NCBI RefSeq assembly: GCF_000716595.1
Contig: NZ_JNXC01000045.1
Location: 1-50,330, forward strand
Reading direction: 5' to 3'
DNA length: 50,330 bases
From: Saccharothrix sp. NRRL B-16314
Lineage (GTDB): Bacteria > Actinomycetota > Actinomycetes > Mycobacteriales > Pseudonocardiaceae
How positions within the stretch are numbered: the first letter of the stretch is position 1; every line of letters starts with the position of its first letter. This document shows positions 1 through 50,330 of this stretch, piece by piece. The position numbers and the translations under genes are program-made. The notes beneath the pieces are model-generated. The model was not told where the DNA came from and did not search any database. It saw only the letters and a list, made by a program, of their open reading frames with translations.

Positions 1-99
1 GATGTGTTCGGTGCCGATGTAGTTGTGGTTGAGCATCCTGGCCTCTTCCTGGGCCAGGACAACCACCCGCCTCGCGCGGTCGGTGAACCTTTCGAACAT
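1..99 (-). CDS. clpC: ClpC ATP-dependent chaperone/protease ATPase, N-terminus only
   Basis: Only the first 33 codons lie in the window; the rest is to the left. The reverse strand begins [11 protein letters not shown] and continues through a [17 protein letters not shown] stretch, the nearly invariant start of actinobacterial ClpC (first Clp N repeat). ClpC is the AAA+ unfoldase that feeds substrates to ClpP. The ATG at 97-99 is preceded on its strand by a GGGAGGG ribosome-binding site. As a housekeeping gene it marks the left border of the biosynthetic cluster. A ClpC paralogue cannot be excluded from 33 residues. Confidence 0.88.
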
Positions 100-117
100 G
101 TGCCCACCCTCCCAAGA

Positions 118-156
118 CAGATCCCAAATAGATATTTTATCGTATAGTTATTTACC
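118..156 (-). promoter_or_regulatory. AT-rich promoter region of clpC
   Basis: A compact A+T-rich island in otherwise very GC-rich sequence, directly upstream of the clpC start on the minus strand. It contains TATCT/TAAAAT-like cores suitable for a -10 element and ends close to the GGGAGGG ribosome-binding site. The exact transcription start cannot be fixed by eye. The remainder of the 344-base gap to the next gene holds no coding signal that I can see. Confidence 0.5.
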
Positions 157-271
157 GGGGAGGTCGACCCTCAGGACGGTCACGACCTGGGGCGAATGGC
201 CTGTGTTGAGCCGAACGGCTGCCGCCGCTACCCGCCGTCAGCGGCACGTAGTACGATCGGCACAGTTCAGC

Positions 272-283
272 TCGCTATAGCGA
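272..283. promoter_or_regulatory. Perfect 12-bp palindrome TCGCTATAGCGA upstream of the DUF6239-like gene
   Basis: Perfect self-complementary sequence 161 bases before the GTG at 444. Its half-site CGCTAT is the same as in the inverted repeats at 20886 and 10023, which lie in other cluster promoters. It could be a regulator site, or a -10 element with dyad symmetry. Confidence 0.45.
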
Positions 284-443
284 ACACCCCGCCGCGCACG
301 GCATCGGCTCCGCTCGACCCAGGCAGCAACCGGACCACCGCTTCGGCCGCGACCGTCAGGGGGACCGTCCTTGCACACGACATGGGCGCACACGACACGA
401 GCGCGCGCAACAGCAGTTCGTCGGCGGCGTCGGGGGAACACCC

Positions 444-1973
444 GTGTCCGCCCTCGTTGACGCGCTCCTCTCGGCAACGCTCCTCTCGGCCGGACCCGAG
501 CACGGCCACGCCCCACCGGGGGGAGCCGTCGCCGGTCCGGCGACGGCCGTCCTCCTCGCGCTGCCCTTCGTCGCCGGGTTCGCCCTGCTGCGACCGTTCG
601 TCCCGGCGCCAGGTCGCGGTTCGCGCGAACTGCTCGCGACGGCCACGGCCGGCGCGGTGTTGTGGGAGGTCTTCCGGCTCCCGGCCGACGCACCCCGTCC
701 GCTCGTCGCCGCCCTGGTCGCCCTCGCCCTGCTCGTTCCCCTGGCAGTCACGCTCAGCCGGTCGACCAGCGCACGCACGGACGCGGTCCAGTCCTGGCTG
801 TTCGCCGCTGCCGCTGCCACCGCCGCCGTGGCGTTCCAGCACGCACGTGGACCGGCGGGGGTGGCCGTCCTGTGCGGGATGACCGCCCTCGCGTGGTACC
901 CGTTGTGCGCCACCCGGTCGCGCGGCGGCACCGTCGTCCTCCGGACCGCCGCCGCGGTGCTCGCACTGGCGCTGATCGGCGGCGTGGCCCAGGCGGTGAT
1001 CGTCGGGACCGGCGGTCCGAAGCCGGGCGTCCCGGTCCTCGCCCGGATCACAACGGGCACGACCACGCTCGACGTGGTCGTCGTGCCGCACCTGCCCGGC
1101 CCCAACCTCGTCCACGTCACGCCGGCCCGCGGCCTGCTCATCACGTCGGCCGCGGACAGCGCCACGACCGCCACGCGACCGGGCACGACCGGCGAGTGGG
1201 CGGTGATCGACCTCCCGGAGGGGCAGTCCACGCTGCGTTTCGGTGCCGGCACCGTCCCCGTGGACACCGGCGACGCGGTGCCGGGCGCACCGGACCTCAC
1301 CGGCGCGGACGGGCCGGAGTGCGCGAGCGCCCTGCTGGGCGGCCTGGTCGGGGAGCCCGCCGCGCGGCGTGGCACGTCCACGTGCCCGGCCGAAGCCCTG
1401 ACCACCCCCGACGCGGAGGCCCTGCGCGTGGTGCCCGCGTTCCTCGCCGGTCGCGGGCAGCGGACCATCTCCCTCGTTGCCGACGACTCCCCCCGGTCGG
1501 CAGCCGCCGCGCGCACCGTCCGGGAATCAGCCGAAGCCCGTGGCATCCGGGTCGTCGACGACCCGACCGCGCCCGTCGTGGTGGTCTCCGGGTGGGAGGC
1601 CGCCGCCGCGACCGTGGCCGCCATCGCCGCCGGCGACCACCCCGCCCAGGGCAGCTACCTGGCGCCCTGGCTGCTGACTCCCCCGCTGCTCGAACCACCG
1701 GCGGGCCAGGTCGTGCCGCTGACGTTCACGCCGACCGACGAGTCCCCGATGCGCTACGTGGCCGCGCTGACCGACCGTGCGCCCGGCGCGGCGCCCAGCA
1801 CCTCCGGCTACCGGGCCTGGCTGCGAGCACGCGGCGATCACCCGGCCGCGACCGTGCGGCTCCACGCCGCCGGCACCGCCGCCGTCCCGGGGACCGGCCA
1901 CCACGACCACCGCCCGTCGTGGCTGCACGGCGGCATCGTCATCCCCGTCACCGGCCCGCTCGACCCGGGCTGA
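444..1973 (+). CDS. Large membrane protein with a binding-protein-like C-terminal region (DUF6239-like), cluster-associated
   Basis: 509 residues, GTG start preceded by GGGGGAA. The first ~190 residues are hydrophobic, with about five or six predicted membrane segments (Ala/Leu/Val-rich runs near residues 30-55, 65-85, 90-110, 120-140, 150-185). The rest is soluble, with a beta-rich stretch (~200-280) and an alpha/beta region (~290-480) containing phrases typical of periplasmic solute-binding folds, such as PLTFTPTDESPMRY. It resembles uncharacterised actinobacterial proteins that I recall as DUF6239, linked to natural-product loci, but I could not check this. It lies between clpC and the first regulator and heads a plus-strand pair with the small ORF at 1993. 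Function unknown; a membrane-anchored sensor or a handling protein for the product is a guess. Confidence 0.7.
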   Translation: MSALVDALLSATLLSAGPEHGHAPPGGAVAGPATAVLLALPFVAGFALLRPFVPAPGRGSRELLATATAGAVLWEVFRLPADAPRPLVAALVALALLVPLAVTLSRSTSARTDAVQSWLFAAAAATAAVAFQHARGPAGVAVLCGMTALAWYPLCATRSRGGTVVLRTAAAVLALALIGGVAQAVIVGTGGPKPGVPVLARITTGTTTLDVVVVPHLPGPNLVHVTPARGLLITSAADSATTATRPGTTGEWAVIDLPEGQSTLRFGAGTVPVDTGDAVPGAPDLTGADGPECASALLGGLVGEPAARRGTSTCPAEALTTPDAEALRVVPAFLAGRGQRTISLVADDSPRSAAAARTVRESAEARGIRVVDDPTAPVVVVSGWEAAAATVAAIAAGDHPAQGSYLAPWLLTPPLLEPPAGQVVPLTFTPTDESPMRYVAALTDRAPGAAPSTSGYRAWLRARGDHPAATVRLHAAGTAAVPGTGHHDHRPSWLHGGIVIPVTGPLDPG

Positions 1974-1992
1974 CACCAAGAGGAGGAGCACC

Positions 1993-2163
1993 ATGGCACC
2001 GGCGCACGACGAATCGTCCTATGTGGAGCACCTGGCCGGGGTGGAGTCCGTGCTGCACGGCGAAGGGCGGGAACCCGACGTGCCGCCGCCGGACCGGTCC
2101 GAGCCGGGCGCGGATCACACCAGGCCGAGCATCCGCGTGCACCGCTGGATCGCCTCGGGCTGA
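1993..2163 (+). CDS. Small protein of unknown function, 56 residues
   Basis: An excellent AGGAGG ribosome-binding site (1981-1986) sits seven bases from ATG, 19 bases after the stop of the membrane protein, so the two are probably co-transcribed. The product begins MAPAHDESSYVEHLAG, is hydrophilic and Pro/Asp/Glu-rich, and has no membrane segment and no Cys. Its last 49 bases overlap the 3' end of the convergent HxlR gene on the other strand. I do not recognise a family. The RBS argues for translation, but the tail may only be the antisense of the regulator gene. Confidence 0.5.
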   Translation: MAPAHDESSYVEHLAGVESVLHGEGREPDVPPPDRSEPGADHTRPSIRVHRWIASG

Positions 2164-2783
2164 CCCTCGATCGACACCCGCCCGGTGGCGATCGCGGCGA
2201 ACGGCGTGATCAGGCGGGCGCCGATGCGGACGAACGTGTCCGGGTCACTGGTGATCACCAGGTCCGGCTGCTCCGCCTGACCGCGGCTGAACGCCACCTC
2301 GCCCGCCTTGACCGCGACCGTGAACGCCTGGTCGCCGACCCGGAACTCGTACACCTCGTCGATGTCCGGGATCTCGGTCTCGACCACCATGGCCTGGATC
2401 GCCAGGAAGCCCCACTCCGCGCGGACGACCCCGGTGCTCGCGGACTCGTCCAGGAACGACAGGCCCCACCTGGTGAGCGACAGCACGGGTCCGGACAGCT
2501 GCCGGCCCAGCTCGGTGAGCTGGTAGAACTTGCCGCGCCCGTCACCGGGGACCGGCACCTGCTCGATCACGCCGTGCTCGGTGAGCGTCTTGAGCCGTTC
2601 GGCCAGGAGGTTCGGGCCGATGCCCGGCAGGTTGTCGATCATCTCGTTGAACCGGGACGGGCCGATGAGCAGCTCCCTGATCACCAGCAGGGTCCAGCGC
2701 TCACCGATGACGTTCATCCCGGCGGCCAGTCCGCAGAACTGCCCGTAGTCCCGCTTGCCGACCACTGCCACCCCTAGCCTCAC
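2115..2783 (-). CDS. HxlR-family regulator with C-terminal SCP2-like domain (copy 1)
   Basis: 222 residues. The N-terminal ~110 residues form a HxlR winged helix: CGLAAGMNVIGERWTLLVIR, then RFNEMIDNLPGIGPNLLAERL and the wing GDGRGKFYQLTELG. The C-terminal half (~125-222) resembles a sterol-carrier-protein-2 domain (YEFRVGDQAFTVAVKAGE, then IEGQPEAIQRCTRML). HxlR proteins bind inverted repeats as dimers; the SCP2 fold binds hydrophobic ligands, so a lipophilic effector is inferred. GTG at 2783 is used, but GTG at 2771 would match copy 3 (21748-22446) better. The copies at 20195 and 21748 are close paralogues. The gene lies 74 bases after unbL on the same strand, with the TAGCAAC half-site in that gap. 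Confidence 0.88.
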   Translation of the reverse strand: MRLGVAVVGKRDYGQFCGLAAGMNVIGERWTLLVIRELLIGPSRFNEMIDNLPGIGPNLLAERLKTLTEHGVIEQVPVPGDGRGKFYQLTELGRQLSGPVLSLTRWGLSFLDESASTGVVRAEWGFLAIQAMVVETEIPDIDEVYEFRVGDQAFTVAVKAGEVAFSRGQAEQPDLVITSDPDTFVRIGARLITPFAAIATGRVSIEGQPEAIQRCTRMLGLV

Positions 2784-2805
2784 CGACGGACAGGTCGGCC
2801 AAGCC

Positions 2806-2812
2806 TAGCAAC
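2806..2812. promoter_or_regulatory. TAGCAAC half-site in the promoter of HxlR copy 1
   Basis: The same heptamer lies 29 bases before HxlR copy 3 and forms both arms of the perfect inverted repeat upstream of the solute-binding protein gene (20101-20124). Here only one arm is present, 23 bases before the GTG at 2783. Candidate operator half-site or a variant promoter element. Confidence 0.4.
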
Positions 2813-2857
2813 GGGGGTGGCGGACCAGCCGTATTCCACCCGGGTGCGCGCAGCCGG

Positions 2858-3820
2858 TCACCGGCCACCGCCGTCGATCAGGGCGCGCAGCCGCGCCTTC
2901 CACTCCAGGTACGCGTGCACGTGGCGGTACCCGAGCAGGTCCGCGGACGTCTCGTCGGTCCAGCGCGCCGCTTCCTCCACCGTCACGCCCACCAGCTGGG
3001 CGCACGCGTCGCGGGTGTGGTCCGGCACGACGCCCGAGCGTGCCCTGGCGCCGACCGCGAAGACGACGCCCTGGGCGAAGTGAGACCGGTGGGGCCGGGC
3101 CAGGTCCAGCAGCGCGGCACGACCGGCGTCGTCCACCGCACCGGCGTAGGCGCAGGCCAGCCCGACCCCGCTCCACAGGTGGGGCCTCGCGGCGACGGGT
3201 GCGCGTTCGATCACCTCGGCCACGCCGTCCGGGTCGGCGGACTGCACGAACCACAACGCCCGACCGCACCCCGCGAGACGTGCCTGCCACACCGGCCCCG
3301 GGGTCCGCCCGGCCCGGCGCAGCAACGCTTCCACCCCGCCGAAGTACACCTCGCCGAAACCGTTGCCGTCGAGCGCGAGCCAGCGCAGCAACGGGGCGGA
3401 CGGCAGCCGCACCACGGCCGGCACCCGCGCCGCGGTGAACAGCCAACCGGCGCCGACGTGCACCAGGTGCGGGTACCCGGCGCCCGGCCCGGCGAGCAGG
3501 CGGTCGAGCGCACGCGCCCGACCGGCGGTGGCCAGGTCGAGCAACCCGGCGAACATCGCCGCGCCCTCGTACGCGAACCCGCGCTCTTCCTCCGCCACCT
3601 CGCTCAGCGGCTCGTGCGGCGCACGCCACGACCGCACGGCGAGGTTGAACCCGCCGAGGAAGTTGCCCGCGTGCCGTTCCAGCACCGCCCGCTGTGTCGG
3701 CCGGTCGAGCCGGAACCCGCGCCGGGCGAAATCGGCCATCGACAGCGGCAGCCGCGGTCGTAGTCGCGCGAGCGGGTTCGTCGTGCCGGGTGTGGACGGA
3801 ACCGCGCGCGAACGCCCCAC
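2858..3820 (-). CDS. unbL: UnbL/DUF1702 enediyne biosynthesis protein
   Basis: 320 residues from a GTG at 3818-3820 preceded by GGAGG (reverse strand). The N-terminal MADFARRGFR (residues ~25-34) followed by a Gly/Ala-rich helical body, with GFAYEGAAMF, GYPHLVHVGAGW, YFGGVEALLR and WSGVGLACAYAG motifs, matches DUF1702. Pfam describes this family as the products of unbL genes, one of the five conserved genes of enediyne cassettes (unbL, unbV, unbU, pksE, tebC-type thioesterase). Its biochemical role is not established; it is thought to act with PksE in forming the core. Normally it neighbours unbV/unbU. Here it is about 22 kb from the other members, on the same strand. Length is normal for the family. 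Confidence 0.85.
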   Translation of the reverse strand: MGRSRAVPSTPGTTNPLARLRPRLPLSMADFARRGFRLDRPTQRAVLERHAGNFLGGFNLAVRSWRAPHEPLSEVAEEERGFAYEGAAMFAGLLDLATAGRARALDRLLAGPGAGYPHLVHVGAGWLFTAARVPAVVRLPSAPLLRWLALDGNGFGEVYFGGVEALLRRAGRTPGPVWQARLAGCGRALWFVQSADPDGVAEVIERAPVAARPHLWSGVGLACAYAGAVDDAGRAALLDLARPHRSHFAQGVVFAVGARARSGVVPDHTRDACAQLVGVTVEEAARWTDETSADLLGYRHVHAYLEWKARLRALIDGGGR

Positions 3821-3843
3821 AACTCCTCCAGGCCAGGAATAGT

Positions 3844-3879
3844 CCGTCAAACTATAGTGAATTCCTTTCCTACCAGGTC
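3844..3879 (-). promoter_or_regulatory. Probable promoter of unbL with ACTATAGT palindrome
   Basis: The 8-bp palindrome ACTATAGT at 3851-3858 reads as a TATAGT -10 element on the minus strand, about 31 bases before the unbL GTG. It lies in an A+T-rich island between unbL and the terminator of the upstream gene. No convincing -35 hexamer is seen. Confidence 0.45.
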
Positions 3880-3895
3880 GACCGGTGGCAGACCA

Positions 3896-3923
3896 GAGGG
3901 CGGGGCCCGCTGACCCCGCCCTC
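3896..3923 (-). terminator. Hairpin terminator after the SBP56-like gene
   Basis: Perfect 10-bp stem (GAGGGCGGGG pairing with CCCCGCCCTC) with an 8-base loop, 20 bases after the stop of the minus-strand gene ending at 3943. No clear T-run follows, as is usual in actinomycetes. It separates that gene from the unbL promoter. Confidence 0.65.
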
Positions 3924-3942
3924 GGCGGCCCTTGCGGCGCGG

Positions 3943-5667
3943 TCAGCGCCTCGGGGCCTCGGACACGGCGAACAAAACGCCGTGAGGCCTGGCGAAGCCG
4001 GTGGCGCCGTGCGGCCACCGGGTCCGGTTCATCTGGACGCACGGGGTGCCGGTGTGCTCGTCGCGGAACGAGACGTCCTCCGACAGCGTCCCGTCGGACG
4101 CCTGGTTGATCATGCACACGCGGTGGTCGCCGTCCAGGCCGACCGCGGCCACGAAGTAGTTCGACACGGCCAGCCTGGTCACCCGGTCGGTCTCCCGGAC
4201 CTTGCCGTTCGGCAGCCGCTCGAAGGTGTCCAGCGTGCCCCAGTGCGGGCCGACGCCGACGTCGGGCGACACGGCGTCCCGGATCGGCACCGCGTCGACC
4301 AGCTTCGGGCAGTCCGGTTCGAAGCCGCCGCGCTCGACCTCGGCCAGCTCGTCCACGGAGCACGTGGTCCGGTCGCCCGACGCGACGAGGTCGCGGATGT
4401 CGAGCACGTACACCATGCCCGTCTGCTCCTGCCGCGGCAGGAAACCGTTGGTGCCCATGACGGTGTGGTAGAGGTACCGGTCGTCCGGGCTGACCTGCAG
4501 CCAGCTCGCGCCGTCGTACGCGCCGCTGAGCCGGCTCTCGTGCTGGAACGAGGCGTAGGCCGCGGTGTCGTCGAAGACCTCGCGCCACTGCGGTGACGGG
4601 CTGGTGATGTCCGGCGTGTAGAAGACGGCGCCGCCGAGCATGGTGGAGGCGAACGCGCCGCGGTGGCCGGGTCTGTTGGTCACCGCCACTTCCATCACCA
4701 TGCGCTGCTCGTCGGAGTAGCCGTCCGGGTCCGGTGGGCGCGGCCCCTTGGGCAGGGACGCCTTCGACACGACCCTGGCGTCGTCCCGGTCGCTGATGTC
4801 CCAGATCCGGACCGTGTCCCGGTAGAGGTACGGGCTGCCGGGGCCGGTCTGCTCGCCGACGAGGTTGCGGATCTCCACGTAGTCGCTGGTGATCATCCGG
4901 TCCAGGTCCTCGCGGACCTGGATGCCGTGCGGGTTCGCGCAGGACGGCACGGGCAGCGCGGGCACCGACGGGCACGTCACGGCGTCCTCCGGCGCGAGTG
5001 AGGCGGCCGGCAGCTCGGCGAGCGTCCGCCCCTTCTCGTCCAGTCGGACGACTTCGCCCGGCGTGCCCGCGAAACCGTTGCCCTGGCGCACTTCGCCGTT
5101 GGTGTAGGTGCACGGGCCCGGCACGTTCGGGCCGCCCATGTAGGTGCCGTACGCCGTGCCGTCCCGGAGCACCGCGAAGGCGTCCGGCGCGGTGCCGCAC
5201 GGCGTGTCCATCGGCAGGTTGACGCCGGTGATCCGGACGAGCGGCAGGTCGTCGACGTCGAGGACGAACACCGTGTCGCTGAGGATGCCGCCGGCGTAGA
5301 GCCGCTGCCCCTGGTGCCAGGTGTACTGGAGGTGGTGCGGCTCGTTGCCGGACTGCGGGCCGACCGTGGCGGTGTTGACGACCTTGCCGTACGTGGGCGA
5401 GTCCGGCGACGCGTCGACCACCGCCAGGAAGTCCGGCTCGGCGCCGTCGGCGGTCGGCGCGCCGCCCGCCCAGACGAGCAGCCATTCGTGCGACTTCCAC
5501 CGGTCGCCGTAGCCGACGAGGTGGTTCGTCACCGTGTAGGTCCCGCCGTCCGTGCCCACCACGCTGGTGGGCACCACGCGGACCGGGTCGGCGGACGCTG
5601 AAGGGGTGAGGAAAGCGGACGGGAGCAGGATGGCGGCGGCCACCCGGCCCCAAGCGGTTCTGATCAT
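3943..5667 (-). CDS. Secreted SBP56/methanethiol-oxidase-like beta-propeller protein
   Basis: 574 residues from the ATG at 5665-5667, which has GGGG upstream and opens directly into a signal peptide (MIRTAWGRVAAAILLPSAFL, cleavage near ASA-DP). An upstream in-frame ATG would only add 13 residues. Motifs of the selenium-binding protein 56 family are clear: PDFLAVVDASPDSPTYGKV, NEPHHLQYTW (family DELHHSGWN) and NPHGIQVREDLDRMITSDY. Known members oxidise methanethiol to formaldehyde, H2S and H2O2 using copper and are often exported. The gene lies between unbL and a methyltransferase and may belong with the sulfur genes at 22.6-24.7 kb. The substrate here is inferred, and the copper ligands need checking by alignment. 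Confidence 0.75.
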   Translation of the reverse strand: MIRTAWGRVAAAILLPSAFLTPSASADPVRVVPTSVVGTDGGTYTVTNHLVGYGDRWKSHEWLLVWAGGAPTADGAEPDFLAVVDASPDSPTYGKVVNTATVGPQSGNEPHHLQYTWHQGQRLYAGGILSDTVFVLDVDDLPLVRITGVNLPMDTPCGTAPDAFAVLRDGTAYGTYMGGPNVPGPCTYTNGEVRQGNGFAGTPGEVVRLDEKGRTLAELPAASLAPEDAVTCPSVPALPVPSCANPHGIQVREDLDRMITSDYVEIRNLVGEQTGPGSPYLYRDTVRIWDISDRDDARVVSKASLPKGPRPPDPDGYSDEQRMVMEVAVTNRPGHRGAFASTMLGGAVFYTPDITSPSPQWREVFDDTAAYASFQHESRLSGAYDGASWLQVSPDDRYLYHTVMGTNGFLPRQEQTGMVYVLDIRDLVASGDRTTCSVDELAEVERGGFEPDCPKLVDAVPIRDAVSPDVGVGPHWGTLDTFERLPNGKVRETDRVTRLAVSNYFVAAVGLDGDHRVCMINQASDGTLSEDVSFRDEHTGTPCVQMNRTRWPHGATGFARPHGVLFAVSEAPRR

Positions 5668-5842
5668 GGGGTTACCCCAATCGGGCGCGACCGATCGCGG
5701 TGGCACGTGTCGCCCGCGGCGGTTCGGCGGCGCGTCATGGGCCCCAAGGTCGGCGGCAGTGGGCTTGCTACGACGGGCGTCGACCGCAATCGACGCCGAC
5801 CGGCGTACCGGGGTGACCGGTGTCCGCGACGGCGGGGGCGGG

Positions 5843-6688
5843 TCAGCCCCCGGCCTTCGCCATCCGCTCCGCGGAGAGCAGCAGGTAGCCGGGTTCTCCG
5901 ACTTCCAGGCACTCCTCGAACACCGAGATGAAGGCGTCCAGCATCCCGGGGCCGTACACGGGTTCCAGTTCGGCGCGCTGCCGCTGCACGGCGAGCACCA
6001 TCTCGCGGTGGTGGCGATCGGTCTGGCGGGTGATGTCGAGGTACTCGGTCAGGTGGAACCCGGCCGAGCGCAGCAGCGGCGGGTAGTCCTCGACCACCAG
6101 CAGCTCGCTGTTGAGGGCGAGCCTGCGATAGGCCTCCACGGCCGCGAGCCGCCGGCCTTCCGGCGGCTCCTTCACGAAGAAGTCGGTCAGCACGAAGCGC
6201 CCGCCGTCCCGCAGCACGCGCCCGAGTTGGCCGAACACCCTTGGCAGGTCGGGCATGTGCACGATCGACTCGATGGCCAGCACCGCGTCGAACGAGTCGT
6301 CGGGGAACGGCAGGTCGAGCGCGTCGGCGACCTCGAAGCTCACCAGATCCGTGAGCCCTTCCCCCGCCGCGCGGGCCCGTGCCTCCGCCACGAGGGACGG
6401 GCTGGTCGCCACGCCGACCACGGTGGCGCCCGTGGTGCGGGCGAGCCGGACGGCGGGCATGCCGAGCCCGCACCCGAGGTCGAGGACCCGGCTGCCGGGG
6501 CCGACGCGCAGCCGTTCGACCATCATGTCGGTCAGCCGGTCGGTGGCCTCCTGCACGGTGCTCGTGTCGTCCGCCGAGTCCCAGTAGCCCAGGTGGACGT
6601 TGACCCCGACCAGCCGGGTGATCAGCGGGATCGCGTTCTCGTAGAACTCCACGACCTCTTCCTTGGTCGGTGTGTACGACGAGACCAT
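5843..6688 (-). CDS. SAM-dependent O-methyltransferase, RebM-like
   Basis: 281 residues from the ATG at 6686-6688, preceded by GGGAGGA; the longer frame lacks an RBS. The N-terminus (EEVVEFYENAIPL, NVHLGYW, ATDRLTDMM) closely follows the RebM type of glycoside/sugar O-methyltransferase. The SAM site is VLDLGCGLGMPAVRLA (residues ~79-94), followed by DLPFPDDSFDAV and an IESIVHM stretch. RebM methylates the 4'-hydroxyl of the rebeccamycin sugar; methylation of a sugar or core hydroxyl in the enediyne is inferred. It is transcribed divergently from the N-methyltransferase gene at 6855, with a strong inverted repeat in the shared promoter. Confidence 0.85.
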   Translation of the reverse strand: MVSSYTPTKEEVVEFYENAIPLITRLVGVNVHLGYWDSADDTSTVQEATDRLTDMMVERLRVGPGSRVLDLGCGLGMPAVRLARTTGATVVGVATSPSLVAEARARAAGEGLTDLVSFEVADALDLPFPDDSFDAVLAIESIVHMPDLPRVFGQLGRVLRDGGRFVLTDFFVKEPPEGRRLAAVEAYRRLALNSELLVVEDYPPLLRSAGFHLTEYLDITRQTDRHHREMVLAVQRQRAELEPVYGPGMLDAFISVFEECLEVGEPGYLLLSAERMAKAGG

Positions 6689-6744
6689 GCGGATCCTCCC
6701 GAGGGGCTGTCCGGTCGCTGCGGCGCATTCCACGCCACTCGCTT

Positions 6745-6771
6745 GAGTAAGCTATACCTTACTCGGGTAAG
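6745..6771. promoter_or_regulatory. Inverted repeat GAGTAAG-CTATAC-CTTACTC in a divergent promoter
   Basis: Two perfect 7-bp arms (6745-6751 and 6758-6764) flank a 6-bp spacer containing a CTATA core. A third copy, GGGTAAG, follows at 6765-6771. The site lies between the divergent methyltransferase genes starting at 6688 and 6855, where an operator is expected. It is unlike the GTTGCTA and CGCTAT motifs, so it may bind a different regulator. Confidence 0.6.
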
Positions 6772-6854
6772 CGGACAAGACTGCCCAGGTGAACTGCGCA
6801 CACGTCCGTTCATCGGCGGTTTTCGCTTAACTAACGGAGTGCTAGCGTCACGCG

Positions 6855-7577
6855 GTGACCACCGTGTACCGCGACGGCTACGCCGAGGTCTACGACCGGG
6901 TCATGCGGGCCAGGGGCCGCGACCACGCCGCCCAGTCGCGTGCGATCGCCCGGCTGGCGCGCGACCACGACTCCGGCGCGACCCGCCTGCTGGACGTGGC
7001 CTGCGGCACCGGGCTGCACCTGCGGTTCCTGCGGGAGGAGTTCGACGTGACGGGCGTGGACGCCTCGGCCGCCATGCTGGCCGTCGCCGAGGCCAGGGTG
7101 CCGGGACTGCGGACGCACCGCGCCGACATGCGCGAGGTCGAGCTGGCGGCCCGCTTCGACGTGATCACGTGCCTGTTCGCCGTGCCGCACCTGGCATCGA
7201 CCGCGGAGTTGGAGCAGGTGGTCGCGCGGTTCGTCCGGCACCTGGCGCCGGGCGGCGTGCTGCTGGTCGAACCGTGGTACGAGCCCGGTGAGTTCATCGA
7301 GGGGCACGTGTCGCGGGACGTGGTCGAGGAGCCGGAGCGCACGACGGTCCGGCTCTCGCACTCCACCCGGCTCGACGGCTCCCGCGTCCGGATGGTGGTG
7401 CACCACGCCGAGGCGCACTCGGTGACCGGCATCCGGCACGCCACCGACACGTTCGACATGACCCTGTTCACCGCACCGGAGTTCGAGGCCGCCTTCGCGG
7501 CGGCGGGGTGCGACGCGGAGCACGTCCCGGCCACGCCGTTCCGGTGGGGGCTCTGGGTCGCCCGACCGCGGGGCTGA
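6855..7577 (+). CDS. NDP-aminosugar N-methyltransferase, DesVI/TylM1-like
   Basis: 240 residues, GTG start. Motifs in order: YAEVYDRVMRARGRDHAAQS (DesVI: ADVYDLFYLGRGKDYAAE), the SAM motif LLDVACGTGLHLRFL (~50-64), MREVELAARFDVITCLFAVPHL (~92-113), PGGVLLVEPWYEPGEF (~133-148) and MTLFTAPEFEAAFAAAG. This is the family that N,N-dimethylates TDP-amino-deoxysugars such as desosamine and mycaminose. No strong RBS is seen; a TAGCGT hexamer seven bases before the GTG would allow a leaderless transcript. It heads the plus-strand sugar block. The cluster shows no sugar aminotransferase, so the source of the amino sugar is unclear. Confidence 0.85.
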   Translation: MTTVYRDGYAEVYDRVMRARGRDHAAQSRAIARLARDHDSGATRLLDVACGTGLHLRFLREEFDVTGVDASAAMLAVAEARVPGLRTHRADMREVELAARFDVITCLFAVPHLASTAELEQVVARFVRHLAPGGVLLVEPWYEPGEFIEGHVSRDVVEEPERTTVRLSHSTRLDGSRVRMVVHHAEAHSVTGIRHATDTFDMTLFTAPEFEAAFAAAGCDAEHVPATPFRWGLWVARPRG

Positions 7578-7581
7578 CCCG

Positions 7582-8514
7582 GTGGCCGCCGGCAGGAGGG
7601 TGCTCGTGCTCGGCGGCACCGGGTTCGTCGGCACGCACGTCGCCACGGCGTTCGCCTCGGCGGGCTGCCGCGTCTCGGTCGTCGCGCGGCACCGCCCCGA
7701 CGACGTCGCCCACCACTTCATCCCGGTGGACCTCACCACCGCGCGGGACGCCGTGCTGGCCGACCTCCTCGCCGCCGAGCGCCCGGACGTCGTGGTGGAC
7801 GCCACCGGCAGCAGCTGGGGCCTGTCCGCCGCCGAGATCACGGCCCGCTGCGCCGGCGTGCCGCGGCGGCTGACGGACGCCCTGGCCCGCACCCGCCGCC
7901 GGCCGCGCCTGGTCCACCTGGGCTCCGTGCTGGAGCACGGCCGTCCGCCACCCACCCACTACGGGCGCGCCAAGCTGGCCGGCACCGCCGCCGTGCTGTC
8001 CGCGACCGCGGCGGGCGACGTGGCCGGCGTGGTCCTGCGGCTGGCGAACGTGATCGGCCCCGGACTGCCCCGCGGCAGCCTGCTCGGCCGAGTGGCCGAC
8101 TCCCTGCTGACCGCGACCCGGTCCCCCGCCGTGGTGCGACTCTTCCCGTTGATCGCCGAACGGGACTACGTCGACGTGCGCGACGCGGCGGAAGCGGCGG
8201 TCGCGGCGGCGGACGCCCAGGCCGTCGGGCGCGTGGTCGACATCGGCCGCGGCGAGGCCGTGCCGGTCCGGTCCTTGGTGCGGTTGCTGGTGGACGTGAG
8301 CGGCGTACCGGCCACGGTGGTGGAGCAGGAGGACGCGGTGCGGGACTGGCGGTCGCAGGTGGGCTGCACGCGGGTAGACCCTGGCCCCGCCCGGGAAGCG
8401 CTGGGGTGGCGGGCGCACCGGGAGCTGGACGAGGCCGTGCGCGCGTTCTGGCGCCACGTGGCCGGCGGCTCGGAGCGTGGTCGCCGGCCACCCCCTCCTG
8501 TTACTGTCGATTAG
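7582..8514 (+). CDS. NAD(P)-dependent sugar reductase/epimerase (extended SDR), probable NDP-4-ketohexose reductase
   Basis: 310 residues, GTG start four bases after the previous stop. The Rossmann motif VLVLGGTGFVGTHVA is at residues 7-21, LVHLGSVLEHG and HYGRAKLAG (YxxxK) provide the SDR active site, and RDYVDVRDAAEA is typical of NDP-sugar epimerase/reductases. A later GTG at 7600 abuts an AGGAGG too closely to be preferred. Located between the N-methyltransferase and the 2,3-dehydratase, it most likely reduces the C4 (or C3) keto group of a TDP-deoxysugar; the position is inferred from context. Confidence 0.8.
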   Translation: MAAGRRVLVLGGTGFVGTHVATAFASAGCRVSVVARHRPDDVAHHFIPVDLTTARDAVLADLLAAERPDVVVDATGSSWGLSAAEITARCAGVPRRLTDALARTRRRPRLVHLGSVLEHGRPPPTHYGRAKLAGTAAVLSATAAGDVAGVVLRLANVIGPGLPRGSLLGRVADSLLTATRSPAVVRLFPLIAERDYVDVRDAAEAAVAAADAQAVGRVVDIGRGEAVPVRSLVRLLVDVSGVPATVVEQEDAVRDWRSQVGCTRVDPGPAREALGWRAHRELDEAVRAFWRHVAGGSERGRRPPPPVTVD

Positions 8515-8556
8515 TGTAGTTATCTGGCGCGCAGAGCCCGACGGGAGTGGGAGCTC

Positions 8557-10014
8557 ATGGCCGGAGGCTCCTTGGCCGCACGGACCCGGCGCGACCGGGC
8601 GCTGGCGATAGCCCGGTCCGCGTCCGCGATCCGGGCACCCGAATCGGACGCGGTGCGGCGGTGGCTCACCACACCCGGACCGGCGTCCCGGATGACCGCG
8701 GACGTCGTGCCGCTCACCGCGTTGCAGGGGTGGCGCCGCGACCCGGCGACCGGCGACCTCCACCACGAGAGCGGCCGGTTCTTCACCGTCCAGGGCCTCA
8801 CCGCCGAGATACCCGGCGCGCCCGTGGACCGCTGGAGCCAGCCCATCATCAGCCAGCCGGAGATCGGCATCCTCGGCCTGCTGGCCCGGGAGTCGGACGG
8901 TGTGCTGGAGTTCCTGATGCAGCTCAAGCGCGAACCGGGCAACCACAACGGTGTCCAGCTCGCGCCCACCGTTCAGGCCACCCGCAGCAACTACACCAGG
9001 GTGCACGGCGGTCGGAGCGTGCCGTTCCTGGAGTTCTTCCGCGATCCACCACCGCACGGGTTGGTCGCGGACGTGCGGCAGTCCGAGCAGGGCGCCTGGT
9101 TCTTCCGCAAGCGCAACCGCAACATGATCGTGCTGACCGACGGGCACGTCGACCCGCCGGAGGAGTTCCGCTGGCTCACGCTCGGCCAGGTGCACCGGGC
9201 GCTGGCCGAGGACGACCTGGTGAACATGGACGCCCGGACCGTGTTGTCCTGCCTGCCTTTCGCGGACGCCGGCCTGGCCCGCGAACTCGGCGGCGGATCG
9301 GGGTTCCGGGCCGCGCTGGTCCGATCGTGCGACGAGGACGAGCCGTCGAGGCACACCACCGACGACCTGCTCATGTGGATCACCGACGCGCGCAGCCGGC
9401 ACGAGATCCGCACCAGTCGCGCGCCGCTGGACGGCCTGCCGCACTGGCGGCGCACCGACGAGAAGATCAGCCACGAGAGCGGGTTGTTCTTCGACGTGGT
9501 CGGCGTCGACGTGCGGGCGGGCAAGCGCGAGGTGCTGCGCTGGGCACAGCCGATGATCAGGCCGCACGGCGAGGGCGTGGTCGCGTTCCTGGCCAAGCCC
9601 ATCGACGGCGTGCTGCACGTGTTGGCGCACGCCCGCGTCGAACCGGGCTACGTCGACGTCATCGAACTGGCGCCGACCGTGCAGTGCACCCCGGCGAACC
9701 TGGCCTGCCTGCCCGCCGACGCGCGGCCACCGTTCCTGGACGAGGTGCTGGGCGCCGGGCCGGAGCGCATCCGGTACGCGGCCACGCTGTCGGAGGAGGG
9801 AGGCCGCTTCCACCACGCGCGCAACCGCTACCTCGTGGTCGAGACGGACGTCGAGGACGCCGAATCGGGTGATTACCGCTGGGTCGCCCTGCACCAGCTC
9901 GCCGCGCTCGTGCGGCACAGCCACTACGTCAACGTGCAGGCCCGGAGTCTGCTCGCCTGCCTGCACAGCCTGTTCGGCGGCTCGGGTCGTGGCGGCGCGG
10001 CATTGCCCACGTGA
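8557..10014 (+). CDS. NDP-hexose 2,3-dehydratase
   Basis: 485 residues, ATG start. It shows the internal duplication typical of this family: two halves each with an HESGxFF-like motif (HHESGRFFTV near residue 68, HESGLFFDVVG near 306), LAPTVQ (LAPTVQATRSNY, LAPTVQCTPANL) and RSLLACL/RTVLSCLPF endings. These enzymes remove the C2 hydroxyl of TDP-4-keto-6-deoxyglucose, the first step toward 2-deoxysugars (EvaA, TylX3, SpnO types), and need a partner 3-ketoreductase, which is not recognised in the window. Length is normal (460-490). Confidence 0.92.
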   Translation: MAGGSLAARTRRDRALAIARSASAIRAPESDAVRRWLTTPGPASRMTADVVPLTALQGWRRDPATGDLHHESGRFFTVQGLTAEIPGAPVDRWSQPIISQPEIGILGLLARESDGVLEFLMQLKREPGNHNGVQLAPTVQATRSNYTRVHGGRSVPFLEFFRDPPPHGLVADVRQSEQGAWFFRKRNRNMIVLTDGHVDPPEEFRWLTLGQVHRALAEDDLVNMDARTVLSCLPFADAGLARELGGGSGFRAALVRSCDEDEPSRHTTDDLLMWITDARSRHEIRTSRAPLDGLPHWRRTDEKISHESGLFFDVVGVDVRAGKREVLRWAQPMIRPHGEGVVAFLAKPIDGVLHVLAHARVEPGYVDVIELAPTVQCTPANLACLPADARPPFLDEVLGAGPERIRYAATLSEEGGRFHHARNRYLVVETDVEDAESGDYRWVALHQLAALVRHSHYVNVQARSLLACLHSLFGGSGRGGAALPT

Positions 10015-10022
10015 TCCCTCTT

Positions 10023-10047
10023 CGCTATATTCGCCGATAGTATTCGC
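10023..10047. promoter_or_regulatory. Promoter/operator before the glycosyltransferase gene: CGCTAT-N8-ATAG
   Basis: CGCTAT at 10023-10028, an 8-base spacer, then ATAG at 10037-10040. The spacing equals that of the perfect repeat CGCTAT-N8-ATAGCG before HxlR copy 2 (20886-20907), though the right arm here is imperfect. The TATATT and TAGTAT hexamers inside could act as -10 elements for the gene at 10112. Confidence 0.45.
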
Positions 10048-10111
10048 GGTCCCGGGGCCCACCGCCCGCAGCTGATCCCGCCCACACCTCGACCCCCGAC
10101 TGGGGTGGACC

Positions 10112-11254
10112 ATGCGCGTGCTCTTCCTGCCCGCACCTGCCATCGGCCACACCTTCCCGCTCGTGCCGCTCGCGTGGGCCTTCCAGTCCGCCGGGCACGA
10201 GGCGGTGTTCGTCACCGGCGGGGACGGGCTGGCCGTGGCGAACGCGGGCCTGCCGGTGCTGGACGCGCTGCCGGGCCGCACCACCGGCGAGATGCTGGTC
10301 GGCTTCGCCGCGGCGCTGCCGCACCTGTTCGCACCGCTGGACGGTCCGCCGCTGGCGACGATGAACAGCCGCAAGCCGCACATCGTTGCCGCGTGGGACC
10401 CCTACGTGGACGCGCACGTGGCCGTGGCCGCGCGGGTCCGGCCCGACCTGGTGGTCTACGACCCGATCTTCGCCGTCGGCGCGGTGGTGGCCGCGGTGCT
10501 GGGTGTGCCCGCCGTCGCGCACGCCGTCTCCATCTCCCGCTACGACGCCGACCTGGTCCGCGACCTGCCCGGCGCGGTGTCGCTGCGGCGGTACGGGCTG
10601 GCCGCGCCGGCGGTGATCCGGAGCGTGGACGTGGCGCCGCCGAGCCTGGCCGAGGGCGTCGCACCGGACCTGCTCATGGGCCACGTGCCCTACAACGGCT
10701 CGGGCGTGCTGCCCGCCTGGCTGCTGGACTCGCCGCGTAGGCCGCGGGTCGCGGTCACGTGCGGTGCCACGTACGGGACGCGGGCGTTCATCGGGCGCGC
10801 GGCGCAGGTCGCGGCGGCGGACCCGGAGGTGGAGTTCGTCGTCACCCTCGGCGCGGACGTGCCGGGTGACGTGCCAGGTGACGTGCCGGACGACCTGCCG
10901 GACGACCTGCCGCCCAACCTCCGGCTGACCGGCTGGGTTCCGCTGAACGCGCTGCTGCGGACGTGCGACGCGGCGATCCACCACGGCGGGGACGGCACCC
11001 TGCTGACCTGTTGCGCGCTGGGAGTTCCGCAGCTCGTGCTGCCGAACGCGCCGGACGAGTTCGTGAGCGCCGAGCTGCTGCGGGCGCGCGGCGCGGCGCA
11101 CGTGCTGGACGAGGCCGAGCTGGACGCCGCCGCCGTGCGCGAGCTGCGGTCGGACGAGAAGCTGCGCCGGGTGGCCGAGGAGCTGCGCGCCGAGATCGCC
11201 GCGATGCCGTCGCCCTCGCAGGTGGTGGCGCAACTGACCCGCAACGGTAGTTGA
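10112..11254 (+). CDS. GT-B glycosyltransferase (family 1, antibiotic macroside type)
   Basis: 380 residues, ATG start with GGGGTGG upstream. The N-terminal LFLPAPAIGHTFPLVPLAWAF and C-terminal HHGGDGTLLTCCALGVPQLVLP motifs place it with CalG/EryCIII-type enzymes transferring TDP-deoxysugars to polyketides. The usual donor-site HHGGAGT has Asp in place of Ala here. A four-residue repeat (DVPG/DVPD/DLPD) lies at residues ~249-268, between the EFVVTLG strand and NLRLTGWVP. It follows the 2,3-dehydratase and precedes a methyltransferase, so it probably attaches the sugar made by this block to the enediyne. Confidence 0.88.
   Translation: MRVLFLPAPAIGHTFPLVPLAWAFQSAGHEAVFVTGGDGLAVANAGLPVLDALPGRTTGEMLVGFAAALPHLFAPLDGPPLATMNSRKPHIVAAWDPYVDAHVAVAARVRPDLVVYDPIFAVGAVVAAVLGVPAVAHAVSISRYDADLVRDLPGAVSLRRYGLAAPAVIRSVDVAPPSLAEGVAPDLLMGHVPYNGSGVLPAWLLDSPRRPRVAVTCGATYGTRAFIGRAAQVAAADPEVEFVVTLGADVPGDVPGDVPDDLPDDLPPNLRLTGWVPLNALLRTCDAAIHHGGDGTLLTCCALGVPQLVLPNAPDEFVSAELLRARGAAHVLDEAELDAAAVRELRSDEKLRRVAEELRAEIAAMPSPSQVVAQLTRNGS
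10856..10915 (+). repeat. Five 12-bp in-frame tandem repeats inside the glycosyltransferase gene
   Basis: Units of 12 bases (GACGTGCCGGGT and variants) encode five four-residue steps, D-V/L-P-G/D/P. They sit in a surface loop between two core strands of the C-terminal GT domain. They look like replication-slippage expansion and keep the reading frame. Confidence 0.7.
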
Positions 11255-11288
11255 CCTGGAGCAGGAACGACGAGCGGAAGGGTGGCCG

Positions 11289-12113
11289 ATGTCCGCGAGC
11301 GACACGTCACGGACCGACGAGATCGGCGAGGTCTACGACCAGATGGCCGAGCTGATCGAGGTGCTGGGCGGGAACATCCACGTCGGCTTCTGGCTGGGCG
11401 ACGACGATCCGACGCCGTTCCTGGAGGCCATCAACCGGACCACCGACGTGGTGGGCGAGAAGCTGGGGCTGAGGCCCGGTCAGACGCTGCTCGACGTCGG
11501 CTGCGGCGCGGGTGTGCCCGCGATCCGGCTGGGCCAGCGCACGGACGCCGTCATCACCGGCATCACCAACAGCACGTGGCAGGTGACCGAGGCGACCAGG
11601 CGGGTGAAGGCGGCCGGCCTGAAGGCGCAGGTCCGGATCGAGTTCGGCGACGCCGCCGCGCTGCCGTACCCGGACGCCGCGTTCGACGCGGTGCTGGCGT
11701 TCCAGTCGCTGCAGCACGTCGAGGACAGCGCCGTGTGGATCCGCGAGATGGTGCGCGTGGTCCGCCCCGGCGGCCGGGTGGTGCTGACCGAGTTCACCGA
11801 GGAGGAGCCGCTGACGGAGGAGGAGCTGGAGATCGCGCGGGCCGGCGGGATGGAGCGACCGCGCCCCGCCGACGAGGTGGTCGCCGTGGCGCGGGACAGC
11901 GGTCTGGAGATCGACGAGGTGGTGTCGTGCGGCGACAACATCCGCCGGTCCTACCCCGAGTACTTCAAGCGGCTGGAGCGGCTGCGACCACACCTGGTGA
12001 CGGCGCTGGGAGAGGACAAGGTGGACCAGCAGCGGGACGCGATGGGCAGGCTCCTGCCCATCTACCGGGACAAGATCGGCTACCTGATCATCACCGGGCA
12101 CCGACCGGACTGA
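11289..12113 (+). CDS. SAM-dependent methyltransferase (HxGYW/RebM-like group)
   Basis: 274 residues, ATG start with GGAAGGGTGG upstream, 34 bases after the glycosyltransferase. It has the same layout as the methyltransferase at 5843: NIHVGFW (residues ~29-35), SAM motif LLDVGCGAGVPAIRLG, ALPYPDAAFDAV, FQSLQHVED and RVVRPGGRVVLTEFTEEEP. The His-x-Gly-aromatic-Trp motif marks natural-product O-methyltransferases acting on sugars or small polyketides. Substrate not predictable; a sugar or core hydroxyl is likely from context. Confidence 0.85.
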   Translation: MSASDTSRTDEIGEVYDQMAELIEVLGGNIHVGFWLGDDDPTPFLEAINRTTDVVGEKLGLRPGQTLLDVGCGAGVPAIRLGQRTDAVITGITNSTWQVTEATRRVKAAGLKAQVRIEFGDAAALPYPDAAFDAVLAFQSLQHVEDSAVWIREMVRVVRPGGRVVLTEFTEEEPLTEEELEIARAGGMERPRPADEVVAVARDSGLEIDEVVSCGDNIRRSYPEYFKRLERLRPHLVTALGEDKVDQQRDAMGRLLPIYRDKIGYLIITGHRPD

Positions 12114-12123
12114 CGCACGCCAC

Positions 12124-12137
12124 CGCCCGTTCGGGCG
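12124..12137 (+). terminator. Small hairpin after the glycosylation block
   Basis: CGCCC-GTTC-GGGCG, a perfect 5-bp stem with a 4-base loop ten bases after the methyltransferase stop. Short, so only a modest terminator candidate. Confidence 0.35.
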
Positions 12138-12169
12138 ACACGGCGCGATTGACATGCAGACAGATGGTT

Positions 12170-12200
12170 GCCTATATTGACCCGGGCATGGCTATAGCTT
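12170..12200 (+). promoter_or_regulatory. A+T-rich promoter island before the MFS/EF-hand operon
   Basis: Contains CCTATATTGACC and GGCTATAGC cores in a GC-rich gap, about 100 bases before the MFS start. GCTATA recurs in several cluster promoters (272, 6751, 10024). Exact -10/-35 positions are not assigned. Confidence 0.4.
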
Positions 12201-12297
12201 TACGAACGGTGACGACGCCCGTCGGCCCACTGCCGACCGCTGCCGTCACGCACCAGCGCCTTCCTCCCTCTCGCCCAGATCCGTGAGGACACCAGCG

Positions 12298-13929
12298 ATG
12301 GACGAGCAGACACCCAGTGCCACCGGCTCCGCGGACCCGGGCTCACCGGCCGCCGCCCCCGACGAGAAGGTCCCTCCCAGGCTGTGGCTCGGCCTGACCG
12401 CCATGGCGCTCGCCGCGATGATGCTCGGCGTGGACGCCATGGTCGTCACGGTGGCGAACCCGACCATCAGCGCCGAGCTCGGCGCCACGCTCACCCAGCT
12501 GCAATGGGTCACCACCGGCTACATGCTCGCGTACGCGGCGCTCCTGGTCGCTGCGGGCAAGGTCGGCGACCGGTACGGGCACCGGAAGGTGTTCCTGGCG
12601 GGCATCGTCGGCTTCGTCGCGAGTTCCGTCCTGGTCGGGTTCTCGCACAACATCGAGGCGCTGGTCGCCTGGCGTGTCCTCCAGGGCATGTGCGGCGCGA
12701 CGCTGATGCCGTCGGCGCTGGCCATCCTGCGGCTGACGTTCCCACCGAGCAAGATCAAGATCGCGATCGGCGTGTTCATCGGCACGTTCGCGCTGTCGTC
12801 GGCGGGCGGGCCGTTCTTCGGCGGGCTGGTCGTGGAGTACGCGGGCTGGCGCTGGGCGTTCTTCATCAACGTCATCGGCGGCGCGGTCACCCTGCTCCTG
12901 GCGAGCACCCTCATCCGCGCGGTGCCGCCGGCGGACGCGAAGCGCGGGCTCGACCTGCCCGGCATCGCCCTGGTGGCGGTGTCGCTGGCGACCCTCGTGT
13001 ACGGCATCACCGAAGTGCCCGTGTCCGGCTGGACGGGGTTCGTGCCGCTCGCGTGCTTCGTCGTCTCCGCCGTGCTGATCGTGCTGCTGGTCCTGCGCGA
13101 ACGCACCACCACCGAGCCCTTGCTGCCACCGAGGCTCTTCCGCTCCCGGACGTTCGTGGCGGGCAACCTGATCCTGCTGGTCAGCTCGGGCCTGATGTTC
13201 TCGGTGTGGTTCTACCTCTCGCTGTTCCTCCAGAACGTCCAGGGCGCGGGCCCGCTGGACACCGGCCTCCGGCTGCTGCCGATCCCGGCCGCGGGCATCG
13301 TCGTCGCACCGCTGAGCGGTCTGCTCAACCAGAAGTTCGGCCCGAGACTGCCGCTGGCGCTGGGCCTTCTGCTGTGCGTGGTGAGCCTGTTCGGCCTGTC
13401 CCGCGTCGGTGTGGACGACGGGTACGCCTCGATCTGGCCGTTCCTGGTCACGCTGGGCATGAGCATGAGCTTCGTGGTGCCCGTCGGCACCGAGGCCGTG
13501 GTCAGCAGCGCGCCCAAGCGGTTGGCCGGTGTCGCCTCCGGTGTCGGCGAGACGATGGACAGCCTCGGCCCGGCGCTAGGCGTGGCCTCACTGGGCACCG
13601 CGCTGACCGTGGTCGTCCAGGGCGACTGGGAGGAACGGCTCGAAGCCGCCGGTCTGCCCGCCGACACGGTGGCACAGGCCCGCGACGGCGTGCAGTCCGT
13701 CGCGCAGGGCGTCGCGCCGGAAGGCCTGGGCGGGACGGTCGCCCGGATCGCGCAGGAGACCTACACCAGCGGCCTGCACGCGATCCTGCTCGGCTCGGTG
13801 GTCGTCGTGCTCGTGTTCATCCCGCTCATCATGCTGATCAAGCCGACCGATCCCGAGGCCGAGGACGCCGCCGACGCGGCGGAAGCGTCCGAGGGAACCG
13901 CCGCAACCGCCGGGGAGGCCGCTCGATGA
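12298..13929 (+). CDS. MFS drug exporter, DHA2 (EmrB/QacA) family
   Basis: 543 residues from the ATG at 12298; an in-frame GTG at 12283 would add five residues. About 14 hydrophobic segments are spread over the chain. Motif A is GKVGDRYGHRKVF (residues ~87-99), motif C-like GGPFFGG lies near residue 170, and WVTTGYMLAYAALLV is typical of 14-TM proton-drug antiporters. In antibiotic clusters such pumps export the product and protect the producer; that role is inferred. The stop codon overlaps the ATG of the EF-hand gene, so the two are translationally coupled. Confidence 0.92.
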   Translation: MDEQTPSATGSADPGSPAAAPDEKVPPRLWLGLTAMALAAMMLGVDAMVVTVANPTISAELGATLTQLQWVTTGYMLAYAALLVAAGKVGDRYGHRKVFLAGIVGFVASSVLVGFSHNIEALVAWRVLQGMCGATLMPSALAILRLTFPPSKIKIAIGVFIGTFALSSAGGPFFGGLVVEYAGWRWAFFINVIGGAVTLLLASTLIRAVPPADAKRGLDLPGIALVAVSLATLVYGITEVPVSGWTGFVPLACFVVSAVLIVLLVLRERTTTEPLLPPRLFRSRTFVAGNLILLVSSGLMFSVWFYLSLFLQNVQGAGPLDTGLRLLPIPAAGIVVAPLSGLLNQKFGPRLPLALGLLLCVVSLFGLSRVGVDDGYASIWPFLVTLGMSMSFVVPVGTEAVVSSAPKRLAGVASGVGETMDSLGPALGVASLGTALTVVVQGDWEERLEAAGLPADTVAQARDGVQSVAQGVAPEGLGGTVARIAQETYTSGLHAILLGSVVVVLVFIPLIMLIKPTDPEAEDAADAAEASEGTAATAGEAAR

Positions 13930-14468
13930 CCACGGAACTCAGACGCCTCAAGCTGGAGAAGGCGTACTACTCCATCGACGTCGACCGGGACGGGGTGATC
14001 GACGAACTCGACGTCACCGCGCTGGCCCAGATCTGGTGCGACACCTACGACCTGGAACCGCGCTCGGAGGACTGGCGCCGCATCCACTTCCACGCGCACA
14101 AGCTCTTCCGGGGCATGCCGGGGAAGACCGACGGCGAGGGCGTCAAGCGGGTCACCGTGGAGGACTGGGTGGCCTGGGGCGACGACCCGGCGTTCCCCGC
14201 GTTCGTCGAGGACGCCGCGATCCCGTTCAGCATCGCCGTGTTCACCGCCGCGGACAAGGACCGCGACGGCAGGATCACGGCGCCGGAGATGATGGCCGCC
14301 CAGATCCGCGGCGGCATGTCCGAAGAGGAGACGACGCAGGCCTTCGGCATGCTCGACACCGACGGGGACGGCTACGTCACGACGCAGGAGTACGTCGAGG
14401 CGGCCCGTGCGTTCTACCTCAGCGACGATCCCGATGAGCCGGGCAACTCCATCGCCGGTGACCTGTAG
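13926..14468 (+). CDS. EF-hand calcium-binding protein (calerythrin-like)
   Basis: 180 residues; ATG overlaps the TGA of the exporter (ATGA). Three canonical EF-hand loops are visible: DVDRDGVIDELD (residues 18-29, with Asp at position 12), DKDRDGRITAPE (~110-121) and DTDGDGYVTTQE (~143-154). A fourth, degenerate hand may lie between residues 50 and 80. Length and layout fit four-hand bacterial sarcoplasmic-type proteins such as calerythrin. No signal peptide or membrane segment, so it is cytosolic. Tight coupling to an exporter suggests that it serves export or resistance, perhaps as a calcium-dependent binder, but this is inference. Confidence 0.9.
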   Translation: MTTELRRLKLEKAYYSIDVDRDGVIDELDVTALAQIWCDTYDLEPRSEDWRRIHFHAHKLFRGMPGKTDGEGVKRVTVEDWVAWGDDPAFPAFVEDAAIPFSIAVFTAADKDRDGRITAPEMMAAQIRGGMSEEETTQAFGMLDTDGDGYVTTQEYVEAARAFYLSDDPDEPGNSIAGDL

Positions 14469-14478
14469 CCGTGCCGTT

Positions 14479-14509
14479 CCGGGGCGACCGACCTGCTCAG
14501 TCGCCCCGG
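14479..14509. terminator. Bidirectional hairpin terminator between EF-hand and P450 genes
   Basis: Perfect 10-bp stem (CCGGGGCGAC with GTCGCCCCGG) and an 11-base loop between two convergent genes. The P450 stop codon (14497-14499) lies in the loop and its last codons form one arm; the other arm starts 11 bases after the EF-hand stop. Confidence 0.7.
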
Positions 14510-15840
14510 CGGTGCGCGGTCATCGGCAGCGAGTCCACCGGCATGGTGACGGCGGGCTTCGGCTTCGGCGAGTGGCCGGGCACCGGCACCAGCCGCCAGC
14601 GCGCGGCCACCGTCGCCAGGGCGACGATCATCTCGGCCCACGAGAACTGCTCGCCGACGCAACCGTGCACGCCGAGGCCGAACGGCGTGAAAGCGCCGCG
14701 TGGCACCGATTCGACGCGTTCGGGCAGCCAGCGGTCCGGGTCGTACCGCCCGGGATCGGCGTGGACGTCCGGGTTGTGGTTGAGCGCGTGGAAGCTGTAG
14801 AGCACGGTCGAGCCCGCCGGGATGTGGTAGCCGCCGAGGTCCCGGTCCGCCGTGGTCACCCGGCTCTGGAAGTACCCCTGCGTCCGGAACCGGAGGGTTT
14901 CGGTGAGCACCCGGCGGGTGTAGGGCAGCCGGGCGATGTCCTCGTACCCGGCGGGCCTGCCCGCCAGCACCTCGTCCACCTCGTCGTGCAGCCGCCGTTC
15001 CAGCTCGGGCCTGAGGGCGAGTTCGTGCCACGTCCAGGCGAGCGTGTTGCTGATGGTGTTGCTGCCGGCGATGAAGAACGTCATCACCTCGTCGTGCAGC
15101 TGGCCGTCGCTCATGGCGGGCGCGCCGTCCGCGCCGTGGGCGAGCATCATCATGGACAGCAGGTCGCCGTGGTCGGCACCGCCCTCTCGGTACGCGGCGA
15201 TCACGTCGGCGATCGTGCGGCGCAGGTGCGCCATGGCCTGCCGGTAGCGGCGGTTCGCGGGCGTCGGCAGCTTCGTGAGCACGCCGGTGGCGTCGGTCAT
15301 CCACCGGAACAGCCCGCCGAGGACCAGGGCGGTGGCGGCGGTGAAGCGCTCCCGGTCCAGCGCCACGTCACCGTCGAAGAGGACCCGGGTGATGTTGGCC
15401 AGGGCGAGCTGGTCCATCTCCTGCTCGACCGCGAGCCGCTGACCGTCCTGCCAGGACCGGGTCCGCTCTTCGACTTCCGCGCTCATCAACGCCGTGTAGT
15501 GGATGATCCGGTTGCGGTGGAACGCGGGTTGGACGAGGGCGCGCTGCCGGCGGTGGAACTCGCCGTCGGAGATGCCGAGGCCGTTGCCGAACATCAGCCG
15601 GAACCGCTCGGCGATCGGGCCGCCGCGGCCGAAGACCTCCGGGTCGCGCATGACCTCGCGCATCAGCCGGTGGTCGTTGACCACGTACATGGGCGCGCGG
15701 CCGAGCCGGATCACGGTGACCGGGTCGCCGGACTGGAGGGACAGGAAGAAGGCGCCGGTGTCCTTCTTCATCCGCAGCGCGTGGCCGAGCAGCGGGAGAC
15801 CGCCGGGCGCGAGGCCGGGCGACTGGAGCGTGCCGGTCAT
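14497..15840 (-). CDS. Cytochrome P450
   Basis: 447 residues, ATG with GGAGG upstream. Visible P450 signatures: I-helix FFIAGSNTISN (AGxxT type, ~residue 258), K-helix ETLR (~313), and heme loop FGLGVHGCVGEQF with the thiolate Cys near residue 393. The overall sequence resembles class I actinobacterial P450s that oxidise terpenes or polyketides. It needs ferredoxin and reductase partners, none of which are in the window. It lies 18 bases after the PPOX-type gene in a two-gene operon. Hydroxylation or oxidation of the enediyne core or a sugar is likely but not assignable. Confidence 0.93.
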   Translation of the reverse strand: MTGTLQSPGLAPGGLPLLGHALRMKKDTGAFFLSLQSGDPVTVIRLGRAPMYVVNDHRLMREVMRDPEVFGRGGPIAERFRLMFGNGLGISDGEFHRRQRALVQPAFHRNRIIHYTALMSAEVEERTRSWQDGQRLAVEQEMDQLALANITRVLFDGDVALDRERFTAATALVLGGLFRWMTDATGVLTKLPTPANRRYRQAMAHLRRTIADVIAAYREGGADHGDLLSMMMLAHGADGAPAMSDGQLHDEVMTFFIAGSNTISNTLAWTWHELALRPELERRLHDEVDEVLAGRPAGYEDIARLPYTRRVLTETLRFRTQGYFQSRVTTADRDLGGYHIPAGSTVLYSFHALNHNPDVHADPGRYDPDRWLPERVESVPRGAFTPFGLGVHGCVGEQFSWAEMIVALATVAARWRLVPVPGHSPKPKPAVTMPVDSLPMTAHRRGD

Positions 15841-15858
15841 CGGTTCGCCTCCGCCGGT

Positions 15859-16368
15859 CTAGTCGCCCGCGTGCCACACGCGGGAGGAGCCGATGGTCTG
15901 GCCGTGCGCCAGATCCTGGAGGGTCACCTGGACGCGCCATGGGTCCAGCCGCAGCACCTCGAACTTCGGATCCTCGGCGCCCTGCGCCCAGATGCCGAGC
16001 GGGTCGAAGCCCTGCCGGGTCGCCTCGGCGGCCACGATGCCCCACACGTGCCGCTTGTCACCGGGCTCCTCCACCCACGACGCCCGGCAGTCGGCGAAGA
16101 CCGCGTCGTGCGCCGAAGTCCAGTAGCCGCACGAGACGTAGGGCGTGTGCGCGAGGTGGGCGACCTTGGTGGGCGAGCGGCGGGTGCTGACCCACCCGAT
16201 CGGCGTGTCGCCGTCGATCTCCCACGTCACCCGCAGCACCCGCGTCCTCGGGCGGCCCTTGGTGTCGACGGTCGCGACCGTGCACCAACCGATGTCGCTC
16301 GTCAGCCGCACGAAGTCCTCGCGGAGTTCGGCGAACGGCGTTTCGACGCTGAACAGAGTGGAGGTCAC
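15859..16368 (-). CDS. PPOX-family flavin/F420-type split-barrel protein
   Basis: 169 residues, GTG start. The sequence runs from a CTVATVDTKGRPRTRVL strand pair (residues ~29-45) through VSTRRSPTKVAHLAHTPYVS to FEVLRLDPWRVQV, the pyridoxamine-phosphate-oxidase-like split barrel that binds FMN or F420. Members include oxidases, reductases and heme-binding proteins; the exact activity is not visible. It is transcribed with the P450 and divergently from the SRPBCC gene. A redox tailoring step in enediyne assembly is inferred. Confidence 0.8.
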   Translation of the reverse strand: MTSTLFSVETPFAELREDFVRLTSDIGWCTVATVDTKGRPRTRVLRVTWEIDGDTPIGWVSTRRSPTKVAHLAHTPYVSCGYWTSAHDAVFADCRASWVEEPGDKRHVWGIVAAEATRQGFDPLGIWAQGAEDPKFEVLRLDPWRVQVTLQDLAHGQTIGSSRVWHAGD

Positions 16369-16384
16369 CCGGGAAGAATAACGT

Positions 16385-16415
16385 CCACGATGGAATACTG
16401 CTACTGCTTTCTAAA
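16385..16415 (-). promoter_or_regulatory. Promoter island of the PPOX-P450 operon
   Basis: A+T-rich patch about 20-45 bases upstream of the GTG at 16368. On the minus strand it reads AGAAAGCAGTAGCAGTATTC. A similar AGAAAGTAGTAGC lies upstream of the adenosine-deaminase-like gene (minus strand near 35530-35545). A shared promoter element is possible. Confidence 0.35.
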
Positions 16416-16572
16416 GTGTTCACCGCAACGGCGGAGCCGCACCAGTGCGCATGACCGCAAGAGAATCGCCCGAAAGGGTTAAGAAAAGCGGCAGCACATG
16501 CCTCTGGGCACGCCGTTCACCGTGATAACTTCCGCCACACGAGAATGAATCGAACAGAAGGGTTCCACCACG

Positions 16573-17061
16573 ATGTCCAGCGCAGTTCCCCAGCTTGAGA
16601 ACATCCCGGTCATGGAGACCGGGATGCTGATCCGCAAGCCGGCGAACGAGGTTTTCGAGGCGATCGTGGATCCCGCGATCACCACGAAGTTCTGGTTCAC
16701 CGACAGCACCGGCCGGCTCGAACCCGGCGCCGAAGTGCGCTGGACGTGGTCGATGTACGACATGTCGTCGCCGGTCAAGGTCAAGGAGTTCGAACAGGAC
16801 CGCCGGCTCGTCGTCGAATGGGGTGACGAGCCCGCCACCACCACGGTCGAGTGGACGTTCGACGCGCGCGACGACGGCACGACGTTCGTCGAGGTGAAGG
16901 AGACCGGGTACGCGGGCGAGACGGGCGACGAGATCGTCGGCTGGGCGATCGGCTCGATGGGTGGGTTCACCCAGGCGCTCGCCGGGCTGAAGGCGTGGCT
17001 GGAGCACAAGGTCCAGCTGGGACTGACCGAGGACCGGTTCCCCGACGGCCACCCCGCCTGA
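16573..17061 (+). CDS. SRPBCC/AHSA1-domain protein, possible CalC-like self-protection protein
   Basis: 162 residues, ATG start. The layout fits the START/AHSA1 ligand-binding fold: ETGMLIRKPANEVFEAIVD (first strand and helix), KFWFTDSTGRLEPGAEVRW, VKVKEFEQDRRLVVEW, TTVEWTFDARDDGTTFVEV, and a long C-terminal helix from ~residue 128. Calicheamicin producers use a protein of this fold, CalC, which is cleaved by the activated enediyne in a self-sacrifice mechanism. Membership in this superfamily is well supported; the CalC-type role is inferred only from fold and location. Divergent from PPOX-P450. Confidence 0.8.
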   Translation: MSSAVPQLENIPVMETGMLIRKPANEVFEAIVDPAITTKFWFTDSTGRLEPGAEVRWTWSMYDMSSPVKVKEFEQDRRLVVEWGDEPATTTVEWTFDARDDGTTFVEVKETGYAGETGDEIVGWAIGSMGGFTQALAGLKAWLEHKVQLGLTEDRFPDGHPA

Positions 17062-17422
17062 TCGGACGAGGGGTGCCGCCCAGGACGGCGCTCCGGGCGG
17101 CGCGGCACCGGGTCTGCCGCGTCGCCTTGGGCGGCATCCCTCATCCGGCCAGCGGCGCGCGGCACACCCGGCCGGCGGCGTTCGGGGCGGCACACCCGGT
17201 CGGCGGCGTTCGGGGCAGCGCACCCGGTCGGCGGCGCCCGGGGCGGCACACCCGGTCGGCGGCGCCCGGGGCGGCACCCCTCATGCCGCGTCGTCCCACG
17301 CGAACCCCCGTCCGGCCGGCGTTTCCACGGGGCGGCAGAGCTCGTCCGGCTGGAGTCGCCTTCGGGTGGCGCACCTCATCCCCTCGGCGTTGCCCTGTCG
17401 GCGTTGCGGGCTCAGCGCGCGA
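17062..17422. other. Gene-free, GC-extreme spacer with degenerate repeats
   Basis: 361 bases between two convergent genes. It holds the 28-bp array at 17160-17271 and scattered copies of GGCGGCAYCCCTCAT-like words before and after it. No convincing codon structure on either strand. Confidence 0.6.
17160..17271. repeat. Tandem array of four 28-bp repeats
   Basis: Four units of exactly 28 bases (17160-17187, 17188-17215, 17216-17243, 17244-17271), each close to CGGCACACCCGGTCGGCGGC followed by GTTCGGGG or GCCCGGGG, plus a partial fifth. Differences are one to a few bases. Unit length is not a multiple of three and there are no unique spacers, so it is a minisatellite and not a CRISPR or coding repeat. 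Confidence 0.85.
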
Positions 17423-18259
17423 TCACCACGACGGCGGCAGGGGGTCGCCGGTTTCCAGCAGCGTCTTCAGGTTCGCGATCAGCTCCGGCCAGCCGCCGCT
17501 GCCGGGCAGCTTGCCGCTGATCGCCGCGCACATCACGCTGTCCGGGTCGAAGTCGTCGTGCGTCACGGTGAGCCGGACGGCCTTGACCGCCGCGTCCTCC
17601 GGCGCCGGCTCGATCTCGAACGTCACCTTCGACCGCTTCTCCTTGAGCAGCTCGGCGAACTTCTCCTCGCTCCAGCCGAAGTGCTCGGCGTGCTCGGGCT
17701 GGAACAGGTGCCAGCTGTAGGACAGCCGCCGGTACGGCTCGGCCTCCAGGACCACCTGCTGGAGGTCCTTGGCCTCCTCGGTGGGCGCGTTCTGCCACAA
17801 CACCGGCGACCCGACCTGCCAGTCCGACTCCAACGCGACACCGGACCAGTAGCGGCGGGTGAAAGCGGGGTCCGTCAACGCCTGCCACAGCCGTTCCGGC
17901 GTGGTGTTGATGTAGGTCGTGTAGACGAACTCGGTGTTGCCCATGGGGATGTGCTCCGATTCAAGCGCTCGTTTGAGGTCATCGAGGGTGCGCACCCGTT
18001 CCCGCGCGTACTGGTCGATCCAGCGGTCCGCGATGGCGTTGATCGGCGCCGCGTTCAGGTGGTGCAGCTTCTCCCGGCCGCGCCACATCGTCGTCACCAG
18101 GTTCGCCGCTTCCAGCACGGCCAGGTGCTTGCTCACCGACTGCCTGGTCATGTCCAGGCCCGCGCACAGCTCGCGCAGGCTCTGGCCGTTGCGGGCGTTC
18201 AGGCTGTCGAGCAACCTCCGCCGGCTGACGTCCGCCAGCGCCTTGAACACCTCGTCCAT
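17423..18259 (-). CDS. ArsR-type regulator fused to SRPBCC/AHSA1 domain
   Basis: 278 residues from the ATG at 18257-18259 (MDEVFKALADVSRRRLLDSL); the upstream extension has no family match. Residues 1-90 form an ArsR winged helix (LRELCAGLDMTRQSVSKHLA, HLNAAPI). Residues ~110-278 are an AHSA1/SRPBCC domain (FVYTTYINTTPERLWQALTD, FTRRYWSGVALESDWQVGSP, then a C-terminal helix). Fusions of this type are common in actinomycetes and may sense a small ligand with the SRPBCC domain. No metal-binding Cys cluster is seen in the ArsR part. It lies 64 bases after the solute-binding protein gene and converges with the stand-alone SRPBCC gene across the repeat array. Confidence 0.88.
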   Translation of the reverse strand: MDEVFKALADVSRRRLLDSLNARNGQSLRELCAGLDMTRQSVSKHLAVLEAANLVTTMWRGREKLHHLNAAPINAIADRWIDQYARERVRTLDDLKRALESEHIPMGNTEFVYTTYINTTPERLWQALTDPAFTRRYWSGVALESDWQVGSPVLWQNAPTEEAKDLQQVVLEAEPYRRLSYSWHLFQPEHAEHFGWSEEKFAELLKEKRSKVTFEIEPAPEDAAVKAVRLTVTHDDFDPDSVMCAAISGKLPGSGGWPELIANLKTLLETGDPLPPSW

Positions 18260-18323
18260 TCCACACCACCCGGACATGCAGTCTCTCGGCTGCCTGAACA
18301 GTAGGTAGACCGGCCGCTGCGTG

Positions 18324-20084
18324 TCAATTCGACGGCTCACCCCGAGCGTCGTCGGCGAGCCACAGGTTGGTCAGGTCGCCGTTGAGCACCGGGTAGGGCA
18401 GCCAGTTGCGGACGCGGGTCGAGTGGAACCAGTACTGGTGCGCGAACAGCACCGGCACGATCGCGGCGTCCCGCAGGACTTCCGCCTCCACCTCCCGGAA
18501 CAGCTCGCCGGCTCGCTGCTCGTCGGCGGAGGTGAGGGCGGCGGTCAGGAGTTCGTTGACCCGCTCGTTGCGGTAGCGGCCGAAGTTCGCGCCCCAGTCG
18601 CCGTCCTCCGGCACGTCGCGGCTGTCGAACAGCGGCTGGAGGTAGGTCCGGGCGTTGTTGCCGTACCAGTCGGGTTCCCAGCCGGTGAGGGCCAGCTCCC
18701 AGTCGCCGGTCCGCGCGGATGCCGTGGAGGAGAAGAACTCCGAGAACAGCTCGGTGATCGACGCGGGCACGAGTTCCACCCGGATTCCCGCCCTGGCCAA
18801 CGATTCCCGCACCGCCTCGGCCGTGGCGGGGTGGATGTCGCGGTCGCGGAAGACCAGCCGGAGGGTCAGCCCGTCCGGGTAGCCGGCCTCCGCCAGCAGT
18901 CGCCGCGCCCGCTCCGGGTCCCCCCGGCCGGCGTCCGTCCCGTGCGGCCGGGTCTCCCGGTGTGCCAGGCACAGCGGTGGCAGCACCTGGTCGGCGATGT
19001 CGTTCAGCCGGGGGCCGCCCCACACCTCCGACACGGCGGCCTTGTCCACCGCGTACTGCAGCGCGGTGCGGACGGCCCGCTTGCCGGTGGCACCGTCCTG
19101 CGCGGGGCTCGCGAAGTTGACCACGATGTAGGGGCTGAACAGTCCGGCCGGGTAGACCTCCAGCCTCGGGTCGTCGGTCGCCAGCAACGGCGGCAGTTCC
19201 TCGGTGAGGGGCTGGATGTCCCACAGCATGTCCGCCTCGCCGACCGCCACCAGGTCGTGCGCTTCCCGCTCGTCCAGTCCCTCACGGATCACGATGCCGT
19301 CGATGTGGGCGGCGCGGAGGTCGTCGGTCGCCGGGTCCCAGGCGGGGTTGCGGCGCAACTCGATCCGCTCGCGCGGCACGTACCCGGTGAGCCGGTACGG
19401 CCCGCTCGCGATGATCGCCTGGTCCAGCTCGGGGCTGCCGGGCACGAAGTCCAGGTACTCCACCGGCGCCGGCGTCGCGAACGGGAGCGCCAGCATGTTG
19501 AGGAAGTCCGACATGGGGTACCGGGTGGTGAAGACGACCTCGGTGTCGTTCAGCGCCACCACGCCGCTGATGGGGGTCTCCTCCAGGCGTTCCGCGACTT
19601 CCTGCGCGGTGCCCGGTGCGTCGGCCAGCGCGTCCCTGAACTCGGCCATTCCGTCGACGGCGTTGAGGTAGTAGGCCAGGCCGGGGCTGTTGGCCATCGG
19701 GTGCGCGAGCCGCTTGATCCCGCGCACGACGTCCCCCGCGGTGATCGGGCGCGGCCCGCCCGGGGCGTCCCAGCGGATGCCGTCGCGCAGGGTGAACGCG
19801 AACCGGGTGCCGTCACGCGTCACCAGGCCGTTCGCCGCGGTCGGCACCTCCACCGCGAGGTCCGCGACGAGCTTGCCCGCCTCTTCGCGGTTCCGACTGG
19901 CGACGTACCCGACGAGCTGACGGGTGTACGCACGCAGGATTCCCCTGGTCACCGTGTGGTAGGCCAGCGCCGGGTCGAGGTGGTCGACGTCCCCCGCGCC
20001 CACCATGGTCAGCGTGCCGCCGCGCCGGGGCGTCGTGCGCCCGTCCGCGCCGCGGGTCAGGTCGAGCGTCTCCGGTCGCGCCAC
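18324..20084 (-). CDS. Family-5 (peptide/nickel type) extracellular solute-binding protein lacking a signal peptide
   Basis: 586 residues from GTG 20082-20084, which has GGGAGGA seven bases upstream; a longer frame to 20126 would run through the operator. Family-5 features: GGTLTMVGAGDVDHLDPAL near the N-terminus, TLRDGIRWDAP, ASGPYRLTGYVP, VNFASPAQDGATGKRAVRTA, ARRLLAEAGYPDGLTL, and a WEPDWYGNNARTYLQPLF region. These proteins normally deliver peptides to ABC permeases from outside the membrane. Here the N-terminus (VARPETLDLTRGADG) is polar, with neither signal sequence nor lipobox, and no permease or ATPase genes are adjacent. It may bind the product or a precursor in the cytosol; this is inference. 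Confidence 0.88.
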   Translation of the reverse strand: MARPETLDLTRGADGRTTPRRGGTLTMVGAGDVDHLDPALAYHTVTRGILRAYTRQLVGYVASRNREEAGKLVADLAVEVPTAANGLVTRDGTRFAFTLRDGIRWDAPGGPRPITAGDVVRGIKRLAHPMANSPGLAYYLNAVDGMAEFRDALADAPGTAQEVAERLEETPISGVVALNDTEVVFTTRYPMSDFLNMLALPFATPAPVEYLDFVPGSPELDQAIIASGPYRLTGYVPRERIELRRNPAWDPATDDLRAAHIDGIVIREGLDEREAHDLVAVGEADMLWDIQPLTEELPPLLATDDPRLEVYPAGLFSPYIVVNFASPAQDGATGKRAVRTALQYAVDKAAVSEVWGGPRLNDIADQVLPPLCLAHRETRPHGTDAGRGDPERARRLLAEAGYPDGLTLRLVFRDRDIHPATAEAVRESLARAGIRVELVPASITELFSEFFSSTASARTGDWELALTGWEPDWYGNNARTYLQPLFDSRDVPEDGDWGANFGRYRNERVNELLTAALTSADEQRAGELFREVEAEVLRDAAIVPVLFAHQYWFHSTRVRNWLPYPVLNGDLTNLWLADDARGEPSN

Positions 20085-20100
20085 GGACGCACTCCTCCCA

Positions 20101-20124
20101 GTTGCTAACATTTCTAGTAGCAAC
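20101..20124. promoter_or_regulatory. Operator-like inverted repeat GTTGCTA-N10-TAGCAAC
   Basis: Perfect 7-bp arms (20101-20107, 20118-20124) with an A+T-rich 10-base spacer, 17 bases upstream of the solute-binding protein GTG. The same heptamer stands as a single arm before HxlR copies 1 and 3. This is a good candidate binding site for one of the cluster's HxlR regulators. Confidence 0.65.
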
Positions 20125-20194
20125 ATACCGGGAGGGTGCGGCCGGGACCAGCCTGCGGGCGGCGGTCACCGACGAGCTTGTCACTGGCGAGCGG

Positions 20195-20866
20195 TCACTG
20201 GCGAGCGGGAGCACCCGTTTCCAGGCCGAGCAGCTCGCAGCACCGGACCACGGCGTCCATGTCGCCTTCCAGCACGAGCCGGCCCGTCACCATCGCCATG
20301 AGCGGGGTGAGGTGGCCGCCGCCGATCTGCACGAACGTGGCCGCGTCGGTCTTGGCGCGCATCACCGGCTCGGTCGCCGCGCCCTTGACGGCACGGGCCC
20401 GACCGTCGGCCACGGCGACGTGGAACACCTGGTCGTCCACCTGGAACTCGTAGCTCTCGGCCGCGTCGGACGCCCGCCCCTGGTCCAGCATGGCCTCGAC
20501 GGCGAGGAAGCCCCACTGCGGGCGCACGGCGTCCTCCGCGCGCAGCTCGCCGACGAACTCCATGCCCCAGCGGGCCAGGCCCAGGATCACCGGGCGCAGC
20601 TCCTCGCCGACCGGCGTCAGCGCGTAGGCCAGCTGCGCGCCGGTGCCGCGCACGTCGACCTGCTCGATGACGCCCTTCGCGACCAGGAACTTCAACCGCT
20701 CGGCGAGCAGGTTCGTGCCGAGTCCGGGCAGGTTCGCCAGGAGGTCGCTGTACCGCGCGGGCCCCATCAGCAGCTCACGCACGATCAGCAGGGTCCACCG
20801 CTCGCCCACGACGTCGAGACCCGACGCGAGGCCGCAGAACTGCTGGTAGGTCCGCTTGGTCGTCAT
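20195..20866 (-). CDS. HxlR-family regulator with C-terminal SCP2-like domain (copy 2)
   Basis: 223 residues, ATG preceded by GGAGGTG. HxlR winged helix: QQFCGLASGLDVVGERWTLL, RELLMGPARYSDLLANLPGL, GTNLLAERLKFLVAKGVIEQ. SCP2-like half: SYEFQVDDQVFHVAVADGRA, TDAATFVQIGGGHLTPLMAM, LEGDMDAVVRCCELL. It differs from copies 1 and 3 in the recognition region (ARYSDLLANLPGL against ARFNEMMDNLPGI) and in the wing. That agrees with its different upstream inverted repeat and suggests a distinct operator. It lies between the beta-propeller gene and the solute-binding protein gene on the same strand. Confidence 0.9.
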   Translation of the reverse strand: MTTKRTYQQFCGLASGLDVVGERWTLLIVRELLMGPARYSDLLANLPGLGTNLLAERLKFLVAKGVIEQVDVRGTGAQLAYALTPVGEELRPVILGLARWGMEFVGELRAEDAVRPQWGFLAVEAMLDQGRASDAAESYEFQVDDQVFHVAVADGRARAVKGAATEPVMRAKTDAATFVQIGGGHLTPLMAMVTGRLVLEGDMDAVVRCCELLGLETGAPARQ

Positions 20867-20885
20867 CGTTCACCTCCACCACACC

Positions 20886-20907
20886 CCGCTATTGTATCCG
20901 ATAGCGG
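20886..20907. promoter_or_regulatory. Operator-like inverted repeat CCGCTAT-N8-ATAGCGG before HxlR copy 2
   Basis: Perfect 7-bp arms (20886-20892 and 20901-20907) with the spacer TGTATCCG, 20 bases upstream of the ATG at 20866. The position suggests autoregulation. A related CGCTAT-N8-ATAG sequence precedes the glycosyltransferase gene, and a fused palindrome precedes the gene at 444. Confidence 0.6.
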
Positions 20908-20939
20908 CCTTGCTGCGGTGCGATGCGGGATCTACGGGT

Positions 20940-21581
20940 TCACTCGGTGCCGTCGATGCCCGGCACCTCGATCGCCCGCAGTTGGAGGTTGGTGTGGTCG
21001 CAGTACCAGATCCGGCTTCCGTCCCAGGTCAGACCGGTCGGGTTGCCCGCGACGTGGTAGGACGCGACCTCCCGACGCCGGGCGATGTCGACCAGGTTGA
21101 TGGTCCCGCCGCCGTAGTCGGCGTAGGCGAGGAAGTGGTCGGAGACGGTCAGGCCCGCGATCGGGTGGGAGACCGGGATGGAGTCGAGGAGCCTGCCGTC
21201 GTCCGCGTCGCGCAGGTCGAGCACCCGCAGGTCCTCGTAGCCGAACCAGATGCCGTCCCGGGCGGCCTCCAAGCCGCACAGCACGTTGCCGGGTCGGGGG
21301 TTGGGGATCTCCTCCACGACGTCGCCACCGGCGGGGTCGACCACCTGGAGCGCACGGCGTTCGCCGACGACCTGGACGAGGTTGCCCGACAGGGTGGTGA
21401 GGTCGGTGCGCACCTCGGGGCACGGGACGCGGTGCTCGACCTGCCCGGTGACCGGGTCCAGCGCCATGATCTCGTTGGACACCGACTCGGAGAACCACAG
21501 GAACTCCCCCGACCAGGTCAGGCCGCACAGCTTGAGGGCGCGGACCGGGATGTCGCGGACGGTGCCTACGGAGATGGGCAT
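20940..21581 (-). CDS. Beta-propeller-like protein (SMP-30/YncE type), function unknown
   Basis: 213 residues from ATG 21579-21581 (MPISVGTVRDIPVRALKLCG); the longer frame has no supporting signal. Repeated blade-like phrases are visible: LTWSGEFLWFSESVSNEIMA, LEAARDGIWFGYEDLRVLDL, SDHFLAYADYGGGTINLVDI and LTWDGSRIWYCDHTNLQLRA. These G-x-x-W-F/Y patterns are typical of SMP-30/virginiamycin B lyase-like propellers. No signal peptide, so cytosolic. The length suits about five or six blades. It is located between HxlR copies 2 and 3. Binding or lactone/epoxide hydrolysis are possible activities, but none can be assigned. Confidence 0.7.
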   Translation of the reverse strand: MPISVGTVRDIPVRALKLCGLTWSGEFLWFSESVSNEIMALDPVTGQVEHRVPCPEVRTDLTTLSGNLVQVVGERRALQVVDPAGGDVVEEIPNPRPGNVLCGLEAARDGIWFGYEDLRVLDLRDADDGRLLDSIPVSHPIAGLTVSDHFLAYADYGGGTINLVDIARRREVASYHVAGNPTGLTWDGSRIWYCDHTNLQLRAIEVPGIDGTE

Positions 21582-21747
21582 TCGGGCGCTCCTTCGTCGG
21601 GGAGGTCGCGCAGCGGGATCGCACAGTGTGAGCCGTGGAGCGGGGTCGCGCAGGAGGTCGCGCAGTCCAGGCGCAGCGAACACCCGATCGACTGCTAGCC
21701 GAATTTAAACCAGTGCCGGCGGCCCCGCAACCAGGCGCCCGAGGCGG

Positions 21748-22446
21748 TTAGTTCGACACCGGGAGATCCGACCGCGCCGCCTCGGACCAGCCCAGCATCC
21801 GCGTGCAGCGGTCGATCGCACCGGGATCGCCCTCGATCCGGACCCGGCCCGTCGCGATGGCGATGAACGGCGTGACCAGGTTCGCGCCGAGCCGCACGAA
21901 CGTGCGGGGATCGCCCACCACCACGAGGTCCGGGTCCGCCGCGCCACCGGAGGCGAACGTCGCCTGGCCTCCCTTCACCTCGATCAGGAACGCCTCGTCG
22001 CCGATCCGGAACTCGTAGACCTCGTGCACGTCGGGGACCGCGTCCTCCCGCACCATCGCCTGCACCGCGAGGAACGCCCACTTCGGGTGGGCGACGCCTT
22101 CCGCGTCGCCCTCGCCCAGGAACGCCATGCCCCACCGGGCGAAAGCCAGCAGCGGCGCGCGCAACTCGCGCCCGCGCTCGGTGAGCTGGTAGAGCTTGCC
22201 CCGCCCGTCGCCCACGACCGGCAACTGCTCGACCACGCCCGTCTCGGCCAGCATGCGGAGGCGTTCGGCGAGCAGGTTGGGGCCGATGCCCGGCAGGTTG
22301 TCCATCATCTCGTTGAACCGGGCGGGGCTGACCAGCAGCTCGCGGACGATCAGCAGCGTCCAGCGCTCGCCGACGACGTTCAGCCCGGCGGCGAGGCCGC
22401 AGAACTGCCCGTAGTCCCGCTTTCCAGCGACCACCAGCGCCACCAT
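21748..22446 (-). CDS. HxlR-family regulator with C-terminal SCP2-like domain (copy 3)
   Basis: 232 residues, ATG start with GAGG directly upstream. Strongly similar to copy 1 through the whole chain: GKRDYGQFCGLAAGLNVVGE, RWTLLIVRELL, RFNEMMDNLPGIGPNLLAER, GDGRGKLYQLTERG, YEFRIGDEAFLIEVKGGQ, RIEGDPGAIDRCTRMLG. The recognition helix region NEMMDNLPGIGPN is almost identical to copy 1, so the two may read the same operator, presumably the GTTGCTA element found before both genes. The SCP2-like half suggests a hydrophobic ligand. Monocistronic by spacing (166 bases before the propeller gene). Confidence 0.9.
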   Translation of the reverse strand: MVALVVAGKRDYGQFCGLAAGLNVVGERWTLLIVRELLVSPARFNEMMDNLPGIGPNLLAERLRMLAETGVVEQLPVVGDGRGKLYQLTERGRELRAPLLAFARWGMAFLGEGDAEGVAHPKWAFLAVQAMVREDAVPDVHEVYEFRIGDEAFLIEVKGGQATFASGGAADPDLVVVGDPRTFVRLGANLVTPFIAIATGRVRIEGDPGAIDRCTRMLGWSEAARSDLPVSN

Positions 22447-22474
22447 CCTCGACCCGGTAGGGGAACGTCGAGCG

Positions 22475-22481
22475 TAGCAAC
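22475..22481. promoter_or_regulatory. TAGCAAC half-site in the promoter of HxlR copy 3
   Basis: The heptamer shared with the repeats at 20101-20124 and 2806-2812, 29 bases before the ATG at 22446. Confidence 0.4.
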
Positions 22482-22593
22482 GGCGCGGCGGGCGTTCTCC
22501 CCCCGATTCGGGAGGTCGAGCGGAAGCCGCGCCGGCCGGAGCGGTGGCGGAAGCGCTGGAGGGAACGGTGGTGTGGGCGGGCGGAGGCGCCCC

Positions 22594-23481
22594 TCACGAA
22601 GCCCGTGCGCCGGCGAGGTCGAGGGCGGTGCGGAGTGCGGCGATGTGGTCGGGTGTGCTGCCGCAGCAACCGCCCAGAACCCGCGCGCCGTGCTCGTCGT
22701 GCCAGCGGGCCAGGGTTTGGGCGAACTCGTCGGAGGTCACCGCCGTGGCCGGCGGCTCGTCGTGCTCGGCCGGACGTCGCTCCAGGTTCGGGTAGGCACC
22801 GATGACACCCGAACAGGCGGCGCGCAGGACTTCCAGGCACCGCTCGGTGCGGTCCAACGACGTGCAGTTGACCAGCACGGCCTCCGCTCCCCCGTCCTCG
22901 ACCGCTCGGGCGGCCTCGGCCAGCGACTCACCGGACAGCAGCCGGGCGTCGTCACCGCAGACGAAGCCCACCCACGCGCGCAGACCGGCGTCACGGGCGG
23001 CGGCCAGCGCGATGCGTGCCTCCCGCACCGTGTTGACGGTCTCGACCAGCACGAGGTCCACCCCCGCACGCGACAGTTCGGTGGCTAGCCACCGATGCTC
23101 TTCGCGCAGCTCGTCGTCGGACGGCACGAGGTCGGGACGGTAGGCGTCCTCGACCGGCGCGACCGATGCCGCGACCAGCGCGTCCGGGCAGTCGGCGGCC
23201 CGACGTGCGGACTGCGCCACCCCGACGGCCGCGTGGACCATCCACGCGAGGCCCGCGGCGTCCAGGCCCATCCCGCGCAGCGCCCGCAGGTTGCAGCGGA
23301 ACGTCGCGGCGGTCACCACCTCCGCGCCCGCCTCCAGGTAGCGCCGGTGCACGTCGCGCAGCCGGGTGCGGTTCGCCTCCGTGATCAGTGCCTTCGTCGT
23401 CCACCACGGTGGCCGCACCACCAGCCCGCCGCGTTGCAGCTCGGTGGCGACACCCCCGTCGAGCAACGTCGTCCCGTTCAT
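22594..23481 (-). CDS. Homocysteine S-methyltransferase family protein (cluster copy)
   Basis: 295 residues. It begins LLDGGVATELQRGG and shows the zinc ligands of the family: NCTS (residue ~208) and GGCCGS (~272-277). The central AGAEVVTAATFRCN and LVLVETVNTVREARIALAAA motifs complete the TIM barrel. Members transfer methyl groups from S-methylmethionine or SAM to homocysteine or related thiols. The ATG overlaps the stop of the PLP enzyme (ATGA), so the two work in one operon. A second, more typical member is at 41898. In this setting it may recycle methionine or methylate a thiol on the pathway; both are inference. Confidence 0.88.
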   Translation of the reverse strand: MNGTTLLDGGVATELQRGGLVVRPPWWTTKALITEANRTRLRDVHRRYLEAGAEVVTAATFRCNLRALRGMGLDAAGLAWMVHAAVGVAQSARRAADCPDALVAASVAPVEDAYRPDLVPSDDELREEHRWLATELSRAGVDLVLVETVNTVREARIALAAARDAGLRAWVGFVCGDDARLLSGESLAEAARAVEDGGAEAVLVNCTSLDRTERCLEVLRAACSGVIGAYPNLERRPAEHDEPPATAVTSDEFAQTLARWHDEHGARVLGGCCGSTPDHIAALRTALDLAGARAS

Positions 23482-24665
23482 CCCCGACTCCTCTCCGCGC
23501 GTGCGGCCACCGCGAGCGCGGCGGTCAGGTCTTCCACCAGGTCAACCGGGTCCTCGATACCGAGGGACAGCCGGACCAGGCCGTCCGTCACGCCCGCCGC
23601 CAGCCGCACGTCCCGCGGCACCGACCAGTGGCTCATGGACGCGGGGTGCTCGATCAGCGACCGGACACCGCCCAGGCTCACCGCCGCCGCGAACAGCCCG
23701 GTCCGGCGCATCAGCGCCTCCACGTCGCCCCGGTACTCGAACGCGACGATCGAGCCGGGCGCCGACATCTGCCGCGCGGCGAGCGCGAAGCCGGGGTGCT
23801 CGGGCAGCCCCGGGTAGTGCACGGCGCCGACGGCGGGCGACGCGGTGAGCACGTCGACCACCGCCCGCGCGTTCGACACCTGCCGCGCGACCCGCAGCGA
23901 CAACGTCTTCAGCCCCCGGTGCACCAGGTAGCAGTCGAACGCCCCCGGCACACCGCCGAACGCGGTGCGGTGACCGACGAGCCGTTCACGCAGCCCCGGG
24001 TCGTCCAGCACGAGCGCGCCACCCAGCACGTCGGAGTGACCCGCGATGAACTTCGTGGTGCTGTGCAGGCTGATGTCGGCGCCCTCGGCCAGCGGCTGCT
24101 GGAGCGCGGGGCCGGTGAACGTGCCGTCCACGACCACCACCGCGCCGTGCCGGTGGGCCGCGTCGGAGACGGCCGCGATGTCCGCGATCTTCATCACCGG
24201 GTTGGTCGGCGTCTCCAGCCAGACCAGGTCCGCCGGCTCGGTCAACGCGCGGGCGGCGGCGACCGGATCGGCGAGGTCCGCCCGGTCGACCCGCACCCCG
24301 CGAGCGCGGAACAGGTCGAACAACGTGTGCGTGCCGCTGTAGACGTCGTCGGAGGCGACGACCCGCCCGCCCGACGGCACCAGCGACAGCACCGCCGCAC
24401 CGGCCGCCTGCCCGGACGAGAACGCCACCGCGTACCTCGCGTCCTCCAACGCCGCCAGGCACGTCTCCAGGTTCTCGCGCGTCGGGTTCTCGCCGCGGCC
24501 GTAGTAGTACCGGGCCGGGTCCTGGGCGAAGCGGTCGTAGGTCACCGAGAGGTGGATCGGCGGCACCAGGTCGCCCGCGGCGCTGTCGGTGCGCATACCT
24601 CCGTGCACCAGCTTCGTGTCGAACCGCATCGCCCGCGCCCGGCCGTTCGCGTCACGTCGCTCCAC
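23478..24665 (-). CDS. Cystathionine gamma-synthase/lyase-family PLP enzyme
   Basis: 395 residues, GTG start (an ATG 12 codons later is an alternative). Fold-type I signatures: HGGMRTDSAAGDLVPPIHLS, YYYGRGENPTRENLE, SSGQAAGAAVL, ETPTNPVMKIADI, the PLP-lysine motif SLHSTTKFIAGHSDVLGG (Lys near residue 210) and AVSLGGVRSLIEHPASMSH. At the position where methionine gamma-lyases have Cys (YGCT), it has Gly (VYSGTHTL), as in cystathionine enzymes. Calicheamicin's CalE6 belongs to this wider family and is assigned to sulfur supply. It may provide methanethiol, H2S or homocysteine here; the exact reaction cannot be read from sequence. Coupled to the S-methyltransferase. Confidence 0.9.
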   Translation of the reverse strand: MERRDANGRARAMRFDTKLVHGGMRTDSAAGDLVPPIHLSVTYDRFAQDPARYYYGRGENPTRENLETCLAALEDARYAVAFSSGQAAGAAVLSLVPSGGRVVASDDVYSGTHTLFDLFRARGVRVDRADLADPVAAARALTEPADLVWLETPTNPVMKIADIAAVSDAAHRHGAVVVVDGTFTGPALQQPLAEGADISLHSTTKFIAGHSDVLGGALVLDDPGLRERLVGHRTAFGGVPGAFDCYLVHRGLKTLSLRVARQVSNARAVVDVLTASPAVGAVHYPGLPEHPGFALAARQMSAPGSIVAFEYRGDVEALMRRTGLFAAAVSLGGVRSLIEHPASMSHWSVPRDVRLAAGVTDGLVRLSLGIEDPVDLVEDLTAALAVAARAERSRG

Positions 24666-24686
24666 AGCAGCACCTTTCGCCGTTCG

Positions 24687-24995
24687 CTAGTCCTGAGTCG
24701 TGCAGCCGCGGCCCCAGCGGGCCAGGACCGTGAGCGGGCCGTCCAGCCTGCGGCCGAGCCCGGTCAGCCGGTACTCCCCGTCCTCGTCCCCTTCGACGAC
24801 CCCGTTGGCGCGCAACCAGTCCAGCCGGTCGCACAGCAGGGCGCGGTCCATGCCGGGGATGCCGTTCAGCAACGCGTCCTCGTCCGCCGGCGCCACGAGC
24901 AGTTCGCGGACCAGCAGCATCGACCACAGGTCGCCCACCACGTCGAGCCCGGCGGCCAACGCGCAGAACTGGCGGTCGTCATCGGTCATGGGCAT
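24687..24995 (-). CDS. Stand-alone HxlR DNA-binding protein (copy 4, no SCP2 domain)
   Basis: 102 residues, ATG with GAGGAG upstream; a second ATG two codons on is also possible. It shows the same start as the other copies (DRQFCALAAGLDVVGDLWSM, LLVRELLVAPADEDALLNGI) and ends after the wing (GEYRLTGLGRRLDGPLTVLA, then WGRGCTTQD). That is normal for a minimal HxlR protein but shorter than its three relatives here by the whole ligand domain. The conserved ERW is DLW. It may be a truncated paralogue or a non-sensing partner. It sits between the thioesterase and the PLP enzyme, apparently in the same transcript as the PKS genes. Confidence 0.82.
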   Translation of the reverse strand: MPMTDDDRQFCALAAGLDVVGDLWSMLLVRELLVAPADEDALLNGIPGMDRALLCDRLDWLRANGVVEGDEDGEYRLTGLGRRLDGPLTVLARWGRGCTTQD

Positions 24996-25046
24996 CGCTC
25001 CTCGTCGTCTTGCGGATCACCCTCGTGCGGACCGTGCGGACGGCGG

Positions 25047-25472
25047 TCATGTCAACACCTCCGCCGCGTACGGCCTCAGCGCACCGGCCAGTTCCTCGGG
25101 GACGTGCACGGGCCGCACGCCGTCGTCGCCGCGCCGCAGGCACGACACGGTCTGGTTGCCCCGGGCCACCAGCCGTCCGGCCCGGCGGAACTCGTAGTCC
25201 ATCTCGACCCGGTTGCCGTGCGTGCCGCGCAACGTCATGCCGACCTCGATCTCGTCCAGCGCGAAGGACTCCGCGAAGTACTCCATCGAGCACGACACCG
25301 TCACCAGCACCAGTTCGCCCCGGCGCAGTTCGGCCAGCACACCGGGAGCGTGATCGGCGAGGAACGACTCGCGGCAGTGGCCCTGCCAGTGCAGGTAGTG
25401 GGCGAAGTAGACGTTGCCCACCACGTTGGTCTCGTCGAACGTGACCCGGTGTCGGAAGATGTACTCGCGCAC
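25047..25472 (-). CDS. Enediyne hot-dog thioesterase (TebC/E10 type)
   Basis: 141 residues, GTG start one base after the PKS stop. The hot-dog fold thioesterase pattern is clear: TFDETNVVGNVYFAHYLHWQ (residues ~10-29), then GHCRESFL, VTVSCSMEYFAESFALDEIE and MDYEFRRAGRLVARGNQTVS. Enediyne clusters carry this enzyme next to pksE, where it releases the polyene from the ACP (SgcE10, DynE7 and relatives). The catalytic Arg/Glu typical of the group are candidates in GHCRESF. Normal length. Fourth gene of the unbV-unbU-pksE-TE chain. Confidence 0.92.
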   Translation of the reverse strand: MREYIFRHRVTFDETNVVGNVYFAHYLHWQGHCRESFLADHAPGVLAELRRGELVLVTVSCSMEYFAESFALDEIEVGMTLRGTHGNRVEMDYEFRRAGRLVARGNQTVSCLRRGDDGVRPVHVPEELAGALRPYAAEVLT

Positions 25473-25473
25473 G

Positions 25474-28400
25474 TCAGACCCCTCCCACGGCGATCGCGAT
25501 GACGGGATCGCCCAGACCGACGACCCGCGGCCTGGCCACCACCACCGCGGCGTCCGCGCCGGACAGCACGAGCAGGCCGTCGTCGGTGATCTCGTCCAGT
25601 TCCAGCGGCGCCGAGCGGTCTCCGCCGAGACCGGCCAGTGCCGCGCGACCGGCGGCCACCCGGCCGGCGGTCACGTCGACGGGTTCGTCCAGCTTGCCCG
25701 CGGCGCACACGACGACCTCGTCGTCGGCTTTGGTCACCGGTTCGTTCGCCGGCGCGCCCCACGCGATGCCGACGGGTCGGTCGGCGCGGGCGAGGAGCAC
25801 GTGGTCGTCCCGGGTGGCGGTGGTCCAGTCGTCGCCGGGCGGCACGGGCCGGTCCGTTCCCGCGACGACCAGCTCCACGTGCTGCGCGACGTCGAGTTCG
25901 ATCAGCCGGCGGCTGAGCAGCGGTCCGACGAGCGGCACGAGCAGCGGCTCGTCCCACCTGGTCGGGCCGATCGCACGGAGGCGGAGGGCGTCCCAGCGGG
26001 CCACGAGTGCGCCCGTCGAGTCCGAGACGTCGACGTCGAACACGTAGTCGTCGGCGGTGTGGGCGCGTTCGAGCGCGTGCACCCGCAGCACGCCGGTCGG
26101 TGCGCGCCACACCGTGAACCGGTCCGCGCCCACGGGTAACGCGCGTCGGTGCGGCACGCAGGCCAGCAGCACGTGCAGCGCGGCGTCGTGCGCTCCGGGG
26201 TCGCCGAGCAGCAGTCGTTGGTGGTGGAACTCGGAGAACCACGTGGTGTCCGGCTCGGCGCGGACGCGGGCCAGGACTTCGAACGCGGACAACAGGTCGT
26301 AGCCGAGCAGCCGGCGGAACCTGCCGCGGTGGAACAGCAGCGGACCGTAGAACGGGTGCGCGTCGTGCGTTCCGGCGCCGTCGACCGGCGGGAAGCTCCG
26401 GTCCTGCGCTGCCGCGTCGCGGACCGTGGCGGTGAACCGGTCGGTGCGGAAGCCGTCGGACTCGTCGCTCAGCGCCACGCGCACGCCGTCCTCGCCGTCG
26501 TGCAGCGCGAGGACGCGCACCAGGCGGGAGCCGCGGTCCTCCACGGTCACCGGGCTGCGCAGGTCCACGTCCTCAAACGCCCACCCGCGCCGTTCGCCGG
26601 TCACCGCGTCGACGGCCTGCGCCATCGCCTCAAGGCCGACCACGGCGGGCAGCACGGGCACGCCCTCGATGCGGTGCTCGTCCAGGTAGGGGTCGTCGCC
26701 GAGGGACAGCGACGCCTCCAGCACGGCCTCGACGCCGGCGAACCGGACCGGCAGGTCCTCGGTGAAGCGCAGCGGCTCCGGCGGCGGGCCCGCGGCGGTG
26801 AGCGTCGGCCCGGCCGGGAAGCGACCGGTGAGCAGGACGGTGACCGGCGCGTCCCGGTCGGCCAGCACGCGCATCATGGCGGGCGGCCCGTCCTGCGCCG
26901 CGATGGGCGTGATGCCGGTCGCGGCGAGGCCGGCCACGACGCCCATCCGCTCCCCCATGCCGATCCCGGACCACAGCGACCACTCCAGGAGGTGGAAGCG
27001 GCAGTCGGTCCGCGCCGCCGCGGCGTGCTCCACTTCGGCGCGCAGCCAGTCGTTGGCGACGCAGTACTCGGCTTCGCCCGGCAGGCCGCGGCGGCCGATG
27101 ATCGAGCCGAACGCGATCACGAGCCGCAGTGCCGGTGCGGCGTCGAGCAGGGTCCGCAGGCCGACCACCTTGGGGGCGAGGGTCCGCTTCAAGGTCTCCG
27201 GTGTCACCGCGCCCATGCGCTGCGGCGAGTTGACGCCCGCGCCGTGCAGGAGCCCGCGCACGGTGCCGAGGACGCCGGCGGCGGTGACGGCGCGCGCGAC
27301 GTCCGCCGGGTCGGTGACGTCAGCCTGCACGTAGTGCGCGCGGATGCCGTCGGGGAACGACGCGAGAGCGGCCCCGACGCGCGGCGAGTCCGGCGCCGAA
27401 CGACCCAGCACGACCAGCGTGCACCCGGTGCTGCGGGCCAGCGCCGCGCCGCACGCGCCGGTGATGCCGTCCACGCCGCCGGTGACCAGGCAGACGTCGC
27501 CCCGGCCCAGCGGCAAGTCGCTTTCGGGGCCGTGGTGGCGTGCGTGCGTGGTGACGTGCTCCACCCCGTCCTGGGTGACGCGCAGCTCCCGGTAGCCGGT
27601 TCCGGCGACGAGGCGCGCGTCGAGCGTGTCGCCTCCCACGTCCACGACGGTGACCGCGCAGTCGTCCAGCTCGACGGCGGCACTGCGGCCGACCGCAGCC
27701 GCGGCCGGATGACCGCGGTGCGCCACCACGAGGCGGGACGGTCGGGCCTCCGCGATGAGTGCCAGCGCGCGGGCCACTGCCGCGGGTTCTTCGCCCTCCA
27801 GCCAGAGCGCGAGGCCGTTCCCCGGCAGGGTGACGTCGTGCAGCCAGTGGCCACGCGGTGCGTCCACGGTCCAGTCGCCGGGTGGTGTCGCGGCGCCGAT
27901 GGGCTCGAAGGGGGTCCACCGGTGCTCGAAGGCACGCACCCACCGGGCGATCCCGTCGGGCGGTGCGCCGGTCTTCTCCTCGGTCGCGGACGGCTGCTCG
28001 GCCAGGAGGTCGGCGATGTCCGCGACGGTGCTGTCCACAATGGACAGCGCGGCGTTCGGCGGTGTGCGGCCCAGCAGGCCCGCCATGGCGGCGACGAGCT
28101 GGACCACCTGGAGCGAGTTCAGGTGCAGGTCCCCGAGCAGCGTGCTGTCGGGCCGGATGCTCCCGAGCGGCAACTCCAGGACCTGGCTGAGGTGCGCCCG
28201 GACGACGTCCAACGGTTCCCCACCCACGGACGGTTCGAGCACGGCCGCTTCGGATGGCATCTGTTGGCGCACAGGTGTTTCAGGGGCAAGATCGACCGGA
28301 ACCCCCGACATGCCGGGGAGAACGGTCTCGCACGGGTTGGCGAGCAGTTCGATGCCGGTGTCCAGGTCGAGCGGGCGGTGCACCCGACCGGCGAACCAGG

Positions 28401-31011
28401 CGTCCAGGTCACCGGCGGCGCACGCGGCGAGCGCGGCCGTCGCCATCGCGTGGCGGTGCGGGTGCGTGCCGTCCAGCGAGATCGCGGGCACGTCCGGCAC
28501 GGTGGTGCGCGCGATGTCTGCGAGCGTCGTGCCGGGTCCGGTCTCCACCAGCAGCTCGCAGCGCTCGGCGAGGCGCCGCACGGCCTCCGTGAACCGCACC
28601 GGCCGGGTCACCTGGCCGACCAGCAGCGCGGCGAGGTCGGTGTCGGACGTCAGCGGACGGCCCGTCACGGTGGAGAACACGGGCCGTCCTGGTCGTCCGA
28701 ACGGGACACCGGCGAGTTCGGCTCGCAGCGGCTCGACCACGTCGTCCATCGCGGTGCTGTGGAAGCCGTGGGACACGGGCAGCGCGGTGGCGGCGATCCC
28801 CCGCGCCCGTGCCCGCGCCACCAGCCGTTCGACGTCCTCGACGGCGCCGGCGACCGTGGTCTGCTCCGGGCCGTTGAACCCGGCCACCTGGACGGCCGTC
28901 CCTTCGGTCAAGGCCTCGACGTCGGCGGGCGGTGCGCCGATGCCCGCCATCGTGGTGCCCTCACCGCCGTGCTCGGCCATCAGCCGACCGCGGGCGACGG
29001 CGAGCGCCAGGCCGGTGGCGGGGTCGAGCGCGCCGGCCCACACCAGGGCGCCGATCTCGCCGAGGCTGTGGCCGACGGCGGCGACGGGCCGGACGCCGCA
29101 CGCGTCGAGCCACGCTAGCCCGGCGAGGGACTGGCGCAGGATCGCCGGTTGGGCGACCGCCGTGTCGCGTGCGCCGTCCACGAGCGTGACGCCGCACGGT
29201 GTCGGCACGTCCAGGTCGGCCGCCCACGGGCCGAGGTCGGCGCGCACGGGCGCGGCCTGGCCTGGCAGGAGCAGGCCGACGCGCGGTGCGGGACCGGAGG
29301 CGAGCACGACGCCCGCCGGCTCGTCCAGCAGAAGGCGTCCGTCCCAGCCGGGCAGGTGGTCGCCGGCGGCGGTGGCGGCGCGGTGCAGCCGGTCGGGCGT
29401 GTCGGCGACCAGCGCGCAGCGGACCGCGCCGGGACCGCGTCGACCGGCGTGCGTGGTGGCGGCGAGGTCGTGCACCTCGGCCGTGCTCAGCCGGGGTGCG
29501 AGGGCGGCGACGGCGTCCAGTCGCTCCCGCAGCCCGTCGGTGTCCGCGGCGTCGAGGAGCAGGATCGCGTCGCGGTGGGGGCGGCGGCTCAACGCGACGA
29601 CGCGGGGCGGCAGCGACCCGACGGGCCGGGCGGGCAGACCGCGCAGCACCACGTGGGCGTTGACACCGCCGAAACCCATGGAGGACACCGAGGCCAGCGG
29701 TGTCGTCGTCGGCCAGGGCTCGGGTTCGGCGAGCAGGCGCAACGGCGTGCCGGTGCGGCGCAGCAGCGCGTGCGGCGACTCCACCCCCGTGGTGGGCGGC
29801 AGCACGCGGTGGTGCACGGCGAGCGTGGCTTTGATCAGTCCCGCCACGCCCGCCGCGGCCTTGGTGTGGCCGATGTTGGCCTTCACGGAGCCGAGGGCCG
29901 CGCGGTGCGCGCCGTCACCCCGGACCTCCGCCAACGCGGTCAGCTCCACCTCGTCGCCGACCTTCGTGCCCGTGCCGTGTCCCTCGACCAGCTCGACGTG
30001 GTGCGGCTCGATGCCCGCCATCCGGTAGGCGCGGGCCATCGCGAGCGCCTGGCCGTGCGATCGGGGCCGGGTGAGGCCGCCCGAGCCGTCGGTCGACGTG
30101 CCCCAGCCGGTGAGCACCGCGTAGATGCGCAGGCCCGCGCGTTCCGCGTCCTCGGCGCGCATCAGGGCGACGACGCCGCAGCCCTCGCCGGGCAGGAACC
30201 CGGTCGGCGACTCGTCGTAGACCCGCATCCGGTCCACCGCGAGCGCGCCCGTGCGGGCGAAACCGACCAGCTCGAACGGGTCCAGGCTGAGGTCGACGCC
30301 GCCCGCGAGCGCGAATTCGAGGTCGCCGTCGAGCAGCGCGCGGCTCGCCGTCATCACCGACAGGAGGCTGGACGCGCACGCGCCGTCCACGGTGAAGCCG
30401 GAGCCGTGGAAGTCGAAGTGGTTGCAGATCCGGCCCGCGATGGTGTTCGACAGCGCACCCGCGAGCGATTCGTCACCGGGGACCGGGAACGGCGTCCGCA
30501 CGAGGTCGCCGAGCAGGCTGATCACGTGCTCGGCGCGCCCCGGGTCGACACCGGCACCCGCAAGCGCCACGGCGGCGGCACGGCGGACGAACGGCCACCT
30601 CAGGCGCAGCTGGGCGGCCCGGGAGAACTCGCCGGTCATCGTGTTGCCCAGCACCACGCCGACGCGGTCCCGGTCGAGCCCGCGCCCGTCCGGGAAACCG
30701 GCGTCCACCAGGGCGTCGGCCGCCGTCTCCAGGGCGAGCCAGTGCACGTGGTCCACCGCCCGGTGCAGCGGCCCCGGCACGCCGAACCGCTTCCGGTCGA
30801 ACCGCCAGTCGCGCAGCAGCCCGGCGTGCGTCGAGTAGGTGCGGTCCGGGTCGTCGGCCGGACCGAGGTACGCGCTGGACAGCCGTTGCTCGGGGAATCT
30901 GCGGAAGCCCCGGCGGCGGCCGAGCACGGTCTCCCACAACCGGGTCGGCGAGTCGGCGTCGGGGTAGCGGCACGCCATGCCGACGATCGCCACCCCCTCC
31001 GACGGGCTCAC
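25474..31011 (-). CDS. pksE: Iterative enediyne polyketide synthase (PksE)
   Basis: 1845 residues from the GTG at 31009-31011, whose GTGA overlaps the unbU stop; the frame stays open further upstream through unbU. Domains in order: KS (VAIVGMACRYPDADSP at the start, catalytic DGACASS near residue 212, EGHGTGT, NIGHTKAAAG), AT (GHSLGEIGALVWAG, ~648), ACP (LGDLHLNSLQVVQLV, Ser ~969), KR (LVTGGVDGITGACGAALA ~1179, YCVAN active site), DH (DEHRIEGVPVLPAV, His ~1445) and a C-terminal region (~1650-1845). This is the single-module layout that makes the linear polyene of 9- and 10-membered enediynes. The C-terminal part corresponds to the usual integral PPTase but lacks its acidic and ExxxK residues (VGIAWG where V-x-x-D-x-E is expected). 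Slightly shorter than typical PksE (about 1900-1950). Confidence 0.95.
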   Translation of the reverse strand: MSPSEGVAIVGMACRYPDADSPTRLWETVLGRRRGFRRFPEQRLSSAYLGPADDPDRTYSTHAGLLRDWRFDRKRFGVPGPLHRAVDHVHWLALETAADALVDAGFPDGRGLDRDRVGVVLGNTMTGEFSRAAQLRLRWPFVRRAAAVALAGAGVDPGRAEHVISLLGDLVRTPFPVPGDESLAGALSNTIAGRICNHFDFHGSGFTVDGACASSLLSVMTASRALLDGDLEFALAGGVDLSLDPFELVGFARTGALAVDRMRVYDESPTGFLPGEGCGVVALMRAEDAERAGLRIYAVLTGWGTSTDGSGGLTRPRSHGQALAMARAYRMAGIEPHHVELVEGHGTGTKVGDEVELTALAEVRGDGAHRAALGSVKANIGHTKAAAGVAGLIKATLAVHHRVLPPTTGVESPHALLRRTGTPLRLLAEPEPWPTTTPLASVSSMGFGGVNAHVVLRGLPARPVGSLPPRVVALSRRPHRDAILLLDAADTDGLRERLDAVAALAPRLSTAEVHDLAATTHAGRRGPGAVRCALVADTPDRLHRAATAAGDHLPGWDGRLLLDEPAGVVLASGPAPRVGLLLPGQAAPVRADLGPWAADLDVPTPCGVTLVDGARDTAVAQPAILRQSLAGLAWLDACGVRPVAAVGHSLGEIGALVWAGALDPATGLALAVARGRLMAEHGGEGTTMAGIGAPPADVEALTEGTAVQVAGFNGPEQTTVAGAVEDVERLVARARARGIAATALPVSHGFHSTAMDDVVEPLRAELAGVPFGRPGRPVFSTVTGRPLTSDTDLAALLVGQVTRPVRFTEAVRRLAERCELLVETGPGTTLADIARTTVPDVPAISLDGTHPHRHAMATAALAACAAGDLDAWFAGRVHRPLDLDTGIELLANPCETVLPGMSGVPVDLAPETPVRQQMPSEAAVLEPSVGGEPLDVVRAHLSQVLELPLGSIRPDSTLLGDLHLNSLQVVQLVAAMAGLLGRTPPNAALSIVDSTVADIADLLAEQPSATEEKTGAPPDGIARWVRAFEHRWTPFEPIGAATPPGDWTVDAPRGHWLHDVTLPGNGLALWLEGEEPAAVARALALIAEARPSRLVVAHRGHPAAAAVGRSAAVELDDCAVTVVDVGGDTLDARLVAGTGYRELRVTQDGVEHVTTHARHHGPESDLPLGRGDVCLVTGGVDGITGACGAALARSTGCTLVVLGRSAPDSPRVGAALASFPDGIRAHYVQADVTDPADVARAVTAAGVLGTVRGLLHGAGVNSPQRMGAVTPETLKRTLAPKVVGLRTLLDAAPALRLVIAFGSIIGRRGLPGEAEYCVANDWLRAEVEHAAAARTDCRFHLLEWSLWSGIGMGERMGVVAGLAATGITPIAAQDGPPAMMRVLADRDAPVTVLLTGRFPAGPTLTAAGPPPEPLRFTEDLPVRFAGVEAVLEASLSLGDDPYLDEHRIEGVPVLPAVVGLEAMAQAVDAVTGERRGWAFEDVDLRSPVTVEDRGSRLVRVLALHDGEDGVRVALSDESDGFRTDRFTATVRDAAAQDRSFPPVDGAGTHDAHPFYGPLLFHRGRFRRLLGYDLLSAFEVLARVRAEPDTTWFSEFHHQRLLLGDPGAHDAALHVLLACVPHRRALPVGADRFTVWRAPTGVLRVHALERAHTADDYVFDVDVSDSTGALVARWDALRLRAIGPTRWDEPLLVPLVGPLLSRRLIELDVAQHVELVVAGTDRPVPPGDDWTTATRDDHVLLARADRPVGIAWGAPANEPVTKADDEVVVCAAGKLDEPVDVTAGRVAAGRAALAGLGGDRSAPLELDEITDDGLLVLSGADAAVVVARPRVVGLGDPVIAIAVGGV

Positions 31012-32000
31012 GACCGCACCGCGTCGGGATCGGCGGGTGTCGGCGCCGGCCGCTTCGACGCGACGACCAGCACCACGGCGCGCAGGACGCACGTGGCCAC
31101 CAGGGCGAAGAACAGCCCGAACGAGACCTCGGCGAGGACGAGGGTCGCGTAGACCGCCGCCGCGGTCACGCCGAACACCACCTGGTTGCGCGTGACGAAC
31201 GGCGTGCTGCCCGGGTCGGTGATCATGTAGTTGGTGAACAGGATGAACGCCAGGCCCGTCATCGGTGCGAGCGCGCCGAGCAGCGAGTGGTCCAGCAGCA
31301 ACCAGCGCAGCACGGCCTGGAGCGCGAACGCGCCGAGCCAGGCGAGGATCAGCGGCATCTTGCCGGTGAGCTTGGCGTTCAGCACGGTGCCCGCCATCAG
31401 CACGCCCAGCGGCAGCAGCCAGTCCAGGGTGCCGGTGGTGAAGCTGGTGAAGTGGTAGGGCGGCGCGATGCCGACCCACGGGAACAGCAGCAGCGCCACG
31501 ACGATGCCCGTGTTGGACGGGTTGAACACGTGCCGGACCTTGCCGTTGACCCGCAGCCGCACCAGGTACTTGCTGGCGTTGCCGACCGTCACGGCGAAGA
31601 TGTAGGGCCACAAGGACTCGTTGCCCCACAACAGCATTCCGCACGCCAGGCCGGTGATGTGGGCGGGCAGCAGGAACACGACGAGGGCCTTGGCCCCGCC
31701 CGCGCAGGTCGGCGTGCGCCCGGTGACCCACGCGTCGAGGAGTTCGAACAGCAGCGCGGTGGCGTAGCTGACGAGGACGACGACGATCGGCGTGATCGGT
31801 GCCTGCTCGAAGCCGAGCAGGAGGTGCCCGAGGATGTTGAACACGGTGATGGACGTGGCGAACCGGGCGAGCGCCTTGACCCGCCGCTGCTCCGGCGTCA
31901 GGCCCGGCCGCGCGGGCGGGGCGGTCGACGCGGTCGGGCGCGCGTCGGCGGCCGGTGCGCCGCCGCGGTGCACGTCGGGTGGTGTCGAAGTCGTCGTCAT
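31008..32000 (-). CDS. unbU: UnbU membrane protein of the enediyne cassette
   Basis: 330 residues from the ATG at 31998-32000, which overlaps the unbV stop. After a ~40-residue Pro/Ala/Thr-rich soluble start there are about eight or nine membrane segments (for example ITPIVVVLVSYATALLFELL, ALVVFLLPAHITGLACGMLL, IVVALLLFPWVGIAPPYHF, FGLFFALVATCVLRAVVLVV). Conserved phrases include RHVFNPSNTGIV and TNYMITDPGSTPF. These NPSN and DPGSTP signatures resemble RnfD/NqrB-type flavin-carrying membrane subunits, to which UnbU proteins are distantly related. Role in core formation not established. The coupled overlaps on both sides indicate tightly linked expression with UnbV and PksE. Confidence 0.9.
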   Translation of the reverse strand: MTTTSTPPDVHRGGAPAADARPTASTAPPARPGLTPEQRRVKALARFATSITVFNILGHLLLGFEQAPITPIVVVLVSYATALLFELLDAWVTGRTPTCAGGAKALVVFLLPAHITGLACGMLLWGNESLWPYIFAVTVGNASKYLVRLRVNGKVRHVFNPSNTGIVVALLLFPWVGIAPPYHFTSFTTGTLDWLLPLGVLMAGTVLNAKLTGKMPLILAWLGAFALQAVLRWLLLDHSLLGALAPMTGLAFILFTNYMITDPGSTPFVTRNQVVFGVTAAAVYATLVLAEVSFGLFFALVATCVLRAVVLVVASKRPAPTPADPDAVRS

Positions 32001-33898
32001 CGAACTACCGCCGTTCCGTCGCTGTCGAGCAGGATGGTCGAGCGACCGGACCTCACCTCGACGTCCGCCTCGTGCGACCCGGCGGCGTCGCGCCAGGTCA
32101 CCGTGGCGCGGACGGGGTCGCCACCGGGCAGGGCGAAGTGCAGCTCCGGGGCCGACACCCCGGTGTGCCCGTTGGCGGGGAAGAGCTGGGCCCGCTGCGG
32201 TCGCTCGGGGTGGTGCAGCCGTACCTGTGCGCCGATGGCGGGCGTGGTCGCGCCCTCCTGCCCGGCCCGCGCGGGCCGCACCAGGCGCAGACCGGCCGAC
32301 GGTCCCGCGTCCGAGGTGTTGTGCAGCAGCACGGAGTCCTGCCACTGGTTGGCCACGACGGCGTCCAGCTTCCCGTCGCCGTCCACGTCGCCGAACGCGA
32401 GCGCGCGGGTGTTGTCGTCGGCCGCGACGCCGGTCCCGCCGGCCACGTCGGCGTACCGGCCGTCCGGTCCCCGCGCGTAGAACCGGTTGGGCTCGTGGCC
32501 GGACAGGTCGTCACCGGGCTCGAAGTCGGGCCAGAACGCGGGGTTGTGCAGCAGGTCGTCGTTGGCCATCGCGAGTTCCTGGAGCAGCGGCCACCGGTTC
32601 ACGTCTCCCTTGAGGAACCCGTTGGCCTGCATGAGCTCGTCCGTGCCGTCGTTGTCGAAATCGCCCGCGCGGACGTCCCAGCACCAACCCGACCGTGCCA
32701 GGCCGAGCTGCTCGCTGCGGTCCCGGTACGGCAGCTCCCCCGCCGCGAAGTCCTCGGGCGAACCGGTCGGGGTGAACACGAAGTTGCTCTCGTGCAACGC
32801 GTAGGGGGTGGTGATGTTGCTGACCACGATCGTCGGCAGCTGCGCGTCGCCGTCGTAGCTGAAGGTGACGCCCATGCCCTTGAACGAGTCGTAGCCGAGC
32901 GCCATCGACTTGGGCGTGACCATGTCGCGGTCGCCGCGGATCTCGGTGAACTCGACCCGGCCGGGCGTCGACTCGTTGAGCATCAGCTGGTCCGGACCGA
33001 AGTCGTTGGCCTGGTACACCTCGGGCCTGCCGTCGCCGGTGAGGTCCTGCAAGCCGGTGGCCAGGGTCCACGACCCCGCCGCCTCCCGGCTGAGCGCGGT
33101 GCTCGCGTCGGTGATCCCCGGCAGCTCGTCGGGGCGGCCGGTGGGCGTGGTGAGCAGCAGTCGGTTGGTGCCGCCGTTGCGGGCGAAGGACATGGAGTGC
33201 TGCATCTCCATGCGGGTCTCGTCGTCGGCCGTCGGGTCGAGCACCCGCGCGCCGTCCGGGAAGTAGTTGCCGACCAGCAGGTCGAGGTTCCCGTCGCCGT
33301 CCACGTCACCGACGTTCAGCGTCTCGCTGTTCCACACCTCCATCGGCGTGACCAGCTCGACGGCGCGGTGCCCGGCCGCGGTGGGCACCCCGGCGCCGGC
33401 GGTGTTGAGGAACACCACCGGCGAACGCCCCCAGTAGTGCACGACGTGGTCGGTGTCGCCGTCGTCGTCGATGTCCACCGGGACGCAGCCCATCGGCGCC
33501 ATGGTCGCGTCGTACGGCAGGTCGGCGGGCGCCAGCCGGACCGGGGCGTAACCGTCCTCTTCGGACGGTCGGGCCGGGCGCAGCGTGACGGAGTCGTCCC
33601 GCGGGTCGACCAGGCAGAGGTCGGCGGCGCGGCCCAGACCGCGCACGTCCGACAGGCCGGCCGCGGCGCCGACCGCGGAGATCCAGGACCGGATGTTCCG
33701 CAGGCCCGGCGCGACGGCGCGTTCGGTCCGGGCGTCCGCCGGCGCCGAGTTCACCGCCTCGGTGGCGAACCGGTAGCGGGCGGCGAGCGCACCGGCGTCC
33801 TGCTCGCTGAGCGCCGGCCGGACCACCATCAGGCCCGACGCCACGCAAAGCGCCAGGATGACCGCCGTGACGAGCAACTTCCGTGCTGATGTCTGCAT
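31997..33898 (-). CDS. unbV: UnbV/ASPIC VCBS-repeat protein of the enediyne cassette
   Basis: 633 residues from ATG 33896-33898 (GGGAG upstream), the start that opens directly into a membrane segment or uncleaved signal (residues ~7-29). Calcium-binding FG-GAP/VCBS loops recur: DIDDDGDTD, DVDGDGNLD, DLTGDGRPE, DFDNDGTDE, DVDGDGKLD. The C-terminal ~110 residues are the ASPIC/UnbV domain (IGAQVRLHHPERPQRAQLFP, LPGGDPVRATVTW). One of the five conserved enediyne cassette proteins, predicted to lie outside the membrane. First gene of the PKS operon; 448 gene-free bases precede it. Confidence 0.92.
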   Translation of the reverse strand: MQTSARKLLVTAVILALCVASGLMVVRPALSEQDAGALAARYRFATEAVNSAPADARTERAVAPGLRNIRSWISAVGAAAGLSDVRGLGRAADLCLVDPRDDSVTLRPARPSEEDGYAPVRLAPADLPYDATMAPMGCVPVDIDDDGDTDHVVHYWGRSPVVFLNTAGAGVPTAAGHRAVELVTPMEVWNSETLNVGDVDGDGNLDLLVGNYFPDGARVLDPTADDETRMEMQHSMSFARNGGTNRLLLTTPTGRPDELPGITDASTALSREAAGSWTLATGLQDLTGDGRPEVYQANDFGPDQLMLNESTPGRVEFTEIRGDRDMVTPKSMALGYDSFKGMGVTFSYDGDAQLPTIVVSNITTPYALHESNFVFTPTGSPEDFAAGELPYRDRSEQLGLARSGWCWDVRAGDFDNDGTDELMQANGFLKGDVNRWPLLQELAMANDDLLHNPAFWPDFEPGDDLSGHEPNRFYARGPDGRYADVAGGTGVAADDNTRALAFGDVDGDGKLDAVVANQWQDSVLLHNTSDAGPSAGLRLVRPARAGQEGATTPAIGAQVRLHHPERPQRAQLFPANGHTGVSAPELHFALPGGDPVRATVTWRDAAGSHEADVEVRSGRSTILLDSDGTAVVR

Positions 33899-34346
33899 GT
33901 GGTTTCGCACTCCCGGTCGGAAGCCAGGTACGTGGAAATAGCCGTCAACATTGACAGGCGGCGCGGCGAACAAATTCGTGATCCGCTGTGCACCACTCTG
34001 GCACCACCGGATTCACGCACTGCCACCCCCATGATCGACAGTCTTGCGCGAGAGTGGGAACCCGTGTTCGCGAAGATCTCCCAACCACGCTCAAGCAGTG
34101 TCTACCAGCAACTTTAGGACGATTCAACCCGTCCTACCAGTTTCACACGTTTGTCGTAGGCAATCATCCGGACCCCTCTCCGGGCGAAATTCAAACGCAC
34201 GCGGAATACAGTCAGCCACAGGTGTCGCATTTGCCGGCGACTTAAGGTCGACAGTCTTGCCCGACGATCCGAACGGCCGTGCATTCGTGACAAATGCGCG
34301 GGCGAACCGATTGCTGAATTCGGTCGACACGTCGCCGGCGCACGGG
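33899..34346. other. 448-base gene-free upstream region of the enediyne core operon
   Basis: Less GC-rich than its surroundings, with no convincing codon structure on either strand. It holds the leader and promoter of unbV (minus strand) and the 3' side of the adenosine-deaminase-like gene. A perfect dyad is at 33944-33955. Length suggests complex regulation or a long leader. Confidence 0.55.
33944..33955. promoter_or_regulatory. Dyad GTCAA-CA-TTGAC upstream of unbV
   Basis: Perfect 5-bp arms 46 bases before the unbV ATG. On the minus strand it also contains TTGAC, the core of a -35 hexamer. It could be a promoter element, an operator for the core operon, or both. Confidence 0.4.
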
Positions 34347-35483
34347 TCAACCCGGTGCGCGTTGACCGCCGGAATGCGGTGCCGGGCCGACCGCTACCGC
34401 CCCTGCCCACCGCGCGACGTACGCGTCGTGCGCGGCGACCATGCGACTGCGTTCGCCGTCGTCGACGAGGCTCGCCAGCAACGACGTGCGCGCGGCGGCC
34501 ACCAGGTCCGCGGGGAGGAAGCCGAGACCCGTCGCCGCGGTCCGGTACTCGCCGAGCGTGGACGAGCCGAACAACAACGGGTCGTCTGAGCCGAGCACCA
34601 GCGGCACGCCCGCGGTGCGGAGTCTTCGCGCCGGGTGGTCGGCCAGGTCGGCCACCACCCCGGTGCGCAGGTTGCTGGTAGGACAGATCTCGAGCACGGT
34701 GCCGCGGCGCGTCAGCTCCGCGACCAGTCCGCGCTCGTCGGCCGCGCGGAAGCCGTGCCCGAGCCGAACGGGGTCGAACGCCAGCGCGTCGCGGACGCCC
34801 TCGGCGCCCACCGCCTCACCGGCGTGCGGGACGAACGGCACGCCGCGGTCGCGCGCCCACCGGATCGCCCCGCTGAACAGCGAAGCGGGTCGTCCGGGCT
34901 CGAAACCACCGAGTCCCAGCGCCACCACGCCGCGGTCACGGCCGCGCACGCACCACTCCGCCGTCCGCTGACAGTCCTCTGTGGACAGATCACGCACGTG
35001 GTCGAGGACGAAGCGCACCACGACACCGCTGTCGCGCCGCGCCGCCTCCGCACCGGCCCACAGCCCGTCCACCACCTCGTCGAACGGGATGCCCCGGTCG
35101 CGGTGGTGGGTGATCGCGGAGCACGTGACCTCCGCGTGCACCACGCCCTGCGGCGCCAGGTCGGCGGCCAGCTCGATTACCGCACGGGCGAAGTCCTCCG
35201 GACCGCGGAACACGTCGGTGCACGTCGTGTAGAGGTCGGCGAAGTGCCGGAAGTCGCGGAACCGGAAGCGCTCGGCGAGCCACCGCTCGTCCAGGCCGGC
35301 GAACTCGCTCCCGTTGCGGTGGGCGAGGTCCAGCAACGTCGTCGGACGCAGCGCGCCCTCCAGGTGGACGTGCAGCTCGGCCTTGGGCAGTCCCGCGACG
35401 AACGCCTCCAGGTCGGGCGTCCACGGGTCGTCTCGACGTCCGCTCGCCGCGGGCGTGCCCCAGTCTTCGACGTCGGTCCACAT
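34347..35483 (-). CDS. Adenosine/adenine deaminase-like metal-dependent hydrolase
   Basis: 378 residues from the ATG at 35481-35483 (a GTG one codon earlier is possible). The amidohydrolase metal motif HVHLEGAL is at residues 38-45; further ligands and catalytic residues are in FVPHAGEAVG, LGHGFRAAD and SDDPLLFGSS. These motifs match the adenosine/adenine/aminodeoxyfutalosine deaminase group, which converts the amine of a purine to a carbonyl. The exact substrate is not readable. It lies between the enediyne core operon and tldD, divergent from the latter. It may be a cluster member acting on an unusual substrate, or a neighbouring purine gene. Confidence 0.85.
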   Translation of the reverse strand: MWTDVEDWGTPAASGRRDDPWTPDLEAFVAGLPKAELHVHLEGALRPTTLLDLAHRNGSEFAGLDERWLAERFRFRDFRHFADLYTTCTDVFRGPEDFARAVIELAADLAPQGVVHAEVTCSAITHHRDRGIPFDEVVDGLWAGAEAARRDSGVVVRFVLDHVRDLSTEDCQRTAEWCVRGRDRGVVALGLGGFEPGRPASLFSGAIRWARDRGVPFVPHAGEAVGAEGVRDALAFDPVRLGHGFRAADERGLVAELTRRGTVLEICPTSNLRTGVVADLADHPARRLRTAGVPLVLGSDDPLLFGSSTLGEYRTAATGLGFLPADLVAAARTSLLASLVDDGERSRMVAAHDAYVARWAGAVAVGPAPHSGGQRAPG

Positions 35484-35619
35484 CACGAACCCATCAGATC
35501 ACTGGCTTGCGTCCTGTCTGCCGCCAGCCTCGCTACTACTTTCTCAACCCCCAATGTGCCGCAGACCACATGTCGGAGTCAACGGAGTCGGCCATGTCGA
35601 CAGGGTCCACTTCCGCCGA

Positions 35620-35647
35620 TTGCATACGCTTTAGTTTTAAGTAGTAT
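35620..35647 (+). promoter_or_regulatory. Promoter of tldD-tldE
   Basis: TTGCAT at 35620-35625 and TAGTAT at 35642-35647 with a 16-base, A+T-rich spacer, about 40 bases before the GTG at 35687. A fair sigma-70-type match in GC-rich sequence. Confidence 0.5.
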
Positions 35648-35686
35648 CAATGCAGGTCTCCACGGCAGGCGAGGAGGGGGCACGCA

Positions 35687-37165
35687 GTGGACCACGCGTT
35701 CCTCGCCCTCCCCCTGCGCCGGCTCGCCGACGCCGCGCTGGACCGCGCGCGGCGGCTGGGGGCGCACCACGCCGCCGTGCAGGTCGTGCGCACCCGGAGC
35801 GGTCACCTGCTGCTCCGGAACGCGCGGACCGCCGCGTCGTCCGACACGGCGCGGACCGGGTTGTCCGTGCGGGTGTTCACCGCGCGTGGCCGCGGGTTCG
35901 CGTCCACCGTCGAGCTCACCGCCGAGGCCGCCGCCGACGCCGTGGACCGGGCGTGGGAGGTCGCCCGCTCCGGCTCCTCCCCCACCTCCTTCAGCGACGA
36001 GCCGGTGCACCACGACGCGGAGTGGGTGTCGGCGTACGACGTGAACCCGTTCGACGTGCCCGAGTCCGACCGCGCCGCGCTGCTGGCGGACTGGAGCACC
36101 GCGCTGCTCGCCGCGGCGCCGGTGTCCTCGGTGCTCGCCAAGTGCAACGCCACGCAGGAGAACCGCTTCTACGCCGACCTCGCCGGCACCACGACCACGC
36201 AGCAGAACGTCCGCGTGCACCCCCAGGTGCTGGTCGCCGGCGTGCACCCGCGCACCGGCGTGATGCGGACCCTGCGCTCCGTCGGCCCGCCGACCGCACG
36301 CGGTTGGGAGTACCTGGGCGGCGACGGGTGGGACTGGGCGGGTGAGCTGGCGGCGCTGCCGGACCAGCTGGCCGCCAAGGTCGGCGCGCGTCCCGTGGAG
36401 CCCGGTGTCCACGACCTCGTGATCGACGCCTCCAACCTGTGGCTGACGATCCACGAGTCGGTCGGGCACGCCACCGAACTGGACCGCGCGCTCGGGCACG
36501 AGATCAGCTACGCCGGCACGACGTTCGCCACCCCGGATTTGTTGGGCTCGCTGCGTTACGGCTCGGATTTGATGACCGTGACCGCCGACCGCACCGCGCC
36601 GCACGGTATGGCTACCACCGGCTTCGACGACGAAGGAGTCGCCGCGCAGTCGTGGCCGCTGGTGGAGCGGGGTGTGCTGACCGGCTTCCAGTCCGACCGG
36701 TCCACCGCGGCGGCGGTGGGTGCGGCCAGGTCGACGGGCTGCTCGTACGCCGAGTCCGCGTCACACGTGCCCCTGGCCCGGATGCCGAACGTCTCGCTCG
36801 CGCCGGCCGCGGGGCCGTGCTCGACGGACGACCTGATCAGCGGTGTCGAGGACGGCATCTACCTCGCCGGGTCGGACAGCTGGTCGATCGACGCCACCCG
36901 CTCGGACTTCCAGTTCACCGCCCAGCGCTGCCACCGCATCCGGGCGGGGCGGCTCGCCGAACCCCTGGCCGGGGTCGCCTACCGCTCGTCGACGACCGAG
37001 TTCTGGTCGTCCCTCGCCCGGCTCGGCGACGAGAGCACGGTGACGGCGTTCGGTGCGGACCTCTGCGGCAAGGGACGGCCCGCGCAGGCCGCGGCGGCGA
37101 GCCACAGCTGCCCGTCGGCGCTGTTCACCCGCGTGCCCGTGCACCACGTGGGTGACGCGACGTGA
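35687..37165 (+). CDS. tldD: TldD-like zinc metalloprotease
   Basis: 492 residues, GTG start with GAGGAGGGGG upstream. The active-site HESVGH (HExxH, residues ~255-260) lies in LWLTIHESVGHATELDRALG, and the third ligand is expected in the SDSWSIDATRSDFQFTAQRC region. TldD forms a heterodimer with TldE that degrades unfolded peptides and matures some RiPPs such as microcin B17. The stop overlaps the tldE GTG. No precursor peptide gene is recognised nearby. Membership in the enediyne cluster is possible but unproven; it may simply be the genome's housekeeping pair. Confidence 0.9.
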   Translation: MDHAFLALPLRRLADAALDRARRLGAHHAAVQVVRTRSGHLLLRNARTAASSDTARTGLSVRVFTARGRGFASTVELTAEAAADAVDRAWEVARSGSSPTSFSDEPVHHDAEWVSAYDVNPFDVPESDRAALLADWSTALLAAAPVSSVLAKCNATQENRFYADLAGTTTTQQNVRVHPQVLVAGVHPRTGVMRTLRSVGPPTARGWEYLGGDGWDWAGELAALPDQLAAKVGARPVEPGVHDLVIDASNLWLTIHESVGHATELDRALGHEISYAGTTFATPDLLGSLRYGSDLMTVTADRTAPHGMATTGFDDEGVAAQSWPLVERGVLTGFQSDRSTAAAVGAARSTGCSYAESASHVPLARMPNVSLAPAAGPCSTDDLISGVEDGIYLAGSDSWSIDATRSDFQFTAQRCHRIRAGRLAEPLAGVAYRSSTTEFWSSLARLGDESTVTAFGADLCGKGRPAQAAAASHSCPSALFTRVPVHHVGDAT

Positions 37166-38532
37166 TCGCGGCACACGAACTGGTGGAACAGGCGATCGCC
37201 GCCGGACGACCGGGTGACCAGGTCGTGGTGATCGTGGACGACACGGCGCACGCGCACCTGCGTCGGGCGGGCGAGGTGACGACCAGCGCGGCGCACGTGC
37301 TCGACCGGCAGGTCCACGTCGTGGTGACCACGCCGGGTGGCGCGGCGGGCGTGGTGTCTGCGGGCGTGGTGTCGGCTGGTGGGGCGCTCGACGCGGCGGC
37401 GGTGCGTGACCTGGTGGAGGCCGCGTCGATCCTCGCTCGGCGGTCCACTGCCGACGTCGACCCCCTCCCTCCCGCCGACCGGCCCCCGGCGTCGGACTGG
37501 CACGAACCGGCCGTCACCGCGCCGGCCGGTGTGCTCGCCGGTCTGGCGGCCGACCTTTCCGGAGCCGCACGTGGTTTCGCCTTGCACTGCTACGCCGAGC
37601 ACGAGGTCCGCACCACGTGGCTCGGGACGTCCTCGGGTGTGCGGCGGCGGCACGTGCAGCCGTCCGGCGTGGTGGAGCTGACCGCGCGCACCGCGACGTC
37701 GTCCGCGTGGGTGGGGGTGGACCTGCCCGATCTGTCGGACTTCAACCCGCACCCGTTGCTGGACGAGCTTCAACAGCGCCTCGGCTGGGGCGCCACGCGG
37801 GTCGACGTGGCGTCCGGTCGGCACGAGGTGCTGCTCCCGCCTTCCTGCACCGCCGACTTGCTGAAGCACCTGTACCGGTCGGCCGGTGGTCGTGACGCGG
37901 CCGACGGGCGGACCGCGTTCTCGGTGCCCGACGGCGGCACCCGGCTCGGCGAGCGGGTCGCCGCCCTGCCCGTGACGTTGCGCAGCGACCCGGCGCACAA
38001 GGGCCTGGAATGCGATCCGTTCGTGGTGACACGGGTGTCGGGCGCGGACACGTCCGTGGCGGACAACGGTCTTGCGCTCGGCCCGACGAACTGGATCACC
38101 GACGGGGTGCTGACGGCGCTCGTGCACACCAGGGCTTCGGCGCGGCAGGCCGGGGACGCCTTCACGCCCCGCATCGGCAACCTCGTGCTGGAAGGCCCGC
38201 CCGGTGAGCGGTCCACGTTGCCGGAGATGATCGCGGCGACCCGGAACGGCCTGCTGCTGACCTCGCTGTGGTACCTGCGCGAGGTGGACACGCGGGCGTT
38301 GCGGCTGACCGGCCTGACCCGGGACGGCGTGTACGTGGTGCGCGACGGCGAGGTGATCGGCGCGACCGACGACTTCCGGTTCAACGAGAGCCCGTTGCGG
38401 CTGCTGGACCGGATCACGGAGATCGGTCCGACCTCGGTGACCCTGCCCCGGGAACCGGACGACGAGCGGCCCCGCACGGCGATGCCTCCCGTGCGGGTCG
38501 CGGACTTCTCCGCAGTTGCCGCTCGGGCATGA
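37162..38532 (+). CDS. tldE: TldE/PmbA-like partner of TldD
   Basis: 456 residues; GTG overlaps the tldD stop (GTGA), so the two are translationally coupled. It lacks the HExxH motif, as expected for the non-catalytic TldE/PmbA subunit. Conserved parts include WLGTSSGVRRRHVQPSG, the long middle domain, LALGPTNWITDGVLTAL and RIGNLVLEGPPGERS. It pairs with TldD to form the protease chamber. Confidence 0.88.
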   Translation: MIAAHELVEQAIAAGRPGDQVVVIVDDTAHAHLRRAGEVTTSAAHVLDRQVHVVVTTPGGAAGVVSAGVVSAGGALDAAAVRDLVEAASILARRSTADVDPLPPADRPPASDWHEPAVTAPAGVLAGLAADLSGAARGFALHCYAEHEVRTTWLGTSSGVRRRHVQPSGVVELTARTATSSAWVGVDLPDLSDFNPHPLLDELQQRLGWGATRVDVASGRHEVLLPPSCTADLLKHLYRSAGGRDAADGRTAFSVPDGGTRLGERVAALPVTLRSDPAHKGLECDPFVVTRVSGADTSVADNGLALGPTNWITDGVLTALVHTRASARQAGDAFTPRIGNLVLEGPPGERSTLPEMIAATRNGLLLTSLWYLREVDTRALRLTGLTRDGVYVVRDGEVIGATDDFRFNESPLRLLDRITEIGPTSVTLPREPDDERPRTAMPPVRVADFSAVAARA

Positions 38533-38910
38533 CGTTGGTGGCCGGTCGTTGGAACAGCGTGTAGAGGTACGCGAGCGCGCCGATCGCGAGGGCGATGCCG
38601 AGGGCCATGAGGGGCTGGCGGCCTTGGGCTGCTTGTTCGACGGTGAGGCCGGGAAGCAGCACGTACGGGTACTGCCCGACGGCCCAGCCGACGAGGATCG
38701 CCGTGACCGCCAGTGCGGAGGCGATGCGCGCGAGTGCGTAGCGGCGGGTCAGCAGGACCCATGAACGCCGCCAGCCACATGTGCGTGAACTGCGGCCACG
38801 TCGACGGACCGAACATCGCCGCCCACGGCCGCGGGTCCACCACGTCACCCCACGCGTCGAGCCGGAACCCGGTCGGGTTGTTCACGAACTCCAGTGCGGC
38901 CACACGACCC
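38510..38910 (-). pseudogene. Cytochrome bd oxidase remnant (CydA fragment joined to CydB end)
   Basis: Two fragments in different minus-strand frames. From ~38905 to 38760 the translation contains FVNNPTGFRLDAWGDVVDPR and FGPSTWPQFTHMWLAAFM, typical of the middle of CydA (subunit I). At ~38760 the homology jumps to another frame with GWAVGQYPYVLLPGLTVEQA and a final hydrophobic helix, the C-terminal end of CydB (subunit II). All of the sequence that should lie between is missing. This is best read as a large deletion in a former cydAB operon. It overlaps the last codons of tldE on the other strand. Confidence 0.7.
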
Positions 38911-39085
38911 CACGTAGCCAGGGCACAAGCCGTCCACCGTGTACCCGGCACGCCGAACGCGCCCCCGCCGCACGTCCCCCGACCGAGACCGCGCAGCCAC
39001 GACTCGAACGGGTTAGAAGCACGCCGCGGCGGGTATGCGGCGGTGTGGGCAGCGGCCGACCCCGGTCGCGCCGGGGGTGGTGCGG

Positions 39086-39538
39086 ATGGCCTCGGAGTTG
39101 CCGCCCGTCGACGCGTGGGTCGACGCGCCCCGGATCGAGCCGACCGACGAACCGGCCGACGAACTGGCCGCCGTGTTCGCCCGCGTTTCCGCTCCGCTGC
39201 TGCCGAGCGGCACCGTGGACACCTCGCTGAGGCTGATCACGTCGTCGGCGAAGGAGACCTTCCCCGGCGCCGCCGGGTCCGGCATCACCCTGTCGGGTTC
39301 GAACGGTGACCGGGTGACGGCGGCGGCGACCGATGTCGTGGTGGAGCGCGCCGACGCCCTCCAGTACGAGCTGGGCCAGGGACCGTGCCTGACCGCGTGG
39401 GAACAGCGGACCGTGGTGCGCGTCGACGACGAACGGGCCGCGTTCCTGATCCTGGCCTACATGGCCCGACGACGCGGCAAGCCCCTGCGACAGGCAGCGG
39501 ACGACCTGGTCAGGTCGACGATCCGCCGTCCCCGGTGA
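39086..39538 (+). pseudogene. Internally deleted GAF-ANTAR regulator
   Basis: 150 residues from ATG 39086. The first ~115 residues are the front of a GAF domain (LLPSGTVDTSLRLITSSAKE, GITLSGSNGDRVTAAATD, YELGQGPCLTAWEQRTVVRV). After VDDERAAFLILAYMARRRGK the chain resembles only the last helix of an ANTAR RNA-binding domain (RRRGKPLRQAADDLV). Intact GAF-ANTAR proteins are ~230-250 residues, so roughly 90 residues appear lost from the junction. The frame is preserved, so a short product may still be made, but the function is probably lost. Next to the cyd remnant. Confidence 0.55.
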
Positions 39539-39543
39539 CCACC

Positions 39544-41061
39544 ATGGCCGACCAACGCCCAGACCAACGCCCCGACCGGCACTCGGACCGGCAACGGCAC
39601 AACATCGCCGTGGCCCTGCGGCACTCGGGGCTGACCACGAAGGAGCTGTGGGTCCGCTACGTCGCCCTTGGCGGCGACGCCGGGTTGACCGAAGTCGCCG
39701 CGTACGTGCACGGCGCGGGTGGGCTGCCTCCGTTGCAGCGGGACGTCCTCGCCCGAGCGGTCAACGAGCGCCTGGACGAGTCGGCACCACCGCACCGCGC
39801 CGACTACAGCCGCCTGACGCGCGAGACCAGGCCTCACGGCCAAGCGCTGTCCGCGCTGGTGGCGCTGCTCGAAGGCGCGGAACTGGCCCCGCCCGACCGG
39901 CTGACGACGCTGGTCGACACCGCTGCCCGGATGCTGGACCTGCGCATCACGATGTACCTGGTCGACTACGAGGAACGCCACCTGCACCGGTGGCCGGCCC
40001 ACAGCGACCTCGACAACGACCCAGACGGCAATTCCGACGGCGACCACGGCAGGACGCGGCTGGGCGTGGACAGCACGCTGGCCGGGCGGGCGTTCCGGCA
40101 GGTGCGCGCCCTGCCCGCGCGGAACCCCGACCACCCCCGCCTGTGGGTGCCGCTGGTGGACGGTGTGGAGCGGTTGGGCGTGCTCGACGTCCGGGTGGAC
40201 GAGGTGAGCGACCTCGACGACCCGGGGCTGCGCACCCAGTGCCGCTGGCTGTCCATGCTGGTGGGACACCTGGTGACCCTCCTCGACAAGTACGGTGACG
40301 CGGTCGACCTGGTGCGCCAGACCACCCGCCGGACGGTCGGCGGCGAGTTGATCTGGTCCTTGCTGCCGCCGCCGACCGCGGGCGTGGACAGCTTCGTGGT
40401 GACCGGCGTGGTCGAGCCGCGCCACGCCGTCAGCGGTGACGCCTTCGACTACTCGCTCTCCGAGACCACCGCGACGTTGATCGTCCTGGACGCGGTCGGG
40501 CACAACCTGCGCAGCGGCCTGATCGCCGCCACCGCCCTGGCCGCCCACCGGCACGCACGCCACGCGGGCCAGGACCTCGCCGCACAGGCCCGCACCGTCG
40601 ACGAGACGATCAGCGCCCAGTTCGGCCGCAGCACGTTCGCGACCGCGGTCCTGGCCGAGGTCGACCTGGCCACCGGTCGGCTGCGCTACCTCAACGCCGG
40701 GCACCCCGAGCCGCTGATCATGCGCGGCGGCCGGGTCGTCAAGCCGCTGACCGCCGGCCACGCGCCACCGCTCGGCGTCGGGATCGGCGACCGGGCCGTC
40801 GCCGAGGAAGTCCTCCAGCCCTACGACTGGCTCGTCCTCTACACCGACGGCATCACCGAAGCCCGCAACGCGCGCGGCGAGTTCTTCGGCGAGGCGCGGT
40901 TGACCGACTTCCTGCACCGTGAAGCAGCCGCCGGCAACCCGCCGCCCGAGACCGCCCGGCGGCTCATCCAGGCGATCCTCACCCACCAGGGCGGTGTCTT
41001 CCAGGACGACGCCACCGTCGTGCTGGCCCGGTGGACCCACCCGCAGGCGCTGCTTCCTTAG
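39544..41061 (+). CDS. GAF-containing PP2C-type serine phosphatase (SpoIIE/RsbU family)
   Basis: 505 residues from ATG; a GTG at 39535 overlapping the previous stop is an alternative. After ~90 helical residues comes a GAF-like sensor region (~120-260: ITMYLVDYEERHLHRWPAH, LWVPLVDGVERLGVLDVRVD). A SpoIIE phosphatase domain follows from ~290: VSGDAFDYSLSETTATLIVL, DAVGHNLRSGLIAA, LRYLNAGHPEPLIMRGG, DWLVLYTDGITEARN and FQDDATVVLAR. These Asp-containing motifs bind the metal pair. Such proteins dephosphorylate anti-sigma antagonists in partner-switching stress pathways. Cytosolic; partner unknown. Confidence 0.9.
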   Translation: MADQRPDQRPDRHSDRQRHNIAVALRHSGLTTKELWVRYVALGGDAGLTEVAAYVHGAGGLPPLQRDVLARAVNERLDESAPPHRADYSRLTRETRPHGQALSALVALLEGAELAPPDRLTTLVDTAARMLDLRITMYLVDYEERHLHRWPAHSDLDNDPDGNSDGDHGRTRLGVDSTLAGRAFRQVRALPARNPDHPRLWVPLVDGVERLGVLDVRVDEVSDLDDPGLRTQCRWLSMLVGHLVTLLDKYGDAVDLVRQTTRRTVGGELIWSLLPPPTAGVDSFVVTGVVEPRHAVSGDAFDYSLSETTATLIVLDAVGHNLRSGLIAATALAAHRHARHAGQDLAAQARTVDETISAQFGRSTFATAVLAEVDLATGRLRYLNAGHPEPLIMRGGRVVKPLTAGHAPPLGVGIGDRAVAEEVLQPYDWLVLYTDGITEARNARGEFFGEARLTDFLHREAAAGNPPPETARRLIQAILTHQGGVFQDDATVVLARWTHPQALLP

Positions 41062-41108
41062 CGGCCCGACCGGTCCGAGTGGACGACCGCGGGGACACGT
41101 CGACGGGC

Positions 41109-41114
41109 TAATCT
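41109..41114 (+). promoter_or_regulatory. TAATCT -10 element of the SDR gene (probably leaderless)
   Basis: The hexamer ends six bases before the GTG at 41121 and no ribosome-binding site is visible, which fits a leaderless transcript. No clear -35. Confidence 0.35.
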
Positions 41115-41120
41115 GCACCG

Positions 41121-41891
41121 GTGACTCCCACACCGCCCGACGTGGCCGCGCACCCGGTTTCCGTGGTGACCGGCGCCGGTTCGGGGGTCGGGCGCGCGGT
41201 CGCCCGAGGGCTCCTCGAAGCCGGGCACCGGGTGGCGCTCGCAGGGCGGCGGGCCGAGGCGCTGGCCGAGACCGCCGCCGACGCACCGGCCGGGTCGGTC
41301 TTCGTCGTGCCGACGGACGTCACCGTCGAGGCGTCCGTGGACGCGCTGTTCGACGCGGTGCGCGAGCGGTGGGGCCGGGTCGACGTGCTTTTCAACAACG
41401 CCGGGACGAACGTGCCCGCCACGCCGCTGGAGGACTTCACCGTCGAGCAGTGGACGACGGTCGTCGACACGAACCTGACCGGCTCGTTCCTGTGCGCCCG
41501 CGCCGCTTTCCGCGTCATGCGCGACCAGACGCCGCAAGGGGGGCGGATCATCAACAACGGCTCGGTGTCCGCCCAGACCCCGAGGCCCGACGCGGTTGCC
41601 TACAACGCGAGCAAGCACGCGATCACCGGGTTGACGAAGTCGATCTCGCTGGAGGGCCGCCGGCACCGCATCGCCTGCGGGCAGATCGACATCGGCAACG
41701 CGGCGACGCCGATGACGGACCGGATGAGCCGCGGCGTGCTCCAGGCGGACGGGTCGGTCGCGGCCGAGCCCACGATGGACGTCGCGCACGTCGCCGACGC
41801 GGTCCGCTACATGGCCGGGCTGCCGTTGGACGCCAACGTGCAGTTCATGACCGTCATGGCGACCACGATGCCCCTCGTCGGTCGCGGCTGA
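41121..41891 (+). CDS. Short-chain dehydrogenase/reductase
   Basis: 256 residues, GTG start. Classical SDR features: cofactor motif [13 protein letters not shown] (residues ~15-27), FNNAGT (~93-98), catalytic Ser in [12 protein letters not shown], and YNASK (~158-162). The C-terminal [20 protein letters not shown] is typical of SDRs annotated as 3-oxoacyl-ACP-reductase-like. Basic residues after the glycine motif (AGRRAEAL) suggest NADP. Substrate unknown; not evidently linked to the cluster. Confidence 0.88.
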
Positions 41892-41897
41892 GACAGG

Positions 41898-42788
41898 TCA
41901 CCGCGACAAGGCCGCGGCCAGTTCCCCGATCAGCTCCGGGCCGACCTGGCAGCAGCCGCCGACGAGCCGCGCGCCCCCGTCGACCCACCCCGCCACCCGC
42001 ACCGGGTCGAACGCCGGGACGCCCGTCCAGCTCCGGGTCACGGCGTCCCAGCGTTCACCGCTGTTCGGGTACACCACGACCGGTTTGCCGGTGACCCGCC
42101 GGGCGATCGCCACCGCCTCGTCCACGTCGGCCGGGTCGCAGCAGTTGACGCCGACCGCCACCACCTCGTCCACGCCCCGCGCCGCCTCGAACGCCTCGGT
42201 CAACGGCTGGCCGGCGCACGTCCGCGTGCCGCGCGCGCTGTAGGACAGCCAGACCGGCACGCCGGACCCGGCGACCACCCCGAGCACCGCCTCCGCTTCC
42301 GCGACGTCCGGGATGGTCTCGACCGCCAGCACGTCGGCTCCCGCTTCCGCCAGCACCTCGATCCTGGGGCGGTGGAACGACTCCAGCGCCTGCCGGGTCA
42401 GCCCGTACCGGCCCCGGTACTCCGAGCCGTCGGCGAGCATCGCCCCGTACGGGCCGACCGACGCCGCCACCCACCGCGATCCGTCCACTTCGGACGCGGC
42501 CTGTCGGGCGACGGTCACGCTGTCGCGCAGCAGGACGGCCGTCTCCGCACGGGTGAGCCCGCGATCCGCGAAGCCCTCGAACGTGGCCTGGTAACTGGAC
42601 GTGATCACGACGTCGGCCCCGGCCCGGTAGTAGGCCAGGTGGGCGGACCTGATCGCGGCCTGGTCGGTCAGCAGGAGCCGGGCCGACCAGAGCGCGTCGG
42701 ACAGGTCGTGCCCCGCGAGCTCGAGCGCGGTCGACAGGCCGCCGTCCAGCACGACCGTCCGACGGGCCAGCGCCTCGGGCAGGTTCAT
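41898..42788 (-). CDS. Homocysteine S-methyltransferase (MmuM-like)
   Basis: 296 residues from ATG 42786-42788. Starts TVVLDGGLSTALELAGHDL and has the zinc ligands VNCCDP (~226) and GGCCQV (~281). ADVVITSSYQATFEGFADRG and DVLAVETIPDVAEAEAVL complete the barrel. It probably methylates homocysteine with S-methylmethionine or SAM, giving methionine. The ATG overlaps the trpF stop. This is likely the housekeeping copy, in contrast with the cluster copy at 22594. Confidence 0.9.
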   Translation of the reverse strand: MNLPEALARRTVVLDGGLSTALELAGHDLSDALWSARLLLTDQAAIRSAHLAYYRAGADVVITSSYQATFEGFADRGLTRAETAVLLRDSVTVARQAASEVDGSRWVAASVGPYGAMLADGSEYRGRYGLTRQALESFHRPRIEVLAEAGADVLAVETIPDVAEAEAVLGVVAGSGVPVWLSYSARGTRTCAGQPLTEAFEAARGVDEVVAVGVNCCDPADVDEAVAIARRVTGKPVVVYPNSGERWDAVTRSWTGVPAFDPVRVAGWVDGGARLVGGCCQVGPELIGELAAALSR

Positions 42789-43387
42789 GTGGCCGACCGC
42801 GCCGCGGCGACGAACTCGCGCATCAGCCCGTGGTCCTTCACGCCCCGGCTCACCTCGATACCGCTCGACACGTCGACACCCCACGGGCGCGCCCGGGTGA
42901 CGGCCTCGGCGACGTTGTCCACGCCGAGCCCACCCGCGAGCAGCCAGTGCCCCTCCGGCCGCGCGCCGTCCAGCGCCGCCAGGTCCCACCGGTGCCCGGA
43001 GCCCGCAACGGGCGAGTCGAGCAGCAGCATCTGCTCGCCGAAGGCCCCGACCCGCACATCGGTGTCGGCTTCGAGCGCGACCGCCCGGACCAGCGGCACG
43101 CCCACCGCCGCCACCTCGTCGAACGCGGCCCGCGGGTAGTCGCCGTGCAGCTGGACGGCACCGATGCCCGAGGCGTCGGCGAGCCGGCGCACCTCCGGTG
43201 CCGCGACCCCTCTGAACACCCCGATGGCGAGCACACCCGGCGGCACTTCGCGCACCAGCCGCCGCGCGGTGTCGACGTCGACCTGCCGGACGCTCGCGCT
43301 GAGGACGAACCCGACCGCGTCGGCGCCCGCGTCCACGGCGGCAGCCACGTCGGCTTCGGTGCGCAGCCCGCACAACTTCACGTACAT
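42785..43387 (-). CDS. trpF: Phosphoribosylanthranilate isomerase
   Basis: 200 residues from ATG 43385-43387. Family motifs: YVKLCGLRTEADVAAAVDAG with the catalytic Cys, DAVGFVLSASVRQVD, IGAVQLHGDY, LLAGGLGVDNVAEAV, and GVDVSSGIEVSRGVKD with the catalytic Asp. The enzyme performs the Amadori rearrangement of PRA in tryptophan synthesis. Many actinomycetes use PriA for this step, so a dedicated TrpF is a possible duplicate or a specialised copy. Coupled to the downstream S-methyltransferase by an ATGA overlap. Confidence 0.9.
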   Translation of the reverse strand: MYVKLCGLRTEADVAAAVDAGADAVGFVLSASVRQVDVDTARRLVREVPPGVLAIGVFRGVAAPEVRRLADASGIGAVQLHGDYPRAAFDEVAAVGVPLVRAVALEADTDVRVGAFGEQMLLLDSPVAGSGHRWDLAALDGARPEGHWLLAGGLGVDNVAEAVTRARPWGVDVSSGIEVSRGVKDHGLMREFVAAARSAT

Positions 43388-43474
43388 GGGTCGAACAGTA
43401 GCGTCAAGGCGCGTCCAGCAGCGTTCGTGCCACACGGCCGAGCGGTCGCCGGCGAGCCCGGGCACGGCCGCGGT

Positions 43475-44698
43475 TCATCGGTGCACGACCGGGTTGCCGC
43501 GGAGGTTGCCCTCGCCGCACGGCCACACGCCGGTGTCGAGTGGACCGAGGCCGGTGTCGCTGAAGACGAGCAGTTCGTCCTTCAGGGCGAAGACGACCTT
43601 TCCCTGGTCGAGCAGCAGAATCCTGCTCATCACCGCCCGGTCGTCGTCCACGGCGGACAGCTCGTGCAGCTCGAAGTCGGCGTCGACGGCCAGCAACCGG
43701 CCGTCACGCCAGAAGATCGCGGTGCCGTCGTGGTCCAGCGCCGGGTAGGTGGTGTAGTAGCCCGAGAGGGCCGGACCGTCGCGCAACGTGCCGCCGGGGC
43801 CGAGGCCGCGGAAACGCGACCGGGATGGCATGACGTTCTCCGACTCCGGGCCGCGGATGTGGCCATCGCGGTCCACGAGCGCCATGGTGTGGCTCTGCCA
43901 CTGGTCCGTCACCGCGCCGGACTGGTCGTACCGGGCGGTGCTGAAAGCGCCGTAGCCCTGCGATCCGACAAGGAACTCGCCCGGCCCGACGATCGCCTTG
44001 TGGGTGAGTGGACCGGGCCGGGTGGTGGCGACGACCTGCCCGGTCGCGGTGTCCAGGAAGGACGTGACGGCGATGCCGCTGCCGCCGTCGGCGAAGGTGG
44101 CGGCGATCCGGTTGCCGGAGACCAGCAGCGGCTGCCAGTGGGACGCCTCGATCGTCCGCGGTGTCCAGGGCTTCACCGGTCGTGCCCTCCCGTCGTCGTC
44201 CGCTCTCGTCGCCACGCCGCCCGGGTGGGCGAACTGGTCGAGCCCGGCCGGCGTCGACCAGTGGCAGGCGCCGTTCTCGTCGTAGCGGGCGACGCGGGGG
44301 CTTCGCCCCGGCGGAACGACCCGGCGGGGTGCCGCGGGCAGCCACGCGACGCAGATGCCGTCGGGGAGCAGCACGAACGCCCCGAGGTGTTCGTCCGGCG
44401 CGTGCTCGGGGGTGATCGAGCGCAGCACCGCTCCGGCGGCGTCCACCTCGCTCAAGGTGTGGCCTCCGGCTCCGGCGTGGGCGATCCACACCGTGCCTCC
44501 GACGCTGACGCGCGGCACTTCGGGGTGCCCGTCGAACGCACGGCGCCACAGCACCGTTCCGTCCGGGTCGACCGCCGTGAGCACGGTGGTCGACTGGTTG
44601 TGGCCGTCGTAGCCGGTCACGAACAGCGGTCCCGTCACCCCCGGTGCGGCCAGACCCCAGACCTGGCCGGGCATCGCCACCTTGCGCGGACCACTCAT
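43475..44698 (-). CDS. PQQ-like/outer beta-propeller protein, function unknown
   Basis: 407 residues, ATG with GGGGGAA upstream. Repeating blades of the PQQ/YVTN type are visible: LFVTGYDGHNQSTTVLTAVD, VDPDGTVLWRRAFDGHPEVP, VARYDENGACHW, AALVDRDG-like and LDHDGTAIFWRDGRLLAVDA. No signal peptide or membrane helix, so apparently cytosolic, which is unusual for PQQ-type enzymes. No catalytic motif can be named. Confidence 0.7.
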   Translation of the reverse strand: MSGPRKVAMPGQVWGLAAPGVTGPLFVTGYDGHNQSTTVLTAVDPDGTVLWRRAFDGHPEVPRVSVGGTVWIAHAGAGGHTLSEVDAAGAVLRSITPEHAPDEHLGAFVLLPDGICVAWLPAAPRRVVPPGRSPRVARYDENGACHWSTPAGLDQFAHPGGVATRADDDGRARPVKPWTPRTIEASHWQPLLVSGNRIAATFADGGSGIAVTSFLDTATGQVVATTRPGPLTHKAIVGPGEFLVGSQGYGAFSTARYDQSGAVTDQWQSHTMALVDRDGHIRGPESENVMPSRSRFRGLGPGGTLRDGPALSGYYTTYPALDHDGTAIFWRDGRLLAVDADFELHELSAVDDDRAVMSRILLLDQGKVVFALKDELLVFSDTGLGPLDTGVWPCGEGNLRGNPVVHR

Positions 44699-44947
44699 CG
44701 TTCAGTTCCCCCACCTGATTCCGACAACGCCGCATCGTTCCAGAGCGGAGTGGCGGGACATGGGGTCGCGCCGAGTCGGCCGCGTCGGAAGCAGTGAGGT
44801 CGACGGAGGGCACCGGGCTGCGTGGCGTCTCGAGCACTGCTCCGGCGGGGTGTGCGCTGGACGCGGCGCCGTCACCCCCGCCGGACGCGGCGCCGAGTGG
44901 GACGCCGCGGCCGGCGACAGGGGTTTCCGCCTCGTGGTGCCGCCGGC

Positions 44948-45631
44948 TCAGCGACGGGCGGGCAGGTCGAAGCGCCAGCCGTCCGCGCGCAGCCTCGGGA
45001 TGACCTGGTCGACGGCGTCCACCGTCTGACCGCGGTCGTTCGGACCGTCGTGCATCAGCACCACGGCGCCCGGCGTGACACCCTCCATCACCCGGCGGAC
45101 GAGCTCGTCGGTGCCCGGCGGCTCCCAGTCGGAGATGACCAGGCGCCAGCCGATCGACGTCATGCCCAGCTCGGCGGCCACCCGGGGCGTCTGGCCCCAA
45201 CTGCCGTACGGGGCGCGGAAGTACTTGATCGGCACGCCCGGCACGGCGCGGTGGATCGCGGCGTTCGTCTCCTCCAGGTCGGCCTTGATCTGCTCCGGCG
45301 TCCACGTGCCCATGTCGTCGTGGTGCATCGTGTGGTTGCACAGCTTGTGGCCACCGGCGACGATCGCGCGCACCAGCTCCGGGTGGGCTTCGACGAAGTC
45401 GCCCCAGAGGCAGAACACGGCCTTGACGTGGTGCTTGTGCAGCACGTCGAGCAGACGCGGCGTGTCGACCGGGTTGGGACCGTCGTCGAACGTCAGCGCG
45501 AGCGAGCGCCCGGCGTGGCGGGTCGAGTCGACGACCACGGCCTCGCCCTCGTCCGGCTGACCGGCCTGGGCCGGCCCGGCGGCCAGCCCGAGCGCCAAGC
45601 CGGTCGTCAGCACCACGGCTCTCCACTTCAT
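44948..45631 (-). CDS. Secreted polysaccharide deacetylase (NodB, CE4)
   Basis: 227 residues, ATG with AAAGGGG upstream. Signal peptide MKWRAVVLTTGLALGLAAGP, cleavage near AQA-GQ. NodB motifs: TFDDGP (residues ~47-52), the metal-binding HTMHH (~100), RAPYGSWG (~139) and LMHDGPN near the C-terminus. It removes N- or O-acetyl groups from chitin, xylan or peptidoglycan. The nearby cellulase and xylanase genes fit a plant-polymer role; a peptidoglycan role is also possible. Confidence 0.9.
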   Translation of the reverse strand: MKWRAVVLTTGLALGLAAGPAQAGQPDEGEAVVVDSTRHAGRSLALTFDDGPNPVDTPRLLDVLHKHHVKAVFCLWGDFVEAHPELVRAIVAGGHKLCNHTMHHDDMGTWTPEQIKADLEETNAAIHRAVPGVPIKYFRAPYGSWGQTPRVAAELGMTSIGWRLVISDWEPPGTDELVRRVMEGVTPGAVVLMHDGPNDRGQTVDAVDQVIPRLRADGWRFDLPARR

Positions 45632-45763
45632 CGTGAAACCCCTTTCGTCGGACGGGACGCCCTCAGGGCGCGGCCAACTATCAGGTCATGATTCGGCCGG
45701 GTGCCAGCAGTTTCGCGGAAGTTTCGAGTCTTGACTGGCGTCTCGACTGGCACTTCTCCCCGG

Positions 45764-46438
45764 TCAGGGACGGGGTAGGCAGGCGGCGACTTCCGCCAAC
45801 GCGTCAAGCGTCTCCCGGTCGACGTGGCCGGTCGCCGTTTCCGCTTCGGCGACCGTGATGGACGTGCCCGTGGTCTGCACCCCGTAGTTCAGGCCGGTGA
45901 ACGCGATGTCGGCCAGGCCGAGCACCGGTGCGCCGAGCGGGTGGACGTCGCCGCTGCCCTGCCGGTCCTCGATCCGCTTGAACTCGCGCAGATCGCCCTT
46001 GTTCCGGAAACCGACCCAGACCAGCGACACGACGGCGCTGTTGCCGACGTCGTCCCCGACCGCGATCACCATCCGGTCGAGCGACGTGCACGGCGTTCGG
46101 GTGAAGAACTCCCTGATCTCGCCGTGCGACGCCGACAGGCACTCCCACTGCCGCTCCAGCTTCTCGTTGAGCCGACGCATCCCCATCCGCTGCCACGCGC
46201 CGTCGCGGTCGCCCCGTCTCGCCGCCTTCTGCCCTTCCGCCTTGCGCGCGGCCACGTTCGACGAACCGACCGAACCGGCCGAACCTCCCGGACTCGACCC
46301 GGACGAGCCGACCCCGCCGCCCAGGCCGGCCGAACCGGTCAGGCCCAGCACGACGACCACCGCCGCGACCGCCGCGCCGCCCTTGCCGTTGTCCAGCGGT
46401 ATGCGGCGGCCGTTCTTGGTGATGAACCTGGTAGCCAC
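45764..46438 (-). CDS. Hypothetical protein with N-terminal membrane segment
   Basis: 224 residues, GTG with GGGGGAG upstream. A basic start (MATRFITKNGRRIPL) is followed by a hydrophobic stretch (residues ~21-37), then a Gly/Ser linker (40-65), a charged helix (AARKAEGQKAARRGDRDGAW) and a ~120-residue alpha/beta domain with two Cys. The layout suggests a membrane-anchored extracytoplasmic protein. I do not recognise the family. Confidence 0.7.
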   Translation of the reverse strand: MATRFITKNGRRIPLDNGKGGAAVAAVVVVLGLTGSAGLGGGVGSSGSSPGGSAGSVGSSNVAARKAEGQKAARRGDRDGAWQRMGMRRLNEKLERQWECLSASHGEIREFFTRTPCTSLDRMVIAVGDDVGNSAVVSLVWVGFRNKGDLREFKRIEDRQGSGDVHPLGAPVLGLADIAFTGLNYGVQTTGTSITVAEAETATGHVDRETLDALAEVAACLPRP

Positions 46439-46479
46439 GTGGCACTCCCCCTGATCGGCGTGGATCCCCGATCCGCAAG

Positions 46480-47874
46480 TTAGTGACGGGCACCGACAAT
46501 TCCGGCCCCTTCGCCGGCCTGGTCACCCGATCGAGCGACGGCAGCGCGCCGCGCGTCGAGCACGGCGATCACCACCAGCAGGACGGTCGCGATGCCGAGC
46601 AGGACGGCCCACTTCTCGGTGTGCCTCCCCTCCGGCAGGGCGGTGCCGCTCGACCCGTGCAGGATGAACACCTGCATCAGGTCGCGGATCGAGAGCACGA
46701 AGCCGATCAACAGCGGACCCAGCACGACCGGGAGAGCCCGGTGGTGGGACGCGAGCGGCACCGCGGTCGTCACGGCAACGGTCGCGGTGGCGACGACCAG
46801 GGCGATCAGCGGCTCGGCGGGCATGATCAGCGGCCCGTCGGTGGCCATCTCCGCGTACGTCCCGGTCAGCCGTCCCATCGTCGCCATCACAAGGCCGAGC
46901 CCGGCGCAGCCCAGCGCGGCCAGGGCGGCTCGATGCCGACTGCGGCCCAACGCCACGCCGCCGACGAGTCCGGCGAAGGCCCACGGCCACACGACCGTCA
47001 TCTGGCCGGCGGTGAAGTAGATCGCCAGGGTGACCGGCGCCGCCACGGCGTACAGCACGAGACCGGCTGCCGCCGCGCGCAGCACCATGCCCGAGCCCAG
47101 CGCCAAGGCCAGTCCGCAGGCGCACAGCAGGGTCAGCACCCCCGCGCCACTGGTCGGCACGCCTACCACCGGCAGCGCGAGGTTCAGCAGGTAGCCCGCC
47201 ACGGTCAGCACGACCGGGAGCAACGCCGCCGCCGTGCCGACGATCGCGGTCCGCACGGTGAGCAGAGGGGCCTCGGGTCGGGCGATCCGGCCGGTGCGCA
47301 CGGCGAGCACGGCCAGGGCACCGCCCAGCAGGCCGATCCCGGCGAAGCCGTAGTTCATCACTGCAGGGCGGTCCGGCTGGTCCAGCCAGCCCAGGCCGAC
47401 GAGCACCGTGCCGAACAGCATCGTCCCGACCGCCATGCCCGACAGGGCGGCGGCATGTCCCGCCGATCCGTCGGAGGTCGGAGCGGAGGTCGAAGCGGCG
47501 GCAGCGCACAACACGCCGAGGACGATCAGCGCGGTCCCGGCCGCGCCGGCCGCCCAGATCAGGTAGTGCGCCCCGGGTCGGCCGCTCAGGAAGAAGACTT
47601 CGGACCTGACCACCTCGGGAACCTTGCACAACGCGCCCGCGACCAGGAGCCACGGCCAGTGCCACGGCCACCGCCGGATGGTCCAGAGCCCGACCGACGT
47701 GGCGACCAGGGTCAGCCCCAGCAGCGGGACGCTGTACTTCTCCAGGTGGATCGCAGTGCCGTGCGTCACCTTGAGGTCGGGGCTGTGGGCGCCGATGTTG
47801 AACAGCGCCACCACCGCCAGCGCGGTCACGCCCCAGGTCCAGCCGAGCTGACGACGTGCCGCCGTGTTCTCCAT
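46480..47874 (-). CDS. Polytopic membrane protein, function unknown
   Basis: 464 residues from ATG 47872-47874. About 12 hydrophobic segments are evenly spread, for example WGVTALAVVALFNIG, LLGLTLVATSVGLWTI, GTALIVLGVLCAAAA, LAVLAVRTGRIARP and AVLLGIATVLLVVIAVLD. Loops contain small conserved-looking phrases (HYLIWAAGAAG, SIRDLMQVFILHGSSG). No transporter signature is recognised. It lies after the cellulase terminator on the same strand. Confidence 0.75.
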   Translation of the reverse strand: MENTAARRQLGWTWGVTALAVVALFNIGAHSPDLKVTHGTAIHLEKYSVPLLGLTLVATSVGLWTIRRWPWHWPWLLVAGALCKVPEVVRSEVFFLSGRPGAHYLIWAAGAAGTALIVLGVLCAAAASTSAPTSDGSAGHAAALSGMAVGTMLFGTVLVGLGWLDQPDRPAVMNYGFAGIGLLGGALAVLAVRTGRIARPEAPLLTVRTAIVGTAAALLPVVLTVAGYLLNLALPVVGVPTSGAGVLTLLCACGLALALGSGMVLRAAAAGLVLYAVAAPVTLAIYFTAGQMTVVWPWAFAGLVGGVALGRSRHRAALAALGCAGLGLVMATMGRLTGTYAEMATDGPLIMPAEPLIALVVATATVAVTTAVPLASHHRALPVVLGPLLIGFVLSIRDLMQVFILHGSSGTALPEGRHTEKWAVLLGIATVLLVVIAVLDARRAAVARSGDQAGEGAGIVGARH

Positions 47875-47930
47875 GGGCGACAACCTATCCGGGTGACCGG
47901 CGGGGCCGCGCCGGAACGCGGCGAATGAAA

Positions 47931-47959
47931 CGGGGCCCCGCCGTGAAGGCGAGGCCCCG
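47931..47959 (-). terminator. Strong hairpin terminator after the cellulase gene
   Basis: CGGGGCC pairs with GGCCCCG, and an inner CGCC/GGCG pair closes a five-base loop with a single mismatch between them. It stands about 60 bases after the cellulase stop and before the next minus-strand gene. Confidence 0.65.
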
Positions 47960-47975
47960 GTCCATTGTGGAGCGA

Positions 47976-48017
47976 TCAGTGCGAATCTGTCAGTGCGAAT
48001 CGGTCAGTGCGAAGAGG
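47976..48017. repeat. Three 14-bp tandem repeats at the end of the cellulase gene
   Basis: Units TCAGTGCGAATCTG, TCAGTGCGAATCGG and TCAGTGCGAAGAGG abut each other and the cellulase stop codon at 48018. Each unit begins with TCA, so the stop codon is repeated downstream. Likely slippage product. Confidence 0.8.
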
Positions 48018-49424
48018 TCAGCTGGTCGGGAAGTTGTCCGGGGTGTTGATCCGGCTCTTGATGAACGCGCCGGACTCGGTGAGCACGCTGCTGCCGGTGT
48101 AGGTCCCACCGTTGCAGGTGCCCGACCGGAACGCGGCGCTGCTCTCGCCGGCGTCCGAGTACGTCCAGTTCACGTAGCTGATCTTCAACTGGTCGAGCAG
48201 GTCCAGCCACGCCGCGCTGCTCGTGCGGTCGTAGGTGCCACCGCCGGTGGCGAGGACCGTGCCGAACTCGCTGACGAACAGCGGCAGGCGGGACGCGGCC
48301 CGGCTGACCGTCGCCCGGTAGTTGTCCTTGTGCGAGGCGGCGTAGAAGTGGAACGTGTACATGATGTTCGTCGCGTTGACCGGGTTGTTGATGATCTCGG
48401 TCTCGTTCGAGCCCTCCGACACGCCCAGCGACGACCATGCGCGGGTGCCGACGAGGATGACCGCGTCGGGGTCGGCCGCGCGGATCACCGGGATGACCTG
48501 CTCGGCGTAGCTCTTGATGCCGGCCCAGCTCACGCCGTTCGGCTCGTTCGCGATCTCGTAGATCACGTTGTCCTTCGCCGAGTTGCGCGCGGCGACCGAG
48601 CGGAAGAACGTCTTGGCGCGCTCCAGGTTGTAGTTGGGGTCACCCGGCGTGAGGGTGTGGAAGTCGATGACCGCGTACATGCCGCGGGCCTCGGCCATGT
48701 CGACCAGGCTGTTCACCTGGTTGGTGAACCCGCTCGGGTTGGTCTCGTAACCCTGCTCCTGCACGTACATCGCGATCCGGAACAGGTCGGCGTTCCAGTC
48801 CGTGGCCAGCGCGTCGAGCGACGCGTTGTTGTAGCACTTGGCGAACCACTGGATGCCGTGGGTGCTCATGCCGCGCAGCTGGATCGGCCGGTTGTACTGG
48901 TTGCACAGGTTGACCCCGCAGACGCGGAGCCGGCCGTTGATCGCGACAGGGGTGCGACCGACCGGCGGGTTCGTGGTGGTCGTGGTGGTCGTCGTCGTGG
49001 ACGTGGTCGACGTGCTCGTGGTGGAACCGGTGCAGGCGACGCCGTTCAGCGTGAACGACGTGGGCGCCGGGTTGCTGCCGGACCACGAGGCGACGAAGCC
49101 GAGGTCCGTCGACGCGCCGGTGCCGAGCGTCCGGTTCCAGTCGACGTTGGTGGCGGTCGCCGTGGAGCCGGACTGCGCCCACGTGGCGTTCCAGCCCTGG
49201 GTGACCCGCTGACCGGCGGTGAACACCACGCCGAGCGACCAGCCGCTGACGGTGTCACCGAGGTTGGTGACCTTCACCGCGGCCTGGAACCCGCCGTCCC
49301 ACTGGCTCGCGACGGAGTAGTCGACCCGACAGCCCTGGGCGGCGGCCATGGCGTGCGGCAGGACTGTCGCCGCACCGCCCAGGACCATCGCGCAAGCCGC
49401 AATAGCGGCGGTGGAGCGCTTCAC
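48018..49424 (-). CDS. Secreted cellulase: CBM2 plus GH5 endoglucanase
   Basis: 468 residues from GTG 49422-49424, with GAGGAGG six bases upstream. Signal peptide to ~residue 28, then a CBM2 (~30-130: CRVDYSVASQWDGGFQAAVK, VTQGWNATWAQSG, NVDWNRTLGTGASTDLGFVA), a Ser/Thr linker (~133-155) and a GH5 domain. The acid/base Glu is in YEIANEPNGVSW (~293) and the nucleophile in FVSEFGT (~389); RGMSTHGIQWF and VIDFHTLTPGDP are typical of GH5_2-type endoglucanases. Acts outside the cell on cellulose. Regulated by the CebR-type operator 29 bases upstream of the start codon. Confidence 0.93.
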   Translation of the reverse strand: MKRSTAAIAACAMVLGGAATVLPHAMAAAQGCRVDYSVASQWDGGFQAAVKVTNLGDTVSGWSLGVVFTAGQRVTQGWNATWAQSGSTATATNVDWNRTLGTGASTDLGFVASWSGSNPAPTSFTLNGVACTGSTTSTSTTSTTTTTTTTTNPPVGRTPVAINGRLRVCGVNLCNQYNRPIQLRGMSTHGIQWFAKCYNNASLDALATDWNADLFRIAMYVQEQGYETNPSGFTNQVNSLVDMAEARGMYAVIDFHTLTPGDPNYNLERAKTFFRSVAARNSAKDNVIYEIANEPNGVSWAGIKSYAEQVIPVIRAADPDAVILVGTRAWSSLGVSEGSNETEIINNPVNATNIMYTFHFYAASHKDNYRATVSRAASRLPLFVSEFGTVLATGGGTYDRTSSAAWLDLLDQLKISYVNWTYSDAGESSAAFRSGTCNGGTYTGSSVLTESGAFIKSRINTPDNFPTS

Positions 49425-49452
49425 TGAGCCCCTCCTCATCTGGACAAACGTC

Positions 49453-49466
49453 TGGGAGCGCTCCCA
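49453..49466. promoter_or_regulatory. CebR/CelR-type operator TGGGAGCGCTCCCA
   Basis: Exact 14-bp palindrome known as the binding site of CebR/CelR, the LacI-family repressors of cellulose use, released by cellobiose. It lies 29 bases before the GH5 start. Presence of the motif is direct; control by a CebR here is established knowledge applied to this sequence. Confidence 0.88.
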
Positions 49467-49725
49467 GACAGGGCGGGACGGTACACCGGGAAACGTGCGC
49501 AAGTACAGGGTGTCGACCTGCGGTGGCGCGGCGTGGCTCCGCTGCCGAACGGCCACACCTGCGGACCTGGCCGCGGACGGATCACGGATCGACGTCCACG
49601 GGCTGAAACCCGGCTAACGCCCGTTCGCAGGGCGGAATCGGGAGGATTTCGTCGGCGATCACGCCGCGTCATCGGCACCGGAGAGCGTCACGGTGCCGGT
49701 AGTGCCCGGCGCGATGCCGGATGGT

Positions 49726-49762
49726 GCCCGGCGCGGGGGCTGGAAGATCCCCCGCGCCGGGC
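49726..49762 (-). terminator. Perfect 14-bp hairpin terminator of the xylanase gene
   Basis: GCCCGGCGCGGGGG (49726-49739) pairs perfectly with CCCCCGCGCCGGGC (49749-49762), loop of nine. It begins six bases after the xylanase stop. No T-run follows. The stretch 49467-49725 otherwise holds the leader of the cellulase gene and nothing else I can recognise. Confidence 0.75.
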
Positions 49763-49768
49763 GGCCGA

Positions 49769-50330
<562 letters not shown>

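Follow-up and report, generated by a model that had tools for sequence, protein, structure and literature searches.

A split enediyne cassette in Saccharothrix with unbL and pksE genes of different ancestry, probably part of a chimeric gene cluster

Introduction

The enediyne PKS cassette (E3/E4/E5/E/E10) comprises unbL, unbV, unbU, pksE, and a thioesterase (TE) gene. To our knowledge, the individual roles of UnbL, UnbV, and UnbU are still an open part of enediyne core formation, in which a diiodotetrayne is reportedly an intermediate. Contiguity of the cassette is customary, though not required in print. Enediynes are natural products that cut DNA. In Saccharothrix sp. NRRL B-16314, a soil actinomycete with genes for such a product, unbL stands apart from the other four genes. 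We asked whether this unbL is a native gene that has simply moved or whether the two parts of the cassette have different origins.

A complete cassette with a detached unbL gene

We analyzed a 50,330-nucleotide stretch of the genome (the window; Table 1). The original prediction had all five cassette genes present, and domain matches and homology bore this out. UnbL matched PF08012 with 224 bits in a profile search, UnbV had FG-GAP and UnbV_ASPIC domains, PksE had the domain order KS-AT-ACP-KR-DH, and the TE had a 4HBT_2 domain. UnbU had no Pfam match and was 57 to 93% identical to UnbU proteins sited in the cassettes of other genomes. NCBIfam at E ≤ 0.001 gave no name to UnbL, UnbU, or UnbV, and no solved-structure relative of UnbL was found. 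In a tree of 25 rows, all cassette-borne and without a non-enediyne outgroup, PksE grouped with the PKSs of enediyne cassettes. The only row of this tree that we take to be characterized is that of the tiancimycin strain, CB03234.

The genes unbV, unbU, pksE, and TE formed a single tightly coupled operon on the minus strand, from 33898 to 25047, as predicted. Reading the junctions from the sequence, we found that the unbV stop overlaps the ATG start of unbU (ATGA, about 32000), that the unbU stop overlaps the GTG start of pksE (GTGA, about 31011), and that the TE gene starts 1 base past the end of pksE. The gene unbL, the sole DUF1702 gene found in the window's genome, is separated from the nearer end of the operon by 21.3 kb, close to the 22 kb first estimated. 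Genomes G000 and G061 each gave one unbL match and one unbU match. We also looked across 60 family genomes, chosen mainly for the highest UnbU identity; of 390 genomes, 158 had a UnbU match and were eligible. There, unbL adjoined unbU in 49 of 61 unbU places (one per genome, two for G174), in line with the earlier statement that most cassettes keep unbL beside unbV/unbU.

The proposal that unbL has its own promoter fared less well: a scan of positions 2000 to 5000 around unbL gave no sigma-70-like site, yet the sequence immediately preceding unbL is conserved in the sister genome, G061, though the next upstream gene differs there. A candidate promoter motif shared by the regions upstream of unbL and of unbV, CTGGTAGGA, had 11 window matches with at most 1 mismatch against 4.5 expected, a count reached by 0 of 100 shuffles. 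Several of the 11 lie inside genes, and we dropped the motif because its near-exact form was intergenic in only 1 of 10 other sequence sets scanned (G061). We also noticed an ACTATA-like motif near clpC and DUF6004 as well as upstream of unbL.

Table 1. Features of the window. Percentages are identities; for genes without trees, A or B labels reflect identity alone.
Feature	Position	Strand	Remarks
First 33 codons of cluster-linked clpC copy, cut by contig start	1..99	-	tblastn, 33/33 identical to G061-cluster ClpC
DUF6239 protein	444..1973	+	45-46% to A-type clusters of Goodfellowiella, Umezawaea, S. obliqua
HxlR-SCP2 regulator a (HxlR_a)	2115..2765	-	67-68% to four core A clusters, 48% to B
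unbL/E3 (DUF1702)	2858..3739	-	B-type; detached from cassette operon
SBP56-like protein	3943..5643	-	56-57% to A-type clusters
Methyltransferase a	5843..6688	-	56-57% to B-type clusters
Methyltransferase b	6855..7577	+	
NDP-sugar epimerase/dehydratase-like	7606..8514	+	
NDP-hexose 2,3-dehydratase	8692..10014	+	61-63% to four core A clusters
EryCIII-like glycosyltransferase	10112..11254	+	
Methyltransferase c	11289..12113	+	
MFS transporter	12298..13929	+	
EF-hand protein	13926..14468	+	41-42% to B-type clusters
Cytochrome P450	14497..15840	-	68-70% to B-type clusters
PNPOx-like flavoprotein	15859..16368	-	
AHSA1/START-like protein	16573..17061	+	56% to B-type
ArsR-type HTH fused with AHSA1 domain	17423..18259	-	
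SBP family 5 binding protein (SBP5)	18324..20084	-	84-87% to B-type, there adjoining unbL
HxlR-SCP2 regulator b (HxlR_b)	20195..20866	-	82-84% to four core A clusters, 72% to B
g19	20940..21581	-	A-like copy; B-type copy on contig C28
HxlR-SCP2 regulator c	21748..22443	-	
Homocysteine S-methyltransferase (HcySMT)	22594..23481	-	
Methionine gamma-lyase (MGL)	23478..24629	-	Best PDB match CalE6, 462 bits; best other enzyme 320
Short HxlR-like regulator d (HxlR_d)	24687..24995	-	64-67% to four core A clusters, 44-45% to B
Enediyne thioesterase (E10)	25047..25472	-	Best PDB match DynE7
pksE, 1845 aa	25474..31011	-	A-type
unbU/E5, 330 aa	31008..32000	-	
unbV/E4	31997..33898	-	A-type
Empty site; unbL position in A-type clusters, upstream of unbV	33899..34346	.	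A-type synteny
Adenosine deaminase-like (ADA)	34347..35483	-	Linked to three A-type cassettes
TldD-like and TldE-like pair	35687..38532	+	With four A-type cassettes; more distant pair in three B-type clusters

UnbL and PksE differ in ancestry

Related clusters fell into two types, named from identity and synteny: A (Goodfellowiella, Umezawaea, Lentzea NBRC 102530, and S. obliqua) and B (Saccharothrix carnea, S. luteola, and G074). A-type clusters have an A-type unbL adjoining unbV, and B-type clusters have B-type pksE and unbV; the window has neither combination. UnbL joined B with a support of 100/99, and its placement in A was rejected (approximately unbiased [AU] test, 30 rows, p = 8.65e-5). 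UnbV (100/100) and PksE (100) sat inside A beside Saccharomonospora, with placement in B rejected at p = 1.0e-5 (29 rows) and p = 2.2e-65 (25 rows), respectively. The split cassette of the original prediction is real, but what that reading missed is that unbL differs in ancestry from unbV and pksE.

The first UnbL tree kept 37 of 40 sequence sets (identity above 42% and a minimum length) and, with divergent rows still in, also placed the window's UnbL with B at 100/99. For the later trees we omitted ten rows that were divergent, short, or truncated (G232, G072, G120, NocS836, G255, G238, G174c, UNOB3, Slilac, and Longim), leaving 30 UnbL rows and 29 rows in each of the UnbV, UnbU, and TE trees; the PksE tree omitted five further (Acolor, Haid, Actinoph, G013, and Selong). 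Longimycelium was removed from A and ALI-1.44 from B after the first UnbL tree placed neither there, so the AU tests were not blind.

Genes outside the cassette divided similarly. UbiB, NifS, and MGL each grouped with B at 100, and placement with A was rejected (p = 4.7e-5, 2.9e-48, and 7.9e-84, respectively). The gene g19 is present in two copies, a state also found in G061. For the left copy, on C28, A was rejected (p = 1.1e-6); for the right copy, B was rejected (p = 2.8e-5), and it joined A weakly (40/36). The UnbU tree could not discriminate (placement in B, p = 0.51; 29 rows), the TE tree gave a trend only (p = 0.056; 29 rows), the DUF6004 tree did not separate the two placements, and the HxlR_b tree, with 8 rows and no outgroup, was not discriminating.

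Could a native unbL have moved inside an ordinary cluster, its distance having no further meaning? Split cassettes as such are not unique to the window. Six genus g25 genomes (G232, G237, G238, G245, G249, and G250) have unbL about 5.5 kb from unbU and, unlike the window, on the opposite strand; unbV lies beside unbL in the two that were examined (G232 and G238). Cassettes with E5 or E10 separated from E are also reported in PMC5181780. Such a rearrangement, however, expects UnbL in A beside Saccharomonospora, the placement rejected above, and the identities are opposed: UnbL is 77 to 80% identical to B and 63 to 66% to A, whereas PksE is 56 to 57% identical to B and 65 to 73% to A. The UnbL of S. 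isguenensis reaches 90% identity to that of the window. A plain rearrangement is therefore strongly disfavored, and we consider it improbable.

A predicted merger of two related clusters

We think it probable that the locus is a chimeric cluster of the 10-membered type, predicted to be working, in which two related clusters merged in an ancestor shared with G061. G061 shares this chimera, there on a single contig. An A-type parent would have given the unbV-unbU-pksE-TE operon with ADA-TldD-TldE, and a B-type parent unbL, the UbiB kinase, the NifS-like gene, and MGL, probably with SBP5 and others. Reciprocal loss would then have removed duplicate functions. The A-type set would have lost the unbL that stood upstream of unbV, and the B-type set the TE-pksE-unbU-unbV block located between DUF6004 and unbL, whereas g19 is retained in both versions. 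The vacated site (33899..34346) showed no trace of an unbL gene.

Gene order points the same way. The B order SBP5'-g19'-UbiB-g19-MT-DUF6004-...-unbL recurs in the window's cluster, where clpC-DUF6239-HxlR_a fills the position of S. carnea TE-pksE-unbU-unbV. An A-type backbone carrying inserted B-type blocks fits as well. We regard the exact backbone and breakpoints as tentative because the order UbiB-g19-MT-DUF6004 is common to A and B and because clpC likewise lies on the DUF6004 side of HxlR_d in the Umezawaea and Lentzea A-type clusters.

The cluster is larger than the span of 444 to 33898 first assigned to it. On the right, ADA and TldD/TldE place the predicted boundary at about 38.5 kb. 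On the left, the cluster probably continues onto C28, which terminates in a clpC 3' end and carries an ABC1/UbiB kinase gene along with two genes of the Aminotran_5 family; we infer the C28-clpC-window join from G061 because the genome's own assembly breaks in clpC.

A split cluster might instead be a decaying leftover that makes nothing, and G061 has indeed lost the sugar/P450 block, keeping only an AHSA1 remnant. All five cassette genes are open, however, with dN/dS values of 0.18 to 0.31 between the window's genome and G061 (0.18 for unbL, which has no internal stops), and decay is a still poorer prospect than rearrangement. Least likely is hidden paralogy, an ancestor with two unbL copies of which each lineage kept a different one: two adjacent DUF1702 genes do occur in several genomes of the family whose clusters are more distant (e.g., G120, G006, and G010), but a second unbL copy was seen in no A, B, or window-type cluster (further DUF1702 genes in the genomes bearing these three types lie elsewhere, at 35 to 41% identity), UnbL divides into A and B at roughly the point where UnbV does, and the same history would have to be assumed separately for UbiB, NifS, MGL, and both g19 copies.

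Under a merger, UnbL would work in trans with a cassette of different ancestry and so need not be cotranscribed or tightly coadapted with it. One core gene from another family of enediyne clusters, set apart, suggests that core parts are swappable between clusters. We lean toward the broader view that the enediyne core is modular, with a free-standing UnbL exchangeable between cassettes whose PksEs are about 56% identical, and that merger with reciprocal loss yields new hybrid sulfur-triggered enediynes. Such a natural hybrid suggests which parts need not coevolve and offers a direct complementation test. It also points to cluster merger and reciprocal loss as a process that shapes the diversity of enediynes. 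Clade calls from PksE may also misdescribe accessory genes: here PksE is A and the sulfur genes are B.

Accessory genes and predicted product

The accessory genes had been thought to match no enediyne cluster, a view that was not supported in that form. HxlR_a had a 60% identical tblastn match 2 to 3 kb upstream of unbL in CB03234, and other accessory genes recur in A-type clusters (SBP56-like, HxlR-SCP2, 2,3-dehydratase, and MGL genes) or B-type clusters (EF-hand, P450, AHSA1, and SBP5 genes). The cluster shares unbV-unbU-pksE-TE, HxlR_d, and TldD/TldE with the A-type clusters, ADA with three of the four, and clpC pieces with Umezawaea and Lentzea; unlike in the window, unbL adjoins unbV there, and UbiB, NifS, and MGL are of their own kind. 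With the B-type clusters it shares UnbL, UbiB, NifS, MGL, and the SBP5'/g19' block; these clusters differ in having their own divergent TE-pksE-unbU-unbV beside unbL and a TldD/TldE pair 48 to 59% identical. The SBP56-like protein showed weak methanethiol oxidase similarity over residues 53 to 132 (37 bits; cutoff, 650).

The original prediction rightly called an enediyne cluster and overlooked its calicheamicin-like sulfur gene set. At the level of families and gene content, a CalE6-like lyase and two cysteine desulfurase-family genes are present. The calicheamicin cluster of Micromonospora echinospora has CalE6 along with calE4 and calS4, both putatively of the cysteine desulfurase type, as well as an enediyne cassette and glycosylation genes (PMC4851618); the likeness is one of gene content. 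Clusters for 10-membered enediynes have R3 and lack E2, according to PMC5181780, and TnmR3 is a UbiB-type kinase (PMC9464397). If, as we infer, R3 corresponds to this kinase and E2 to an additional DUF1702 gene, the UbiB/ABC1 kinase on C28 and the single DUF1702 gene would fit this pattern. The product is predicted to be a 10-membered, sulfur-triggered, glycosylated enediyne. Judging from their families, PksE and TE would make a polyene that UnbL, UnbV, and UnbU help to convert toward the enediyne core. A calicheamicin-type trigger would draw its sulfur from the products of the lyase and desulfurase-family genes, and the glycosyltransferase, 2,3-dehydratase, and methyltransferases would attach a modified sugar.

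The tiancimycin cluster of Streptomyces sp. CB03234 (L082) likewise has the unbL-unbV-unbU-pksE-TE family and an HxlR gene upstream of the cassette, and the TnmR1 type of HxlR regulator is conserved across anthraquinone-fused enediyne clusters (PMC9464397). Its cassette, in contrast, is contiguous, and its PksE is 46% identical over the aligned part. The 20.9-kb CB03234 locus gave no lyase or HcySMT match, and the UbiB-type kinase common to tiancimycin (TnmR3; same source) and the present cluster was not seen in it. No chimeric or merged enediyne cassette is described in the titles and abstract openings of the open-license PMC literature searched. Among the PDB sequence matches of the two AHSA1-domain proteins, no chain was named CalC; the AHSA1/START-like protein (16573..17061) is a possible candidate for self-protection.

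Gene content of the split cassette

The Saccharothrix sp. NRRL B-16314 genome is assembled into 273 contigs (8.93 Mb), of which the window is one (C45, 1-50330). On codon-position composition, 41 genes were called in the window, 40 of which were scanned against Pfam, and all five enediyne cassette genes were found. Because unbV, unbU, pksE and TE overlap or almost touch, with ATGA and GTGA junctions read from the sequence, their operon is indeed coupled. With unbL standing apart, the cassette is divided as the original prediction had proposed. Protein searches of the whole genome returned one DUF1702 copy (UnbL) and one UnbU; thus, no second cassette was detected elsewhere by these searches. 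Among named homologues, those closest to UnbL belong to Saccharothrix and Actinosynnema.

Coordinates of cassette and accessory features (C28, another contig of the window's genome, G000; G061, sister genome; L codes, loci)
Feature	Window	Elsewhere
unbL	2858-3739	
unbV-unbU-pksE-TE	33898-25047, minus strand	
Second, cluster-linked clpC	1-99	G000:C28 end; G061:C1:4381742-4384243
Second, cluster-linked clpC (further places)		L053:2-697; end of L052; start of L142
SBP56-like gene	3943-5643	
Block missing from the G061 stretch examined	3943-17061	G061 4387834-4388244
TldD/TldE-like metalloprotease pair	35687-38532	
Extra homocysteine S-methyltransferase	41898-42788	
DUF6004 gene		G000:C28:98087-99289 (L131:18087-19289)

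Detachment of unbL alone is rare among the sampled genomes

UnbU was present in 158 of 390 family genomes. We sought unbL in 60 genomes, the window's own among them, for which the main criterion of choice was top UnbU identity, and found it in 59. At the 61 unbU places, unbL lay on the same strand at no more than 3.2 kb in 49, was split from unbU in 10, and was missing from the contig in 2. One of the ten split places is in the window's genome and one in its one-contig sister genome, G061; six belong to genomes from a single genus. The other two, in G241 and G069, are looser cases, and for G069 the pairing may join genes from two clusters. In the six (G232, G237, G238, G245, G249 and G250), some 5.5 kb separate unbL from unbU, and the two genes lie on opposite strands. 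This is another kind of split, in which G232 and G238, the two looked at, have unbV adjoining unbL. Clear detachment of unbL alone was confined to the window's genome and G061. PMC5181780 describes cassettes with E5 or E10 separate from E.

UnbL differs in ancestry from UnbV and PksE

Related clusters are of two types, A (Goodfellowiella, Umezawaea, Lentzea NBRC 102530 and S. obliqua) and B (S. carnea, S. luteola and G074). In A-type clusters unbL is the first cassette gene, as it is in Saccharomonospora iraqiensis and G174, which are A-type by cassette. The deaminase gene beside unbV in the window is located beyond unbL in Umezawaea, Lentzea and S. obliqua; TldD/TldE come next there and also in Goodfellowiella. 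The A-type site upstream of unbV lacks unbL in the window and G061, and their UnbL matches that of B-type clusters.

The UnbL tree placed the window with B (support 100/99), and the AU test rejected an A placement (p=8.65e-5). The UnbV tree placed it inside A (100/100; B rejected, p=1.0e-5), as did a PksE tree from a quick search under a simple model (B rejected, p=2.2e-65). The TE tree leaned to A (94/94; B, p=0.056), and the UnbU tree carried no A/B signal (B placement, p=0.51). The ancestry of UnbL is therefore incongruent with that of UnbV and PksE. Since UnbV and PksE put the window next to Saccharomonospora in A, and the UnbL tree has B approximately where it would be expected, unbL of the window is the misplaced gene.

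The TldD/TldE-like pair is linked to both A- and B-type clusters, at differing positions. In a literature search, PMC4351081, on lincosamide synthetase, was the single paper listed with the words TldD, TldE and enediyne.

B-type genes to the left of the window

The G061 cluster extends leftward into genes that, in the window's genome, occupy the end of C28; between these and the window is the clpC copy, where the assembly breaks. The UbiB kinase and NifS-like genes of C28 grouped with B at 100 (A rejected, 4.7e-5 and 2.9e-48), as did the methionine gamma-lyase inside the window (A rejected, 7.9e-84). The DUF6004 tree did not decide between A and B. The gene g19 is present in two copies: that on C28 is not A (1.1e-6), and that in the window is not B (2.8e-5) and groups weakly with A (support 40/36).

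S. carnea has the same left order, SBP5'-g19'-UbiB-g19-MT-DUF6004 followed by unbL, except that TE-pksE-unbU-unbV stands there in place of clpC-DUF6239-HxlR_a. The inner order UbiB-g19-MT-DUF6004 occurs in A-type clusters too; the hallmark of B is SBP5'-g19' adjoining UbiB, where A has HxlR_b. SBP5, a family 5 binding protein whose gene stands next to unbL in B clusters, shares 84-87% identity with B. P450 and AHSA1 had matches in B only among the cluster sets compared, and P450 relatives at 57-61% also lie near three other cassettes. By identity, HxlR_a, HxlR_b, HxlR_d, SBP56-like, 2,3-dehydratase, the adenosine deaminase-like gene, TldD and TldE lean to A.

DUF6004 is 83-98% identical across the window's genome, G061, and the B-type and four core A-type clusters, and 73-74% in Saccharomonospora and G174. 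Searches detected it in 20 of the 40 genomes that have UnbU, in 0 of 20 without UnbU and in 0 of 14 control genomes, and it is a candidate for a core gene in this group of enediynes.

The cluster clpC of G061 is 98.2% identical in DNA to that genome's housekeeping clpC and at most 93.8% to other species' long copies; its diverged 3' end is nearer the C28 piece (91% versus 82%). It looks to have been homogenised by gene conversion. Pieces of clpC also lie beside HxlR_d at contig ends in Umezawaea and Lentzea. Our guess is that the cluster copy might clear damaged self-protection proteins.

A chimera shared with the sister genome

Cassette proteins of G061 are 89-93% identical to those of the window, and its unbL lies 12.2 kb from unbU. 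The chimera is common to the two genomes and is older than their divergence. Between them unbL has a dN/dS of 0.18 (ten genes tested span 0.13-0.31) and has been constrained by purifying selection since the split. The A/B mix would arise if two clusters merged and one of each gene pair was then lost, the route that we infer; in a variant, B-type blocks would have been inserted into an A-type backbone. UnbL would act in trans.

The SBP56/sugar/P450 block and SBP5 are missing from the 100-kb stretch of G061 examined, where a 3' AHSA1 remnant persists (E 7e-13). Judged from this loss, G061 probably makes a product decorated differently from that of the window.

Predicted product

Against solved enzymes, the lyase scored 462 bits with CalE6 (best other, 320), and C28 carries two class-V aminotransferase/cysteine-desulfurase-family genes. 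Since calicheamicin has calE6, calE4 and calS4 according to PMC4851618, which states that what CalE6 does in forming the trisulfide is unknown, the sulfur-trigger gene set here is the same in kind; by analogy, the product may carry a sulfur trigger. The best match of TE was DynE7. In tiancimycin, TnmR3 and TnmR1 (PMC9464397) are of the same families as the UbiB kinase and the HxlR regulators, respectively. Together with the single DUF1702, the kinase and regulators point to a 10-membered enediyne, if R3 is the kinase and E2 a second DUF1702, as we infer. The presence of a glycosyltransferase, a 2,3-dehydratase and methyltransferases hints at a methylated deoxysugar. The accessory set had been thought to be without precedent, and this did not hold: each class named has a homologue in A/B clusters or near the tiancimycin cassette. 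No match to a characterised product was found, so the product is possibly new.

The SBP56-like protein, whose gene shares the cluster with methionine gamma-lyase, resembles methanethiol oxidase weakly (37 bits, far under the cut-off of 650). The extra homocysteine S-methyltransferase, outside the cluster, shares only 30% identity with the cluster copy but 93% with its G061 counterpart.
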